Assembly: GCF_964275005.1 (NCBI RefSeq) | Contig: NC_092685.1 | Location: 29,658,682-29,722,681 of the forward strand | DNA length: 64,000 bases | From: Diadema setosum | Taxonomy: Eukaryota; Echinodermata; Echinoidea; Diadematoida; Diadematidae | Reading direction: 5' to 3' | Part shown: positions 1-64,000 of the stretch, in pieces | Position numbering within the stretch: position 1 is the first letter of the stretch | Layout: each line of letters starts with the position of its first letter | Notes under the pieces: model-generated | What the model was told of the DNA's origin: nothing | What the model saw: only the letters and a program-made list of their open reading frames with translations | Databases searched by the model: none | Translations under genes and position numbers: made by a program

Positions 1-64
1 TGTTAACATGATGATCAAAAACAAAAACAAAACAGGAAGAAAGTTCATGCTGTATTCATCAGCA

Positions 65-174
65 GTTTATTTCTCCACAAATTTTCAAACGATTCACTCT
101 TTCTGTAGAAAGTATCAACACGAGAAAGAGCGAATCGCTCAAAAAATTTTGTGCAGAGATAAACATGGTGAATA
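65..174. repeat. Imperfect hairpin repeat, copy 1
   Basis: The arms GTTTATTTCTCCACAAATTT and (reverse-complemented) GTTTATCTCTGCACAAAATT pair across the stretch and also share a GCGATTC/ACTCTTTCT block near the centre. A related hairpin lies at 632-711, so this looks like a small dispersed foldback family. No target-site duplication is clear. Confidence 0.55.
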
Positions 175-230
175 AAGTATGAACTTGTTCCAGTTTTGTT
201 TTTGCTTTATCATAAGTGCAAAAAGTTTGT

Positions 231-281
231 TTACTATACATATATATATATGTACGTGTGTATATATATATATATACACTT

Positions 282-320
<39 letters not shown>
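231..320. repeat. (TA)n microsatellite
   Basis: Alternating TA runs broken by short GTACGTG-type interruptions. Open frames through it are Tyr/Ile repeats and are not genes. Confidence 0.9.
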
Positions 321-322
<2 letters not shown>

Positions 323-325
<3 letters not shown>

Positions 326-476
326 AAATCAGTTGTATAAACACCGCAGGAGCCCAAAAAAAAATTGGAATGACATTTTGGTCAAAGACCTTTATCAAAA
401 TCTTTGATAAAGGTCTTTGACTGAAAACATCAGTCCAATTTTTTGGCTCCTGTGGTGTTTATACGACTGATTTTAC
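323..476. mobile_element. 154-bp foldback (MITE-like) element
   Basis: The two halves are near-perfect inverted repeats. The ends are GTAAAATCAGT and ACTGATTTTAC, and the centre is a hairpin at 381-421 (GTCAAAGACCTTTATCAAA and its complement) with a loop of a few bases. It abuts the TA microsatellite on its left. It has no coding capacity and no clear target-site duplication. Confidence 0.75.
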
Positions 477-631
477 TCTTGATATCTATTTACTACACAC
501 CGACGCAGAACTTTCATATTTTGATTTATGAATACACACACAGTATAAGTAGTCCACATGTCGGTGCAATAATATGATATCAATATCATGACCAAAAAAA
601 AAAAAAAAATTAGTCCATGCTCATCCCCAAC

Positions 632-711
632 AATTTGTTTTGGCACACAAATTTTGCTCTTTCTCAAGTGTTCTTGCGAATTGCTCGAAAATTTGTGTGC
701 TGAAATAAATT
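632..711. repeat. Imperfect hairpin repeat, copy 2
   Basis: GGCACACAAATTTT on the left pairs with AAAATTTGTGTGCT on the right. The loop region carries the same GCTCTTTCTC and GCGAATTGCTC words as the hairpin at 65-174, so both are likely copies of one family. Confidence 0.5.
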
Positions 712-1440
712 GGTGTTGGTCAGCAAGAACTTGATTTCTGGTTTATTTCATACAGACACACATGTATGCCTATAATTTGCTTCCTGTGTGTTGTGCATTC
801 GTGTTGACTACATATACATGTACAGTACTACTAATAATGATAAAAATGATAATACAATGTACATGTAACAAGAATATAGGTAATCAAATAGTGTTGTCAT
901 CCAAATATGTAATATGCTGAGTATAATCATTTATGTCAGATTGGGAAGATGTATTGCACGTATCATATCCACAAATCATTGATTTTTTTTTTTTTTGATT
1001 TTTTTTTTTTTTTTTTAACGGGACTGACTGGAAAATTTAATTTGACTTGTTTATGGGAGAAAATAAAATAATAGCATAAACACACACCTTCTTACCATAT
1101 CATTGGAGGGAAACCACATAGAGCAAGACATGGGATTGGGAGGGGATGGGAAAAAGGGCAGAACAAGCAGCTTGAATTTTATACCAAAGCAGATCACATC
1201 TCCGAAGTCAAATAGATCTATCCGAAAGGGGAAAAAAAAAAAAAAACTCTTTCAATACAGACTACTTTCAGGGAAGAGTGTGAAATAAAAAACATAAATG
1301 AGTACATGAAGCTGAGGTCAACGCTGGATTGGGAAGTACGAGTTTGACAGTTTACAAGTTCAAGTAAGTATCAAGGGCTAGGGGCTGCCATACTGTCCGA
1401 TCAGTGAGTTGACCGTACCGTACTCGCGAGGAGCTGCGGA
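712..1440. other. Gene-free AT-rich stretch
   Basis: Contains two poly-T tracts near 979-1018 and an A-run near 1230. No splice-bounded open frame or recognisable repeat was seen. The open frame at 1103-1288 is short and Lys-rich, with no recognised motif. Confidence 0.5.
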
Positions 1441-1451
1441 GGTTTTGCTAA

Positions 1452-1464
1452 GCAACATGGCGGC
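1452..1464 (+). promoter_or_regulatory. YY1/TISU-like ATG element in a CpG-rich patch
   Basis: The word GCAACATGGCGGC resembles the YY1/TISU start-site element (consensus near AAnATGGCGGC). It lies in a locally CpG-rich stretch (1390-1510) unlike its AT-rich surroundings. From this ATG only 19 codons are open before a stop, and no convincing donor was found. It could be an alternative first exon, the promoter of a gene to the right, or chance. Confidence 0.3.
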
Positions 1465-1724
1465 GTGTGCACTGAAAGCGGTGCGCAGTGGCGACACCGA
1501 GCTCAGCGGGTTGTGAATGGGTGTGATTCTTCTATGTGTAAGAGTTCTGTGGGTGTAATATACACCAAGACAGAAGTGGCGATGACAGTAAACCAAGTCA
1601 GCCACAAATTCTGTGACCCACAGTGCAATGGGATCATGACTGTCGAACTCTCGAATTCTCGAACTCAAAAGACGCTAACTCACCAATGACGATCATAATG
1701 ACAATAATTAGGCCGATACTGACG

Positions 1725-1878
1725 CAGGGGCGGATCCAGGAATTCCGTTAACGGGAGGCGCCTTTACAAAATTAAAGAGAGGCGCAAGTGCCCCCTTTTT
1801 TATTTTTATTTTTATTTCTTTTGTTTTGACCCCCCCAAAAAAAGACAAAGAGGGGCGCCCCCTCTGGATCCGCCACTG
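1725..1878. mobile_element. hAT-like MITE, 154 bp
   Basis: The ends are CAGGGGCGGATCCAG and (reverse-complemented right end) CAGTGGCGGATCCAGAGG, so the terminal inverted repeats match over about 15 bp with one mismatch. The interior is also partly self-complementary (GAGGCGC/GCGCCCC). A 6-bp direct repeat CTGACG flanks it at 1719-1724 and 1879-1884. The CAGGGGCGGATCC terminus resembles hAT-type inverted repeats; hAT duplications are usually 8 bp, so the flank may be partly decayed. Confidence 0.75.
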
Positions 1879-1945
1879 CTGACGAGTGTGATATAATGAT
1901 GATATTGAAGGTACAATAACGATTATAATTATTCATTTTCGATGT

Positions 1946-2050
1946 CGGTTCAAATCAAATTTATTTCCAATATCAGATTTTTGTTTTCGATACATTTTCA
2001 AGGAATACAAACGAACAATGTATTACAACTATAATATAAACGTAATTGAT
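1946..2050 (-). mobile_element. 3' end of a LINE-type retroelement
   Basis: Read on the minus strand the segment ends in GGAAATAAATTTGATTTGAA, the AATAAA-plus-pentamer tail seen on LINE 3' ends elsewhere in this window (for example 56490-56527). No coding sequence is left. Family unknown. Confidence 0.4.
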
Positions 2051-2151
2051 TATTATTTTTTTATAATTTATTATAGAGAATGACTGTGGTTACGGTGGTG
2101 TGGTAGAGGTATCAGATTGGCATTTACGGTGGTGAAGGTAGTGATTGGGTG

Positions 2152-2155
2152 TTGG

Positions 2156-2186
<31 letters not shown>

Positions 2187-2187
2187 A
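2152..2187. repeat. (GAT)n microsatellite
   Basis: About twelve GAT units, followed by a GAA/GAC-rich stretch to about 2240. Confidence 0.9.
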
Positions 2188-3148
2188 TAAATGCTGTTGG
2201 CGAGGATGATTGAAGATGAAGACGAAGACGAAGAGAATGAAGATGGTAATGATGATCGATGATAGCAATAGTGATGACTGAATTGACAGAAATGGCTACG
2301 CACCCACCAATGTATCAAATGTATGAAATATAATGATATGATCGTATCAAATGCTACAAATGACATGATTGTATCAAATATATCAAATATATATGATTGC
2401 TCTTAGAAAGGATATTGATGCGCTAGCGGCTGTTCAACACAGCTTAGTTCTCGACGTCTCTCATGTACAATCATGTCATTGATAAACGTATTTTCAGTTT
2501 CACGGCCATGTTTTGATTCTATCCCGATCACTAACTTTGATGATTCAACGCAGTCGAGCAGCTATCTACAGACTAAAATTATTTGATAAGAAAAATATTG
2601 ACGAACGTGTCATATAAACCACTTGAACAGACAAATAAAAATGTCTGAAAGTCAGACTATTAACGTTGAAGAATCTTTACATAGGCGATGCCATGTGTCC
2701 GCAATGATTTTCGTGCCCGTAGGCCAGCGATGCCCGTTTCTCGTCAACCGTAACTCGCAGGTATTTCGTTTGTATTTGTTTACGGTAAGCTCATGGTAAC
2801 TTACGATCTTCCATTCTGGAGTATTTGATCTCGAGCGAGGCGAGGTGGATCTTTTCCCATCATTCCTTCAACTGTAATTTTCCGTCGTACGTGTACTTGC
2901 ACACATTTTTTTCGATATAGACGGACAAAACCAAGGAAGTACTGTACAAAACCGAACAAATGACGACCATACTCATGCAATCGTCTGTTCTCTGAACATC
3001 GCACAAGCAGGGACTAATGCAACTGCAAACAGTGCAGTTTGCTTGTTTGCTCGTTTGTCTTCGACAGTCTTTTTTTTTTTTTTTTTTACGAACATATTCT
3101 TCTGATTCACAATGTATTTAATGCCAGGTCAACTATCAAAGAGCGGTA
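2188..3148. other. Gene-free stretch
   Basis: Short ATATC/TATCAAAT repeats at 2340-2395 and a poly-T run near 3070-3087. No exon-like structure recognised on either strand. Confidence 0.45.
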
Positions 3149-3155
3149 AAAAAAA

Positions 3156-3206
<51 letters not shown>

Positions 3207-3209
3207 ACA
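3149..3209. repeat. A-tract plus (AC)n microsatellite
   Basis: An A-run passes into about 25 AC units. The Cys/Val-repeat frame on the minus strand is a by-product. Confidence 0.9.
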
Positions 3210-3870
3210 CGTACAGGAAAGATTTATAAATAAACTAGTTTTAGAACACAAAAAAAGACTGCTTCCTGGTTCCATTTCTTCTATTCCCTGACAATTCGTT
3301 CGTTTTTGCCTTCCCAGTAATGTACAAATTTGGCGACAATTGCAGGTCAACAGGGCATGCAAACGTCAAGTTGAATGCGTCACATCTTCACGACTTTACT
3401 TTAGGGTTTCTCCTCCTACGCTTCGGATATTTTAGGGAAATACAAAATGTCCGTGGGTTTCTTTCAAGATGGTAAACAGCTTCTTGCACTTTGGGTGTTT
3501 TTCCCCCTTTTTTCAGCAGGTCTACATTGTTTCAATTCAGAACAAAAAGAAAAGTGAGTCACGATTTTAGTTTCCAAGGAATGCCGAGGATGAGTCATTC
3601 ATCCCGCTATCGAAAACAATCAAGTCACATGTCAAAGTTCTTCTTGCCCGCTTTGCAGATTTTTCCCAAATCCCTGCTTGAATTTGACAAGGCGTAATGA
3701 ACCTCGTTGGAAGATCGGTACGTACAGCTATTAACACTGGCGTGCACAAGAGCGGTACATTCCGATTCTGTAGTTTAGAACAGGTGCCATGTCCCTCTAC
3801 ATCTGCGCATGGCTCCGATGACATGAAAGTTGCCAGATATCAGGTTTCAGCTATCATTAGTACACAGGAT

Positions 3871-3899
3871 CATGGACCTACAACAACCGTAGGTCCATG
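3871..3899. mobile_element. Micro-palindrome A (29 bp), 7-bp TSD
   Basis: Starts CATGGACCTAC and ends GTAGGTCCATG around a short unpaired core. It is flanked by the identical 7-mer ACAGGAT at 3864-3870 and 3900-3906. Member of the window-wide micro-palindrome family. Confidence 0.8.
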
Positions 3900-3909
3900 A
3901 CAGGATCAT

Positions 3910-4776
3910 GGCTGGATAAATGGATCCATCTTGCTAAATTGAACTCGACAAACTCCTGAATGACAAGTGTGGAACGTCTTTTTGTCATCGATAGGGACCA
4001 TGCCCCTCCCCCGTCACTCAGTGTAGTCTGGGTCCCAGACGCCTGTAATTGTCATTTTAATCCAAGAGTGTCGGTACTCCGCGACCCCACAAACGCTCTT
4101 CTCCCTCGGAGCACTTACAAACATCAGTTTACAGAAATAGAAAATTAATGGGCACAATTCAGACTAATAAATGGTAACGAATTTTGAGCAAGCGTCAATC
4201 TATCATTTGGACATCACAGAGTATTTTCATGTTGGCAAAATGCCTGTGTAGAGTGACAGGGTGGATCTACAATAGATTTCACAATTGATATGTAAAGATT
4301 GCCTAATGATCAAGGGGAGAATATTCCACAGTTTTGATGTAGTAATTATCATTATATCCCATCACCTGCAAAACTTCGGGTTATTTGGTAGTTGAGTTGA
4401 AGGTTGTGATTTGAGGATCTAAGCTTTCTACTCAGGGTGCAATACGGTTGAACCTTGGGGCCTGGTCATTGCATGAGAGATTTGTCACGTTGTTTGTATA
4501 CAAAATGTTGAATAGCAGGCCAGAGAAGGAAGTGAAGCATACTACCAGAGGCCAATGAGGACGCCGTTTCTCAACCTCAAATACAAAACGCAAAGTCCAA
4601 TTCCACAGACGCTGAAGACGACTTACATGAGACTTGGGAATAAAGGAAAGGATTAAGTCCATTACAACAGTCCAGTCTAGAGAGCTGGAGAGAATGAGTG
4701 ACCTTACAGCGTGATGACACGTGGTTTGATAACAACAAAAATGTTCGGATGCTCTATATTCCTCAAATGAGGTGTA
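3910..4776. other. Gene-free stretch
   Basis: Only short open frames without motifs (for example 3960-4148 plus, 4432-4662 minus). No repeat family recognised. Confidence 0.4.
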
Positions 4777-4783
4777 CTGACAT

Positions 4784-4804
4784 CATGGACCTAGTAGGTC
4801 CATG
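4784..4804. mobile_element. Micro-palindrome B (21 bp), 7-bp TSD
   Basis: A continuous palindrome CATGGACCTAG/TAGGTCCATG flanked by the identical 7-mer CTGACAT at 4777-4783 and 4805-4811. Same arm sequence as copy A, in unrelated surroundings. Confidence 0.85.
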
Positions 4805-4892
4805 CTGACATAAAGTCCTGGTTATGTTAGCATCAAAGAATTACATACCCCCGATTCCTTGTTGATTCTGATGAATGTATAGAATATATACC

Positions 4893-4933
4893 AATTTTCA
4901 TTCATTCATTCATTCATTCATTCATTCATTCAT
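4893..4933. repeat. (ATTC)n microsatellite
   Basis: About ten ATTC units followed by a T-run. Confidence 0.9.
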
Positions 4934-5522
4934 TTTTTTTCCATTTCCAGCAGTGTCAAATCAGACAAGTTGTTGTTACGTCGCGGTTTGTTTGTGCAGC
5001 AATGAAAAAAAAAACATTTTAACTATAATTAAACTTAAACTTAATTGCAGTCAGCCAGTAGGCCTATACCTTGTATCCGATACACAATTTTGTAGTGGTG
5101 ACATGAACAAATCCAACTGTTTATGGAGTTTAGGATCACATACCACACTATACCAATAGCTATGTTGAATGCAATCCCGTTGCTGTTAATCGCAAATTAC
5201 GTCGTCAGTATACTTGGATCTGAGCAGGCTACTCTAGAAATGTCAATCATCGAGACAATGATGCCAATCATGAGACGAGAACGAGACCCGACTTATCTTC
5301 AGGTTTTGGGTATAGTGTCACTTCAGTGATGGATCTCTCACTATCTGATTGATTGATTGACAGTCATTCCATGCTGATACTGTTTTGATACGCCGAGTCC
5401 AACGCAGGAACGAAGTCAGATAAATCTAAACACGACGCATTTCGACGTAATCTCCTTGACCTATAGCGGCTGACCACTACCTTGCCACCCAGATACGAGG
5501 CGGTCACTTGCTGTTTACCACT

Positions 5523-6231
5523 TTAAAGCCACTGTTTACCATTGGGAGCAATGATAAAAAAGAATAGATTTATCACAATAATTTTGATGCATACGTAGTG
5601 TTCAGTTGTATCACAGAACATCCCATCATATAAATATTTGGCAATAAAGCCACAAATTTAACGAGATATCACTATTTTTTTTTTCAATAAACCATAACTG
5701 TAGATGGTATATTCCAGAAACGATTTTAATAAAACTGTTATTCACATTTTGTTCATTTAACAAGACTTAACATTGACTATAGTGATTAACATTTTTACGT
5801 TGGTTGTTTATATCCCTAAGTCACAATTAAGAACTAGACTTGGAATTTGTCAACACTGACAAATTAGGTGATCCGATCTTTTCTGAAATCAATGACTTGA
5901 GTCCTGATCCAAATATTCATGACCATACATGTTTCACCTGTGTTGACGGGACATTGGCCGTGTGATGTTTGGATTCTCATTTAGAAAAGGGAGTACCTGC
6001 CATCTTTGGTACCGAATTCCGTATACACTAACGGAAATATAGAATGAAGTATACTTGACCTTTGACCTCACTTTGCACACCCAAGATGGCGTCTGAGCAA
6101 AAAGTGATTAATTTATGAAATGATTCTTGTAACATGGTCTTTACGTGTGCAAAATATGGGAAGAAGCACTGCAGCTGTTTATTTTTGTTTTTCATCTGCA
6201 TATGATAAATAGTGGCTTTAATTTGCAATTT
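5523..6231. mobile_element. TTAA-bordered MITE family 1, copy with insertion
   Basis: Borders TTAAAGCCACTGTTTACC and GTGGCTTTAA. The body (ATTGGGAGCA, ATCACTATTTTT, TCCCTAAGTCACA, TCATCTGCATATGATAAAT) matches copies at 11538-11902 (inverted) and 12989-13349 (same orientation). Those copies are about 365 bp. This one is about 340 bp longer because unrelated DNA lies at about 5848-6188. TTAA ends are typical of piggyBac-like or Kolobok-like elements; which one cannot be told from the ends alone. No transposase. Confidence 0.75.
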
Positions 6232-7212
6232 CTATGAGGAGCCCTCCACAACATTGTATCATGGATTGTGATTTTTTTTTTCTTAATTACCAGCTGCCAT
6301 CATCTCACTGGATTTTTGTCTGAACGTTCAGAATGGAGAGAGAGAACTACACTGAACCATATCAACGAACAACAATTAAATGCCCGCTAAGTGCAGACAA
6401 GAATCGATGAGGCAAGCTGACAGTAATGGTAGGGACTCCAATATTAGCCCGCGATAATCGCCGTTTGATAACATTAAGACTCAAGAGCAGAATGTCGAGG
6501 ATAAAGACGAATTCGATTGACAAATTGAGGCGATAGAAAACAAGAAGAGGACGAAATGGTAGCTTGCTTGTGACTGACGGCTAATTACGTAACATTCATA
6601 ACTGCGTGTCAATTGCGGTCACGTGAAACATATTCCCACCATCGTCGCGGTTTGCACCGCCAAGCACAATGCAAAGAATTCTGGAATTCCGTTTGAAACC
6701 TTTGTCTTCTTACAAAGCAATCACAAGATATACTGACACCTCCACATAAACAAACACATACACACATACATATACACACACACAGACATACACACACACA
6801 GATAATAATATGCGAATTTCCTCTGAATGTTTGAACAATTAACCTCGAGAGCAGTTCTTGGTTTCTTTTGTTCAAATCAGGAAATACAAACAAACGAAAG
6901 ACCAGCAAAACTTAACCATTTATATTGCGGCCACGACTCAACAAGCATGCTATTAAGTAGGTCCCATCATATTTCTCCCGCTTTGGAAAATTATAGCCAG
7001 AATACTGCCCTAATGGGCCTTGAATAAGGATCGAAGAAGCTTTGGTCACTTTCAGACACACTGATATGACGTATTTCACTTGACACTACGTAATTTCTGT
7101 ATAATAGCCCGGCACATCTTTCGACGCGCACAGTTCACGTCATCATTCCCGGAACGCAAAGAAAAACGGGGTTTTCAAAACTCATGGTTCTCCTGCACAT
7201 AATCACTCTACA
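6232..7212. other. Gene-free stretch
   Basis: Contains an interrupted AC-rich run at 6749-6800. No supported exon or repeat family. Confidence 0.4.
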
Positions 7213-7655
7213 GAATGGTTACAGTTCGTTATTCGAAGATTTATTAATCCGAAAGTGAAATAAAGTTCGAAATACTGCGAAATACTGTTTGTCCGAAAAA
7301 TCTAAAGAAAAAAAAAAGGGGGGGGGTCGTCATCCAAAAGGTTAATCTGAAAAAGGAAAAAGGTTCGAAATTCCGAAGGTTCGCTCGTGAGCACACTTTT
7401 TTTTTTTCGGATAAACGAACCTTATTTCATTTTCGGACTATCGAAACTTCGGGGTAACGAGCCGCATTTCATTTTCGGATAAACGGACCTTCGGGATAAC
7501 GAACCTTCGGAATAACAAACCTTCGGAATAACGCTACAAAATAATTAATATTCGGATTAACGAACCCTATTTCCAATTTTGGACTAACGAGCATCTAGCT
7601 ACTCAGAATTTGTGTGTTTCGGATTAACGAACCTTCGGAATAACGAGCATCACCC
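7213..7655. repeat. TTCGG-rich dispersed repeat
   Basis: Variants of GGATTAACGAACCTTCGG and GGAATAACGAACCTTCGG recur at least eight times on irregular spacing, in both orientations near the left end (TTATTCGAAG at 7230). The stretch has sharp edges against unrelated flanks, so it looks like one dispersed element with internal short repeats. Family not recognised. Confidence 0.6.
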
Positions 7656-9090
7656 CTGCAGAATCACGTTCTCAAAATACATGATACAGAGAAAGATAGC
7701 AATCATCACATACGGGCGTGGTAATTTCTTCCTGATGCTCACACATCATAAAATAAAATCGTCGTTATGTTGTACAAACTAGGCACCTACACTGTACTTA
7801 TATATCTCTATACAGCTTCACCTCCCTCCCTGTCTCTGAAAAATTAATCCCGACATTTTCAGCCTCCGGTACGGGACGCGAACGACGTAGCCTCCCCTGT
7901 TTGTCTCTGGAGTCACCCGTACTGACTAATTATTAGATTAATTAGAGCGTCTACGACAGATAACGGCACGTTAGATTCACGACTCAGCTTTCCGTTGACA
8001 CCTTTAATTACACCTAGTTGACAAGCGAGCGTATTACGATTTCTTTGATATTCACACAAAGCCGGATTTTGGCCAAGAGTTTGTCCGACCACTCACTCAG
8101 AGACAATTTCTGCAATTATACCATGACGGCTGTACAGGCCTATGAAGGAGGTGATAAGTCAATTTCAAATACTGTGGTCCATAGATTGCTTTGAAACAAC
8201 CATGGAGCTACAAGTAGCTCCATGAAACAACCAAAAGGAACAGCCTATAATGTTGCATTTCTACCTTACTATATACGGAGGCTCTGATTGGCTAAAGTTT
8301 ATGAAAAGGCCGTTGTGATGCATTCACACTTTCCTTGAGGAACTGGTAATGAACTTGCACATCGGCTGTTTCTCTAATTTACACTCTAATACCTAGAGTT
8401 CAATTTTAATGCATTAATGGTTTCTATGCCAGACGAGTCTTGGGGATATTTGCCCGATTGGTACATACAGTGTACATAGAACAGGAACGTTTGGAAGCGG
8501 TTTGGTTGTGCTCTGTTGGTCCAAACTTGTGATGGAAATACAAGTCGATTTGACGGTACTGAGGTAACGACCGGTTGCACTTTTCTTTCTGCATGGACCG
8601 GAAAACGTTAGCGAACTTGCACCTTGCTTTGTGAGATTATTGGTCACACTCCTGCCGATCACGGTCAAGCGATCTATGACCGGCGTATCAACGTCGTCGG
8701 TAACCATAGAAACGTCCGTCTGCAAGTCATCATCCCCAGTCGCTCTCCCTAGCGAGAGGTTGTGTACCAATCGCCCCCCCCCCTCCAGCCCCCCTCCCCA
8801 CTTCTCCTTTCTCATTCGTTGCCTCTTTTGTTCTTTCTCGTGGGCTTCCATCTGTTTAACCTATTTTATCGTGGCTGGTGCTCAGAAAGCTAAAGTCGGT
8901 CCACATTCTCACATCTAGTTCGTGTTCTCATTTCGCTCCTTGCCTTCTGCGTGGTCGCGGGTGATTTCATTTCCTTGCATCTGCAGTGGACAGACTAACT
9001 CCTTGGACAGACTGATGCGTCACAGAATGTCATGCCTTCTGTCGTGACGTTTGGGGGTTTTCTCTCCCCCTCCCTCCCACCCCCTTTCTC
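7656..9090. other. No supported gene; hosts micro-palindrome C
   Basis: The longest open frame (8414-8851 minus, 145 codons) has no recognised domain, and its beginning is a Gly/Lys/Arg stretch made by a C-rich tract. CpG content is moderately raised at 8640-8760. Nothing else seen besides the insert at 8201-8224. Confidence 0.35.
8201..8224. mobile_element. Micro-palindrome C (24 bp), 7-bp TSD
   Basis: CATGGAGCTAC and GTAGCTCCATG arms flanked by AAACAAC at 8194-8200 and 8225-8231. Compared with copies A and B both arms carry G/C-swapped bases (GGAGC against GGACC), so pairing is kept. Confidence 0.85.
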
Positions 9091-9927
9091 TATCTATCTA
9101 TCTATCTATCTATCTCCCTCCCTCCTTCCTCTCTTCCTTCAGTTTCGTCTAGACTGCACTCCTTATGAAAAAGCGGGAAGGATAGGTTAAGAAAAAAAAA
9201 AGAACAAGTCCCTTGACACTTGTCATCTGTCCCATACATCCGTTTTCTGAGTTACTATAGTATACATCAGATCATCATCAGACAATACCCGCGCCTCTAC
9301 CGCCAACAATTCTTTGTGTGTATCATAAAACGGTCACTTTATCTGACCAGGGAGTTGAGAGGACCAGTCACGTTGCGTCGGAGACAAACAATCGCTCCAT
9401 GAACTGACTGACCCTCGATCGCGAAATGACCCTCGATCACGAAATATACGAGTTTTCACCGAAGTCCTTCTGAATTACTAGGCACGGACAGGATGTGTGA
9501 TTGAATCATGATTATATCTAACGCAAAAAATAAATAAATAAATGAATATCTGACTCGTTCCAAAGGGACCTTCAGTATCCTCAAGGGCACACAGATCACT
9601 GACACTGAGAGCAGTTGGAAAAAGCACATGGTCTTGAAAATGTACAGAGGGCATATGGATCTGTGACGTCACGGCACTTTAGTCTTTCCGGGTATGATGA
9701 TGAGGTACCTTCTTGGTATATTGTGCCTTTGCTCCCACTCACATTTTTTATAACATAGTCTGCCTACAAAATTTACAAAAAAAAAAAAAAAAAAATCACC
9801 GCTGCCAAAATGACATCCACAACGTCGCGATGTATAGTACGTGGGATAATCGAATATGTGTGCTGATGATAACGATGTCCTACCCGTGTCTTCCCAGAAA
9901 AACCTATAACAATTACTACAAGACGCA

Positions 9928-9928
9928 C

Positions 9929-9969
<41 letters not shown>

Positions 9970-9979
9970 GAGGACAAAC

Positions 9980-10012
<33 letters not shown>

Positions 10013-10033
10013 GGACAAACATAACACACACAA
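9928..10033. repeat. Compound (AC)n microsatellite
   Basis: Three AC runs separated by two copies of AGGACAAACATA, so the microsatellite block itself was locally duplicated. Long Cys/Val or Thr/His frames through it are by-products. Confidence 0.9.
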
Positions 10034-10335
10034 ACGCCGCACACACACGTCAGACACATATACTTCGAATATGGTAGGCAAAAAAGACGAGTGCGCCACT
10101 GCGTGTGTAGTGTTTTTTCTCGCAAACAAACAGATGAGGTGATGCATGCTTACATTTTGCAATCGACGGTCGTCAATGGACGGAAATAAATTGATCAAGT
10201 GTTTGTTTGTTTTTATCATTATTCTTATCCTCACTCCCAAACTCAGTGGGAAAGGAAGATATTATGACTTAACCCTCCCCCCCCCCCAAAAAAAAGAAGA
10301 AGTTTACCTGTAAAAAAAAAAAGACTCTGTATTAT

Positions 10336-10445
10336 TGATCATGTATAGGAAAAATTATAGCGAGAGAATATTGATCTACTCTCAAGTGCCTGATCATGTA
10401 TAGGAAAAATTATAGCGAGAGAATATTGATCTACTCTCAAGTGCC
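10336..10445. repeat. Perfect 55-bp tandem duplication
   Basis: The segment starting TGATCATGTATAGGAAAAAT and ending CTCTCAAGTGCC occurs twice head to tail with no mismatch seen (10336-10390 and 10391-10445), so the duplication is recent or an assembly artefact. Confidence 0.9.
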
Positions 10446-11537
10446 ACAATCCAAAGACCAAAATGAAGGAGAAGATTTCCATTATTCAGACTGATGATCA
10501 AACACAACAATACGTCATCAATCATACCATCATGCGTGTTCCTTAGTATAATACCATTGCGCAAATTATCAGTTCTAAAATGGTTCACTCAAGACGGATA
10601 GAGTAAAATGAACAAAGAAGCAATCTAGAATACAAACACAGTTATTTTTTGGGGTGACAATGACGTCAAACTAAATCATTGTTCCTATCAGATAAATGAG
10701 TATTCCTGTTCATCGTCAGTTTTACAAAACTGAAGTATCAAAAATTCTAAGTTCTTCTTTTCTTGAAAAAAACAAACAAACAAACAAACAAAGGCATAGC
10801 GCCAGCTTCTTTTTGAGCTTGGTCCGCTGCAGTGCATTTCTTCAATGTTTAATATTGGCGAATCAAAAATATCGACAAGGAAAAAGAGGCGTAGAAAGAA
10901 CGGGGCTTTCTCAGTGTATTTCGGCTTCAATTCATTGCATTAAAGTATCGTCCCCACCAACAACTCTTGCTCGTGTCAACGAGTCACGCAAACATCGCCT
11001 GACACTCGAGACCACTTTTATGCCGAGAATGTTGGTATTTCGGCAAGTTGGTAACATTCCACCCACCTTCTGACCACCACTAAGCGACATTTCGAGGTCG
11101 ACAATCATGAACATGTTCAATTTCCTCATCTTTTGTTAACTAAAGATGTCGACCTGATTGCAAACCGGCGTCTTTCTGGCGTTGCCGTGAGACCGGCAGA
11201 CATTTTGGTATGTTAAAAAGACGTACTGATAAACTATGTTTATACGACAAAATTGTCGACAAACATCTGCGACGCGCGTCTTACTAGTTAAAGTGCATCA
11301 TCCACCCTACATTATTGCGAATAAAGATAGCCAAATCAAGCTACATCAAATTTGACGCAATATGAACATTCTCGAAGTCTTTCAAAATGTTTTTTAATGG
11401 AATTTCATGCTTTTAGTCGTAACGGCACATTAAATGATATGACCGTGTCAAAGCCCTAAAACTGATGTAGAATGAATTATACTCACAGTATTTTCATGCA
11501 ATGCACAACCATAATCACACATCTGGGATTTCGTACC
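10446..11537. other. Gene-free stretch
   Basis: A (CAAA)n run at 10770-10792. The open frame 10696-11073 (plus, 125 codons) reads through it and has no recognised domain. Nothing else seen. Confidence 0.35.
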
Positions 11538-11902
11538 TTAAAGGCATAATTTACCATTAGCAGATGAAACAATAACCCAGCATTAGTGCTACAAAATAGT
11601 TCTAAAATGTGAGTTAGGGATAGAAACAGCCAATGCAAAACTTTGAACCAGTATAATATAATTGTTAAATATACAAAATGTGAACAATAGTTATAATAAA
11701 AATGTTTCCAGATTAAACCGTCTACAGTTATGGTTTAATGAAAAAATAGTGATATCTCCTTATATTTTAGGCTTTTTTTTGCCAAAATTTTGTATCGTAG
11801 GATGTTTTGTGATACAACTGACCTACACATATGCATAAAAAGTGATGTCTTGAACATTTTTTTTTTTCAATCACTGCTCCCAAGGGTAAACAGGACCTTT
11901 AA
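11538..11902. mobile_element. TTAA-bordered MITE family 1, inverted copy
   Basis: Runs from TTAAAGGCATAATTTACC to AACAGGACCTTTAA. Its reverse complement aligns end to end with 12989-13349 (shared words AACAGGACC, AAATGTTTCCAGA, GATGTTTTGTGATACAAC, CATATGCAT). About 365 bp, AT-rich, no coding potential. Confidence 0.85.
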
Positions 11903-12177
11903 CCACTAGGCCTGTAAGTTCAATGTGGCATCAGCCAACAACTGTTGTAGTTTTCTTATCCAGCGTTGAAGTCACATTACTTAAACCGAAATTTTAAGAA
12001 TCTATCTATCGGACATTATTTTTGTCTATTTTTCCTCTACACTTACCGATGTGTTCCTTTATCAAATACGCCTGCGTTTACTGAATCCACATATATAGGG
12101 GCAAATTACCAGCCTTTAACCACGAATCCAGCTCATTCGTACCTATACAATGGCCCTCTTGATGTTAAAACGTCCTC

Positions 12178-12543
12178 TTTAAAGGGGAAGGCTAGTAACT
12201 GATCAGTGGGAATCAGTGGAAATGCTGGGGGATGATTGTTCCAATCCTTATGGGATTCATTCAAGAGTTCATTGTATATCTATTGTTGTGTGAAAATGAT
12301 TTGCTTCAGAATGGTCTCATATTCAAGTAATGTGCAGTTTAATGCTTCCAGGTAAGCGTCTCTGGTCAGTGACGGAGCATTAATCTGCACATTACTTGAA
12401 TATGAGACCGTTCTGAAGCAAATCATTTTCACACAACAATAGATATACAATGAATTCTTGAATGAATCCCATAAGGATTGGAACAATCATCCCCCAGCAT
12501 TTCCACTGATTCCCACTGATCAGTTACTAGCCTTCCCCTTTAA
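12178..12543. mobile_element. 366-bp near-perfect palindromic TTAA element (family 2)
   Basis: Begins TTTAAAGGGGAAGGCTAGTA and ends in its complement. The arms of about 170 bp match almost base for base, including GGGGGATGATTGTTCCAATC and GAAAATGATTTGCTTCAGAA. The short unpaired centre lies near 12345-12380 (GTAAGCGTCTCTGGTCAG). A single arm of the same family recurs at 45150-45301. The TTAA border and full palindromy suggest a foldback MITE mobilised by a TTAA-specific transposase. Confidence 0.88.
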
Positions 12544-12988
12544 GTACGCCTATAAAGAGTCAACACGTCCCTATAGTAGAGTGATGAATATCACACCCAA
12601 TGCAAAAATGACAAGTGTGCGTGCTGTAGCCGTATAGCTTTAACCAGTCAAGTCCTAGGGTAACTAGCTCCAGGAACCATCACCTTGCCCTCATTACCTG
12701 AATTCTAAATTCAGCTATGAATTTTCATTGCGTAAACGTCCTGGAGAGAGACTAGATGGCATTGATGATATTCATAAAATCTACACAAATTCAGAAAAAA
12801 ATAAACAATTTTAAAGAGAGAATGTGGACCAGTTAAAAGTTAGTCTCAGTAGAAGTAGGACTATGTATAGAAAGGAGCTACTTGCCATATATAGGATGTA
12901 TAGTTTGCGCGTAAAATCTTGAAATTCCATTTGTGTGTCTTTGTGTGTGTTTTTAGAGAGAGAGAGAGAGAAAAAAAAAACACGTTTG

Positions 12989-13349
12989 TTAAAGGTCCTG
13001 TTTACCTTTGGGAGTGCTCAGTCATTTAAAAAAATGTTCAAGATATCACATCTAATGCATATGTGCAGGTCTGTTGTATCACAAAACACCCTGCCATGTA
13101 AAATTTTCACAATGAAGCCTAAAATATATCAGAGATATCAGTATTTTTCTCATTATACCATTACTGCAGACGGTTTAGTCTGGAAACATTTTCTATTATA
13201 ACTATTATTCCCATTTTGTGTATTTCAATATACTTAACATCGATTATATGTATTCACATTTTTACAGTGGTTGTTTCAATCCCTAAGTCACATTTTAGAA
13301 CTAAAGCTGGATTTTTGTTTCATCTGCAAATGATAAATTATGCCTTTAA
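12989..13349. mobile_element. TTAA-bordered MITE family 1, forward copy
   Basis: Borders TTAAAGGTCCTGTTTACC and AATTATGCCTTTAA. Reverse-complement relative of 11538-11902 and direct relative of 5523-6231. The open frame 12935-13201 lies mostly inside it and is not a gene. Confidence 0.85.
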
Positions 13350-16300
13350 AGTAGACTATACAACGAGAATGTAGCATAAAACAAAACTAAATTGTGATTT
13401 CTTGCACGTGACGGGTTAATACTGCTGCTGTAGGCCTATACCTTGACGTCAATCACAAACCCCCCCCCCCCCCCCTTCAAGTCAGGCTGGTGGATACCAA
13501 CTATCGCAGCTATCTACTTATATGTCAATTGGGTGTAATATTGAGATTTACTATGTATCCCAGTTAATGAGCTGCCAATAAAACAAATTTGTGTGATCAG
13601 CATTCGTGCCTTATCTGTGTCAACAGTTCGGAATGTGGATAATGACCGTCTGTCAAATTTAATTTCGTAAGGTTAAACACTTAAGAAACTAGAACTAATG
13701 GAGTGTAGTACCGGTGTCACGTGCCAGTGACAAAAAAAAAGGGAAAAGAAAAAGAAAACAACAACTTGACACACTCGCTAGGTAGCGTCAGGTGGATGAG
13801 AAGCAAGTTTCCATCACTTTGGTGGTTGTTGTTGTTGTTATTGATGTCGAAGTTGAGTGTGCGTGTATATGTGCGTGTGTGTGAGTGCGTGTGTGTATAC
13901 GATGAGCATGGATAATTTAGGCATGCTATCTCCTAACCATATCTGTTTTCATGTCACGCAAGGGGCGGACATTCGGATGACTCGCACGATATTTTGTTTT
14001 TGTTTTCAGCCACTCTCTATAACATTTTTGTTGTGTGTTGTCGCTTTCATATTCCATCGTATTAAAGGTGGTTGCTAAGCATCGTTGCATTTTCTCTAAT
14101 TAACTTTTGGCAACGTGGTCTATAGCAACGGTTTACCCGTTATTGTCTGTTAGTTTGAACGAGTCTGGTGAAGTTACATTGACCTACTTATAAATACGTG
14201 TAGATACATGTGTTGAGCTGGGTTTCGATAGAATAGATTTGGGGTGGGGGTGTGGGTGGGGAGGAGTGCATAACCTAAGTAGTTAGACAACTTTACCGAA
14301 AAACTCAACCGTCTTGCATACGTATATTCATCATCTTTAATCCTCTTTTCCCCCGTTTTGTAGTTTGGTAATTGGAATAACTCGTGCCAGACTTCAAGTC
14401 GCAGCAAGGGCCCTTCATTTTTGTGATTATTGAGAAGTCTTCCAGTTGCATTGAGACACAAAGGTCTTGCGGTAAACCGCAACAGACGTATTTCTATCGT
14501 GTTAATGAAATGTATACTGTTATTTCACCGTTTGCAATATATCTGCCACTGTTTTGGAAATGAAAATGGAAATGAATTAATGGAAAACTGAATGTTGTAA
14601 CATAGAGGAGGATTAGAGAGAGGTTCATACCCTTAACAACCACCACCACCACCACCACAAAAAAAAAATAAATAAATAAAGAATCTAAGTGAATTATTAG
14701 GGGGACCAAACGAGACAGTGGTAAGGACGAGCAGAGAGATATCAGGGAGAGCAGGGGGAGGGGAGGGTATATGGGATGGAGGGAGGGGGCGCAAGAGAAC
14801 GAGGAGGGGGAAAGGGGGGGGGGGTGAGATATGGCCTGTGTTGGGACTGCCATAATGCGACGTGACTGAGGCTTCCACAATTTAACACTGCAGGTGACGC
14901 AATCAGTCACACATCGATTTGGCATGCCGATAGCCCCCAAACTTAAAGAGCAGGTATCATTATGTGGAAATTAACAACGAGATTTTAGAGCATGCAGTCT
15001 AGCGGACAGGATGAGCGTGGCCAGCCGGCTGTGAGGAGATTAGGGGGAACACTAACCCATCTTAAGTCCAGCCAGTACCTCCTTGACATTGCAGACTTTG
15101 TCAAAGCGGTATAGAAGCTGTGACAAAACTGATCATTTTTTAATCATAATATTCATGACATAGAATCCACACAAACATAGATTCAATAACCAACTAGGCA
15201 CACAACTCCTATTCTTCATAATAGGCCTACGCTTAAAAACTGTAAAAGCGGCATAGGGTAATATCTATTTTTAAAGAAAGAAAAAGACAGAGCAAAGCTT
15301 GGGGTGAAGAGGCTTTCAAGTTTTTGTTTTTGTTTTGTTATTTGTTTGTTTTTCATTGAACTGTACAACCAGGGTTCCCACCTCCCTGGCAGTCCAGAGA
15401 TGTAGTTCGCTCCGGTAGCCAGGTTGCGCCAGCCGTTGTCTCCTACCTCATGCGGCGCTCGTTAGTAATAATATCATTTCGATTATGATGCCTCGTGGCC
15501 TTGCTCGAGCCAAGCGGGAAACAAAATTTGGCCCGTGAACCTGGATGACAAGCGAGTTTGTGTAGGCCACTCGCAGGCTGTCTGCTGATGAACACAGTGC
15601 CAATGACACGCTTGATCAACACGTACGAGTTGTCATTTATTGCTTGTGAGAGCACCCTACTTTGTTCCTCCTTTATCATTAGTCATGACTTCTGATCCAG
15701 TCACGTCCAACAAGCAATTGCCAGAAGTTACACCTGAAAAAGCACTAAAAAAACATTAAAAAATGTTGGGTTGCATCACTTTCTTGTTCCAAGAAAATGC
15801 TGGTATTACCACCATCGCTCAATTTCTTCATTTTATTTGTTTAAAGTTTATGTCTTAATTTATTCAATCATCAAACATCTTTGTCGATTGCAACATTAAC
15901 AGTAGAGACAAGTTTGCAACCAATTCTCAAATCTTCACATTAATTTTCTTAATTAACTACACAACCAAGTCCTATCACGCAGCACATTTCCACAACTACA
16001 TCTGTCACTGTTGTACGTGTCCCTCTGATCTGTATTACCAATATATCTATATCTTCCTATATTCCATTGTTATATCTCCGTATTTGTCTCCCTGTCCATG
16101 GATGCATCACTATAATATTGAATTTGATAACATAATAAAGTCAGTGTCCCTTTCACTTACAGTAGCCCCGCATTAGCCGTGGAGTTAATTTGAACGAAAG
16201 TGCATAAATTAACCAAGAAGGCCGGATGCATTAGCAAGCAATGTGTATACTGTTTTTTATAGGCATCCAACTGATAAAGTATTCATGGAATTTGCTCATT

Positions 16301-16500
16301 TTGTTCTCCTTCTTTCCAATACAGGAGAAAAAAAAAAAAAAAAAACCAAACTCCAACTCCTGGCAAAGTATCTCCGAGCATTTCAATAGATTCTACAATT
16401 TTTGATCACACGTGGACATTGTGGCCAACAGCCTGTATACGTGTTTATCATTCTTGGCACGGTGAAGTGAACAACCATTGAGCATTATATTACAGTGATA
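13350..16500. other. Gene-free stretch with simple repeats
   Basis: Poly-C at 13461-13476, GTT and TG repeats at 13822-13895, a (CCA)n run at 14638-14657 next to an A-tract, and a G-rich purine tract at 14700-14825. The minus-strand Pro/Ser-rich frames at 14494-14940 come from that tract. A degraded micro-palindrome-like string sits at 15371-15390 (see rejected list). No exon supported. Confidence 0.4.
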
Positions 16501-16501
16501 C

Positions 16502-16532
<31 letters not shown>

Positions 16533-16852
16533 ATTTTAAATCCCTATTGGCAAACGTGGTTGCTGCATGGATTGAGTTCTTGTGTGCGTTTGTGTGTGTG
16601 TGCTTTGGGGTTTTTATGTCAGTTTCTTATTTTGAACATGATAAACTGTGTCTTTTCTTATAGTCTTTTGCTATAGATATTTGAAATTTTCATGAAAAAA
16701 AAAACGCTAAAAATTGTGCGCTCAGTAATGAAGGAATCTGACTGTAGCGCCCTCTATATATATATTTCCCGACTTTAGGCCAAAAAAAAAAAAAAACAAT
16801 GGTTTGTTTGCCCTTCGCGACCGACCGAAAATCACGGAAATTTCGGGTCGCG

Positions 16853-16883
<31 letters not shown>

Positions 16884-17270
16884 CTTTCAAGTTTATTTTT
16901 TTTCCACAAATTTCATCTTCTACAAATTTGTGAATGGTTTTAAACCCAAAATTATCAATTTTAAGCTAGAGAAAGAATTAAAAAAAGTCTAAAAATGTTG
17001 TTGTTTTTTTTCATCTCATCGACCCGTCGTAATTGTGTTCGGGCCGCGCGAGTCCACAGGCTACGTTTTACAGCATGCATTGCATGCTACAATGTAGCTA
17101 CCTTTTTGGCTCACATGCGTGCACGCGCACGAAATCCAATCAATGCATGTATATTATTATGCACTTGGTACAGGGCTGCACACTGTCGACCAGTTATTCG
17201 CGCGAGCTTTCGCATTGGCGCTGCTCACGCACTGCCATGCCATGCGATACATGATTCGTTTGCTTGCGAT

Positions 17271-17456
17271 TAGTCTGGCTTCCAGACCCTCTGCCCATAC
17301 TATTTCGCTATCCATGATACTGACGCCCTCAACGTCGAAAACTAGTATAGTTTAAGTTGATTTTCTCGCGCCTTCGGCAAAGGCGGCGACTTCGTCGCGG
17401 GGCGGCGACTTCGTCGCCGCGGAGTCCAGTTGGCAAAGGGTCTGGAAACCAGACTA
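17271..17456. mobile_element. 186-bp MITE with 9-bp TSD (Mutator-like)
   Basis: Terminal inverted repeats of about 25 bp begin TAGTCTGGCTTCCAGACCCT on the left and TAGTCTGGTTTCCAGACCCT on the right (reverse-complemented). The 9-mer GCTTGCGAT flanks it at 17262-17270 and 17457-17465. A 9-bp duplication is characteristic of Mutator-like elements. The interior holds a GC-rich hairpin (GGCGGCGACTTCGTCGC, repeated). It sits inside the larger element 16800-18446 and is therefore younger. Confidence 0.85.
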
Positions 17457-18137
17457 GCTTGCGATCGGCGGTCATGCCAGACTAGAAGCGCACGCATTTC
17501 TGGGTCATTCTTTACTCACGATCCGATCCCGGCTTCGCAGCAGCGTGGCAGTTGACATGTTAGAACTAATTTACTTGTGTCGATTTTTAGAAAAGTAAAA
17601 ACATATTCGATATTCAGCGATACAGTAAATGGATCTGATTGCGTTCAGTTTCATTTCACACAGTCATTTCACAAATGAATATTTTCATTCGTTCAGAATG
17701 ATCTCACAATGAAGATAGGCGCAAAAAGGCCTTGACCACCAAGAGCAGGTTACGCAGCAAGTTCGTGCGCTGATGTTTAGAAAAAGTCACAAACGCATTT
17801 GATACAATCTGATTTTGTTCATTATCATTTTACACTAATTCACAAACAAACATTCTAATTTTTTCCTGTCTTTATTTTTAAATTTCTTGTGCAATAAATA
17901 ATGCAAATTAAAAAAAAAAATATTAATCTGTAAAATGTACATGGGGGGGGGGGGACATCCATAAAAAACAAGAAAATAAGTTTGCAAGTCATTTAATGTT
18001 TTTTTATGTTGTCGTTGTTGACCGGTAAATTTTCTGTTCGGACCTGTAAAAAAATCGGTAAAACGGGGCATTTACCGGTCCGACAGAGACAGGTCGGACC
18101 GGCAGAAAAAATGGGTTAGTGTGCAGCTCTTCACAAG

Positions 18138-18425
18138 ATGGCTGCTTTTGCAGCATCCGTTACCAGCTGTCATGGCACCAAAACTGTTTGGAGTTCAGTT
18201 GCCAGCATCTCACTGGAAGGTACTTTTTTGGAGCTGTTTGCAAAATTTAACAAAGATGAACGTTATAAGTGTTTGTCAGTAAGTGTTTCTGCCTCGCGTA
18301 CCGGGCCCTGGCAAGACGTAAATTTGAATGAATCTCTTGGAGTTTTGAGTGCATTGACATGGAAAAAAGGTACCCTGTATTTAAAAAAAAAAAAAACCCG
18401 ACCTACCGACCCTCTTGGGTTTTGA
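18138..18425 (+). CDS. Short ORF inside the TIR element, unknown protein
   Basis: An open frame of 95 codons starts at an ATG in the context CACAAGATGGCTGC, a good match to the YY1/TISU start element. The first 80 residues look protein-like (MAAFAASVTSCHGTKTVWSS at the start, TGPWQDVNLNESLG near residues 55-68). The last 15 or so (KKKKTRPTDPLGF) are translated from the A-tract and right terminal repeat of the element and are unlikely to be native. I do not recognise the family. It may be the first exon of a transposon-encoded protein, or a captured host exon. No splice donor was identified with confidence. Confidence 0.4.
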   Translation: MAAFAASVTSCHGTKTVWSSVASISLEGTFLELFAKFNKDERYKCLSVSVSASRTGPWQDVNLNESLGVLSALTWKKGTLYLKKKKTRPTDPLGF

Positions 18426-18446
18426 CAATTAAGGGCAAACAAACAC

Positions 18447-20553
18447 TTTTTTTGGGGGGGGGGGGGGCCTTATCATCAGTATACTTAGTATGCGTAATTT
18501 ATATTCTGTGGGCCTACTGTATTTCCAGCATTACAACAAAATTTCGGTAACAGATCAACACCTGGAGTACCCATGACTGAGTTCGTGAGAAAATATAGAA
18601 TATCTTGAGCTTTAGTCTATAGGGGTCCCCAAATATGAATTTAGTTAATTCATCACTTTAAGAATTTGCTGTCATAAATATTAATTCTTTACACCGATGT
18701 AAGGACTGTCAAATTCTGTAATAAAAAGTATTATGGGACGCAATCACATATGTGTGATACCTCCTTGCTTAAACCAAAGTAGGAAGCAATTTGCAATACT
18801 GACTCTGGAAGATAAGGGGAGGCGATGGTTCATTACGTTCTTATTTATACAGTCCCGTCCGCTGATTTTAAGTATGATATACTGTAGATTAATTTCATTC
18901 ACTTGAATCATTCTTGAATGGAGTACACCATGAACACACTGCGACTAGTTACAAGACATGAAAAACATGTATGTCACATCCGTCGCCGAGTACAGCGGTA
19001 AATTTTTCCAGGGTGCCTCACAATCGCCTCTGGGTAAACGAGTTTAATTTGTCTGCTAAGTATCCCATTACGACCTTGAATAGTATATAGTGACGCATTG
19101 ATCTCTTCGATCATCTCGACAGGTTTCAAGCGACAATAGGCCCATGTCCCCGCGAGGCCCTCACATTGCATTTCACCCTTTCTATTTGGAAAAAAAAAAA
19201 GAAATTATGAATTAAAAAAAAAAAAATCTGAGTTAGTCTGTCTCCAAAGAGTTTTGATTTCGTTAACATCTAAAAGTCAAACGATTGCTAGTCATGAAGA
19301 CCTCCCGACCTTTCTGACTGAAAAATAAGGATGATTTGGCTCAAAAGTAGGAAAGAAAGAGCAGTTCCCATAGGAGTGTGTAATAAATTTATCAAGAAAA
19401 CTAGGAAACTCCTATTGAAATATGAGCTAAAAATGGTCAAAATTCAGATTCTTTCCTTCAAATTCAGAATGGTTGGGAGGTCTGGTCATGGTAAATATCG
19501 CAAATGCTGCCATCTGACTCTTTATTAAGATGTGTTATTTTGTAGATTTCAATTAGCGCGACATGTTACCACATCTTGCGAATGAAACGGAGGTATAACT
19601 GAGCGGCGAGAATCTGTTCAGTAATGCTACACGATTACCGGCCTATGAAGAGATTACTATCTTTTACACACCTGCATAATAGGACGATAAGAAACAATTG
19701 AACTGTTTCAAAGATCTTCGCTCTTCGCGCATGGAGGGGAGTATAAACTTCGGCATTGTGCTTGATTTTTTTTTTTACATTTCTCTAATGCATCACTCAG
19801 TGGTTACCAATCGCTTTGTAATGTATATAATAACCAGTAATAGCAGCAAAAGTATCAACCAAGAGCTCCAATTGCACCGACAAGAAACTATCTTTTAGGT
19901 GTCTTCAAACTACGATAGGTTTATGAGAAAAGACACACGATGAGTTCATTTTGATGGTCTTAACAAAACACCCCACAAGCGATTTCAGTATTCGTCATCA
20001 TAAAACCACTGTTTGGGATTTTGGTTCTCTGCCAGTTATCTCGGTGAAGAAAAAAAAAACACTTATCGTCACCATGGCAACATGCAGTCGTCTGGCAGGA
20101 TTGCTGAGCAACTGTTCCCTCGTCCGTTCATTCTGATATGTTCGAAAAGAACGCCTGTTTCAGTATAAGGACCCACAAAACGGCCATGACAGCAAGATTG
20201 TGAGCATCTTCCACGTAATCGATTTGGACATAAATCCCTGAAACAGCACTAACGAGGGTGTTTTCGCCTCTGCTGGCTTGTTGCAGTCATTCTTTGTAGG
20301 GACGAATTACTGTCGCTAACAGAAAGACAAAGAGGAGATAAAGCCTATCTCATCCGACATGAATGGTGGTTAACCCAATGAAATTGAGTAAAAAAGAAAA
20401 AAACAGACAAACAAAGCAAAACAAAACAAAAACAAAATGTGTTGTTACAAAGTGTCATTCAAAACTTTGCTTATCATGATCCAACTGTCGCGTTACATCT
20501 ACAACTAAATCACTGAGACAACTTTTTTTTTTCACCATCTCCTTGTAGGTTCA
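18447..20553. other. Gene-free stretch
   Basis: A G-run at 18455-18467 and several A-tracts. Short open frames (for example 18974-19171 minus, 19951-20136 plus) have no motifs or convincing splice sites. Confidence 0.4.
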
Positions 20554-20560
20554 GTCCTAG

Positions 20561-20577
20561 CATGGAGCAGCTCCATG
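20561..20577. mobile_element. Micro-palindrome E1 (17 bp), 7-bp TSD with one mismatch
   Basis: CATGGAGCAGCTCCATG is the shortest member. It is flanked by GTCCTAG (20554-20560) and GTCCAAG (20578-20584), which differ at one base. The right flank is also the left flank of E2. Confidence 0.7.
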
Positions 20578-20584
20578 GTCCAAG

Positions 20585-20608
20585 CAGGGAGGTGGGATCA
20601 CCTCCCAG
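20585..20608. mobile_element. Micro-palindrome E2 (24 bp), 7-bp TSD
   Basis: CAGGGAGGTG and CACCTCCCAG arms (one mismatch) around GGAT, flanked by the identical 7-mer GTCCAAG at 20578-20584 and 20609-20615. It is inserted immediately beside E1 and belongs to the CAGGGAGG subgroup, whereas E1 belongs to CATGGA. Confidence 0.82.
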
Positions 20609-20756
20609 GTCCAAGTGTAGGATACTGCAGTGTGCATTGCGGGGAGGGGGGGGGGGGCGTGGTTGGTAGAGACGAGGGAGAATGGAGAAAGCGATAGGAG
20701 CACGACAGAATACTCTGATCAGGGAGGTGGAAGAGGGACTTTTAGGTCAGAAGCTT

Positions 20757-21165
20757 CATGCAAATAATCCAACCCAAAATGGGAAATGAACAACAAACTG
20801 TGGATAGAACGAATGCGACAGCATTAGTAGAACGCATCAGTGACGTTTGAGGAAAATGACACTATCCGTTCCAAAGACATGTTCAATGCATAATTATATT
20901 CAAGGACTTGGTGCCGCCATTGCTGGACATAAAGATTTGGAGACCAACTTATGATGACAAAGTGTCACAGTCAGACGGCGATATAAAGAAAATACAGAAA
21001 AAATTTCACAAAGTATCACTATCAACTTGTTGCTGACACAATGAAATTGAGGGTAACATTATTCCCCTGCCTTCTGAAAGAGGCAAATTTAGAGCTCTTC
21101 TTATGAAAAACAGAAAAAGATTATGTTGAATTCTCTTGATATTTCCTTTACATCGTTGTTCAAAT
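20757..21165. mobile_element. Diverged relative of TTAA family 4
   Basis: Shares ordered words with the first two-thirds of 54209-54777 (GCATTAGTAGAACGCATCAG, TATAAAGAAAATAC, CAACTTGTTG, ATTATTCCCCTGCCTTCTGA). The borders are degraded and the palindromic second half is incomplete. An old copy. Confidence 0.6.
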
Positions 21166-22845
21166 GTGACACCATGAAAATTAGTGTCTTCTTATCCAGC
21201 GATGAAAATATATTGATTTAACCACCACTTTAAGATATGAGAACGTTTTATATATTAATGTCAAATTTTCTCAACTTCAATGATATGTTACACTCTATAT
21301 CTACATTCACTAGATCCACATGATAAAATTACGAATTAGGGGGTAAATGACAGGCACTGTTTTTAAGGCACTACCAGTATTTATTGTTTTCATTTTGGTT
21401 TTGGGTTTTTTTTTAACTGGAGCCATTGTTAAACATTGTATTTCAGGCGATCAGCTCAATTTGATTAGGCTATCGAAAAAACGGATGGATTAAGTATAAA
21501 AAGACACTTACTAAACAATTTTATCGGTATGTATACAGCGCATAAAGGTTCTTACATTGATCGGAGCAATCCATCTTGCGTATACAGGAATGTGTGGAGA
21601 ACCGTGGCGATTGGTCGAGTTGCTGATATGAAATACTTTATTATAAAAAAACTTCGCATAGCCGATGCCTGCTCATTGTAAGCTCGGCCACTTCAGGCAA
21701 ATCAATTAGCATCGATAACAAGTACTCAACCCTACATAAACAGAAGGTATCACGGCCCTTTTCAGTTTCTGTATAAGCAAAAAACGCCAACCGTAATCCG
21801 ATTTTCCCAGGAAGTCCCGCGTTCCTTTCATCTTCTGACATTTTTTTTTTCAAATACTTTCAAGGAGACTACTGTAGTATGAAGCCTTTGGGCGATCACA
21901 TTCAGATGCTTTTATCTAGGAACAACCCCTTGTCAAAAATAGCCTTAGAGAGCCATTTTCATTTTTTGTCTGTATGCTTTGTGTGTGTGTGTGTGCGAGA
22001 GAGAGTGTGTGTGTGTGTGGGGGGGGGGTTCAGTTTATTTGTTATCAAAGCATTGTATGTCATCTCTCTTTCTTTGGATAAGCCTAACGCATGATGCTCG
22101 AGGTGGCGTAGGAGCTGAGGGGTAGCATATTTAAAATGTAGTAGAAAAAACGAGAAAATAAAAGCGATCTCAACGATTTCCAGATAGGGGTTGGTCGTGT
22201 GTGGCCTGAAGTTTGCACATTAACATGCTGGGTGCATTAGCAGCAAGAACCTCCTCTCTCACCTCAATATGCTTCGGGGGCTCAGGACCATTCTTCTGTA
22301 GTGTCGAGCACATTTGTGTGTCACAATGGTCTGACCTTCAGGCTCTACTTTAATTTTCTGACAAATTTCTTATCTCAGCAAAGGGGGAAAAATTCAATGT
22401 CCTGCGCAAGCCCTGTCCACATTCAACTAAACACGAACGCTTACCACATTTTCATAAGATAATCGTATTTTTTATACCATTTAACCATGGCGAGAAGTTA
22501 ACCCCGCTGCTTTCAGGGGGAGTGTAGTTCCTTACAGAGTTTATACCATGTTAGAGTACACCCAATTCATGTAAACAGTGACTTGTGAGGTAGGCATTTT
22601 AAATTAAAGGTTAGTAGCGACAATGAAACGTCGGTTGTTATGATGGGGAGTCTGACTACTTTGTGTGAGACTCACACAATCACTAACATAGTCTTGAGCA
22701 CAATTTCCTGGCAATCATTTATTGTAACGGATATCCAAGAAAATGGAACAATTACAAAATCAATTCGATTAAAAAAAAAACTCAATTCAGACTACAGGGA
22801 CAAGACATTCTTTCAAACAGTTTATCTTGAATTTCAATCCTGGAC
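21166..22845. other. Gene-free stretch
   Basis: A TG/GA microsatellite with a G-run at 21980-22029. No supported exon. Confidence 0.4.
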
Positions 22846-23000
22846 GACGACGACGACGACGACGTTGTTGATGATGATGATGATGATGACGACGATGACG
22901 ACGAGGAAGATGAAGACTACGATGAAGATGACGACGGGTGATGATGATGATGATGATGATGATGATTATGACGATGACGATGAAGATGACGATGATAATA
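22846..23000. repeat. (GAC)/(GAT) imperfect microsatellite
   Basis: A trinucleotide run that opens a Thr/Met/Asp-rich frame (22640-23023) which is not a gene. Confidence 0.85.
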
Positions 23001-23116
23001 CTATTATCATTGTGTTATTATGATTTTAAGTGATTGATTCTTTTTGTAGGCTTATTTTCATTTGTATTTATTTGTATATTTGAAGAGTAGTCTTGCATTT
23101 GCCTAGGATCTTAAGG

Positions 23117-23534
23117 TTAAAGGGGTGGAATAGTTAGATTGGTGGAGATGAAGATTGGGCTACAGGGCCTAAACTTTTTGCGAATTACCATTTTAATACC
23201 AAGAACACCTTACGAAATAGTACATAGCATACCATTCTACGAGGAATTCAAAGTTTATTTGATGAAAATCGGTTTTGGATTGGCTGGGACATCCAAAAAC
23301 AAAGCAAAACAAAGCGATCGTAATAAAAGGTGTGTCCCCCTTTTTTTAATAGGATTCCTCCATTTTAGATATCTTAGCCATTTCAAAAACCAATTTTCAT
23401 TTTTAAAAATGTTGAATTCCTCTTGGAATTTAATACATCCTCTTTCACATTTCATAAGAGGTTTCTCATTATATCCCCAAGAAATATTAGAAATCTGAAG
23501 TTAGGTCTCAACCAAAACTATACCATCCCTTTAA
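23117..23534. mobile_element. Palindromic TTAA element, family 3
   Basis: Borders TTAAAGGGGTGGAATAGTT and CTATACCATCCCTTTAA. The two arms are inverted copies (GAGGAATTCAAAGTTTATTTG pairs with AAATTTTGAATTCCTC-type words), centred near 23320-23340. Relatives occur at 36280-36672, 44871-45083 and 52947-53342. The overlapping plus/minus frames at 23139-23498 are by-products of the palindrome. Confidence 0.8.
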
Positions 23535-24930
23535 CGTGAAAAATGTGCTGGCACAACTTATCTAACAACGAGAAAGTTAGCGTTGATGTTCAGTTACCAT
23601 GCAAGATGTCAGTAAGTAGGTTGAAATGGAAATATGCTTTTTCTTCGAGATGTTCACGAGGAGTTTACACAGAGCTCCAGGTTCAACCTCGGCGCTAATA
23701 CTAGTTCTGAAAAATTCGAGATTTGGCCCTACTTCAAACCTTTACGAATTTAATGCAGATCTTGTCCCGCCAGTGTTATTTTGGCAATGTCAGAAAAGTC
23801 ATGTGATTTTGTTTGTGTTTGTGTTCTTGCTTGTCTTTCCTTCTTCTTTTCGCTCACGCGTGATTGACGATTTTTGCGACTCTGTTTTCAGTAACCCGGC
23901 AGACGAACTATAGGCGATAATTATGTCACGTACAAGGTTCGCGCTCACCGTTGGTTCCTTGCAGACAACTCCTGTATTCAGACCGACACTGCAGTCGCAA
24001 CACCCCATCAATCAATGCCCACACGTGTACAAAAAATGTTCCCTGCAATTTACGGGTTCACTTCACCTCATATTCAGTCGTCGCGGATAATTGTGCCATA
24101 TTCTTGCCCTAGATTGTCGATTATTGAGTCCAGCGTAAATCATCATCATTCATTCAGACGGGTATCAAACAGATTTTTATCATGTTTGAGGCTCATTTTT
24201 GTTCCCTTTTTATCACAACAGCGTTCCAGAACGTAATAATATGGACAGAACTTGAACACTGGTTTGATTGTTGTTGTTGTTGTTATTGATTTTTTTCTTT
24301 CTCTCTTGTCTCCCTCCCTCTCTTTCTCTTCCTCAATGGTCTCAATTCTACTTCTAGCCAGACTCCATAACATTGTCTCGTGTGACTGGCTGGCAATTAA
24401 AATGCCAAAATAGGGGCATTAACGAGCTTTTTTAATTTCAATATGAAAAAAAAAAAAAAAACAACTAAAATAGGACCCGACAACGCACGAAATACCTAAC
24501 CGTGAACTTCGCCACCCAACATATTCAGTCTGAAACCGGCAAAAGCCCAAACACACACACACACACACACATACTTGTATATGCCTTCAAACGTGGACAT
24601 GCATCTCTAACCCTACAATCGTGGACACCATTATTCAATGGCGCATGCGGACCAGATGCTAGATTATAGTTACAACTGGTATGACTATTACGAAAACACT
24701 AAGAAAGAAACTCTGCGGGCCTTCTAGACAGATCTGTTTTCCACATCCAAACTGTGGACGTATACCCATACCCTTAGCCATCACATGCAAATATGGACCC
24801 TGACTCCTAACCATACTTAAGTGGACATATTTTGAAAATGCAGGCAATTATGCATAATTCAGACGAATGTCATTTAAGTTTGCGTACGCGACTATGATGG
24901 CAAACAGTAATAGATGTTAAACCAATAGTA
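23535..24930. other. Gene-free stretch
   Basis: A GTT run at 24268-24285 and an AC run at 24550-24571. At 24580-24840 words such as GTGGACA and CTAACC recur loosely, perhaps very old satellite. No supported exon. Confidence 0.35.
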
Positions 24931-24933
24931 ATA

Positions 24934-24934
24934 C

Positions 24935-24972
<38 letters not shown>

Positions 24973-24998
24973 TAATAATAATTATAATAATGATAATG
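24934..24998. repeat. (AAT)n microsatellite
   Basis: About twenty AAT units with AAC and GAT variants, at the left edge of the satellite region. Confidence 0.9.
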
Positions 24999-25039
24999 AT
25001 AATAGTTACTATAATAGGGCACTGTATACGTCCACGGTG

Positions 25040-26465
25040 CTAGAAATACAGGGGTCCACTGTTGCAGGTTCACCCGAATGCGATTAAACAAGCATAGGCG
25101 ACAATGTTGGGGAAAAAAAAATGTTAAGCCAATAATGTCCACGGTGGTATAGTCAGTCATATAGGGGTCCACTGTTGCAGGTTTGGTAAGGAAGGGTGTG
25201 TACTGCCAAACCTAACGTCCACGGTGACATAGTCTGGAAATACAGGAGTCCACTGTTGCAGGTTTGTAAAGAAGGTGTATTGCCAGGCATAACGTCCGCG
25301 GTGACATAGTCTGGAAATACAGGGGTCCACTGTTGCAGGTTTGTAAAGAAGGGGCGTGTATTGCCAGGCCTAACGTCCACGGTGACATAGTCTGGAAATA
25401 CAGGGGTCCACTGTTGCAGGTTTGGAAAGAAGGGGCGTGTATTGCCAGGCCTAACGTCCACGGTGACATAGTCTGGAAATACAGGGGTCCACTGTTGCAG
25501 GTTTGGAAAGAAGGGGTGTGTTTTGCCAGGCCTAACGTCCACGGTGACATAGTCTGGAAATACAGGGGTCCACTGTTGGAGGTTTGGAAAGAAGGGGTGT
25601 GTATTGCCATGCCTAAGGTCCACCGTGACATAGTCTGGAAATACAGGAGTCCACTGTTGCAGGTTTGTAAAGAAGGGGTGCGTATTGCCAGGCCTAACGT
25701 CCACGATGACATAGTCTGGAAATACAGGGGTCCACTGTTGCAGGTTTGGAAAGAAGGGGTGTGTACTGCCACGGTGACATAGTCTGGAAATACAGGAGTC
25801 CACTTTTGCAGGTTTGTAAAGAAGGGGTGTGTATTGCCAGGCCTAACGTCCACGGTGACATAGTCTGGAAATACAGGGGTCCACTGTTGCAGGTTTGTAA
25901 AGAAGGGGTGTGTATTGCCAGGCCTAACGTCCACGGTGACATAGTCTGGAAATACAGGGGTCCACTGCTGCAGGTTTGGATTGAAGGGGTGTGTATTGCC
26001 ATGCCTAACGTCCACGGTGACATAGTCTGGAAATACAGGGTCCACTGTTGCAGGTTTGGAAAGAAGGGGTGTGTACTGCCAAACCTAACGTCCACGGTGA
26101 CATATTCTGGAAATACAGGAGTCCACTTTTGCAGGTTTGTAAAGAAGGGGTGTGTATTGCCAGGCCTAACGTCCACGGTGACATAGTCTGGAAATACAGG
26201 GGTCCACTGTTGCAGGTTTGTAAAGAAGGGGTGTGTATTGCCATGCCTAAAGTCCACGGTGACATAGTCTGGAAATACGAGGGTCCACTGTTGCAGGTTT
26301 GGAAAGAAGGGGTGGGTATTGCCAGGCCTCATGTCCACGGTGACATAGTCTGGAAATACAGGGGTCCACTTTTGCAGGTTTGGAAAGAAGGGGTGTGTAC
26401 TGCCAAACCTAACGTCCACGGTATCATAGCATGGAAATACAGGAGTCCACTTGTGCAGGTTTATG
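25040..26465. repeat. 81-bp satellite array, main block
   Basis: About 18 head-to-tail units of about 81 bp. Each contains GTCCACGGTGACATAGTCTG, GAAATACAGGGGTCCACTG, TTGCAGGTTTGTAAAGAAGG and GTGTATTGCCAGGCCTAACG. Neighbouring units differ by a few substitutions, and several are shortened by 1-12 bp. Because 81 is a multiple of three, several frames stay open on both strands (for example a minus-strand repeat QQWTPVFPDYVTVDVRPG). The frame changes along the array with no sign of coding constraint, so I read it as satellite DNA. The left and right edges carry a shared flank word CCCGAATGCGATTAAACAA. Confidence 0.92.
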
Positions 26466-26570
26466 CATAATTCACCCGAATGCGATTAAACAAACGTAGG
26501 CGACAATGTTGGCAAAAAAAGTCTGAACTTACCACCGTGAGCATTATTGGTTTAACATCTTTGATTTTTT

Positions 26571-26700
26571 TATCTTTATTTCTTTCCTTCATCTTGTTCT
26601 TCTCTTATCTTATTCCTCTTCTTCTTCTTCTCTTCCTTCTTCTTCTTTTTCTAGTTCTTTCCTCATTCTTCTTCTCTACTTTTCTTTTCTCTTTCCTATT
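26571..26700. repeat. Pyrimidine-rich (TTC)n-like spacer
   Basis: A CTT/TTC-rich low-complexity stretch separating the two satellite blocks. Confidence 0.8.
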
Positions 26701-26825
26701 TGTACTGATATTTTGAATGTACACTGTATTAGTTGTATAGTTGTTGATTATTTATCTCATGGAAATATGTTTTATTTATGTATCAATCCAACTTTTAGTT
26801 GCAAGGAAGAGCACAATATATACAA

Positions 26826-27355
26826 TAATGTCCACGGTGGTATAGTCGGTCATATAGGGATCCACTTTTGCAGGTTTGTAAAGAAGAGTGTGTACTGCCA
26901 AGCTTAACGTCCACGGTGACAAAGTCTGTAAATACAGAGGTCCGCTGTTGCAAGTTTGTAAAGGAGAGGTGAGCATTGCCAGGCCTAACGTCCACGGTGA
27001 CATAGTCTGGAAATACAGGAGTCCACTGTTGCAGGTTTGTAAAGAAGGGGTGTGTTTTGCCAGGCCTAACGTCCACGGTGACATAGTCTGGAAATACAGA
27101 GGTCCACTGTTGCAGGTTTGGAAAGAAGAGGTGAGTACTGCCAGGCGTAACGTCCACGGTGACTTAGTCTGGAAATACAGGGGTCCACTGTTGGAGGTTT
27201 GGAAAGAAGGGGTGTGTACTGCCAAACCTAACGTCCACGGTATCATAGCCTGGAAATACAGGGGTCCACTGTTGCAGGTTCACCCGAATGTAAAGAAGGG
27301 GTGTTTACGTCCAGGCCTAACGTCCACGCTTGCATAGCCTGGAAATACAGGAGTA
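26826..27355. repeat. 81-bp satellite array, second block
   Basis: About seven more units of the same monomer in the same orientation, ending in diverged units. The flank word CCCGAATG appears inside it at about 27282 and the longer CTCGAATGCGATTAAG at 27382. Confidence 0.9.
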
Positions 27356-28300
27356 TTTTAGTGCAGATTTACCTATAATTCACTCGAATGCGATTAAGTT
27401 AGCGTAGGCGACAATATTGGCAAACAGTCAAAGATGTCAACCAATGTACATAGCATAGTTAGTCACGTGGTCATATAGGAGAATGCGATTGAGCTAGCGT
27501 AGGTGACAATGTTGGCAAAAAAAAAAATCAACAAAGCTATTAAACCAATAATATCCACGGTGGTATAGTCGGTCATAATATTGTAGGGGTCCACTTTTGC
27601 AGGTTTGTAAACAAGGGGTGTGTACTGCCAATTAAGCATAAAGTCCACGGTAGCATAGTCTGGAAATACAAGAGGGTTCTTTTTGCAGGTTTTATATCAA
27701 GAGATATGTATTGTCAAGCTGAAAGTTAATGTCTACAGTGGAATAGTGTATAAATTCAATTTTATGTTAACCAAATTGTGCAGTATAACACCACAGTGGA
27801 ATATTCTCTATGTACAGGCAATATTCAGGGGGAAGCCACATTTGATCGAACTACCTTTTTATAATTGTAAACTGTGCACCAAACTAATTTGGCTACAAAC
27901 AACAAGGTATATTGATTCCAATTTTGAAGATACAAGTATTGATTAGAGTTGAAAAATATCAATATGTCATGTCATTAAATTTGTTGCTTTGATTTCATCT
28001 TTCCACTCCCCCAAAATGAGGAGTTAGCCTCACTTTCAATCTTAAATATGGCCGGCCATAAATAAGGTCTGTAGGGGTCCACTATATTACATGTTTTGCA
28101 ATCATAGGTTTTGTAGCCCACGGTGGCATAATCTGTATATACAGGGGTCCACTTTTGTAGGTTTTATTGTCAAGTCTTTGTCCACGGAGCCATAGTCTGT
28201 ATATGTAGGGGTCGAATTTTTGCAGATTTGGAGAGAAGGGGTTAAACTGTCCACTTTTGCGGATCTTAAAAGAAGGAAGCGTGTACTGTCAAATGTCCAC
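27356..28300. repeat. Decayed 81-bp satellite units
   Basis: Scattered monomer remnants (GTCCACGGTGGTATAGTC at 27553, GGGGTCCACTTTTGCAGG at 27586, and at 28075, 28143, 28195 and 28245) and further copies of the flank word GAATGCGATTGAGCTAGC at 27481. The units lose identity with distance from the core array. Confidence 0.7.
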
Positions 28301-28752
28301 ATTGGCAGTCAACAGAGGTCCAAATTCTGGTTTTCTATGTATGCATACATATCTTCATGCCTGTAAAGTCAAACAAGTCTTACAGGTAGGTAAAGACTTA
28401 TAAAACAACTCATCCACTGACTCAAACGAGAGGCACAAAAGGCTTAACTAATTAATGCACACGGTGGCATAGTCAAATATACTGTTTCATTCATTTTGTA
28501 ATAAAGGTACAGCTGATTTGGAGGACAAATTAATTTTCAAACCAGGTATGCCAAATACAATCACACAAAACACAACTGACTTTATGATCTCAAAGCATTG
28601 TTTGATTTATTTATTGCTATATATCTGTGGTATCAATTAGGTCATGCATGAACCAATTGGTCTGTTTTCTAAAATGTAATAACCTTACCATTATTTTGAA
28701 AGTAATCAACCATTATCAAGATGGCATTTTCTTGCACACATGTATCTACATT

Positions 28753-29998
28753 CAGTCAGGCACAGGCGCAGAAAACTGCGCCTCCCGCCAGGCGCAGAAA
28801 ACTGCTACTTTGGGGTTATCCGCCCGAGCGCCGAGCAAGTGTGCCCGCTACAATCGATTCTCGTAGTTTCCGCGAACAGTCGGTTCCATTGATATCGTCT
28901 GTGTACCAGGCGCCCGTTACTGCTTTTTACTGATTTGCAGTGCACTAAGTACTGTATGCAAGACAAATTGCCAAAACACGATAGTATGTATGTGTATACT
29001 GCACTGTATCACCATAATTATATCGAAATACAGTATGCATCAGACACATCCAGAGCCACACGCTCTCACCAACAAACACCATGCGCTATATAGGTCTCTC
29101 CTCACTGACCATAGCTCATTTATAAATCAAGAAATAGGCTAGTGAGATTGAGAATGAAGTAGGAGTCATTGGGATTACCTTGCTGTTACGGTGTTACGCC
29201 TGTTCTGCTTCCTTTGCAGAATCATCTGCAATTAACTCTGATAACTCATGTTTAACTATGTGCTCCCTCTTGTATAACTCTGTCTCTCTGGAATCTAATC
29301 TAAAACTGCAATACCTATCGCATAGCCCCTGCCTCTGTGCTTTGCCCATGGTCAGTTCAAGACCAGGGAGGTACGAGGTAGGCCCCAGCCTGGCCGCACT
29401 TTCACAACACTTTCCTTGTTTTAAACTGCTGCCCTATGTTTACTCAACAGAGATAAGGTCTCGGAACCCAACCTGCCGGGGAGAGTACCACAGAGAAGAG
29501 AGAGGGGGAAAGAGATGATGCGTTGAGAGATGGAAGGTGGCTGTGCTGGGGGAGAGAAAGGGAAAGAAGCCACGAGAGAAGATGAGAGAGAAGGGAGAGA
29601 GGAAGGTCTGATAGGAAGGAGTACATTTCTGTTACACTAGCCAACACCTGTTGCACAAGGCTAAAAAGAGGGCAAACCGGTGGTCATTCAAAAAACATTT
29701 ACCTAATTATGTATTCTGACCAGAATTACGCCAGATGTCAAGGTTGTATTCCCCTAGAAATGATTGTTATGCAAGATTAGGTATTTGGCTTACTACAGAG
29801 GAAATATCAGAAAAGTGTCAAGGTTAGAATTTTCGTACGAAATTAATATCGATTAGGTGTCTTCATCACCTAAATTTTCTCCATGCCTTTTACACTACGA
29901 GCATCGCGTGGCATGATGGGTATTGTCATTATAATATTCATGATAGCAGAAATCGGCGCTTTTCGACAGGCGCAGTTTTCTGCGCCTGTGCCTGACTG
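28753..29998. mobile_element. 1.25-kb DNA element with 31-bp TIRs and 5-bp TSD
   Basis: The left end starts CAGTCAGGCACAGGCGCAGA and the right end is its exact complement over about 31 bp. ACATT flanks at 28748-28752 and 29999-30003. The terminal repeats contain a GGCGCAGAAAACTGCGCC foldback, and the left end carries a second copy of that motif at 28789-28806. The interior has a CpG-rich left part (28810-28920) and short frames without a recognised transposase. It looks non-autonomous; the superfamily is undetermined. Confidence 0.8.
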
Positions 29999-30591
29999 AC
30001 ATTAGTGAAGAAATAAATGAATCTACAAAAACTAACTTTTTTGGCGATGAAAAATACTCAGGAGGTGGCACGTGATGAGTGACCCCAATTGAACCTCATG
30101 AGTGACCCCAGTTGGACTTAGACCTGTGGTGACCGAAAAAAAAAATGCACCAAGCTCCTAGATGGACACACACATGCAAACAAAGAATAACATCATCTTA
30201 GGTCTGCTATTGAAAAAACCGTGGCAAAATTGGGGTCTGCAACCAACCCATTTTCTAAAATGTAAACCGGATTAAGCACTTATAAATTTGACTTAAATGA
30301 AATCCGGGTTGAAATTCTATAAATCAATGCTCGATCACTTAACTGAATCTTGTGATTTTAGCAGAGTGATTTGAAGGTACACTTCTGCTTTCCTTAGTGA
30401 ACTTTTATAGCAATATAAAACATCAACGTATTGATAAATCTTCAACTCAAAACTTTTTATAACACATCAACTGTAACGAAAAAGGAATTCTTCACTTCAA
30501 TTCCACAAAGGTTGTAAAAAGAAAACTCTTCATTTGGGGCAGGAAACATATGGCTTTAGCCTTTTTGAATTCTAAGAAAAACATACAAACT
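29999..30591. other. Gene-free stretch
   Basis: A short direct repeat (CATGAGTGACCCCA and GATGAGTGACCCCA) at 30073-30111. Otherwise nothing recognised. Confidence 0.4.
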
Positions 30592-31040
30592 CAGGACAGC
30601 ACCATCCCAAAAGAATAACTGAACATAATTACATGTCGTCAGAAGTGCAAATGGAAACTTTCCAGGAGTTGAATTCAACTACAAATCAGCCTCTTTGGGG
30701 GAAGGGGGGGGGGGGTGCTCAGCTATTTTTAAGGTTTTAGAGGCAATTTTGATTGGCTGCAGGAGTCTTAAAATTTGGTTTAAAAGTGTGCACTGACAAG
30801 CAAGAACTTTTTCCTCTTTACCCTTATGTCACTAGGAATTTTTTACAAGTCAGAAGCCCTAAACTTTGTACATGTTTTTTTTTCCCCTCTAAATTTAACA
30901 CTGGAGTTGGCTTGAAGGCAGCCCTTCCCCCCTACACTACAAACAGGGAAAAGATGCCTCTTCTAAAAATCCCAAAATTCCACAGAGAGCAACAACACAG
31001 GGAAGGATTCCCACGGGGGAGCTGCCCCCCGTGCCACTGC

Positions 31041-31071
<31 letters not shown>

Positions 31072-31180
31072 TTCCATTTGCCAACAGCTCAAACTTTTTC
31101 ACAACCTCAAAGTACATATAATATGCTTTTTAAACTCTCAGCATAAAGGTTTGCATTAGAGCAAAAATGTGTCTCAATTA
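30592..31180. repeat. Tandem duplication, copy 1
   Basis: Aligns with 31978-32575 over about 590 bp (shared GAGTTGAATTCAACTACAAA, GTGCACTGACAAGCAAG, GGCTTGAAGGCAGCCCTTCC, CACTACAAACAGGGAAAAGA). A poly-A run at 31040-31069 marks a difference between the copies. Similarity resumes further right (31745-31850 with 32605-32710), so the duplicated unit was about 1.4 kb and has since lost or gained internal segments. Confidence 0.8.
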
Positions 31181-31350
31181 CTCATAACTTGCAAAAGGAC
31201 AACCTTTACACATATTTGTGGGTAGAACATGAACAGTTTTTGAAACAAAAAAAAAAATATATATATATATAATCCCATCCTGTATCTACATCATCATAAA
31301 ATTTACATAAGATATGAAGAGAACACTTTAAAAATGATATCAAAATTTAG

Positions 31351-31581
31351 GGGCCATTCATAATTCACAATGTTTCAAATTTTCGATTTTTTTTCAAAAA
31401 ATTGTGGGTGTGTGTCAAACCAAAAATTTGAAAATTGAAATTGGTTTCACTTTCAAACCAACGGGTGAAAAATGAAAAACAAATCAGCTTTTTCAATCAA
31501 AATTAGGGGTAGGTGGGTGGGTCAAAAAACTTTGGAAAACAATATCAAAATTGTAAATCATTGAAAATTATGAATGGCCTG
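31351..31581. mobile_element. 231-bp foldback element in the duplication
   Basis: Ends GGGGCCATTCATAATTCACA and (reverse-complemented) AGGCCATTCATAATTTTCAA. The interior is AAATTTT-rich and self-complementary. It has no counterpart in the second duplication copy, so it inserted after the duplication or was lost from the other copy. Confidence 0.65.
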
Positions 31582-31977
31582 TAAAAAGGCATTTGCACTG
31601 CTTTATATTTTCAACTACACCTTTGAAATCTTGTCTATGAATTGCAGAAGTACTGGCTGAAATTGGTAGAGAATTATGGGCACATTCACTTTGGCAGGGA
31701 ATCACAAACGTTTTGAAATGGTTGACTCATCTGCATGTAACTGCAGACAACAAAAAATTGCCAGACTGTACCTGTCAGTCCACTACTTATGCATTCAAGC
31801 ACAACTGCCCCTGCAAGTCATGTAGAACCAAAAATGCAGAGGGCTTTCTTTCCAAATTTTGATCAGAAGTTACCAGTACTTGTCTACAAATCAAAGAAGT
31901 TGATGCTGTAAAAAGATCACAGAAATTCAACATACTATTTTAGGATGTGCACATTTACATGTTTCATGATCAGTCAC

Positions 31978-32575
31978 TCAGAACATCACCATCACAAAAG
32001 AATAACTAAACAAACATGTTAACATGTCATCAGACGTGCAAATGGGAAATTGGCTATTTGTTGAGTTGAATTCAACTACAAAACTACAAAACAGCCTCTT
32101 CCGTTGAGGGGGGGGGGGGGCTCCGCTATTTCTAGGGTTTAAGAGGTAATTTTGATTGGGTGCAGAGGCCTTAAAATTTTGTCTAAAAATGTGCACTGAC
32201 AAGCAAGGACTATTTCCTTTTTCACACTTTCCTCACTAGGAAATTTTACAATAAGTCGGAAGCACCAAACTTTGTACATGGTTTTTCCCCTCTAACTTTA
32301 ACACTGGATTTGGCTTGAAGGCAGCCCTTCCCCCAACACTACAAACAGGGAAAAGATACCTCTTCTTAAAATTCAACACAGGGCAACAAAGGGAATAGGT
32401 TCCCACAAGAGGAACTGTTCCCCCCCCCCCCATGCCACTGCAGAAAAGCCTTCTATTTGCCAACAGCTCTAACTTTTACACAACTTCAAAGTACTCAGGA
32501 TCATATAATATACCGGTACTTTTTAAACCCTCAGCATAACGGTTTGCATTACAGGGAAAAGTTACTGTCTTTCAA
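31978..32575. repeat. Tandem duplication, copy 2
   Basis: Partner of 30592-31180 with roughly 85 per cent identity by eye. Runs of G (32106-32119) and C (32419-32431) match G- and C-rich spots of copy 1. Confidence 0.8.
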
Positions 32576-32752
32576 ACAAATGCCTTCATTTGTGAACTTT
32601 GTGAACTGAAGACAACGAAAATTGCCAGACTGTACCTGCCAGCACATCAGTTCAACATTCAAGCACAGCTTCCCCTACAGCAATGCTGAACCAAAAACAT
32701 ACAGAGAACCTCAGAATGGTGGTAACATGCCTGACTGGAACAACTCATTCAT

Positions 32753-33012
32753 TTAACATTTCTGAAGAAACCCTAGTGGATCTTTTTTCCTGATTTGGTT
32801 CCTCACGAAATCCTTGATATTTCTCCATGTGCGACCCTTGAAGATTTGTGGAGCAGCTTTCATTGCTGAGGTGATTGGTTCTTTTCCAGGAATTTTTCGT
32901 GTTCCTAGGGAAATCCCCAGATGCCTGTTGACAGCTTCCTTCTCAGCATCACTCCACATCTTCTTTGTCTGGCGTTCGCTGGTGCCTACTGTTTTAGCAG
33001 CATCTATATCAC
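32753..33012 (-). CDS. KMT5A-like gene, terminal exon (C-terminal module)
   Basis: On the minus strand an acceptor (TATATCCTTTGTCAAG) at 33013-33014 opens an exon of 260 nt that ends at a TAA. It starts two bases into a codon, compatible with the phase-1 introns upstream. It encodes about 85 residues with MWSDAEKEAVNRHLGISLG, KIPGKEPITSA and GRTWRNIKDFVRNQIRKKD. The W-x-E...AV...PGK...R-W..K-V-N-I pattern recurs, as far as I recall, at the C-terminus of KMT5A-like SET proteins of fish and marine invertebrates; its function is unknown. Linkage to the SET exons about 5.6 kb upstream on the same strand is inferred from orientation, phase and family architecture. The intervening DNA is full of satellite and MITE insertions. 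It could instead be an isolated exon of another copy of the family. Confidence 0.6.
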
Positions 33013-33840
33013 CTTGACAAAGGATATAAATGATGAAATTCCTACACAATTTCTGTTGCAAAAATTACACAATTATCATACGTTCACAAACAATTCCATT
33101 GGTGACACCAATCCAAGTCATGGACAAGATAACATTCCCTCAGTCATGTTAGGACTTTACGACCGAAAGTACCTGCTAAAAACATTTGCAGGATGAGGTA
33201 TCGGACAGTCACTTATCACCTCCAATGACATTAAAGAAACAAATGTTTATGCAGGAATATTGTTATATCATTCTGGCATGGAGCCAAGGATCATAGAAAG
33301 TGAACTAATGATCACTGTACTATGTAGCCTAAAACCCGAAGTGAAAGGATACTGAAAGAAATGATGATAAAAGAAATGACAGTTTTAGAACCTCCAGAAA
33401 GATGTTCGGGGAAAACCCATGAGATCCAGCTGGGACTGACAACCCAATCCACAAAGCGTGCCCAACCAAAATCAAACCTGAGGTGATGAAAGGCACGGAA
33501 AGATCTTTTGCGCCAACTTGGCTGCACATACATGTATAAGGTTCGAAAATAGAAGAACCCTGCAGTATTGAGGTTTTTCCTAGTAAAAATACCCTCATGT
33601 AAGGAGATGGGGGCTGGTAGAACAGCATAATCATGTGTAGCTTTCTCAATGAGGATCAGCAGGAGGCATTTATTCTAGTACCATTGCCACAATTGAAAGA
33701 ATGTTATCTTTTCTGAATACATACATCTCATATGTTGAACAATACTCCCTTTGCAGTTTAAGGACACACGCAACAGGCTGTTGGTGAACAGTTTCATTTT
33801 GTAAACAAGGAAAAGTAGAAATTACGCGGTGCGTAATTTA
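33013..33840. other. Presumed intron, no feature recognised
   Basis: Open frames on both strands at 33312-33649 show no SET or other motif. No further exon of the KMT5A-like gene could be placed here. Confidence 0.4.
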
Positions 33841-34920
33841 TGTCCCCGCCGGAAGTACATGTAGCATTTTGTAGCTAAATGTACAATACAGGTCAAATAT
33901 CAAGGTCAAAGCTCAAAGAAGTCAAAGGTCAAAATTCCGTGTAGAAGTTTTGACGCCCTCACCTAGTGCCACCACATAAAGCAAACGGAATCGAAATCGG
34001 ATTAGAAATGGCGAAGGAGTAGCATTTTGTAGCAAAATGTACATACAATACAGGTTAAAAAAATCAAGGTCAAAGGTCAAAGAAGTCAAAGGTCAAAATT
34101 CTGTGTACATGTTTTGAAGCCCTCAACTAGTGCCATCACATAAAGCAAACGGAATCGAAATCGGATTAGAAATGGCGAAGGAGTAGCATTTTGTAGCAAA
34201 ATGTACAATACAGGTCAAAAAATCAAGGTCAAAGGTCAAAGAAGTCAAAGGTCAAAATTCTGTGTAAGGGTTTTGAAGCCTTCACCTAGTGCCATCACAT
34301 AAATCAAAGGGAATCGAAATCGGGTAAGAAATGGCGAAGGAGTAGCATTTTGTAGCCAATGTACAATATAGGTCAAAAATCAAGGTGAAAGGTCAAAGAA
34401 GTCAAAGGTCAAACTTCCGTGTACAAGTTTTGACGCCCTCACCTAGTGCCATCACATAAAGCAAACGGAATCGAAATCGGATTAGAAATGGCGAAGGAGT
34501 AGCATTTTGTAGCAATAATGTACAATACAGGTCAAAAAAATCAAGGTCAAAGGTCAAAATTCTGTGTAGAAGTTTTGAAGGCCTCAACTAGTGCCATCAC
34601 ATAAAGCAAACGGAATCGAAATCGGGTTAGAAATGGCGAAGGAGTAGCATTTTTTTTATCAAAATGTACAATATAGGTCAAAGGTCAAGGTCAAAGGTCA
34701 CAACTGAAATTCTGTGTAGATGTTTCAAAGCTTCCATGTAGTGCTATCATATAAAGCAAACAGAATCAAAATTGGCTCATAAATGACAGAGATGTAGCAA
34801 ATTGAAGATTTTGATCACACACGGACGCACAGACAGATGGACGGACGGACGGACACACGGACACACACACGTACGGAGCCCGTTTCATAGTCCCCTGCTC
34901 AAACTCGTTCGGCGGGGACA
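33841..34920. mobile_element. Element with GTCCCCGCCG ends and tandem-repeat core
   Basis: The left end TGTCCCCGCCGGAAG and right end TTCGGCGGGGACA are inverted repeats of about 11-13 bp. The core is six imperfect tandem units of 145-164 bp (starts near 33862, 34020, 34184, 34343, 34500 and 34645), each with TAGCATTTTGTAGC, AAGGTCAAAGGTCAAAG, GAAGTCAAAGGTCAAA and CAAACGGAATCGAAATCGG. A (GGAC)n tract at 34838-34866 precedes the right end. AGGTCA-type arrays followed by GACGGACGG tracts are, from memory, a recurrent layout in marine invertebrate genomes. No coding frame. No clear target-site duplication. Confidence 0.75.
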
Positions 34921-35837
34921 AAAAAATCAACATTTTAAAACTCTGAAAATTAAAAATGGTCCATAATGTATAACATGGGAACAAGCGAACTGTTACATGA
35001 AAGTATCACATACATGTATCGCTTGCCTAATCAATACTGATAATATCCATATTCATTTTCTTTGTCCAAGCCCAGCTCTAAGCATGGCAGAATTACTAGT
35101 CCTTTACACATGCCATACAACAGATGGATGTTTCCATAAATTAGGGACACACTCATTTTTTGTGTCTCCTTTACGAATAAAACCAATTTTGGAAATGGCA
35201 CAAAATTGTCGTGCAAAATAACTTGTGCGATGCCTAATTCACTGTTAAATGTACAAAATGTTTGATCATGTTATATTACTAGCAAGATAACAGATTGGTT
35301 TCTTGCATAAGGGGGAATACAAAAATGTCACAAAGTGTGTCCCTAAACTATGGAATTACCCAGATCCTAAAAAGTCAGCAACAATTTCCCTGTTTTCCCC
35401 CATCTGATTTAAGGCCAACTCAATACCACCCCAAATCATTTGATGTTAGATATACATGTACATGTATATGTACATTTGTATCATATACATGATATTATGG
35501 TAACACCTGCATGGTAGCCAGCATGTTTTGTATGTACATACATGTATATGCAGCAGCATAGCACTGAGAGACAAGTGATGCCTCAGTTGGAAAATGGAGC
35601 GACAGCAAATGAAGCACTAATGGTAATAAAATGGCCACAATTCCATTAGCGATTGCCGACTGGTGGTGTTTCGCCCCTTAAAACAGTATACAAAAAAAAA
35701 ACAAAAAACACCATAAATAAATGATCATATCACTTTCTAAAACCAACAAGTCGGCAAGCCATCTGTGACACCCACCCCCCCCCTCTCCTCCTAACAGAAA
35801 ATTCCTTTGCCATGCTGCTAGTCAGACGTAAAATTAA
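34921..35837. other. Gene-free stretch (presumed intron)
   Basis: An ACATGTATATGTACAT-rich patch at 35450-35550. Nothing else recognised. Confidence 0.4.
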
Positions 35838-36135
35838 ATGTCCACAGTGGCAGTCTCTATGGAAAGGGTCCACTATTGCAGGCTATGTAATAAAGGTTGT
35901 TTACTATCCAACGTGAATAGTACAGTCTGTATGAAAAGGGTCCACTATTGCAGGTTTTATAGTATAGGGTTTTGTACTATCAGGCCTAATTGTTAATAGC
36001 ACATCCAGTCTCTTTGGAAAGGGTCCACTATTGCAGGCCATATAATAGGGGTTGTGTAATATCAAGCATATGTGTTAATAGCACAATTATGGAAAGAGTC
36101 CACTATTGCAGGCTATACATGTATAATGGGTTGCG
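35838..36135. repeat. Decayed 81-bp satellite units
   Basis: Four eroded units with GGGTCCACTATTGCAGG at about 35870, 35938, 36020 and 36088, in the same orientation as the main array about 9 kb to the left. The DNA between was inserted into or duplicated within an older, longer array. Confidence 0.7.
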
Positions 36136-36161
36136 TACTACCCGAGTATCTAGTCTAATTA

Positions 36162-37170
36162 TTAAAGGGCAAGTCCACCCCAACAAAAAGTTGATTTGAT
36201 TAAATACAGAAAAATCCAACAAGCATAACACTGACAATTTCTTTAAAAATCGGATGTAAAATAGGGAAGTTATGACATTTTAAAGGGACCGTACAGTACT
36301 GGTTGAGGTAGGGATTCATGTTTTGAACATTTTTTAAGTGAGATAATGAAAAGTCTCTTATGAAATATGGAAGAGCATGCAATTTTAAGAAGGATTCAAC
36401 GTTTATTCGATGAAAATTGGTTTTCTAATGGCTGAGATATCCAAAAAAGTGCTAATGATAAAAGGCGACATGCCAAAAATTTATTAGGATCTCTTTGTTT
36501 CACCTTGTTTTTGGATATGTCAGCCATATCAAAACCGATTTTCATCGAATAAACTTTTTGATACCCCTTAGAACTGCATGCTCTTTGACATCTCATAGAG
36601 TGGTTTTTGAATGTCTTGCAAAACATTAAAAGCTAAATCTTCACCTCGACCAGAACTGTACACCCCCTTTAAAGTTTCGCTTATTTTTACAAAACAGTAA
36701 TATGCACAACAAGGGTGATATGAAAATGAGAGAGTTGATGATTTCACACACTCGCTATTTCTTTTGTATTTTATTACATGAAATACAGAATATTTCATTT
36801 TTTGCAGATTTAACAATTAGGAAGCTCTTCATTGAATCATGTATAGGTGCAGCACTGGCAATTACACATGTTCCGGGAAAAATCAAACCTTATTTAACAT
36901 TACAATTAGGAAAAATTAAAGTATGTAACTTTTCACATAATAAAATACTGTACAAAAGAAATAGTGAGTGGATGACCTCATTGGTTTTCTCATTTTGCAT
37001 ACTTACCAGCATGTGCAAATAACTGTTTTGTGAAATCAAGCGAAACTTTAAAATGTCATAACTCTCTTTATTTTACATCCAATTTTGATAAAATTTTCAG
37101 TATTGTACTTGTTGGATTTTCCTCTATGTATTCAAAGACAACTTTTTGTTGGGGTGGACTTGCCCTTTAA
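36162..37170. mobile_element. Palindromic TTAA element (family 5), interrupted
   Basis: Ends TTAAAGGGCAAGTCCACCCC and GGGGTGGACTTGCCCTTTAA are exact complements. The arms continue (TATGACATTTTAAAG with CTTTAAAATGTCATA). The left arm is split by a family 3 element at 36280-36672. Without it the element would be about 615 bp. It sits between two decayed satellite blocks, so it inserted into the old array. Confidence 0.85.
36280..36672. mobile_element. Family 3 palindromic TTAA element, nested
   Basis: Starts TTAAAGGGACCGTACAGTA and ends CTGTACACCCCCTTTAA. It contains the family's ATTCGATGAAAATTGGTTTT and AAAACCGATTTTCATCGAAT inverted block. It lies at a TTAA within the left arm of 36162-37170. 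The intact right arm of the host (TATGACATTTTAAAGTTTCG when reverse-complemented) shows the empty site, so the TTAA duplication is proven within the window. Confidence 0.88.
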
Positions 37171-37171
37171 C

Positions 37172-37760
37172 TGCACAGTCTCTACATAGAAAGGGTCCAC
37201 TATTGCAGGTTATGGTTGTGTGGGCTTCACGCTGAAGTGAGGGGGGGGGGGGGGGACTGACTGCATGTTACATTAATTTGCTATGACTACCGACTGGTGT
37301 CCCCAGGAATGTAGATTTGTAAAATAATCTATTTCCAAAATGCAAGTTGGGGGCTGGAAGAGATGGTGTCATTTTTCAATGGGGGCCTGCACCCACCCTC
37401 ATGCCCCCTTGCCTTTGCCACTGTCCACGGTTGCATAGTCTGTATGCAAAGGGATGCGCTTATATTCACATATAATGGAGAGGGGTGTACTAGCAAGTCT
37501 AAAGTCGATATTTCTTTATTTATACATGCGCAGGGGTTCGCCTTCTGCATAAAAAGAAGGGGTATGCATTGTTAAGCCTAAAGTTGAATTAATTGTCACA
37601 GGAGTGTAGTTTGTATAAACATGGCCCACTTTTGCAGATTTAGAAAAAGAGTTGTGTACTGTCAAACCTACATTTCATGTTTACAGTGGTACAGTATACA
37701 CAGGTCCACTTTTGAAGGTTAACACGAGGAGTGTGTATTGTCAAGCTAAAAGTCTTCATG
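37172..37760. repeat. Decayed 81-bp satellite units, right remnant
   Basis: Fragments GGGTCCACTATTGCAGG at 37193, GTCCACGGTTGCATAGTCTG at 37423, CCACTTTTGCAGATT at 37627 and GTCCACTTTTGAAGG at 37703. These are the most diverged units seen and mark the right edge of the ancient array. Confidence 0.6.
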
Positions 37761-38073
37761 GCATAGTCTCAAGAAGTCGGAAAATTGTATGTGACACCCC
37801 CCCCCCCCCCACCGTTGTATATAATCATGTACATATTTGACACAGTAATTAGCACTGGTATCTCACAATATGCTTCAAACTAAGAGGTGCTGGGGGCCCT
37901 AACTGCCCCCAACCCCCTCCAACTAAGGCTGAAGATACCCCCCTCAAAAAAAAAAAGTCAATCAACTGATCAATACATGGTGATACAAATATTTTACAAT
38001 GAATGATTTGGTGTACTGTTGTAGTTCAGGCGAGGCCCTATAGAAAAGGAACCTAACCTTGTTTTTCGATATA
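37761..38073. other. Gene-free stretch
   Basis: A poly-C run at 37798-37811 and a C-rich AACTGCCCCCAACCCCC patch. Nothing else. Confidence 0.4.
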
Positions 38074-38330
38074 CAGTTGGGGCCAAAAGTTTATATACAC
38101 TTGGTAGAAAAACAGTTTTGCTCAAATGTTCATCATCTTTTCTTGCTCAAGCACTTTTATTTCTAATCAGATCAGAGAAACTGTACGTCTACTTAATGTT
38201 CATGGCTTATATTTCATATATTATACTGGATTATATATTTAATGGTTGACTTTATCTATATTTCTGGAAAATCAGTGGGTCAAAAGTTTACATGTTTGAA
38301 TGTAGAAAAATGATTTTCACAAGAGAGCAC
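38074..38330. mobile_element. Tc1/mariner-like terminal inverted repeat, one end only
   Basis: ACAGTTGGGGCCAAAAGTTT followed by ATATACACTT is the classic outer inverted repeat of Tc1-like elements and is preceded by TA. A second GGGTCAAAAGTTTACATG block at 38277-38294 fits the inner direct repeat of IR/DR-type Tc1 elements. No complementary right end or transposase was found in the window, so this is a truncated remnant lying in the presumed intron of the SET gene. Confidence 0.65.
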
Positions 38331-38658
38331 TATTTGACCATAAAATGCTTGTACATGTCAACAATATTGCAAATACGGACATGTGCAGATGTTGCTCAAA
38401 GTTTGTGTGCATCACAAAAAGATGACATTCAAATTTATCAGACCTTTGAAAAAAATGAAGGGACAGAAATATCTCCTGTTTCAGCATTTTCAATTTTTTG
38501 AAAAGTATTTATAAGTTGATAACAAAATACCTGAAAAATTAAAAGGTGTAAAATTTCTGAATATTAGTAAGCACTTTCAAGAAATTTTAGAGTTGGCTAG
38601 TTGACCAGAGGGAGAGCCTTGGGACCGAAAATTAGAACTGAACTTTTTGTTTGCCTAC

Positions 38659-38814
38659 CTGTAATTTACATCACTGTCTGACTGTGTTTAAAGTGGAACA
38701 CATAAGAGTTTTCAATGGTCATCTCCTCGTCATCAGAGACTAAAGAGACCTCGCCTCTATATTCCAGGAGAAAGCTGCCTTTTTCAAAAGTCCTTGATGT
38801 AAAAAGACCATATC
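38659..38814 (-). CDS. KMT5A-like gene, SET-domain exon with in-frame stop
   Basis: The minus strand shows a good acceptor (TTGTATTTTCCAG at 38815-38827), 156 nt, then the donor CAG/GTAGGC at 38658-38653. Read in the phase left by the ATG exon it encodes GYGLFTSRTFEKGSFLLEYR then GEVSLVSDDEEMTIENSYVF. This is the start of a SET domain (G-x-G-L-F, K-G-x-F-L-L-E-Y-x-G) as in KMT5A/SET8-like lysine methyltransferases. Three codons before the donor the frame meets TAA (38666-38668), where relatives usually have Cys within a ..CIDA.. stretch. The remaining SET core (N-H-x-x-x-x-N and Y-D-Y motifs) was not found between here and 32753. The copy is therefore probably non-functional, or uses an upstream donor such as ACA/GTGATG. 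Confidence 0.7.
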
Positions 38815-39742
38815 CTGGAAAATACAAATGTTTGTGATTGTGAGGGTTAAAGTATCAAAAAGCCCTTGTTTCATACTTGTAACGCAACTCAAAAAGTATT
38901 TTATCAATTTTTTGTCTTTCAACAAAATGACGCACAAATTTACTAAAGGTACATGAGGGGTCACTGTTGCCCAACAGCTGGTGTTTTCACTATGAAATCA
39001 TGTAGTAACAGTAGATGCAAGAAAAAATATTGCTCTTTTGTCAGCACGTGCCTTGCACCCTCAGCCATTTTTTTCTGATCATTAAAACACAGTTTTTGTT
39101 GTGTCTTCACTTTAGCCTATAGTAGCCCATTTACAAATGAAACTCTGATTAAAACAAAAGACAAGAACCAATTAAAGCTTATCATTTCCATCCAGTCAAA
39201 CTTAACCAAATCCAATGCTGATGGAATCTATTTACAGTACTGCACTGTTATCAGGTAATTGCTACCAATGATGAGGATCCTACTTTGTGTATACTGATCC
39301 ATGGTCCCCACAAGAAAGGAAAGCTGGGAGAGACCATTCTGGTTTTCGGCCAAAAGAATCTGATAGCAGATCTTTTGGTCTGGGAGCCATCCTGAGGAGC
39401 CCGATGGGAAAGGCACATTGAATCAAACTTTTCCAAGTTTATTCCAAGTCACTGATGAAGGCAGAGATTATCAGAAAATTTAGCGATCCACACCCATAAT
39501 AAAGGCAAACAGCCCTCACCCTCTAAAAGATACCAATTCCCCAAAATGTCCTGATCCACTGTCTCCCATTTGAAACACAGACTTAACTAGAAGCAGTTAA
39601 AACTGTAACTGTATCTGTAACTAGGCCTTTCTCTGTATCTGTAAGAGAATAATACTACACACACTTGTAAAAATTTATTCCATATTTCATTACAGTTCTT
39701 GGCAGCACTTATTTCAACTCAAAGAAAGGTTGATTATCTTAC

Positions 39743-39852
39743 CAATCACATCATCTATGTGTCGTTTTTCAAAGCCACTCTTGTCTTGCCCCAGGCTGCA
39801 GAAGTGCTCTGCTTCAGCTTCAGGAGACAATCTTTTCCTCCTGGAAGACATG
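39743..39852 (-). CDS. KMT5A-like gene, ATG exon
   Basis: On the minus strand the acceptor TTTTGCTTTGAACAG is followed after one base by ATG, then 36 codons and one extra base before the donor GTAAGA (39742-39737). The peptide starts MSSRRKRLSPEAEAEHFC and ends DKSGFEKRHIDDVI. Invertebrate KMT5A-like proteins share an opening 'R-L-(S/T)-P-E-x-E-A-x-x-F-C ... G-F ... I-D' before the SET domain. The leftover G joins the next exon as the Gly of GYGLF. The phase match, both splice sites and the family resemblance support this as a real exon. Confidence 0.75.
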
Positions 39853-40680
39853 CTGTTCAAAGCAAAACAGATGTGATGTTACATGCAGTTATTTAATGTG
39901 ACAGTTAATGTGACAGTTATTCATTGATATCCAATGAATACATAATAGACTAACTTGTTTCAAATTAATCTGCAAGTCAAAATCTGCAAACTGATGATAG
40001 GCCTATACTGTCCACCTTTCAATTATAGACTTAAGTTAGAGCAAAAAGGAGACCTTTCCATGTATTACAAATCCTATTCAAATGCTCCCAGAGTCCCATT
40101 TTAAATGGACACCTTGACCTATCCCTAGGTCCTAACTTTAGTTGTTTAACACAGGTTACAGTTATTGTTAGTTACAGTTTTACTATCATCTACTAGGGCT
40201 AGGCTGCTGAGTAGGCATTTGTGTTGTGCCTTTGGTAGATCTTGCTAGAGAGGTCGAGTCATGTTGTGCGGCATCGAGTTTTGGGATCGCTACATCGGCG
40301 ATACCCTTTGACCTAGTTAATATTTTTGTCGAGCAATTTAGCAATTTTAATCTAGCCTCTAGGATCTTGCCGTTTATTATATTTGAAGCTATCGGTAACT
40401 GGTGCATGTAGATCTACGGTAGGGAGATCTAGCCCGACAAGACGCTGTTACTACGCTGTGCTACGTACCTACGTACAGCGACTGGGCTGTGTATAGTTAC
40501 GGTAGAACGTCTACCTAAACTGGCGTACAAAAGATCTTGCAATTCATTGACGGATTGTGCGAATATCTACACCGAGTTTGTTATGAAGCTGAATTCTCTC
40601 AGCTCCAAAACACACACAAAATAAGCCCAAAATGTTGGGCTAGACAATGAATATCTTGTATTTCAAAATAATGATTAGAA
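39853..40680. other. Intron between 5'UTR exon and ATG exon of the SET gene
   Basis: The open frames at 40186-40411 (both strands) carry no motif and lie within this intron. Otherwise empty. Confidence 0.5.
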
Positions 40681-40686
40681 ACGTAC

Positions 40687-40738
40687 CTGAAACTGAAGAT
40701 TTCTCACACCTTTTGGGCACCGTACCTGGCCCGGTCGC
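40687..40738 (-). other. Non-coding 5'UTR exon of the KMT5A-like gene
   Basis: About 25-35 bp downstream (minus strand) of the TATA box, the sequence runs to CTTCAGTTTCAG and then the donor GTACGT (40686-40681). It contains no ATG. The next acceptor on this strand that precedes a coding ATG is at 39853. The transcription start is estimated, not seen. Confidence 0.5.
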
Positions 40739-40760
40739 TGCACTAATCAATGGGCCATGG

Positions 40761-40770
40761 GCTCTATATA
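40761..40770 (-). promoter_or_regulatory. TATA box of the KMT5A-like gene
   Basis: The minus strand reads CCCATATATAGAGCCC at the right distance upstream of the splice donor at 40686. CpG-rich DNA (CGCGCGCGC at 40797-40807) lies just upstream. A compact promoter with TATA is consistent. Confidence 0.5.
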
Positions 40771-41104
40771 TGGGTACGTACCGGTATGTATCTAGCGCGC
40801 GCGCGAGCGAATCGGATGGCGCGACGTGCTGCCGAATGGGGGCGTTATTCATCTATGCGCAAACGATTCCTCGAGAATTTGTCACACGATGATAGGAGAG
40901 CTGTGTATCCGATCCGTACACACCTGATCCTAGTTGTTACCCTCTAACGTGGACTTCGTCAGATTTGCCAGATATTAAGAGAGCACCCTCATTGGACCAC
41001 GTAAATGACGAAAATAATACGCGTTCCAATCGTGGACGTCCACGATTCCTGGGTGTCCACTATTTGAAGGTGTGTATTCTGGTGAAGGTCCACGATCGAA
41101 GGCA

Positions 41105-41109
41105 TTTAC

Positions 41110-41153
<44 letters not shown>
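41105..41153. repeat. (AC)n microsatellite
   Basis: About 23 AC units. Confidence 0.9.
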
Positions 41154-41155
<2 letters not shown>

Positions 41156-41159
41156 CTAT

Positions 41160-42500
41160 CAACATCTATCAACGCGGTCTTCGAATATGAGTACTATAGT
41201 ACTGGATTATCTGAAATTGAAATCCTGGGTGCTCCAATTAGTAAACTATAACTTGTCGCACAGAAATTCCACCAAGATGGGGAATGAACATAACATGGAC
41301 TTGCCGCTATCAGGGGTGTAGTGTCTCTCCTCCTTCGCACAGTGGCAAAGCCATCAGTCCGCCTTACGCGGCCGATCATGCAAACATTCATCCAGTTTAT
41401 GCTCCTAGACATCTGTTTATTCGATCGCCCTTTTATCGCCGTGTCAAAGCGCGCGCTAGTGCCAGTGTCGTTTGTCAACGCCGGGAGTATGTGCAAGATA
41501 TTACGTAATAATTGTTATGCCTTACTCGCCGTTTCGTAGAACTCCCCCATACCATCAGCATGGGAAAAGCAAAGATTTTGAAGGGTTGTGGGTGGTGGTA
41601 AATGGTAAAGCAACGTCTACGAGAGGGTCACAAGATAGGTGTGCATAAGATTCAAGAATAAACGATGTGCAAAAAATACAAACATGATTCAAGGCATCAG
41701 AACTCCCTCACGAGATATGCACTGGTTGTGCGGACATGATTTGAACTTCGAAAGTGTATGTGCTATTATGGTAGGATCGTCTGCGCTCGCTCTTCTTGAT
41801 ACACGGACGGGTGCCATTCGTGTGCGCTGCCCGAGACATCCCGTAAAATTATTAGAGCAAGGCTGACCCACGAGACAGCCCGTAAGTGTACCCTGTACAT
41901 TCACAAGAGCGAGTTGGTGGGGGGGGGGGGGGGAGGGGGGAGGGAGGGGTGGAGAACACGTCTGGGAAACGGTTTAGTGTTGCCACTTACAGCCTCGCCG
42001 TGGTGACAAGGCGTGTTCTTGTTTGAGAACACGATAAGAAAAAAAAGAACAGTTCTCTGTCCGAATATCGAAGGGGATAAACACACGGATTTGCATTCAT
42101 GTAACATAGGAAGTGGAAGCCGTCCGTAATGAATGCGTAATGAATGAGAGTCCTTGCCGCGGTACACTGTTGCTGGCCATCTATACTATGAATAATAATG
42201 TAGAAATAGTTCCCAAAGTTGATGCTTTCATTCATCGCATCAGCCTGTTCATCACTTACATTTCCTCTTCATCTCTGCGCGGGTTTTCACTCTCCTTACT
42301 CTTTCTTGTCTGCACGTCTGCTCTTTTAATACACTCTCACTGCCCAGCGTAGTACCAATCTCTCTTCCGTCGTGGTAATCTTTTGGTATGAACCTTTATT
42401 TTATGATCCCTCTCCCCCTCCCCCTTTCTTGTTGCTGAACTCGGCATTCTCTTTCAGTCCCGCCCGATGATGAGGAAACGTCACTTTCTTAATTCCTAAG
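41160..42500. other. Gene-free stretch, moderately CpG-rich
   Basis: Frames stay open on several phases at 41194-41539 because of base composition, with no shared motif or good splice pair. A G-run lies at 41917-41946. Presumed intron or intergenic DNA of the secreted-protein gene. Confidence 0.35.
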
Positions 42501-42513
42501 ATCACAGTCCTAC

Positions 42514-42542
42514 CAGGGAGGGGGTCTCTTCCCACCTCCCTG
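42514..42542. mobile_element. Micro-palindrome F (29 bp), 7-bp TSD
   Basis: CAGGGAGG and CCTCCCTG arms around a T/C-rich centre, flanked by GTCCTAC at 42507-42513 and 42543-42549. It lies about 170 bp downstream of the donor of the secreted-protein exon, so within that intron. Confidence 0.82.
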
Positions 42543-42718
42543 GTCCTACCGACTTTACATTGTCATGATGTACTTGCCTACTTTCATCACTATGACTTTT
42601 TTTGTTGTTGTTGACGAAGCAAAATTTGACGTTAACAAACGAGACACCACTTCAAATCATGATGAGAGGATTGGAAGTGTTTGGATTATATGAATCAGAG
42701 AAAATTCAGCTGACTTAC

Positions 42719-42855
42719 CCAGTGATCACCCTGTTTGGATAGACGTAGCTGTAGACCTGCCTTGACGACGTGGAGGTTCGATATCTCGTCGGGGAGGCGT
42801 GGGGGAGAAACCCACACATGAGGGCGACAACGGCCCACACGCACCGGAGCAACAT
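42719..42855 (-). CDS. First coding exon of a secreted or membrane protein
   Basis: The minus-strand ATG at 42855 opens 45 codons plus two bases ending at a strong donor (GG/GTAAGT, 42718-42713). The peptide begins MLLRCVWAVVALMCGFLPHA, a textbook signal peptide: a basic residue, a hydrophobic core and small residues before SPT. It continues with RQVYSYVYPNRVITG. The 'Y-x-x-V-Y-P-x-R-V' string is reminiscent of the start of ADAM/ADAMTS metalloprotease prodomains, but this is too short to decide. The ATG is the first after a long CpG-rich leader. Downstream exons were not found, so the first intron is long or the gene runs beyond the left edge; the SET gene would then lie within it on the same strand. 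Confidence 0.65.
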
Positions 42856-43300
42856 ACCGGCAGAATTATCCACTGAAGGGCAAGCAGCCCTCCGCTAGCT
42901 CTCCACGGGGAATGGGGGAAAGGACGGACGGAGCCCGGAGATCAAGTGATTGGAGGACACAATACGCGAGGGGAGTTGGATGACCGATCCGACCGATGTC
43001 GATGATAACGTGTCGATGAAGAAGAGGAGACCGATGCAAATGATTATAATCCGAGTGTAAGCCCTCTAACCGCCGCGAGCTAGTGAACGCACCTCCTCGA
43101 GAGAGCGTATCAGTCTCGGGCTCAACGAGGCGACAGGATCGAGATGACCTGGTCTGCGATCGGATCGTGTGAGGGAGGAGAGAGCACCTCCCAAAACGAG
43201 TCTGCGCCAGAGAAATTCTGTCTCAATCCCGTGAGATTCTAATTGACGGGTACATCCGAGGTACAGTTTGACTAATCATCTGTCACAGTCAGCTGGAAAC
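42856..43300 (-). promoter_or_regulatory. CpG-rich leader/promoter region of the secreted-protein gene
   Basis: About 450 bp rich in CG dinucleotides compared with its surroundings, directly upstream of the signal-peptide exon, with no coding frame. It contains TATAAT-like sequence (minus, near 43048). The transcription start cannot be placed from sequence alone. Confidence 0.45.
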
Positions 43301-43613
43301 ACCAAAGACACGATAGCATTCGAATTCGAGGCAAATTTCCACAACTGATAATCCTGTGATTGGTTGTTCACAATTTCTAAAAACTCCCACAACGGTACTG
43401 TTTCATCCGGAAATTTTGCCTTCATTGAAAACCAGCTGGCTGTATTTGAAGATGATTAAAAAGAAAAGTTGAACTTTTGACAACTTTCAGTAAGAGTCTA
43501 GAGACAGTGTTGTTACCTCCACCGACAGACTGCGGAGCGATGAATGCCGAACAGTAAAGTGTACATCACATTTAGGTTATCCGAGACTCTTTCAACCCGG
43601 TCACGTGCACACA

Positions 43614-43641
43614 AGCACACACACACACACACACACACACA
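43614..43641. repeat. (AC)n microsatellite
   Basis: About 14 AC units. Confidence 0.9.
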
Positions 43642-44870
43642 CTTCTGCATACACATGCGTGCACACACCAATTCTTATTCGAACGAATAACATGTGCATG
43701 GCCCAGCTGAGACTGATTCCACGAGAGGAAGTTGGACGCACAGCTAGAGTCTGATGCTGCTCTTCGAACTCCTGGCACAGTCTCGGCGAGTCATGTTGGA
43801 GCTGACATTCGCAGGAACGCAGGGGACCTGCGGCGCGTGCATGTTCGTTTGTGAATCGCTCGCCTGCCACATGCACACTGACGAACGAGAGTGGTAAATG
43901 AACGCAAAAACAACATTCACAAATTTTGGGATTACTCTCTGACAAATCCTTGTGGAGAAATTATTTCGGAGAGATCTCTCTCGCTATAAAACACTACGGG
44001 ATGTCACAGGAATCCGCAACGGGTGGCATCTATTGTGTGTCCCGAGAAAGTTTTTGATAGAGAAGGCGAAGAGAGTGCGCGCGCGGGAAGGGTTTATGCG
44101 AATAACGGTGCAGACGGCGACACCGCTCATCACGAATTTTATATTACGTAACTGTCGTTTTCCGTCATTTGTCACATCGTTTTTCTCAATTCTCATGTGG
44201 TAGGTCAGCAGAAATGATGACAGGAATAGACCTACAATGAAAAGGGCTATTCTACAGTAGCTAAAATTGCTGTGCTTGTTCAAAAGGGAACTGAATTGCA
44301 GTCTTCTTCGTCAACTAAATCATATTCTCTGATTAAAGTTTCACTCTTTCTCTCTTTTTCTCCCTCCACGACCTCCTCCTCTTTTCCCTTTCTTTCTTCA
44401 GTCTATCTATCCACATTTCTATCTCTCTATTCTCTCATCATGTACTATTCAGTGCAACAAATTGAAATTTAACTTACGCAACTGGAATATTATCAGTGAC
44501 ACTTGTCCTACGTCACAGTGCTATCTCTGCTAATCTGTACATAAGATGGTATGACTGCCGCTGAAACCAATACATGCAACGGTTTGTCTCCCTTTCAATA
44601 CAATGACAAATCACATCACAAGCAGGAGGGAGTATAGTATAAGAGATCGGCAGAGATTGAAAAATTCATGTATGTGAAAGGAGGAAGACAATTCGGAAAA
44701 GATATACAATTTTAAAGCCGCTTACATCACAGCGATCGGAGAAGGTCATCGATATTATTATACGCGGGTTGTCAGCAGACAATCGGCCTTATAGAAGACA
44801 TAATCCGTGTCCTCTGCTGAGAGTTTGTCAAAGGGTCACTTCATTCAATGGATGGACATGGTGGATATTC
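43642..44870. other. Gene-free stretch
   Basis: Mixed composition. A pyrimidine-rich run at 44340-44440. No supported exon. Confidence 0.4.
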
Positions 44871-45301
44871 TAAAGGGATGATATAGTATTGGTTGAGGTG
44901 ATGATTCAGCTTGTAACTTTTTGCGAGAAACTTAAAAACCATCCCAAGAGCATGCAATTCTAAGAGGAATTCAAAGTTGTTGTTTTTTATGAAAATTGGT
45001 TTTGAATTGAAGATAAGTATCCCAAAAGAAAGCAAAACGAAGCGATCCTAATAAAAGGTGTGCCCCACCTTTTATTATAGGATTGCTTAACTGCCCGTTA
45101 ACGATCACCCCGTCACTGTACAGGCATGCTAACCTGTTATGGAAACATTAAACTGCACATTACTTGAATATGAGACCATTCTGAAGCAAATAATTTTCAC
45201 ACAGCAATAGATATATAATGTACTCTTAAATTAATCCCACAAGGATTGGAACAATCATCCCCCAGCATTCCCACTGATCAGTCACTAGCCATCCCCTTTA
45301 A
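44871..45301. mobile_element. Chimeric TTAA element: half family 3, half family 2
   Basis: 44871-45083 matches the left arm of family 3 (AAAGGGATGATATAGTATTG, AGCATGCAATTCTAAGAGG, GAAAATTGGTTTT). 45150-45301 matches one arm of the palindrome at 12178-12543 (ATTACTTGAATATGAGACC, GGATTGGAACAATCATCCCC) and ends CCCCTTTAA. Neither half has its partner arm. The junction at about 45084-45149 is unrelated DNA, so deletion or recombination joined two elements. Confidence 0.75.
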
Positions 45302-45639
45302 GAAAGAAGATAAAAGGCAGCAAAATCAAAGAGCCATAGAGACGATGTGTGTGTCTAGCTAAGTCACTACTTCTGATGCAAATCATTTGTTTGTCCAGGT
45401 AGCGTCCGTTTGACCAACATCGGTTTTCTTTGCAGTGAAAAGCCACTAAGTGCGTGACTATTGAATATGGTTATTCGAATAAATATTCTTTTAATAAGAC
45501 AAAAAATACTTGTGATAAGAATTATGATAAACATACACTTACGCCATGATGTTAAAAATAAACGAAATATATTATTACCATTGTACAATATGATATGACA
45601 ATAATTATCATGTCGTGACAAAGGAAGGGAATGCTAGAA

Positions 45640-45995
45640 GAAGACCATGAAAAAAAGAATATATTTCTTTTACGTAATAATATATATTTATGAGTGTATA
45701 TTTGTGATAATTGTACTGTTATCTTTATACGAAAATATCTCTTATCAAATATGTATAAATGATCCCCTATGAAAACCTGTAAATATGTACATATGACATT
45801 GCTTCTGTGTATATTGTAAATACGTTACATAATCTATATCATTGAAAGGACTGGCCTCGACTAGCCTGCACGCTATTGCCGGTTCTTTTTTCTTTTTCTT
45901 TTTTTTTTTTGCCAAAACTGTTCTTTAACTATTGACTGTTTTGACTATGTTGACGATGTTTGTTTGGTGAATAAACTTCATTTCATTTCATTCCA
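45640..45995 (+). mobile_element. LINE 3' end
   Basis: An AT-rich 3' UTR-like stretch with GGACTGGCCTCGACTAGCCT and a pyrimidine run, ending GGTGAATAAACTTCATTTCA with a (TTTCA)n tail, as on other LINE 3' ends in this window. No coding sequence remains. Confidence 0.6.
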
Positions 45996-46477
45996 TATGT
46001 GACATAACTACAATATCTTCAAATGCGTTATCTTGAACAGGAAATGCCTTTAGACTTCAAAGTGACTTTATCCCTGCGTAATGATGATATTAAAATCGGA
46101 TATTATTTTGTATGCAACTTTTCTTATCCTGGCCAGACCCGTTGCACTGGCATCACCTTAAGGAGCAATTCCAATCCACGTCCAGTTAGACACTAATTGC
46201 ACAAGCATAGGAATAAACGAACCCGCGGTAGAAGTTTCCTCAGGAGTAGACAATGAAATGATAAAGGTTAGACGTTTGAGTGCTAAGTTTCACACATTTC
46301 CGCTGAGCAGTGCAAGTGGTCGCAACCACATAGAGATAAAGTGAAGATGTCATCATTCTGTAACTCTTTAATTGTTTGTTAAACTTGATCGCACAATTTC
46401 GACTATGCATTTGGTAGATGATTTAACAGCTTTGACTCCCTTCCCATCATTTCTATCACAACATAAGCATACTCCGT
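45996..46477. other. Gene-free stretch
   Basis: No repeat or exon recognised. Confidence 0.4.
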
Positions 46478-46484
46478 GTCAGAT

Positions 46485-46517
46485 CAAGGAGGCACTAGTT
46501 CGCCTAATACCTCCTTG
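46485..46517. mobile_element. Micro-palindrome I (33 bp), 7-bp TSD
   Basis: CAAGGAGGCACTAG and CTAATACCTCCTTG arms flanked by GTCAGAT at 46478-46484 and 46518-46524. The whole insert is self-complementary apart from transition-type mismatches. It is the only window member with CAAGGAGG ends. Confidence 0.82.
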
Positions 46518-46524
46518 GTCAGAT

Positions 46525-47920
46525 TATCCAACGATACGTTTTACCATTCCGCTTACACGATTTGTACGCTACCCATTACAGACAATTTGGAACTGGAGAA
46601 TGTGAGAGAATGAAGCCTTGACTATAGCCTGCATGTTTCTCCTCATGTTCTGGTCACATCAAATCGACGGAATTTATGGTTTTCGGTGTTTGTTGACAGC
46701 TAACGAGTCTTTACATCGTACACCTTTCATGTTTCGCCCTTGAAGACCCGGATGGGAGACATTCTTCTCGATCTCACTTGGCCTCTAGAAGCAATAACAT
46801 TCCATCTCACACTCTCCAAAATGATACCCAATAAAAATACGACACTAATGGCACCATGTGACTGGTTGACAAGTAACATCCGCCACTTATGGGGTTCGAT
46901 TACTCAACCCCAACCCTACCCCGCTGCCCCCCCCCCCCCCCCAAAAAAAAACACCTTTTTTTTAAAGCACTATTGTTCAGCTTCCTACATAACTACTTGA
47001 AATGAAATAGTTTTATCTCTCATCATAAAAGTTGTTGCAAGTCATAATTTTCATCTGTTGAGGTGATCAACAGAATGGACTGAACTCGAAATGCATTCGC
47101 AAGACTTTTGGAGTCAGACAGAAAATATAGATACCACGTATTTCTCTTATTGCATGTGACACCAAAAACAGCTGAGCATTTATTTTGTGGAATGCAGGCT
47201 CATTTGAATTGAAAATAAATAGTTCATCCTTTGACGAATTCGACTTATCTTCTTTCACCAAGATTGTCAGCAATCAAGGTCCAAGACGGTCGCAAAACAT
47301 GTAAGTTATAAGGATAGCGGAAGAACTTGCTGTTTGTTTATCTTTCTGCCATTCGATGACTGACATACTTTCATGGGTGTTTAGAATGTTTGAATAGCAA
47401 TTCGTCTTCTTCCTTGGATTTGCAAAAGTTTTCATTGAGGACCAAACGGGTGGAGAAATACTGACATACATTTTGCTCCTCCTAAAAGGAAATGGCTCGA
47501 TTTGCAAAAGTCCAAAAACAACCAAAATGCAAAAATAAACGAACTAAATTTCAAACCAGCTTTCTGTCTAGACGCAAGGGAAGAAATAAACACATTACAT
47601 CCCCCTCAAGTTGGCTGAGCATGACACCAGACAGGTTTGTAGCCATGCGGGTTCGACCGTTTCCACTTCTTCGAAAATAAGGCTAGCGAGGAGTGGGCCG
47701 GGGGTGGGAAGGAAAACGCGCAAACGTCATTTCCCCGATTCCGTCAAACTTTACGATATCATAATTGTTGTGTATTTCCTGTAATTACATTCCATACCAC
47801 CCACTCTAAAAACCTATATCCGTTTACAGGACCCGTACTGTTTGTCCTGCCCTGATGACGATTTCCGTGGGTAGTAAGTAGACACGTACAGCCTGCCTGC
47901 CCTGTACTGCGAGATTATGT
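46525..47920. other. Gene-free stretch
   Basis: A C-run then A-run at 46927-46950. Short frames without motifs. Confidence 0.4.
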
Positions 47921-47927
47921 ATGTGAC

Positions 47928-47952
47928 CAGGGAGGTGAGTCTCACCTCCCTG
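47928..47952. mobile_element. Micro-palindrome G (25 bp), 7-bp TSD
   Basis: CAGGGAGGTGAG and CTCACCTCCCTG arms with a single central base, flanked by ATGTGAC at 47921-47927 and 47953-47959. A perfect palindrome apart from the centre. Confidence 0.88.
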
Positions 47953-47959
47953 ATGTGAC

Positions 47960-49458
47960 GAAACGGAAAGGCCGTTGAAGTTCGACGAACTCGAGAGCGC
48001 GTCAGCCATGGGATGAATGATGCTGCTGCCCTCTGCGGTGAGTTGCTGTTTACTGATTCCCTGACGCTCCTCGTCATCATTATCATCATTATTATTCTCT
48101 TCTCCTTGTGGGACGAATACTTCTTACATTTTTTTATTAAATTTTGTAAATGATTCTCCATAAAGACGCCTGTTAAATTTTAGGGGAAAATGTATAGAAT
48201 ACACGAAAGATGCAATTACTTTCGCGTTTCATGTCTAAATAGACCAATCTGTTTCGTTCCAGTCTTACAAATTTGCAAGGGGGTTTCTCAGCTCAAATTG
48301 TGCTTCGGTTTCACCACTCAAAAGAATTCGTCTGTTTTCTGAATCTACGACAAAAACAAAATAATAATTATCGTCCCCGCCCCCCCCCCTTTTTTTTGAC
48401 TTGACGTTTCGTGGAATTTCACGAGGAGATCTAGTCATGGTGAAACAATCATCGTAAAGAATACAGCTCTGGGTGACCCTTGTGAGATAAAGTTCCAAGA
48501 ACAACAAGTTTTTTTTTTTCGCTTTCTCTTCGATAGAAAAACATAATTATGGTATTTTTTTTGTTTTTCTTAAACAGTCATAATGCAGTAATGTGAATAA
48601 TTATGCAAATGGTGACGTGTTAACGTCCTCCCCCAGTCCTCCCCTCACAGCTCGGCATGCAGTTTGTGTACATATAATTTTTTTTTTCGAAAGTTCCTGT
48701 TTTGTTTTGTTTTTGTTTTTGTTTTTCTCACGGGCAGTTGCGCCTCAGTCTCAATTCCTAATATATTAGGTCTGACAGTCACTGATTAATCATTATGTTG
48801 ACGTTATTCAGCCAGGAATAACATTATGTTTAACTCTTTTATGGCAGAATTATTACGTATGCACTTTTTTTGGGGGGGGGGGGCAAGAGACAAGATCATA
48901 TGAAAAATTGTGAGGTGGTGTCATCATCTGCTCCCTCCCTAATTTCCATATTCTTACCAACTGTTCGAAAAAAAGAGAAGAAATAATGAATCTTTTAAAC
49001 TCAATTCCTGTACTGTTGTGTCTATATGTCATATCTTGGGGGCCCTTTTTTTCAGACTATTGCGTTTAACAGGTCCAGAATCAGGCATAAGTTCGTAAAT
49101 TTCACGAAGGTGGTTGTGCGTCAATACAATAATTAAAGGAAAGGAGACATGGAATTTTAAGTGCAATTGTTTTCTCCTCCCCCCCCCCCCCATCTCTGAC
49201 GCAGTATCAAAGTCTAAAAGCTTCTGTTTACCCCTTAGCTAGCAGAGGTTGACTACAAGCGGGTACTCGGAATTTCCTGCAATCTGCAAATCGCCGCGAA
49301 GGAGATGACGTCATCGTTTTCTCGAGAAAGGCGAGATTCAATTAATGATGTTACGAGAATTTCGGAAGTTGCAGTTACTGTGCACCGATGTTTGAAATGA
49401 ACGATTTCCGCAAAGAAAAAGAAATGCAACAACACTGACAACCGGCGATACAATAACA
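47960..49458. other. Gene-free stretch
   Basis: Homopolymer runs (C at 48380, G at 48872, C at 49180) and A/T-tracts. No supported exon. Confidence 0.4.
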
Positions 49459-49503
49459 AAAGAAGAAGAAGAAGAAGAAGAAGAAGAAGAAGAAGAAGAA
49501 GAA
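49459..49503. repeat. (AAG)n microsatellite
   Basis: About 14 AAG units. Confidence 0.9.
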
Positions 49504-49739
49504 ACAAACCCCGCACCAAGACGCCCTGTGGAGACCTCTCATTCGCTGTTATTGCACCCAAGTTATGGAATAATCTCCTAATATATACATATATAATATA
49601 CGAGAAGCCCAGTCATTAAAATCGTTTAAGTAACTCCCCCTCCCCCCCCCCCAAAAAAAAAGTTAATGTATTGCGCGAAGGCCTATATAGGCTTACACTA
49701 CCTGACAGTTTAATGATACGAAGGTACTAGTGGTGCATG

Positions 49740-49890
49740 CCATATTCTTCTTTAGTTACACATAGTGTAATGATTTTTAACATCTTTTTTTTCTACCTCT
49801 TAATATTCAGACAATCATGTTATGCTTATGATTGTATATATTTTTTGTTGTTGTTGGAATGAGAAAATAAATGAAATGAAATGAAATAAG
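49740..49890 (+). mobile_element. LINE 3' end
   Basis: Ends GAGAAAATAAATGAAATGAA, an AATAAA-like word plus (ATGAA)n tail, after a T-rich UTR (TATATTTTTTGTTGTTG). Same tail type as 51680-51706. Confidence 0.55.
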
Positions 49891-50158
49891 ACTATTCTTT
49901 TATATGGTGTTTGCATTGATATAAGCTCCTTTTATGAGTTGCATAGCCTTTTCGGTATTCGTTTAGTATCCGTATTGTAGGCCTATTTCATCGTATTTGT
50001 CGGTTTCTGCAACTTTACAAATCATAACGTATATATAACAGAAGAAAACAGCCTGATAGACAATCTTAGAAAGATGAACACACACATTAGATATCTATCA
50101 GATTGTGAAGTAGAGTTATAATCCTAAATCGGACTTTACTGGGACCCCCCCCCCCCCA

Positions 50159-50540
50159 TCACTTTGCAAATGAAAGGCCGTTCTTTACATTCCCATGTAT
50201 TCTTTCTTGGGTTTGCATCGTTCTCTCCAGCCCCTTAAATCCCATGAAACATTCTTTGACAGCCTCCTGTACGAGCATTACGTCTTCTCCGCTCACTAAA
50301 AAGAATGTGCATACTTTTAGTTGCACAGTAACTGGCCGTAAGAGGGCGTCAGAGCATGAATTGCAGCAGTGCCGCATTGCAGCGGTAAAAGTGTGACTTC
50401 AAGAGAAAAGTAAAAAATGCACATTTGGTCTACTTTTCTCTGAGGAGGAACATGTTGCAGCTGTTATATAGGAACGGATTGTGCATGTGGTTAAAAACAT
50501 TAATTGTGAGCGCCTTGAGCACCTGTGAGTGGGTATGTTG
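50159..50540. other. No feature recognised
   Basis: One minus-strand frame (50159-50377) with no motif. Confidence 0.35.
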
Positions 50541-50543
50541 AGC

Positions 50544-50591
50544 GTTATATTATCATTATTATTGTTATTATTATTATCATTATTATTATTA

Positions 50592-50678
<87 letters not shown>

Positions 50679-50800
50679 TATTATTGTTAATATTATTATT
50701 ACTATTATTAATATTTTTTATTATTATCATCATTATTATCATTATCATCACCATCACCATCACCATCATCATCATCATCGTTGTCATCAATATTACTCTT
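50544..50800. repeat. (ATT)n long microsatellite
   Basis: About 250 bp of ATT units grading into ATC units at the right end. The Ile-repeat frames on both strands are by-products. Confidence 0.93.
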
Positions 50801-50959
50801 CTTATCATCATAACAAACTGTGGATCATCGCAGAGTGCATGTTTAGATATGATATTTACAATTAAGTACAATAACTAAGAACACAAATGCATCCTTTGAA
50901 GGTTGACAGAAAAGTATGGAAATGAGTGGTTAACTAAAAAGCAAGGATTATAATACGCG

Positions 50960-51706
50960 GATCACTTAAAAACATGATGATTTATAAATTGCAAAGATTA
51001 CAAAATCGGGCACTGCGTACCGTTCTGAAGGTTAATTGGAGGTTTTCAACACAATTGATATATGATCAGTTAAGTATCTCTACTATTAAAATAAGACAGA
51101 AATATAGAATGTTACATGCAATGTATAAAATTGCTCATGGGGTTTACCCCCAAAGTCTGTGTGAGTTGTTTTCATTTAAATATACAAATTATTTTTTCAG
51201 ATGTAATATGTTAAAATTTGAGTTATGTAGATTTTCAACTAATTTCAACGTAGGAGTTTACAGTACAGGGGATGTAAAGTGTGGAATGATCTCCCAGATA
51301 ATATCAAGATTATGAGTTTTAATATTTCAGGTCTTATTTGAAACAGCAGCAGTTCTAGTTTGATATCCACTGCGTTATATATCATATTACATCATATCAA
51401 TTATCATAACGTTTCTATTAATGTTACGCGATGAGTACTATTGACATTTGTTTTATATCAATCTCTTGTCAATGTCTGTATTTTTTTTATTCATATGCTG
51501 TTATATGTTAGATATACTTTTCCTTTTCTTCGTGATTTTTTTTTTCTCTTTTTTCTTATTTCAATAATCGCTATATATTACGCTGTTACTGTATCTATGT
51601 TTCGTCTGTTATAATGTATACATGCACGGACTTGCAGAACAACAGCCGATGGCTGAGCAAATTTCCTTTTTATTACCGTGTTGAAATAAAATGAAAATGA
51701 AATGAA
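50960..51706 (+). pseudogene. LINE reverse-transcriptase C-terminal fragment and 3' UTR
   Basis: The plus-strand frame 50974-51315 encodes KLQRLQNRALRTVLKVNW and then RQKYRMLHAMYKIAHGVYPQ, the region after the RT domain in Jockey/CR1-type LINEs ('lqrlQNrAlR...'). The usual continuation KVWNDLPDNIK is present at about 51275-51309 but in the next frame, so there is a frameshift. An AT-rich 3' UTR follows and ends in ATAAAATGAAAATGAAATGA at about 51706. The fragment is strongly 5'-truncated, directly after the (ATT)n run. It cannot encode an active protein. Confidence 0.8.
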
Positions 51707-51829
51707 CATACAAGTAACATTAAATCATCATTATGAACAGTATTCATTTTAAAGTATAAAGAAGTAATGCAAATTCAGACTAATCTAACAATGTTCAATT
51801 GCGATCTCGAGGTTCAACCTTCAGGCACC

Positions 51830-52050
51830 TTCAGGCACTTTTCACTGAGCCGTGTGTACCCAACAAAAGAATGGTGAAAAAAAAATCACAATAGTAGATA
51901 TCTACACACATGCGCATGCATTCGCACACACACGTAAAAAAAAAAAAAAAAAAAGGAGAAAAGGCAAATAAATACACTGACAAAAGACGCGACGTCGACA
52001 AGGGAAACAGCACAATGACATTACAAAACAACGAAGTACAAGAAGCTAGA
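51830..52050. other. Low-complexity interval
   Basis: A-tracts and an AC-rich run at 51905-51950. No gene. Confidence 0.4.
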
Positions 52051-52299
52051 AGAAGGAATCAAACGGAGCAGAGTGGAATGTAGTGAGGTCTGTATTATGA
52101 TAGAACACTCCACTCTATTGTCAGAACAGGTGAAAGCATTCATGTTATTCCTTCAAAAAACCATATCTGTTATTGTTTGCCGAAAGCAAATAATTAAAAG
52201 AGAAATCTTAGTTTATATTTACACGAGTTTACAAGATTCTTTAAACCTGTTGTCAAGGTTATTCCAAAGTTTGGGTCCAGTACATCTAATAAACGAATG

Positions 52300-52556
52300 A
52301 AGTGTTTGTTCGCAAAAACCGATAAGTCCAATTTTGAAGATTTTGAAATACGGTCTTTGTCATAAAGTACAAAATAATACCTTTTAAATGAGATATTGGT
52401 CACTACATATAAAGGTACATTTTTGAAGTTATGGTCAAAAGAAGCAAAAATTTTCTTATTATTCTCTTTATTTTTCTTGACCTTTAATCGCAAATATCTC
52501 CATTTGGCAAATATGGACTTATCGGTTTTTGCAAACAAACTCTTCGAATATACCTG
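52300..52556. mobile_element. 257-bp foldback insert in the LINE, 11-bp flanking repeat
   Basis: The left arm AAGTGTTTGTTCGCAAAAAC and the right arm (reverse-complemented) GAGTTTGTTTGCAAAAACCG share an inverted repeat of about 35 bp around CGATAAGTCCA. The 11-mer ATAAACGAATG flanks at 52289-52299 and 52557-52567. Removing it restores the LINE reading (HSFI joined to RLLD). The right arm has an extra TATATTCG stretch outside the pairing, so exact ends are uncertain. Confidence 0.6.
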
Positions 52557-52946
52557 ATAAACGAATGCATTTTGGATGTACAGTATACTGCTCCGAATAA
52601 GTGGAGATTGTCGTCTAGGAATTTGCGAACGTGAAAACTTATATTTCGATGAAATGAATCGTGGGATATCTTGGGGGAATGATTACTGTTATGATCAAAC
52701 ATAAACTGACCAAGTTTAAATGCGTACAAATCCTTTATCTTCGAGATTTCAACAAAGCATCAATATGCGTTTGTGGGTGAAGGTTTAAACAGTTCTGAGA
52801 GTCTTCTTTTGCAATAAGAACATTTTATCTGGTAATGTCTGCTGGTATTGCCCCAAGCTGATATTCCGGAATTTCAGATATATAGGCCTACAGTAATATC
52901 AAACTTGACTATAACATCATCAATGCAGATGTAGGAAGCCAGTATT

Positions 52947-53342
52947 TTAAAGGGATCGTATAGTTTTGGTTGAGACCTAATTTCAGGTTTCTAACTTTTT
53001 TTCTTTCTTTTTTTTGGTGAGATAATGAGAAACCTCTTATGAAATAGGAAAGAGCATGTAATTCTATGAGAAATTCAACGTTTATTTGATGAACATTGAT
53101 TTTGAAATGGCCGAGATATCGAAAGTAGAACGATTCTAATAAAGTTTGGGACCCATACTTTATTACGATCGCTTTGTTTTACTTTTTTTTTGTATGTTTC
53201 AGTCATTCCAAACCCGATTTTCATCAAATAAACTTTGAATTCCTCTTAAAATGGTATGCTCCGTAGGCCCTACTATATCATAAGTGTTTTCTTGGTATCT
53301 CGCAAAAAGCTCATCTCCACCAATACTGTACCATCCCTTTAA
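52947..53342. mobile_element. Family 3 palindromic TTAA element inside the LINE
   Basis: TTAAAGGGATCGTATAGTTT to CTGTACCATCCCTTTAA, with inverted GAAATTCAACGTTTATTTGA and TCAAATAAACTTTGAATTCC arms. It interrupts the minus-strand LINE after EMKRL and therefore dates after that LINE. Confidence 0.85.
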
Positions 53343-53559
53343 CCTCTTCATTTCACCTATATTACGTGAAATAATTTTGCAAACCCTATCAACATGACAT
53401 TTCCATGAACGCTTGTTATCAACAGAAGCACCTAGATATTGATCCACTACGGTAAATGATATTGATTGGCATCGCGAGCCGACCATAGCATGCAGCCACG
53501 TGTTACACACACGACCTTCAGTTACATTCCTCAAAAAATTCAATAAAACCCTAACTCAC

Positions 53560-54200
53560 AACAACAACAAAACATATATTCCCACACTTTTGGAGGTGAT
53601 GTCCAAAGTCTAATCGAGCTTTGTTTGAGGGACCCATGTCAAGCAACACGCACCATGCTTTTTATTCAGCTTACACTTCTTTCATGTTGACGTACAACTC
53701 TTCTGTTCAACTCTTTTGTTACTTTTATTTTGAATAGGCCGTCTCACACTCCTTGATATCCTTGCCAAATCATGTTTGCTCTGTAGGGGTGTCATACATA
53801 TTTTCTTCCCATTTTTTTTTGTGTGTGTGTCTCTTTTTCAAAGCATGATTTAGTTGTTCTTTTTTTTTCTACGGGCTGTTAATTTTTCCACAAAGTCCCA
53901 AACGAGGGGTTAGTAGATTCAACATCGACACCAATGGTTACTTTATAACATAATGAACTCATTAAGTGATTTACCAACAGACAACTGTACCCCTATCGGA
54001 AACTAAGAAGATTTGCTCGACCAACAGCTGCAATGTACCTGAGCAAGCTGAGTGCATGAAACATAATTAACTCAGACAATCCCTTAAGTATAGTTACTGA
54101 AAGGCTCAAATTGTATTTCTCTTAAACGAGAAGCTTGCCCCAAACAGAATCATGATAATGGATCAAGAAAAGCCAGCAATACTGGTGAAACATGATGTGT
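53560..54200. other. Gene-free stretch
   Basis: T-rich patch at 53810-53880. Nothing recognised. Confidence 0.4.
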
Positions 54201-54208
54201 GAAGAAAA

Positions 54209-54777
54209 TTAAAGGGAAGATAAACCCCAAGAACAATGTGGATTGAGTGAAAGCAGCAACATTAGTAGAACACATCAGTGAAAGTTTGAAGAAAATCGGA
54301 CAATCGATGCAAAAGTTATGAATTTTTAAAGTTTTGATGTTGGAACCGCTGGATGAGGAGACTACTAGAGGTTATGACGTATGAGTGGACTACAATATCA
54401 AGAAAATATAAAGAAAATACTACAAAAATCAATTTTTCATGAAAATTACAAATTCCATCAACTTGATATTGACATATGTTAAGGGTAGCAATTATTCCCC
54501 CTGCTTTCTGAAAGCGGTTGGTCCACTGCTCTTTCATAATTCTAGAAAAGTGAATTTTTGTTGAATATCCTTTATATTTTCTTTGTATTGTTGTCCACTC
54601 ATACGTCATATCCTCTAGTAGTCTCCTCATCCAGCGGTTCCAACACCAAAACTTAAAAAATTCATAACTTTTGCGTCGATTGTCCGATTTTTCTCAAACT
54701 TTCACTGATGTGTTCTACTAATGTTGCTGCTTTCACTCAATCCACATTGCTCTTTGGGTTTATGACCTTCCCTTTAA
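54209..54777. mobile_element. 569-bp palindromic TTAA element, family 4
   Basis: Ends TTAAAGGGAAGATAAACCCC and GGGTTTATGACCTTCCCTTTAA-type sequence (imperfect complement). Long arms match (GTAGAACACATCAGTGAAAG; CATCCAGCGGTTCCAACA with its complement TGTTGGAACCGCTGGATG). The centre is near 54490. Bordered by TTAA. A diverged relative is at 20757-21165. Confidence 0.88.
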
Positions 54778-54779
54778 CT

Positions 54780-55960
54780 ACAAACCAGATTTGGTTCATT
54801 CCGTATGCCGCCTTCTCTACATGATAAGAACTCCTGTACAATCACTCTGTGAAGGGATTGTAAGAAAAAAGATACATTGAAGAGCACCATTTGGCTTTGA
54901 TTTAAAAAAAAAAAATCCAGCATGTCATATCTATATCGTGATGGCGCGAAAGTATAGAACAGTGTGAAGAAATCATTGAGTACATTTTACACTGAATAGA
55001 GAGAATTTTCTAGGACACTGAAAGCGCTTCTGATCCTATTCCCTGAGAAGGCAAAATAGTCCATATCCATTTATTTGTGTTTCCTTTGAGAGACCTGCAC
55101 ATTTTTAATGGGCTAATCCATGTCGTTATCTGACATTTTATTACTATAATGGGAAACATTTTTGTTTTAAAGAATGATAATATCTGCCATTTGATTTCAC
55201 TGCATCATCATTTCATTTGCACACATTGGTAATTTGTGATGTGTTGAAAAATTAAATGAACCTTGAATTTACTTGACATTTAATTGAACTAAATTGCATA
55301 TTGTTGTCTCTGTCGTTGCAAATAATGATATCAGTTGTTAGTGTGGGGATTTCATCTCGGGAGGGGCAGCCAGGAAACAATATCTAAAAAGTGCCTAAAT
55401 TTCTAAACGTACTTTCCATTTTCCCTCCTAATGTTCACAGTGTGTCACTAATATCTTTCTGCATTCGCTTTTGGGGAAACTTCCCGCTTTGAAGCTAAAA
55501 TACATTGTATATAGTTACTTGTCCATGCTGTCATTTAGTTGTGCGGAACCCGCAGAACAGGATGAAAAGATGTCAACACTGTTAATGCCCGATTGATATC
55601 AATCCGGAAGCTCTTGTTAATAGCCAAAAATCTGACAGACTTGAGCAGAAAGATTGGCAAGTGACACAAACGGATGTCCAGTGAACTGTAAGCATTTCTG
55701 TCTATCGAAATCACGGAAGTGCAACCAAGGGGGGAAAAAAGTTGCAAAGTCCCTCCGAATTGATAAGTCTAGTACACCCTCATCCGCAGTGGTATAGTCA
55801 TAGTTTGCGAACATTATTTTTTTATCAATACAAGACTGTTTGCTGGTACAGTATTCAGCGTCCCAATCACGAAGTGGACGAGGCGTACTTTCATGACTAT
55901 TATACGATTACACGTGTGGAGGAGCGAGGGCGTGAGCGAAGGAAAAAAGAATAGAGAAAT
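54780..55960. other. Upstream region of the plus-strand gene
   Basis: No TATA box at a convincing distance. Minus frames at 55535-55814 have no motif. The stretch just before the ATG (55900-55960) is purine-rich with two AGCGA words. Confidence 0.35.
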
Positions 55961-56090
55961 ATGCCGGGAGCACAGAAAAGTGGATTTTGGAGTGTGAAAT
56001 CTGGAATATTTCTTCTTCCTCCATCATATCGCGATGAGAACATATACCCGAGCCCAGAGATGCGTGATAAACTGCAAGCCAAAGGATTCG
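55961..56090 (+). CDS. Exon 1 of a gene of unknown function (plus strand)
   Basis: An ATG in the context AGAGAAATATGCC opens 43 codons plus one base and ends at a strong donor (TTCG/GTAAGT at 56091). The peptide starts MPGAQKSGFWSVKSGIFLLP and ends SPEMRDKLQAKGF. No signal peptide: the hydrophobic patch GIFLLPP is short and internal. Its phase (1) matches the acceptor of the exon at 59961. I do not recognise the sequence. Confidence 0.6.
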
Positions 56091-56369
56091 GTAAGTTTAG
56101 AACAGTGGAGGCGAGTCCTAATTTCTGATCGGCGTAATCAGAGTTTGACATGCAGTTTCTAGTCACCGGCACGATGTCCATTTGTATCTCGTTGGTGGGC
56201 TGCGAGTCCGTGGATATAATCCAGAACCTAACTCTTTCTGTCTCTTTTTCATTATCCCTCTTTTCCAAGCGAGAGCATCATGTTGGACCCCCTTCTCTTA
56301 TTGCCTTAACGTATTGTATCATTGGTTGCCAAAGGGTCAAGCTTATATTATTGACAACCGTTCTGTATG

Positions 56370-56527
56370 GTACTTTATAACTCATGTACTATGTGTAATA
56401 AAAATTGTTGAAATTGTAGAAACTTCAATTTTGTGAGTATCATATTTGTATATATTATGTTTGATTGCACTGCTAAAAATATTGTAAATGATGCCATACA
56501 GAGAATAAATCAAATCAAATCAAATCA
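56370..56527 (+). mobile_element. LINE-type 3' end with (CAAAT)n tail
   Basis: An AT-rich stretch with several polyadenylation-like words, ending GAGAATAAATCAAATCAAAT with four CAAAT units. It lies in intron 1 of the plus-strand gene. A SINE using the same tail cannot be excluded. Confidence 0.5.
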
Positions 56528-56914
56528 GACACCAGATTTGCACTGCATGAATAAGTTGATATACAATGATGCTGCACACCTCCACGGGGTAGAAATTAGA
56601 ATTTCTGCCCGGGATTTCTGACAAATATCCGCATTTTTATCATACGGTGGACGCTTTATGTGCGTATCTTCTTCTCCTTTCGTAAGTCCCCCCCCCCCCA
56701 TATCTTTCTCTGTGTACCTTCCACATCTCTTTCTCTTTCGATTTCCATATACATTTGTGTTATGCACTGGTACTGGTACATTGTAGTTAATTTTTGCAGC
56801 GTTGTCCGTATAGAACGCCGGGGATTCCCCGCATCCGGGGTTACGAGGACCAGACTACTCGGTGGCGTTACCTGCTGGTCGTCTACGTACAATGCCATTG
56901 TTGCTGCGTACATG

Positions 56915-56939
56915 CAGGAGGTGGGATCCCATCTCCCTG
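56915..56939. mobile_element. Micro-palindrome H1 (25 bp), 7-bp TSD
   Basis: CAGGAGGTGGGA and TCCCATCTCCCTG arms (one indel and one mismatch), flanked by GTACATG at 56908-56914 and 56940-56946. Confidence 0.82.
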
Positions 56940-56970
56940 GTACATGTAAATACTTTGGTCAATATCATAC

Positions 56971-57005
56971 CAGGGAGGTGGGATGAGACTCATCCCACCT
57001 CCCTG
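56971..57005. mobile_element. Micro-palindrome H2 (35 bp), 7-bp TSD
   Basis: CAGGGAGGTGGGATGAG and CTCATCCCACCTCCCTG arms with one central base, flanked by ATCATAC at 56964-56970 and 57006-57012. It is the longest and cleanest member, 31 bp from H1. Confidence 0.9.
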
Positions 57006-57156
57006 ATCATACGGAGTCGCGTATATACTGTGTATCTCTATACATAAATCAGTATACAGATACATGTATATTACATTGAAAGATTCAAAATATTTCGTTA
57101 GGTCATCCAATAAACCAATTTGTCAAGGTTGGAAAGGTTAGGCCTGTGTTTCTGCG

Positions 57157-57192
57157 TGGGTGTGTGTGTGTGTGCATGTGTGTATGTGTGTG

Positions 57193-57224
<32 letters not shown>

Positions 57225-57250
57225 CGTGTGTGTGCGTGTGTGTGTATGTG
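57157..57250. repeat. (GT)n microsatellite
   Basis: GT units with GC and AT interruptions. Confidence 0.9.
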
Positions 57251-57259
57251 TGTTGGTGG

Positions 57260-58630
57260 TCGATTAAAAAATCATATTTCACACTTTTACTCGTAAAGGA
57301 CCTAAGCTTTGGTTTCGTCGTATACTCACTAATAAGCCAGTTCACAGTTACAATCTGAGCATGTGCAGATAAAGTTCATTGCAGACCTTCTCTTGAAATG
57401 GATTTGCAACTGAGGTATTCAAAACCTAGATAGGGCTTCTTGACAACTGTGCTGTAAATGAACCAGGTGCAGATTGGTATTTACAGGTGAATGTGCATTC
57501 TTTTCAGCAACATTAACAAAAGCCATTCATGCAGAACTGACATGTAAATTAACACTTCCTGCAGTGCTGCTTTCAACTGCTCTTGAGGACTATTCCATGT
57601 TTTGCAAAGTCTCTGGTTGGAGAGGTCATTGCAGACTAGTGCTAACTGTGAACTGGCTTATAGCCTTGTGTTCCTTGTTGATTCGCCCTGATATCATTGC
57701 ATAGTTTTATGGCAATACTTTTGTCTTTCATGTATTCAATTGTAATCCGATGATTTTGATGTCTTTTGTCCAGTGATTTGTATTGTATTTGATGTTGTTT
57801 TTTGTGAAATATGAGAATGATTTCAATTCGATTCAGATCAATTTGAAAAATCTGCTTGCTTGTAAAGTGTCCTATCACTCTGAGATGCCATGAAAGAGAG
57901 TATGTACTATATCTTCACAAAAATAAAGACCCTGTTTAGACCCTTATCAGTTCAACTCAACAACTATACAGCAAACAACAGTGTAGACCTACTTCCTATT
58001 CAGAATATTGTTTGTGATGCCTTTTCTTTCCATTGCCCCTCCGTCATTAATGCAAAGTAACAATATTCGACATTGGAAAATTATATAGAAGATTACGTAG
58101 AAGAGTGTCCCCCGGATTGTCCTTCGGACTGGACATGGAATGGAGGTCTTGAAAGAGTCACAACCCCTGACGTCGTATAATTATAAAAGATTCAGGTCTC
58201 GCTTCATTCATTCATCGCAAAGAGCAGGGTGTCCAATCAGGTGAAGTGACCCGCCTTGTATAATACAAGCAACTAGACCCCATGGAAGACCAGCTGGCGC
58301 AGCTGAATTATGGGCAATCCAGCCATCTTGTGAAATGGAAAATGAAAACAAGCAAACAGTCAAGATCAATATACAGTTATACACGATATTCAACACATAC
58401 GTAAGCTAACACGAAGAGCAAAATATTGTCGTGCAACATGAAATAAAGCGCTTTATAAATTTTGCTGCTCATTGAGTGATGTATAGCAGTCGTGCAGAGG
58501 GGTGCAGCGAAGTGAGATGAGTGTTATGCTATGGGATGAAGTTGATCTGTGAAAGGGCGTCGGGAACACTGATATTTAATGTAATGGCCGTATATAAACT
58601 CATGTCTAGAGTAAGTGGATACATGATGGT
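57260..58630. other. Intron 1 of the plus-strand gene, nothing recognised
   Basis: The open frame 57474-57704 has no motif. No clear exon or repeat. Confidence 0.4.
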
Positions 58631-58637
58631 ATGAATA

Positions 58638-58809
58638 AGCAAATAATCAACGTTGGTGAAGGTGATGGGACAAACTATCACTTCCGAGGCGATCTGGATG
58701 TAGCTATCTTTCCGAAGCGCAGCTGAGGAAAGATAGCGTACACATTTCAGATCGCCGAGGAAGTGATAGTTTGTCTCATTGCCTGAAACTAAAAGTTGAT
58801 TATTTGCTT
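58638..58809. mobile_element. 172-bp foldback element
   Basis: Arms GACAAACTATCACTTCCGAG and CTCGG-less complement AGGAAGTGATAGTTTGTC, plus AGCAAATAATCAAC with GTTGATTATTTGCT further out and GCTATCTTTCC with GGAAAGATAGC at the centre. The pairing is interrupted by small unpaired blocks. MITE-like, family unknown. Confidence 0.7.
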
Positions 58810-58976
58810 TATATTCCACATCTAGGATCCTAGATATTCCCATTTTGTTCCACATCTGAAACCGTTTTAGCTGTCTTTAGGTATCCTCAAGGCTTAGGCT
58901 ACGTAGTTCACTTTAGACGTAAGCCCGTAGATGACAAAGCAACGAATTTGCTCCGCGCCCCGCGCGTGGCCGACAC

Positions 58977-59059
58977 CGAAATAAAAGTGCGTTGCACTGT
59001 GGTCTATCACCTTGACCCGGGTCAAACGATAGACCACAGTGCAATGCACTTTTATTTCG
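58977..59059. repeat. 83-bp palindrome with GACCCGGGTC centre
   Basis: 32-bp arms start CGAAATAAAAGTGC and end GTGGTCTATC and pair with one mismatch. The centre holds the 10-bp perfect palindrome GACCCGGGTC. CG-rich DNA lies on its left. No target-site duplication seen. Confidence 0.8.
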
Positions 59060-59400
59060 CGCGTACTCAAAACTGTAAGTTATATCACGCGTTAGGACTG
59101 TGTGGACTAAGAGATTAGCGAAACAAAATGACTATCATCATAGAGTGTAACGAACTTTTCTTCTCAGGTGATGTGATGTGCAAAACTACGCTTTATCACG
59201 TGATCAGTTTTAGACCAATCCTGTAGACAGATTCTTAGTATGTGGAGTATAATATCAAATATCTATTTACGTATCAGAAGAATATTGATAGTGCTACTAG
59301 TGGAAGTCATACGACTCACTATATAATTGCCTTTGGTCGATTCTTCATGCAGGTTGTTCAATCGCTGATCTTCAATCCCTATCAGAAAGAAGCTGTTTAA

Positions 59401-59927
59401 TTAAAGGAGAATTCCGGCTGATTTTCAGACTTTTACATTTGAACAACTATAAATCGGTTATACTGGGTACAGAGTTTCATAATTTGTAGTGATTGGGATA
59501 AGGAATAAAAATGTTTTCAAAATTATTCATAACAAATCACAATGAAGAAGGATGGTGGCATAACAGCTTCACCATGAGAATGCATAAGTGGAGGCTCAAG
59601 TAAGCAGAACAAAAGAAGAACTTGGCATGCATAAATTCTACACGTGACCTTAAGTTAAGCAAGCGGTATTGTAATGGGTTACATTGCTACATTTCTGAAA
59701 TGATGCGAGCCTCCTACTCGAGCATTCTTATGGTGAGCCCCCACTCATGCCTTCTTATGGTGAAGCTGCTATGTCAGCATCCTTATTCAGTGTTTGTTTT
59801 GGGTTTTTCAGAGTATTGGTTTCTCTGCTCAAGGACCATAATTAATTCCACAAATCTAAACACGGATCTGTCGATTTATGTACTTCATGATGTGAAATTA
59901 TGAAATTCGCCCGAACTTTCCCTTTAA
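59401..59927. mobile_element. TTAA-bordered element, family 6
   Basis: Begins TTAAAGGAGAATTCCGGCTG and ends GAAATTCGCCCGAACTTTCCCTTTAA-type sequence: the outermost 10 bp are inverted and the next 10 are loosely complementary. It ends 33 bp before the acceptor of exon 2 of the plus-strand gene, so it has placed itself against the branch-point region. Confidence 0.65.
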
Positions 59928-59960
59928 CTATAAGTTCTTTTTTTTTAATGATGTTCGCAG

Positions 59961-60193
59961 GAACTTGCTCCTTTGAGAAAGGACTTGACCGCGCCTGGAC
60001 CCGCGACGAACTGGAGGAGAAAATCATCGCCAAATACCCGCGACATGCAAAACTCCTACGATCCACCGGGATACTCTTCGCCAAACTGGCTTCAAGTTCC
60101 AAGAAGATCGGCGTCCACCGCTTCTCGCCCTGCCAGACCGTGGCAGACCTGGAGACTATGCATGGGAATGGAGTCTTGGTGCTCCTACCTAGG
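59961..60193 (+). CDS. Exon 2 of the plus-strand gene, unknown domain
   Basis: The acceptor (TTTAATGATGTTCGCAG, ending 59960) and donor (AGG/GTAGGC at 60194) enclose 233 nt: two bases complete the split codon from exon 1, then 77 codons end exactly in phase 0. The peptide contains WTRDELEEKIIAKYPRHAKL, STGILFAKLASSSKKIGVHR and MHGNGVLVLLPR. Codon use is GC-rich compared with the flanks, as expected of real coding DNA. The 'W-T-x-x-E-L-x-x-K-I ... Y-P ... F-x-K-L' pattern loosely recalls N-terminal segments of HECT/G2E3-like proteins in marine invertebrates, but I cannot assign it. The phase agrees with both neighbouring exons. Confidence 0.7.
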
Positions 60194-61196
60194 GTAGGCC
60201 TGGAACAATGCTGTCGCCATTCAAACATAATGCGTTTTACTGTAATTTGAAATAGAATAGCCTTTTCACGGGATGTCTCTTTGAGTAGGCGAATGGGGAT
60301 GTGTTATATTCTCAGTATTGTTGTGTTTGTTTTTACTGTATTCATTTGTTGCGTCTCGGTTTTTTTTTTGTGTGTGTGTGTGTCCATTCGCTTAGTTTTC
60401 AGCAGACGCAAATCTAGTGTATTGGAAAACAAGTAAGATGATTTGTTAGTAGGCTGATCACTACAATTTATTTTTCAAAATGAGCCCAGCTGATGCCAGA
60501 TGCCGAGTTAATATAGATCCAATGGCGAGTGACATAAAGAAAATGGTCAACAAGTATTGCAAACGTGCTTCGGAGTAATTCTAACCTAGCCATTCAAAGT
60601 GCCCTCTCTTATTTGGCCAATTTTATGATTCCCATGTACCAGTGGCATCGATGGCATGTCATCAATAGGAAATTGAGGTGATTGGGGGGGGGGGGAATTA
60701 CCGCTCTGTCAAAAACACAGAGAAAAAAAAAAACCAACCTTCATGTAATTCAAACTAACAACAGATAAACAAAGAAATCCGCCATGGATTTTTTTTTTGA
60801 ATTTCACATAATTTTATAGTATCTTTGGGTGGAATCATCGATTAATCTACTTGACCATTCATTTCTTCATCTCTTCATTTGTTCTTTATCAATTTACTAG
60901 TTTTATTTGCTTTCCTACCAAAGGGACCATGAGGTAGATGCCATCCTATCATTTATGTGAAGGTTCATTTTTTTTTCACAATCAGTCAAAAATGTACCAT
61001 GTGTTGAGACTTTAGCCTGTTGAGGACCTGCAAGCTTCATCAGGGGGCATTTCATGAAGCGTTTTGGTCGGATATTTTTCTTACAAACTGTTACAAGCTA
61101 CTGAAATCTTTGCATCTGATTGGCTGATAGCAAATTTGTCCGACAACTTTGTCGGACAAAATGCTTCAGGAAATGCCCCATCCCCCCCCCCCCCCC
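60194..61196. other. Intron 2 (left part), no gene
   Basis: A TG run at 60370-60384 and several homopolymer runs. Nothing else recognised. Confidence 0.4.
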
Positions 61197-62045
61197 CGAT
61201 CTTGCTGTGTGCGAGCGAAGTTCTCTCGCTAGCCAACGTAGCTGGCGCTCGTTGAGAGTCCGCTTGTCCGAGAGACTGGGATAGTATGGTGAAAAAGAGT
61301 GTGAAATGCCCGTAGACGGTATTGCCCCACGTCCCTGTTCTTTTGTTTTCCCTTGTTCCTTCCGAATGTAGAAGGCCTCCTTACCCACCGTGTGGGTTTG
61401 GTTGAGTCACATGCAGGGATGGAGCTCTTTTCCAGTGTGGTGAAAAAAAAAAAAAAGCCTTCAGCGCAGGCCTTATCCACACTCCCCAAAAGAGAATGCA
61501 TCGGCAATGTTTTCAGGAGTCACCTCCTGGGTTAAAAAAAAAAAAAAAAAAAAGTGGGGGAGGCCCGAAGGGGTACACACTATGTATTCCTATGTAAATA
61601 ATTGTGAACAGGGGATGGGGGTGGAGCGAGCTCCCTCGGCACCCCCACCGTCTCCCCCCGCCCCCCCCCCCCCTCCTTCCCAGTTCCGGTGGCCCTACCT
61701 TTCTTTTTTCCTCTTGTGAAGTACGAGGATTCGCTGGCGTCGACTTCCTGTTGGTATTCTTTTTTCCTGGTTCCAAGTCTTCCTGCTGTCTCTCCGATGT
61801 AACAACTCTTGCAGCCATCACACGGAACTCGATAATCGAGCCATTTTGGTCATCAGTAGATCTCTTGTCTTTGCCATGAACCAAGAAATTGAGAAGTTTG
61901 TTACGTGGTTTCACGGCAGTAGAGATGCTATACTTCTGGAAAGTCGTTCCCTCGCACCGGCCGGAGCCCTTCCTGTCTCGGACTCTCAACGGGCGCCAGC
62001 TACGTCGGTTAGCGGAAGAACTTCATTCCTGCAGTCAAGATCGGA
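61197..62045 (-). mobile_element. Penelope-like element fragment with GIY-YIG domain and inverted flanks
   Basis: On the minus strand 61850-61715 reads VPCDGCKSCYIGETAGRLG, the GIY-YIG nuclease core of Penelope-like elements, preceded by KPRNKLLNFLVHGKDKRS (the typical '...KPxxxLxxxLVxxKD' lead-in). Further down the minus strand KEAFYIRKEQGK and NRDVGQYRL (61400-61310) match the C-terminal 'EA.fIRk...NRD.G.Y.L' block. The parts are in different frames and interrupted by A-tracts and a C-run, and the RT domain is missing, so the copy is dead. Its ends carry inverted repeats of about 60 bp (61197-61258 and 61982-62045; shared CGCCAGCTACGT, AGCGA/AGCGG, AAGATCGG), which fits the known tendency of Penelope elements to carry terminal repeats in either orientation. 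It lies in intron 2 of the plus-strand gene, antisense. Confidence 0.75.
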
Positions 62046-62356
62046 TGCAGCTTGCAGATCCGTTGCAGGCGAAAGTCTCGTCACAAGGCTAAGTTTTGAC
62101 TGATTGTGAAAAAATGAACCTCTACATAATTGCAATCAGATGAATCGCCCTGTCATTCTTCAGTAGATGAATGCATAACACACTTTTTTTCACAAATTAG
62201 ACTTGAATAAAAAAAAAATGCAATGTTTATTTCTCGTCGATTGATGCCATCACTGTTTTATTAGTCTCCGTTGCGTCAAATGCTTGATTAGCAACACACA
62301 AAATGTTTTGTACTAGTTTTTACTATACACATACCTTCACGTCTTCTCATCAACAG

Positions 62357-63555
62357 CCTCCAGATGTCGTTCAACAAGACCTTGCGCGTCTCTGGGAATG
62401 CGACGGCATTATTATAGGCCATCTCAACTGCCAATCTCTGCCTCCAAAAATTGACGAACTTCGGTTGCTGCTATTCAGGACTAACGTAGACATAATGACG
62501 CTAAGTGAGACGTGGCTAAGGAACGGCAACAGGGAGGCAGACTTCGAGGTGGCTGGTTACGAAATAATCGAGCGGCGAGATGGGAAGCCCAACTCAGAAA
62601 ACCGTCCACGTGGAGGGGTCATGGTGTACGTCAAGGCAGAGTTGGCAGAGAGATGCAAGTGCCTGAACTGTGACCCTAGCCTTGAGATGGTATGTGTTGA
62701 ATTAGACCTTGGTCAACCTGCGAAGCAGACCGCCGCCAAAGGCAGAGCCTCAGCAGCAGCAGCGGCAGGCGCAGCTGCGAGGCACACTGATAAGTGTGAG
62801 CAACGCAAGGCACTTCGAATCCTCGACGTTTACGTCCCCCCTGGAACACGCGACCAGATTGCGGCTTTCGAGAAGTTAGTAAGTAACATTCACGAGCTAA
62901 AAGCCCACGAGAAATGTGGACTCTTGAACAAGCGAGACGCATCCGCAGATGTTGTGAAGAGAAAGGGGACAAAGTCTGCTGCCAGCAAAGATGCTGGCGG
63001 TACTACCAAAGACAGCAGTGCTTCCACCAAGGGAAAAACATGCCGATGTAAGACAAACTATGTTGTACTCGGAGATTTCAATTTCGACATGAAGCTTGCC
63101 GACGCAGCAGCGGCGCAAAGATCCACAGTAGAATCAAAACTACGAACTCTAAAAGGGATGGAGGAAAGCTGTCAGCTAAAGCAGCTGATCAAGGATCCAA
63201 CTAGAACGGAACGCAGAAGATATTCAAGTAAGGGAGAGGACAATGTGACTGAAAGCATCATCGACTTGATTTACACCGACAACCATACCAAAGTCAAGTC
63301 GGGCGTCGTTCGTGTTTCCCTCAGCGATCATTTCATGGTGTATTGCTCGCTGACTGTCCCTAAGAGGAACTGTACAGGTGGGGCACCCGTCGGGAATCGG
63401 GATCAAGAAGCTCTCCGGAAATTTTCTTCCCAGTATCCAAGATCCAAGATCAACAAAAATGTCTTTCAGTTGATTAAAGATCGCGACTTGGCCCACGCGA
63501 ACAAACAATGGGACGAGTATGATAGACTACGTCATGAGGTAAAGAGGTTGACCTG
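62357..63555 (+). CDS. LINE-type endonuclease (EEP fold) exon, probable exon 3 of the plus-strand gene
   Basis: A strong acceptor (CCTTCACGTCTTCTCATCAACAG split as CTTCACGTCTTCTCATCAA then CAG, ending 62356) begins a long phase-0 frame matching the phase-0 donor of exon 2. It continues to a stop at 63553-63555, with a good alternative donor (GAG/GTAAAG) at 63539 that keeps phase 0. From the exon start the endonuclease/exonuclease/phosphatase motifs are all present: GHLNCQSL (residues 21-28), DIMTLSETWL (45-54, catalytic Glu 51), GGVMVYVK, YVPPGT, VVLGDFNFDM (236-245), SIIDLIYTD and SLSDHFMVYCSL (321-332, Asp-His pair). Two inserts unusual for LINEs, Ala-rich (121-142) and Lys/Ser/Thr-rich (191-232), lie in loops. 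The final WDEYDRLRHEVKRL is the usual LINE linker after the nuclease, but no reverse transcriptase follows. Either a LINE ORF2 truncated at its 3' side or a nuclease domain captured by a host gene. Confidence 0.75.
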
Positions 63556-64000
63556 AGTGATCATCAAGCTGGAAAGAGTCAAGTAGTAATAGAACTCTCC
63601 TTAGAGATAGCGCTAGGTCATCGCTTATTTGGTGGACAATCATAAGAATAACGTTGCCATCCCCTCGTCATTCGAATCTTTTAATTAGATCATCTCAAAG
63701 TTGTTTAGATTCCATATTATTTACTGAAACATGCTCCACTCGAATTGTCCTTTTTTGTCATTGTGATAAACATGATCAATAGACCTTAGTAAAGCATAAT
63801 TATGTTCCTGTATTCGTTTTGAAGTGAGAGTTACACAGGCCTAAATGTTATTTCTCCCATGTTGGGTGTGTTGCAGAAACGTCTAGTCTTCAAAGTCAGT
63901 GTGTACAAGAAGAGCCACGAGTCCATTAGTCATACAGCCCACGAGTCATACAGCACATGATTTCGACACTGGCCAAATAAGGCCCATGAGTTCGACATTA
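63556..64000. other. No feature recognised to window end
   Basis: AT-rich, with no LINE reverse-transcriptase motif in any frame after the endonuclease exon. A short direct repeat (CACGAGTCCATTAGTCATAC, CACGAGTCATACAGC) at 63917-63955. Confidence 0.45.

Follow-up and report, generated by a model that had tools for sequence, protein, structure and literature searches.

Short palindromic inserts between 7-bp direct repeats in Diadema setosum, probable excision footprints of P-superfamily transposons

A 64,000-nucleotide stretch of the Diadema setosum genome (the window) carries tiny palindromes, each set between two copies of a 7-bp sequence, and raises the question of whether these are ultra-small mobile elements or the scars that larger elements leave on excision. 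The sequence-only reading had listed ten such inserts, nine of them with identical flanks, and this description is confirmed: all ten are present in the window at the coordinates below, and the one unequal pair belongs to insert 20561.

3864..3906, unstranded: footprint, ACAGGAT + 29-bp insert 3871-3899 (CATGGACC ends) + ACAGGAT
4777..4811, unstranded: footprint, CTGACAT + 21-bp insert 4784-4804 (CATGGACC ends) + CTGACAT
8194..8231, unstranded: footprint, AAACAAC + 24-bp insert 8201-8224 (CATGGAGC ends) + AAACAAC
20554..20584, unstranded: footprint, GTCCTAG + 17-bp insert 20561-20577 (CATGGAGC ends) + GTCCAAG, one mismatch
20578..20615, unstranded: second footprint at the same 7-bp target, GTCCAAG + 24-bp insert 20585-20608 (CAGGGAGG / CCTCCCAG) + GTCCAAG
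42507..42549, unstranded: footprint, GTCCTAC + 29-bp insert 42514-42542 (CAGGGAGG ends) + GTCCTAC
46478..46524, unstranded: footprint, GTCAGAT + 33-bp insert 46485-46517 (CAAGGAGG ends) + GTCAGAT
47921..47959, unstranded: footprint, ATGTGAC + 25-bp insert 47928-47952 (CAGGGAGG ends) + ATGTGAC
56908..56946, unstranded: footprint, GTACATG + 25-bp insert 56915-56939 (CAGGAGG / CTCCCTG) + GTACATG
56964..57012, unstranded: footprint with nearly full ends, ATCATAC + 35-bp insert 56971-57005 (17+1+17, read as 18+17) + ATCATAC

Eight exact-arm inserts are present where 0.47 would be expected, in a window that was chosen because of them. A Pfam search of 10 of the 32 window reading frames gave nothing but a retroelement endonuclease.

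The flanking repeat was compared across lengths (k) by scanning the window for inserts of 12–60 bp that start with CA and have perfect 6-bp arms. Seven inserts with an exact repeat were recovered at k=7 (eight with one mismatch tolerated; inserts 20585 and 56915, with imperfect arms, fall outside this count), two at k=3 and none at k=4, 5, 6, 8, 9, 10, 11 or 12. The mean over 20 shuffles of the window within 200-base blocks was 0.0 at k=6–9 and 0.05 at k=5. Without the CA rule, the same scan gave 8 at k=7 against 232 at k=4, 126 at k=6 and 63 at k=8, an excess at even k that presumably reflects simple repeats. A relaxed scan of 348 kb, allowing at most two mismatches in total over arms and repeat, was likewise swamped, k=7 (30) showing no excess over k=5, 6 and 8 (63, 68 and 56).

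Beyond the window, a genome scan with four arm types returned 6,758 matches, where controls with the pattern reversed gave 17; nested matches are counted twice. The CAGGGAGG arms account for 4,028 (control 1), CATGGAGC for 1,041 (control 1), CAAGGAGG for 1,003 (control 8) and CATGGACC for 686 (control 7), and the genome seems to hold thousands of such inserts. Among the first 20 CAGGGAGG places, the exact direct repeat is 7 bp long in 12, two of which (L052 and L061) are copies of one repeat, and 8 bp long in one; there are no exact repeats at 4, 5, 6 or 9–12 bp. The rest comprise one place with a single mismatch in the 7-bp repeat and six with two or more. These lengths, like those of nine of the ten window inserts, match the 7–8 bp expected of the P superfamily; the 8 of 20 places lacking an exact 7-bp repeat count against footprints of that superfamily. 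Three of four sampled CATGGACC loci carry an exact 7-bp repeat and the fourth has one mismatch; for CATGGAGC and CAAGGAGG, flanks were read at the window inserts.

One insert sits within a dispersed repeat with 23 paralogues, which allowed the empty-site prediction to be examined on paralogues of a single insert rather than on orthologues. The empty site, joined so as to retain a single 7-mer, has 241 places in the genome at no more than three mismatches (control 0); the 100 of these that were listed carry one mismatch (48) or two (52), and several fall within the 23 paralogues of the insert-bearing repeat. Landing with duplication of 7 bp is observed in the constant 7-bp repeats and in the single-7-mer empty sites of this insert. 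Window flanks cross-matched against the sampled loci gave nothing beyond footprint sequence and one 20-base match.

The duplicated target is itself roughly palindromic. Of the 26 exact duplications, symmetrised, 85% have T as their second and A as their sixth base. The tally behind this figure has 37 rows, in which 26 pairs are exact, 5 differ at one position and 6 at more, one of these six being insert 56915 entered with its right end three bases too far out; it leaves aside insert 20585, L053 (8-bp repeat), L061 (a copy of L052) and L062 (14-bp repeat). A palindromic target preference is expected of the P superfamily, and the pattern may be compared with the GTANTAC of Galileo; the TA and TTAA targets of Tc1/mariner and piggyBac footprints are not seen. 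The ends agree as well: inverted repeats of the P superfamily start with CA (CANRG), and those here start with CATGG, CAGGG or CAAGG, partly by construction as the searches used these arms.

The inserts vary in a manner that suggests trimming. Distinct sequences make up 44 of the 50 compared, and 38 of the 50 can be written as two end prefixes plus at most four filler bases, with an end set picked after the data were seen; the 12 that require more filler count against P-type footprints. Trimming differs from arm to arm, and within one end type the agreement between arms ends near nucleotide 18. The base that follows the 17-mer CAGGGAGGTGGGATGAG, nucleotide 18, is A in six of eight sites (seven loci and the left arm of insert 56971; T stands there in its right arm), and nucleotide 19 varies between the sites (T 3, C 3, G 1, A 1). 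The shortest of 43 places with exact 17+17 arms is 35 bp; none is 34 bp and 22 measure 35–38 bp, which fits ends of 18 nt. The same 43 include 18 places of 45–49 bp, 13 of them a 48-bp class too uniform for independent joins, which may reflect amplification of one repeat or a genuine short element. In length lists of the first places, all on C1 and from a search allowing up to 46 bp, 49 of 50 CAGGGAGG places are at most 37 bp, and all 50 CATGGAGC and 47 of 49 CATGGACC places at most 36 bp (one nested 39-bp place dropped). The ceiling is softer for CAAGGAGG, with 8 of 50 above 37 bp. Cleavage about 17 nt inside the element may be reflected, indirectly, in same-type arms that stop near 18 nt. 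At four of seven sites the remnant is single-ended, some 18 nt from just one terminus.

These features are best explained, with a probability of about 0.84, by excision footprints of cut-and-paste transposons of the P superfamily. An element would insert at a roughly palindromic target and duplicate 7 bp; its transposase would later excise it by staggered cuts, one strand being cut exactly at the terminus and its partner roughly 18 nt within each inverted repeat. On either side of the break a 3' overhang of no more than about 18 nt of element sequence would remain, and trimming and end joining of the two inverted overhangs would give a 7-mer, a palindrome of at most about 36 bp and the same 7-mer. 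Several element families (those with CATGGACC, CATGGAGC, CAGGGAGG and CAAGGAGG ends) may have done so, thousands of times by the match counts. The ends of Drosophila P start with CA, and its footprints consist of the direct repeat and part of both inverted repeats. The position of the internal cut is inferred from the arm limit together with the Drosophila enzyme, which cuts one strand 17 nt inside the inverted repeat, after which either end joining or homologous repair mends the donor break (PMC7776569, in part). The putative 18 nt is not exactly the 17 nt of Drosophila, a discrepancy that was counted against the P-footprint reading.

Could the source instead be a cut-and-paste element outside the P superfamily, such as a hAT-like element with unusual 7-bp duplications? 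CAGGG is a frequent start of hAT elements, with which the CATGG ends are at odds, and the transposase search covered the P type only and tied none to these ends. The hAT target NTNNNNAN shares the T...A symmetry of the duplications, but hAT forms hairpins on the donor flanks (both from the part of PMC3878927 available), so that stretches of up to 18 nt from both inverted repeats would not be expected to survive, and it duplicates 8 bp (PMC2874221, in part). The inserts have 7-bp repeats and keep up to 18 nt of both ends, where a hAT footprint would have an 8-bp duplication and no inverted-repeat sequence; both the repeat size and the long retained ends fit the P superfamily, and a hAT-like origin is improbable. 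Footprints of Tc1, piggyBac and hAT, as far as that same portion of PMC3878927 describes them, differ from the inserts here.

The sequence-only reading had offered ultra-small MITEs or excision footprints, and it is the second option that gains, from the 44 of 50 distinct sequences, the varied trimming and the agreement of arms to about 18 nt. Palindromes of 17–36 bp that are themselves mobile, through a transposase needing only terminal repeats, would account for the constant duplication, the high match counts and the uniform 48-bp class with its 13 copies. A MITE family would share its interior, however, and the inserts mostly differ, with no common interior and with lengths of 17–37 bp in one tally and 18–46 bp in another; the single-ended remnants argue in the same direction. 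The sequence that Drosophila P needs is, moreover, no shorter than 138 bp at one end and 216 bp at the opposite end (PMC1562414, in part), and mobility of the palindromes themselves is quite improbable. Extreme internal deletions, in which only the termini survive interrupted gap repair after P excision, would draw on the inefficient repair that often yields defective P-superfamily copies (PMC4168063, in part), but their endpoints should scatter over hundreds of bases, yet same-type arms stop near 18 nt and three of the four length lists rarely exceed 36–37 bp, so this origin is very improbable.

If the inserts are P-type footprints, the genome might be expected to encode a matching enzyme. 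The P-superfamily transposase domain PF21787 has 52 matches, and HTH, RNase H N, GTP-binding and RNase H C domains occur together in four of six scanned frames; no THAP domain was matched in these six stop-to-stop frames. No pair of the ends described here lies within 20 transposase loci of about 3.4 kb; near-identical copies align up to the locus ends, so the element ends lie outside the fetched loci. The list of CAGGGAGGTGGRAWGAGA places (C1, plus C2 up to 32.7 Mb), a stretch holding only two of the 52 transposase matches, has no end within 0.2 Mb of either (C1:37463395 and C2:19576694). No intact element with these ends was found in the loci sampled, which counts against the P-footprint reading, and a P-type transposase is their putative source. 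Candidates for longer elements lie at C1:40029747-40030408 and C2:32687018-32687657. Longer elements were also sought in the window and the first sampled loci, as exact repeats bounding inverted ends of 8 bp that begin with CA and lie within 6 kb of each other. At k=7 the window gave seven of the known inserts and two further pairs, 24406-24834 and 44614-45378, set aside as probable chance pairs. A CAGGGAGGTGGAAAAGAG half-end at L044, 163 bp from an open frame, was set aside as well, its partner end and repeat being absent.

The view that no nuclear family of this form had been described proved too strong, since 7-bp duplications in Galileo and the 17-nt internal cut of P transposase are both on record; the best reading is a known kind of footprint on an unusual scale. 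Drosophila P is a single family with 8-bp duplications, whereas the inserts here have 7-bp repeats, a probable stagger of 18 nt and matches in the thousands. Galileo, a Drosophila member of the P superfamily, is alike in its 7-bp duplications (few of 8 bp) and palindromic GTANTAC consensus (PMC4168063, same part), but its known elements carry long inverted repeats, where trimmed ends alone are read here. The P-MITEs of Anopheles gambiae likewise have P-type ends and are non-autonomous, but they share internal sequence and have 8-bp duplications, unlike the inserts here, which lack a shared interior (PMC1562414, same part). A genome-wide population of P-type footprints was not found described in titles and abstract openings, a coverage outside which most subscription journals fall, and the available part of PMC13228809 holds nothing on footprints.

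It is possible, though doubtful, that one lineage of the P superfamily, with 7-bp duplications and a stagger of 18 nt, was excised so often in the germ line that its scars far outnumber surviving copies; in a bolder form, Diadema setosum would favour excision or even place it under developmental control. Such a transposon group could be read and dated almost wholly through its scars, each of them one end-joining event, and they would reveal past transposon activity to which counts of elements are blind. With thousands of double-strand-break repairs, self-labelled and largely independent, the genome would offer a natural record of germ-line end joining, showing trimming, microhomology and filler with the starting ends known, and short palindromes that repeat annotation likely overlooks would become a regular class. 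From the 18-nt arm limit it would also be possible to predict where a non-insect P-type transposase cuts. Zebrafish Pdre2 / THAP9 differs from the present case in duplicating 8 bp and in having 50 or more homologous sequences, with no scar population mentioned in the available portion of PMC10983969, and is alike in having an active P-type transposase outside insects and ends that start with CAT (CATACCTGTCAAC).

Ten short palindromic inserts, each starting with CA, ending with TG and lying between two copies of a 7-bp target, had been claimed for the window by the sequence-only reading, and all ten are present. A scan for CA-start inserts of 12–60 bp with perfect 6-bp inverted arms returned exact direct repeats of 7 bp at seven window inserts (eight if one mismatch is permitted), of 3 bp at two, and of 4, 5, 6 or 8–12 bp at none; after shuffling within 200-base blocks, the mean at 7 bp was 0.0. 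Inserts 20585 and 56915, named by start position, have imperfect arms and exact 7-bp flanks. When the CA start was dropped, the window signal was drowned by matches at other lengths, and in a mismatch-tolerant scan over 348 kb the 30 matches at 7 bp were swamped by 63 at 5 bp, 68 at 6 bp and 56 at 8 bp; such matches at other lengths are presumably simple repeats.

The duplicated 7-mers follow a motif, which was built from 26 exact repeats and symmetrised: position 2 is T and position 6 is A in 85%, position 1 is G/A and position 7 is C/T in 77%, and the third base outside the repeat is T (left) or A (right) in 58%. A GT start or AC end occurs in 20 of the 26, versus a fraction of 0.115 among 20,000 7-mers drawn at random from the window. 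The P-superfamily element Galileo is described as having 7-bp repeats of consensus GTANTAC and occasional 8-bp ones (PMC4168063). One GTCC(T/A)AG target, at window 20554-20615, seems to have served two families, since it holds two footprints with unlike ends. About 110 bp from this double footprint, an CAGGGAGGTGGAAGA end without partner or repeat (window 20720-20734) is possibly a single-ended remnant.

The window is C1:29658682-29722681, part of contig C1. The genome (912.7 Mb, 102 contigs) was searched for exact 8-mer arm pairs of total length ≤46 bp, with the reversed pattern as control; lengths were taken from the first listed places per arm type, all on contig C1.

Arm types, each read as one element family's end: genome matches; control matches; lengths above 37 bp
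CAGGGAGG: 4,028; 1; 1/50
CATGGACC: 686; 7; 2/49 (41 and 42; one nested 39 left out besides)
CATGGAGC: 1,041; 1; 0/50
CAAGGAGG: 1,003; 8; 8/50
Four types summed: 6,758; 17

Some matches are copies of one repeat, since the 50 CAGGGAGG inserts listed comprise 44 distinct sequences. Among the 20 places that head the CAGGGAGG list, each taken with 20-bp flanks, 12 show an exact direct repeat of 7 bp; there is one exact 8-bp repeat (locus L053) and one 7-bp repeat with a single mismatch (L071), and six places, L062 among them, have at least two mismatches. Exact repeats of any other length from 4 to 12 bp are absent from this sample, in which one repeat is represented twice (L052 and L061). By eye, the L062 footprint (C1:3316770) lies between 14-bp direct repeats ATTTAACTCTTAAC instead of 7 bp. 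Three of four CATGGACC loci have an exact 7-bp repeat and one a mismatch, and the flanks of CATGGAGC and CAAGGAGG inserts are known from the window only (two and one, respectively). At L004:1482-1527 (C1:30260385-30260430), an extra CATGGACCTACA precedes the left 7-mer ATGATAC, as if the site had been reused by a second excision or repair event.

Empty sites were sought by joining the flanks of 19 inserts with a single 7-mer and querying the genome, 40 of 653 candidates being scored. The insert at L003:1501 (C1:29277861, 7-mer ATTGAAC) sits within a dispersed repeat, 23 other copies of which align across the junction over 124–138 bases, the occupied site measuring 167. Its 24-base joined-site pattern, with a single 7-mer, matched 129 + 112 = 241 places at ≤3 mismatches (control 0); the 100 matches listed carry one mismatch in 48 cases and two in 52, and several matches fall inside the paralogues (e.g., C2:26345743, C5:43065263, C16:5157167). 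With such single-7-mer matches among the paralogues, the simplest course of events is gain of the insert together with an extra 7-mer copy. Two paralogues cross the junction of L003:1068. The sequence-only reading had proposed a search for orthologous empty sites; for L003:1501 paralogues took their place, and for the window's own inserts no paralogue was listed among the candidates scored.

Six end sequences, picked by eye, were used to decompose the 50 CAGGGAGG inserts: in 23 of them two end prefixes abut or overlap, 15 carry 1–4 filler bases and 12 carry more. The 17-mer CAGGGAGGTGGGATGAG has nine genome matches, two being the arms of window insert 56971; four of the seven places outside the window are single ends without partner, L045 and L047 are complete footprints whose 7-bp repeats have one mismatch, and L049 adjoins a second footprint with ATAGGAC repeats. 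The base after CAGGGAGGTGGGATGAG is A in six of eight cases (the seven outside places and the left arm of 56971), and the following base is mixed. Exact 17+17 arms CAGGGAGGTGGGAAGAG occur at 43 places, with lengths of 35 (6), 36 (7), 37 (4), 38 (5), 39 (2), 41 (1), 45 (3), 47 (1), 48 (13) and 49 (1), and none of 34; we read the retained element end as 18 nt. The uniform 48-bp class (13/43) does not look like independent joins. For the softer length limit of CAAGGAGG, the sole explanations that we can offer are filler and a longer stagger between the two strand cuts.

P transposase is described as making staggered cuts, one at the end of the element and one, on the opposite strand, 17 bp into the inverted repeat; end joining or homologous repair can then mend the donor break (PMC7776569). 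Two overhangs filled and joined would leave a palindrome of at most twice the stagger between two target copies. Tc1/mariner footprints are given as 2–3 nt and piggyBac as leaving none, and hAT excision gives hairpin-ended flanks (PMC3878927). The P-type RNase H domain has at least 52 genome matches, and four of six frames scanned hold HTH, RNase H N, GTP-binding and RNase H C domains above cut-off, so this enzyme class is present in the genome; a THAP domain was not matched in the six frames. We infer that a P-type transposase made the scars, from a putative P-type source element. The list of 18-mer ends covers C1, and C2 to 32.7 Mb; on that stretch only two of the listed transposase matches fall, and neither has a listed end within 0.2 Mb. 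C1:40029747-40030408 (662 bp) and C2:32687018-32687657 (640 bp) each hold three copies of the 18-nt end, two forming an inverted pair of 48 bp and the third likewise inverted, and are candidate non-autonomous elements with these ends.

P-superfamily excision footprints are known in flies. A full-text literature search found nothing on a population of such scars; new here are the 7-bp/18-nt form, the number of scars and, by our inference, a host outside insects.

Twenty 10-kb stretches, at equal position on each of 20 contigs (4,592 bases masked), yielded no exact 7-bp match, with 1.4 exact-arm inserts expected from the four genome totals; they held three one-mismatch matches with unrelated arms and one insert of scar type with imperfect arms (L011:302). 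The window, chosen since inserts were noticed there, has eight exact-arm inserts versus 0.47 expected. At 0.4 Mb from it, L003:1068-2490 (C1:29277428-29278850) contains four footprints within 1.5 kb; they lie ~0.3–1.7 kb upstream of what may be a first coding exon, seen by eye only (2765-2851, then GTAAGT). On C1, 7 of 49 CATGGACC places fall in 29.2–30.5 Mb, and CAGGGAGG is only mildly clustered (gaps <20 kb, 8/49 versus 4.2 expected). P elements are described as hopping locally and preferring promoters and replication origins (PMC7776569), and either habit could explain the insert cluster.

Other features of the window
12179-12543: long inverted repeat, foldback or MITE-like (168 nt, 98%)
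25133-27351: unit of 81 bp in tandem arrays (84–92% matches), both strands having open frames that run across copies
33861-34772: tandem arrays, units of ~159 and 145 bp
54220-54763: long inverted repeat, foldback or MITE-like (224 nt, 91%)
62288-63556: open frame with retroelement endonuclease domains (PF03372, PF14529)
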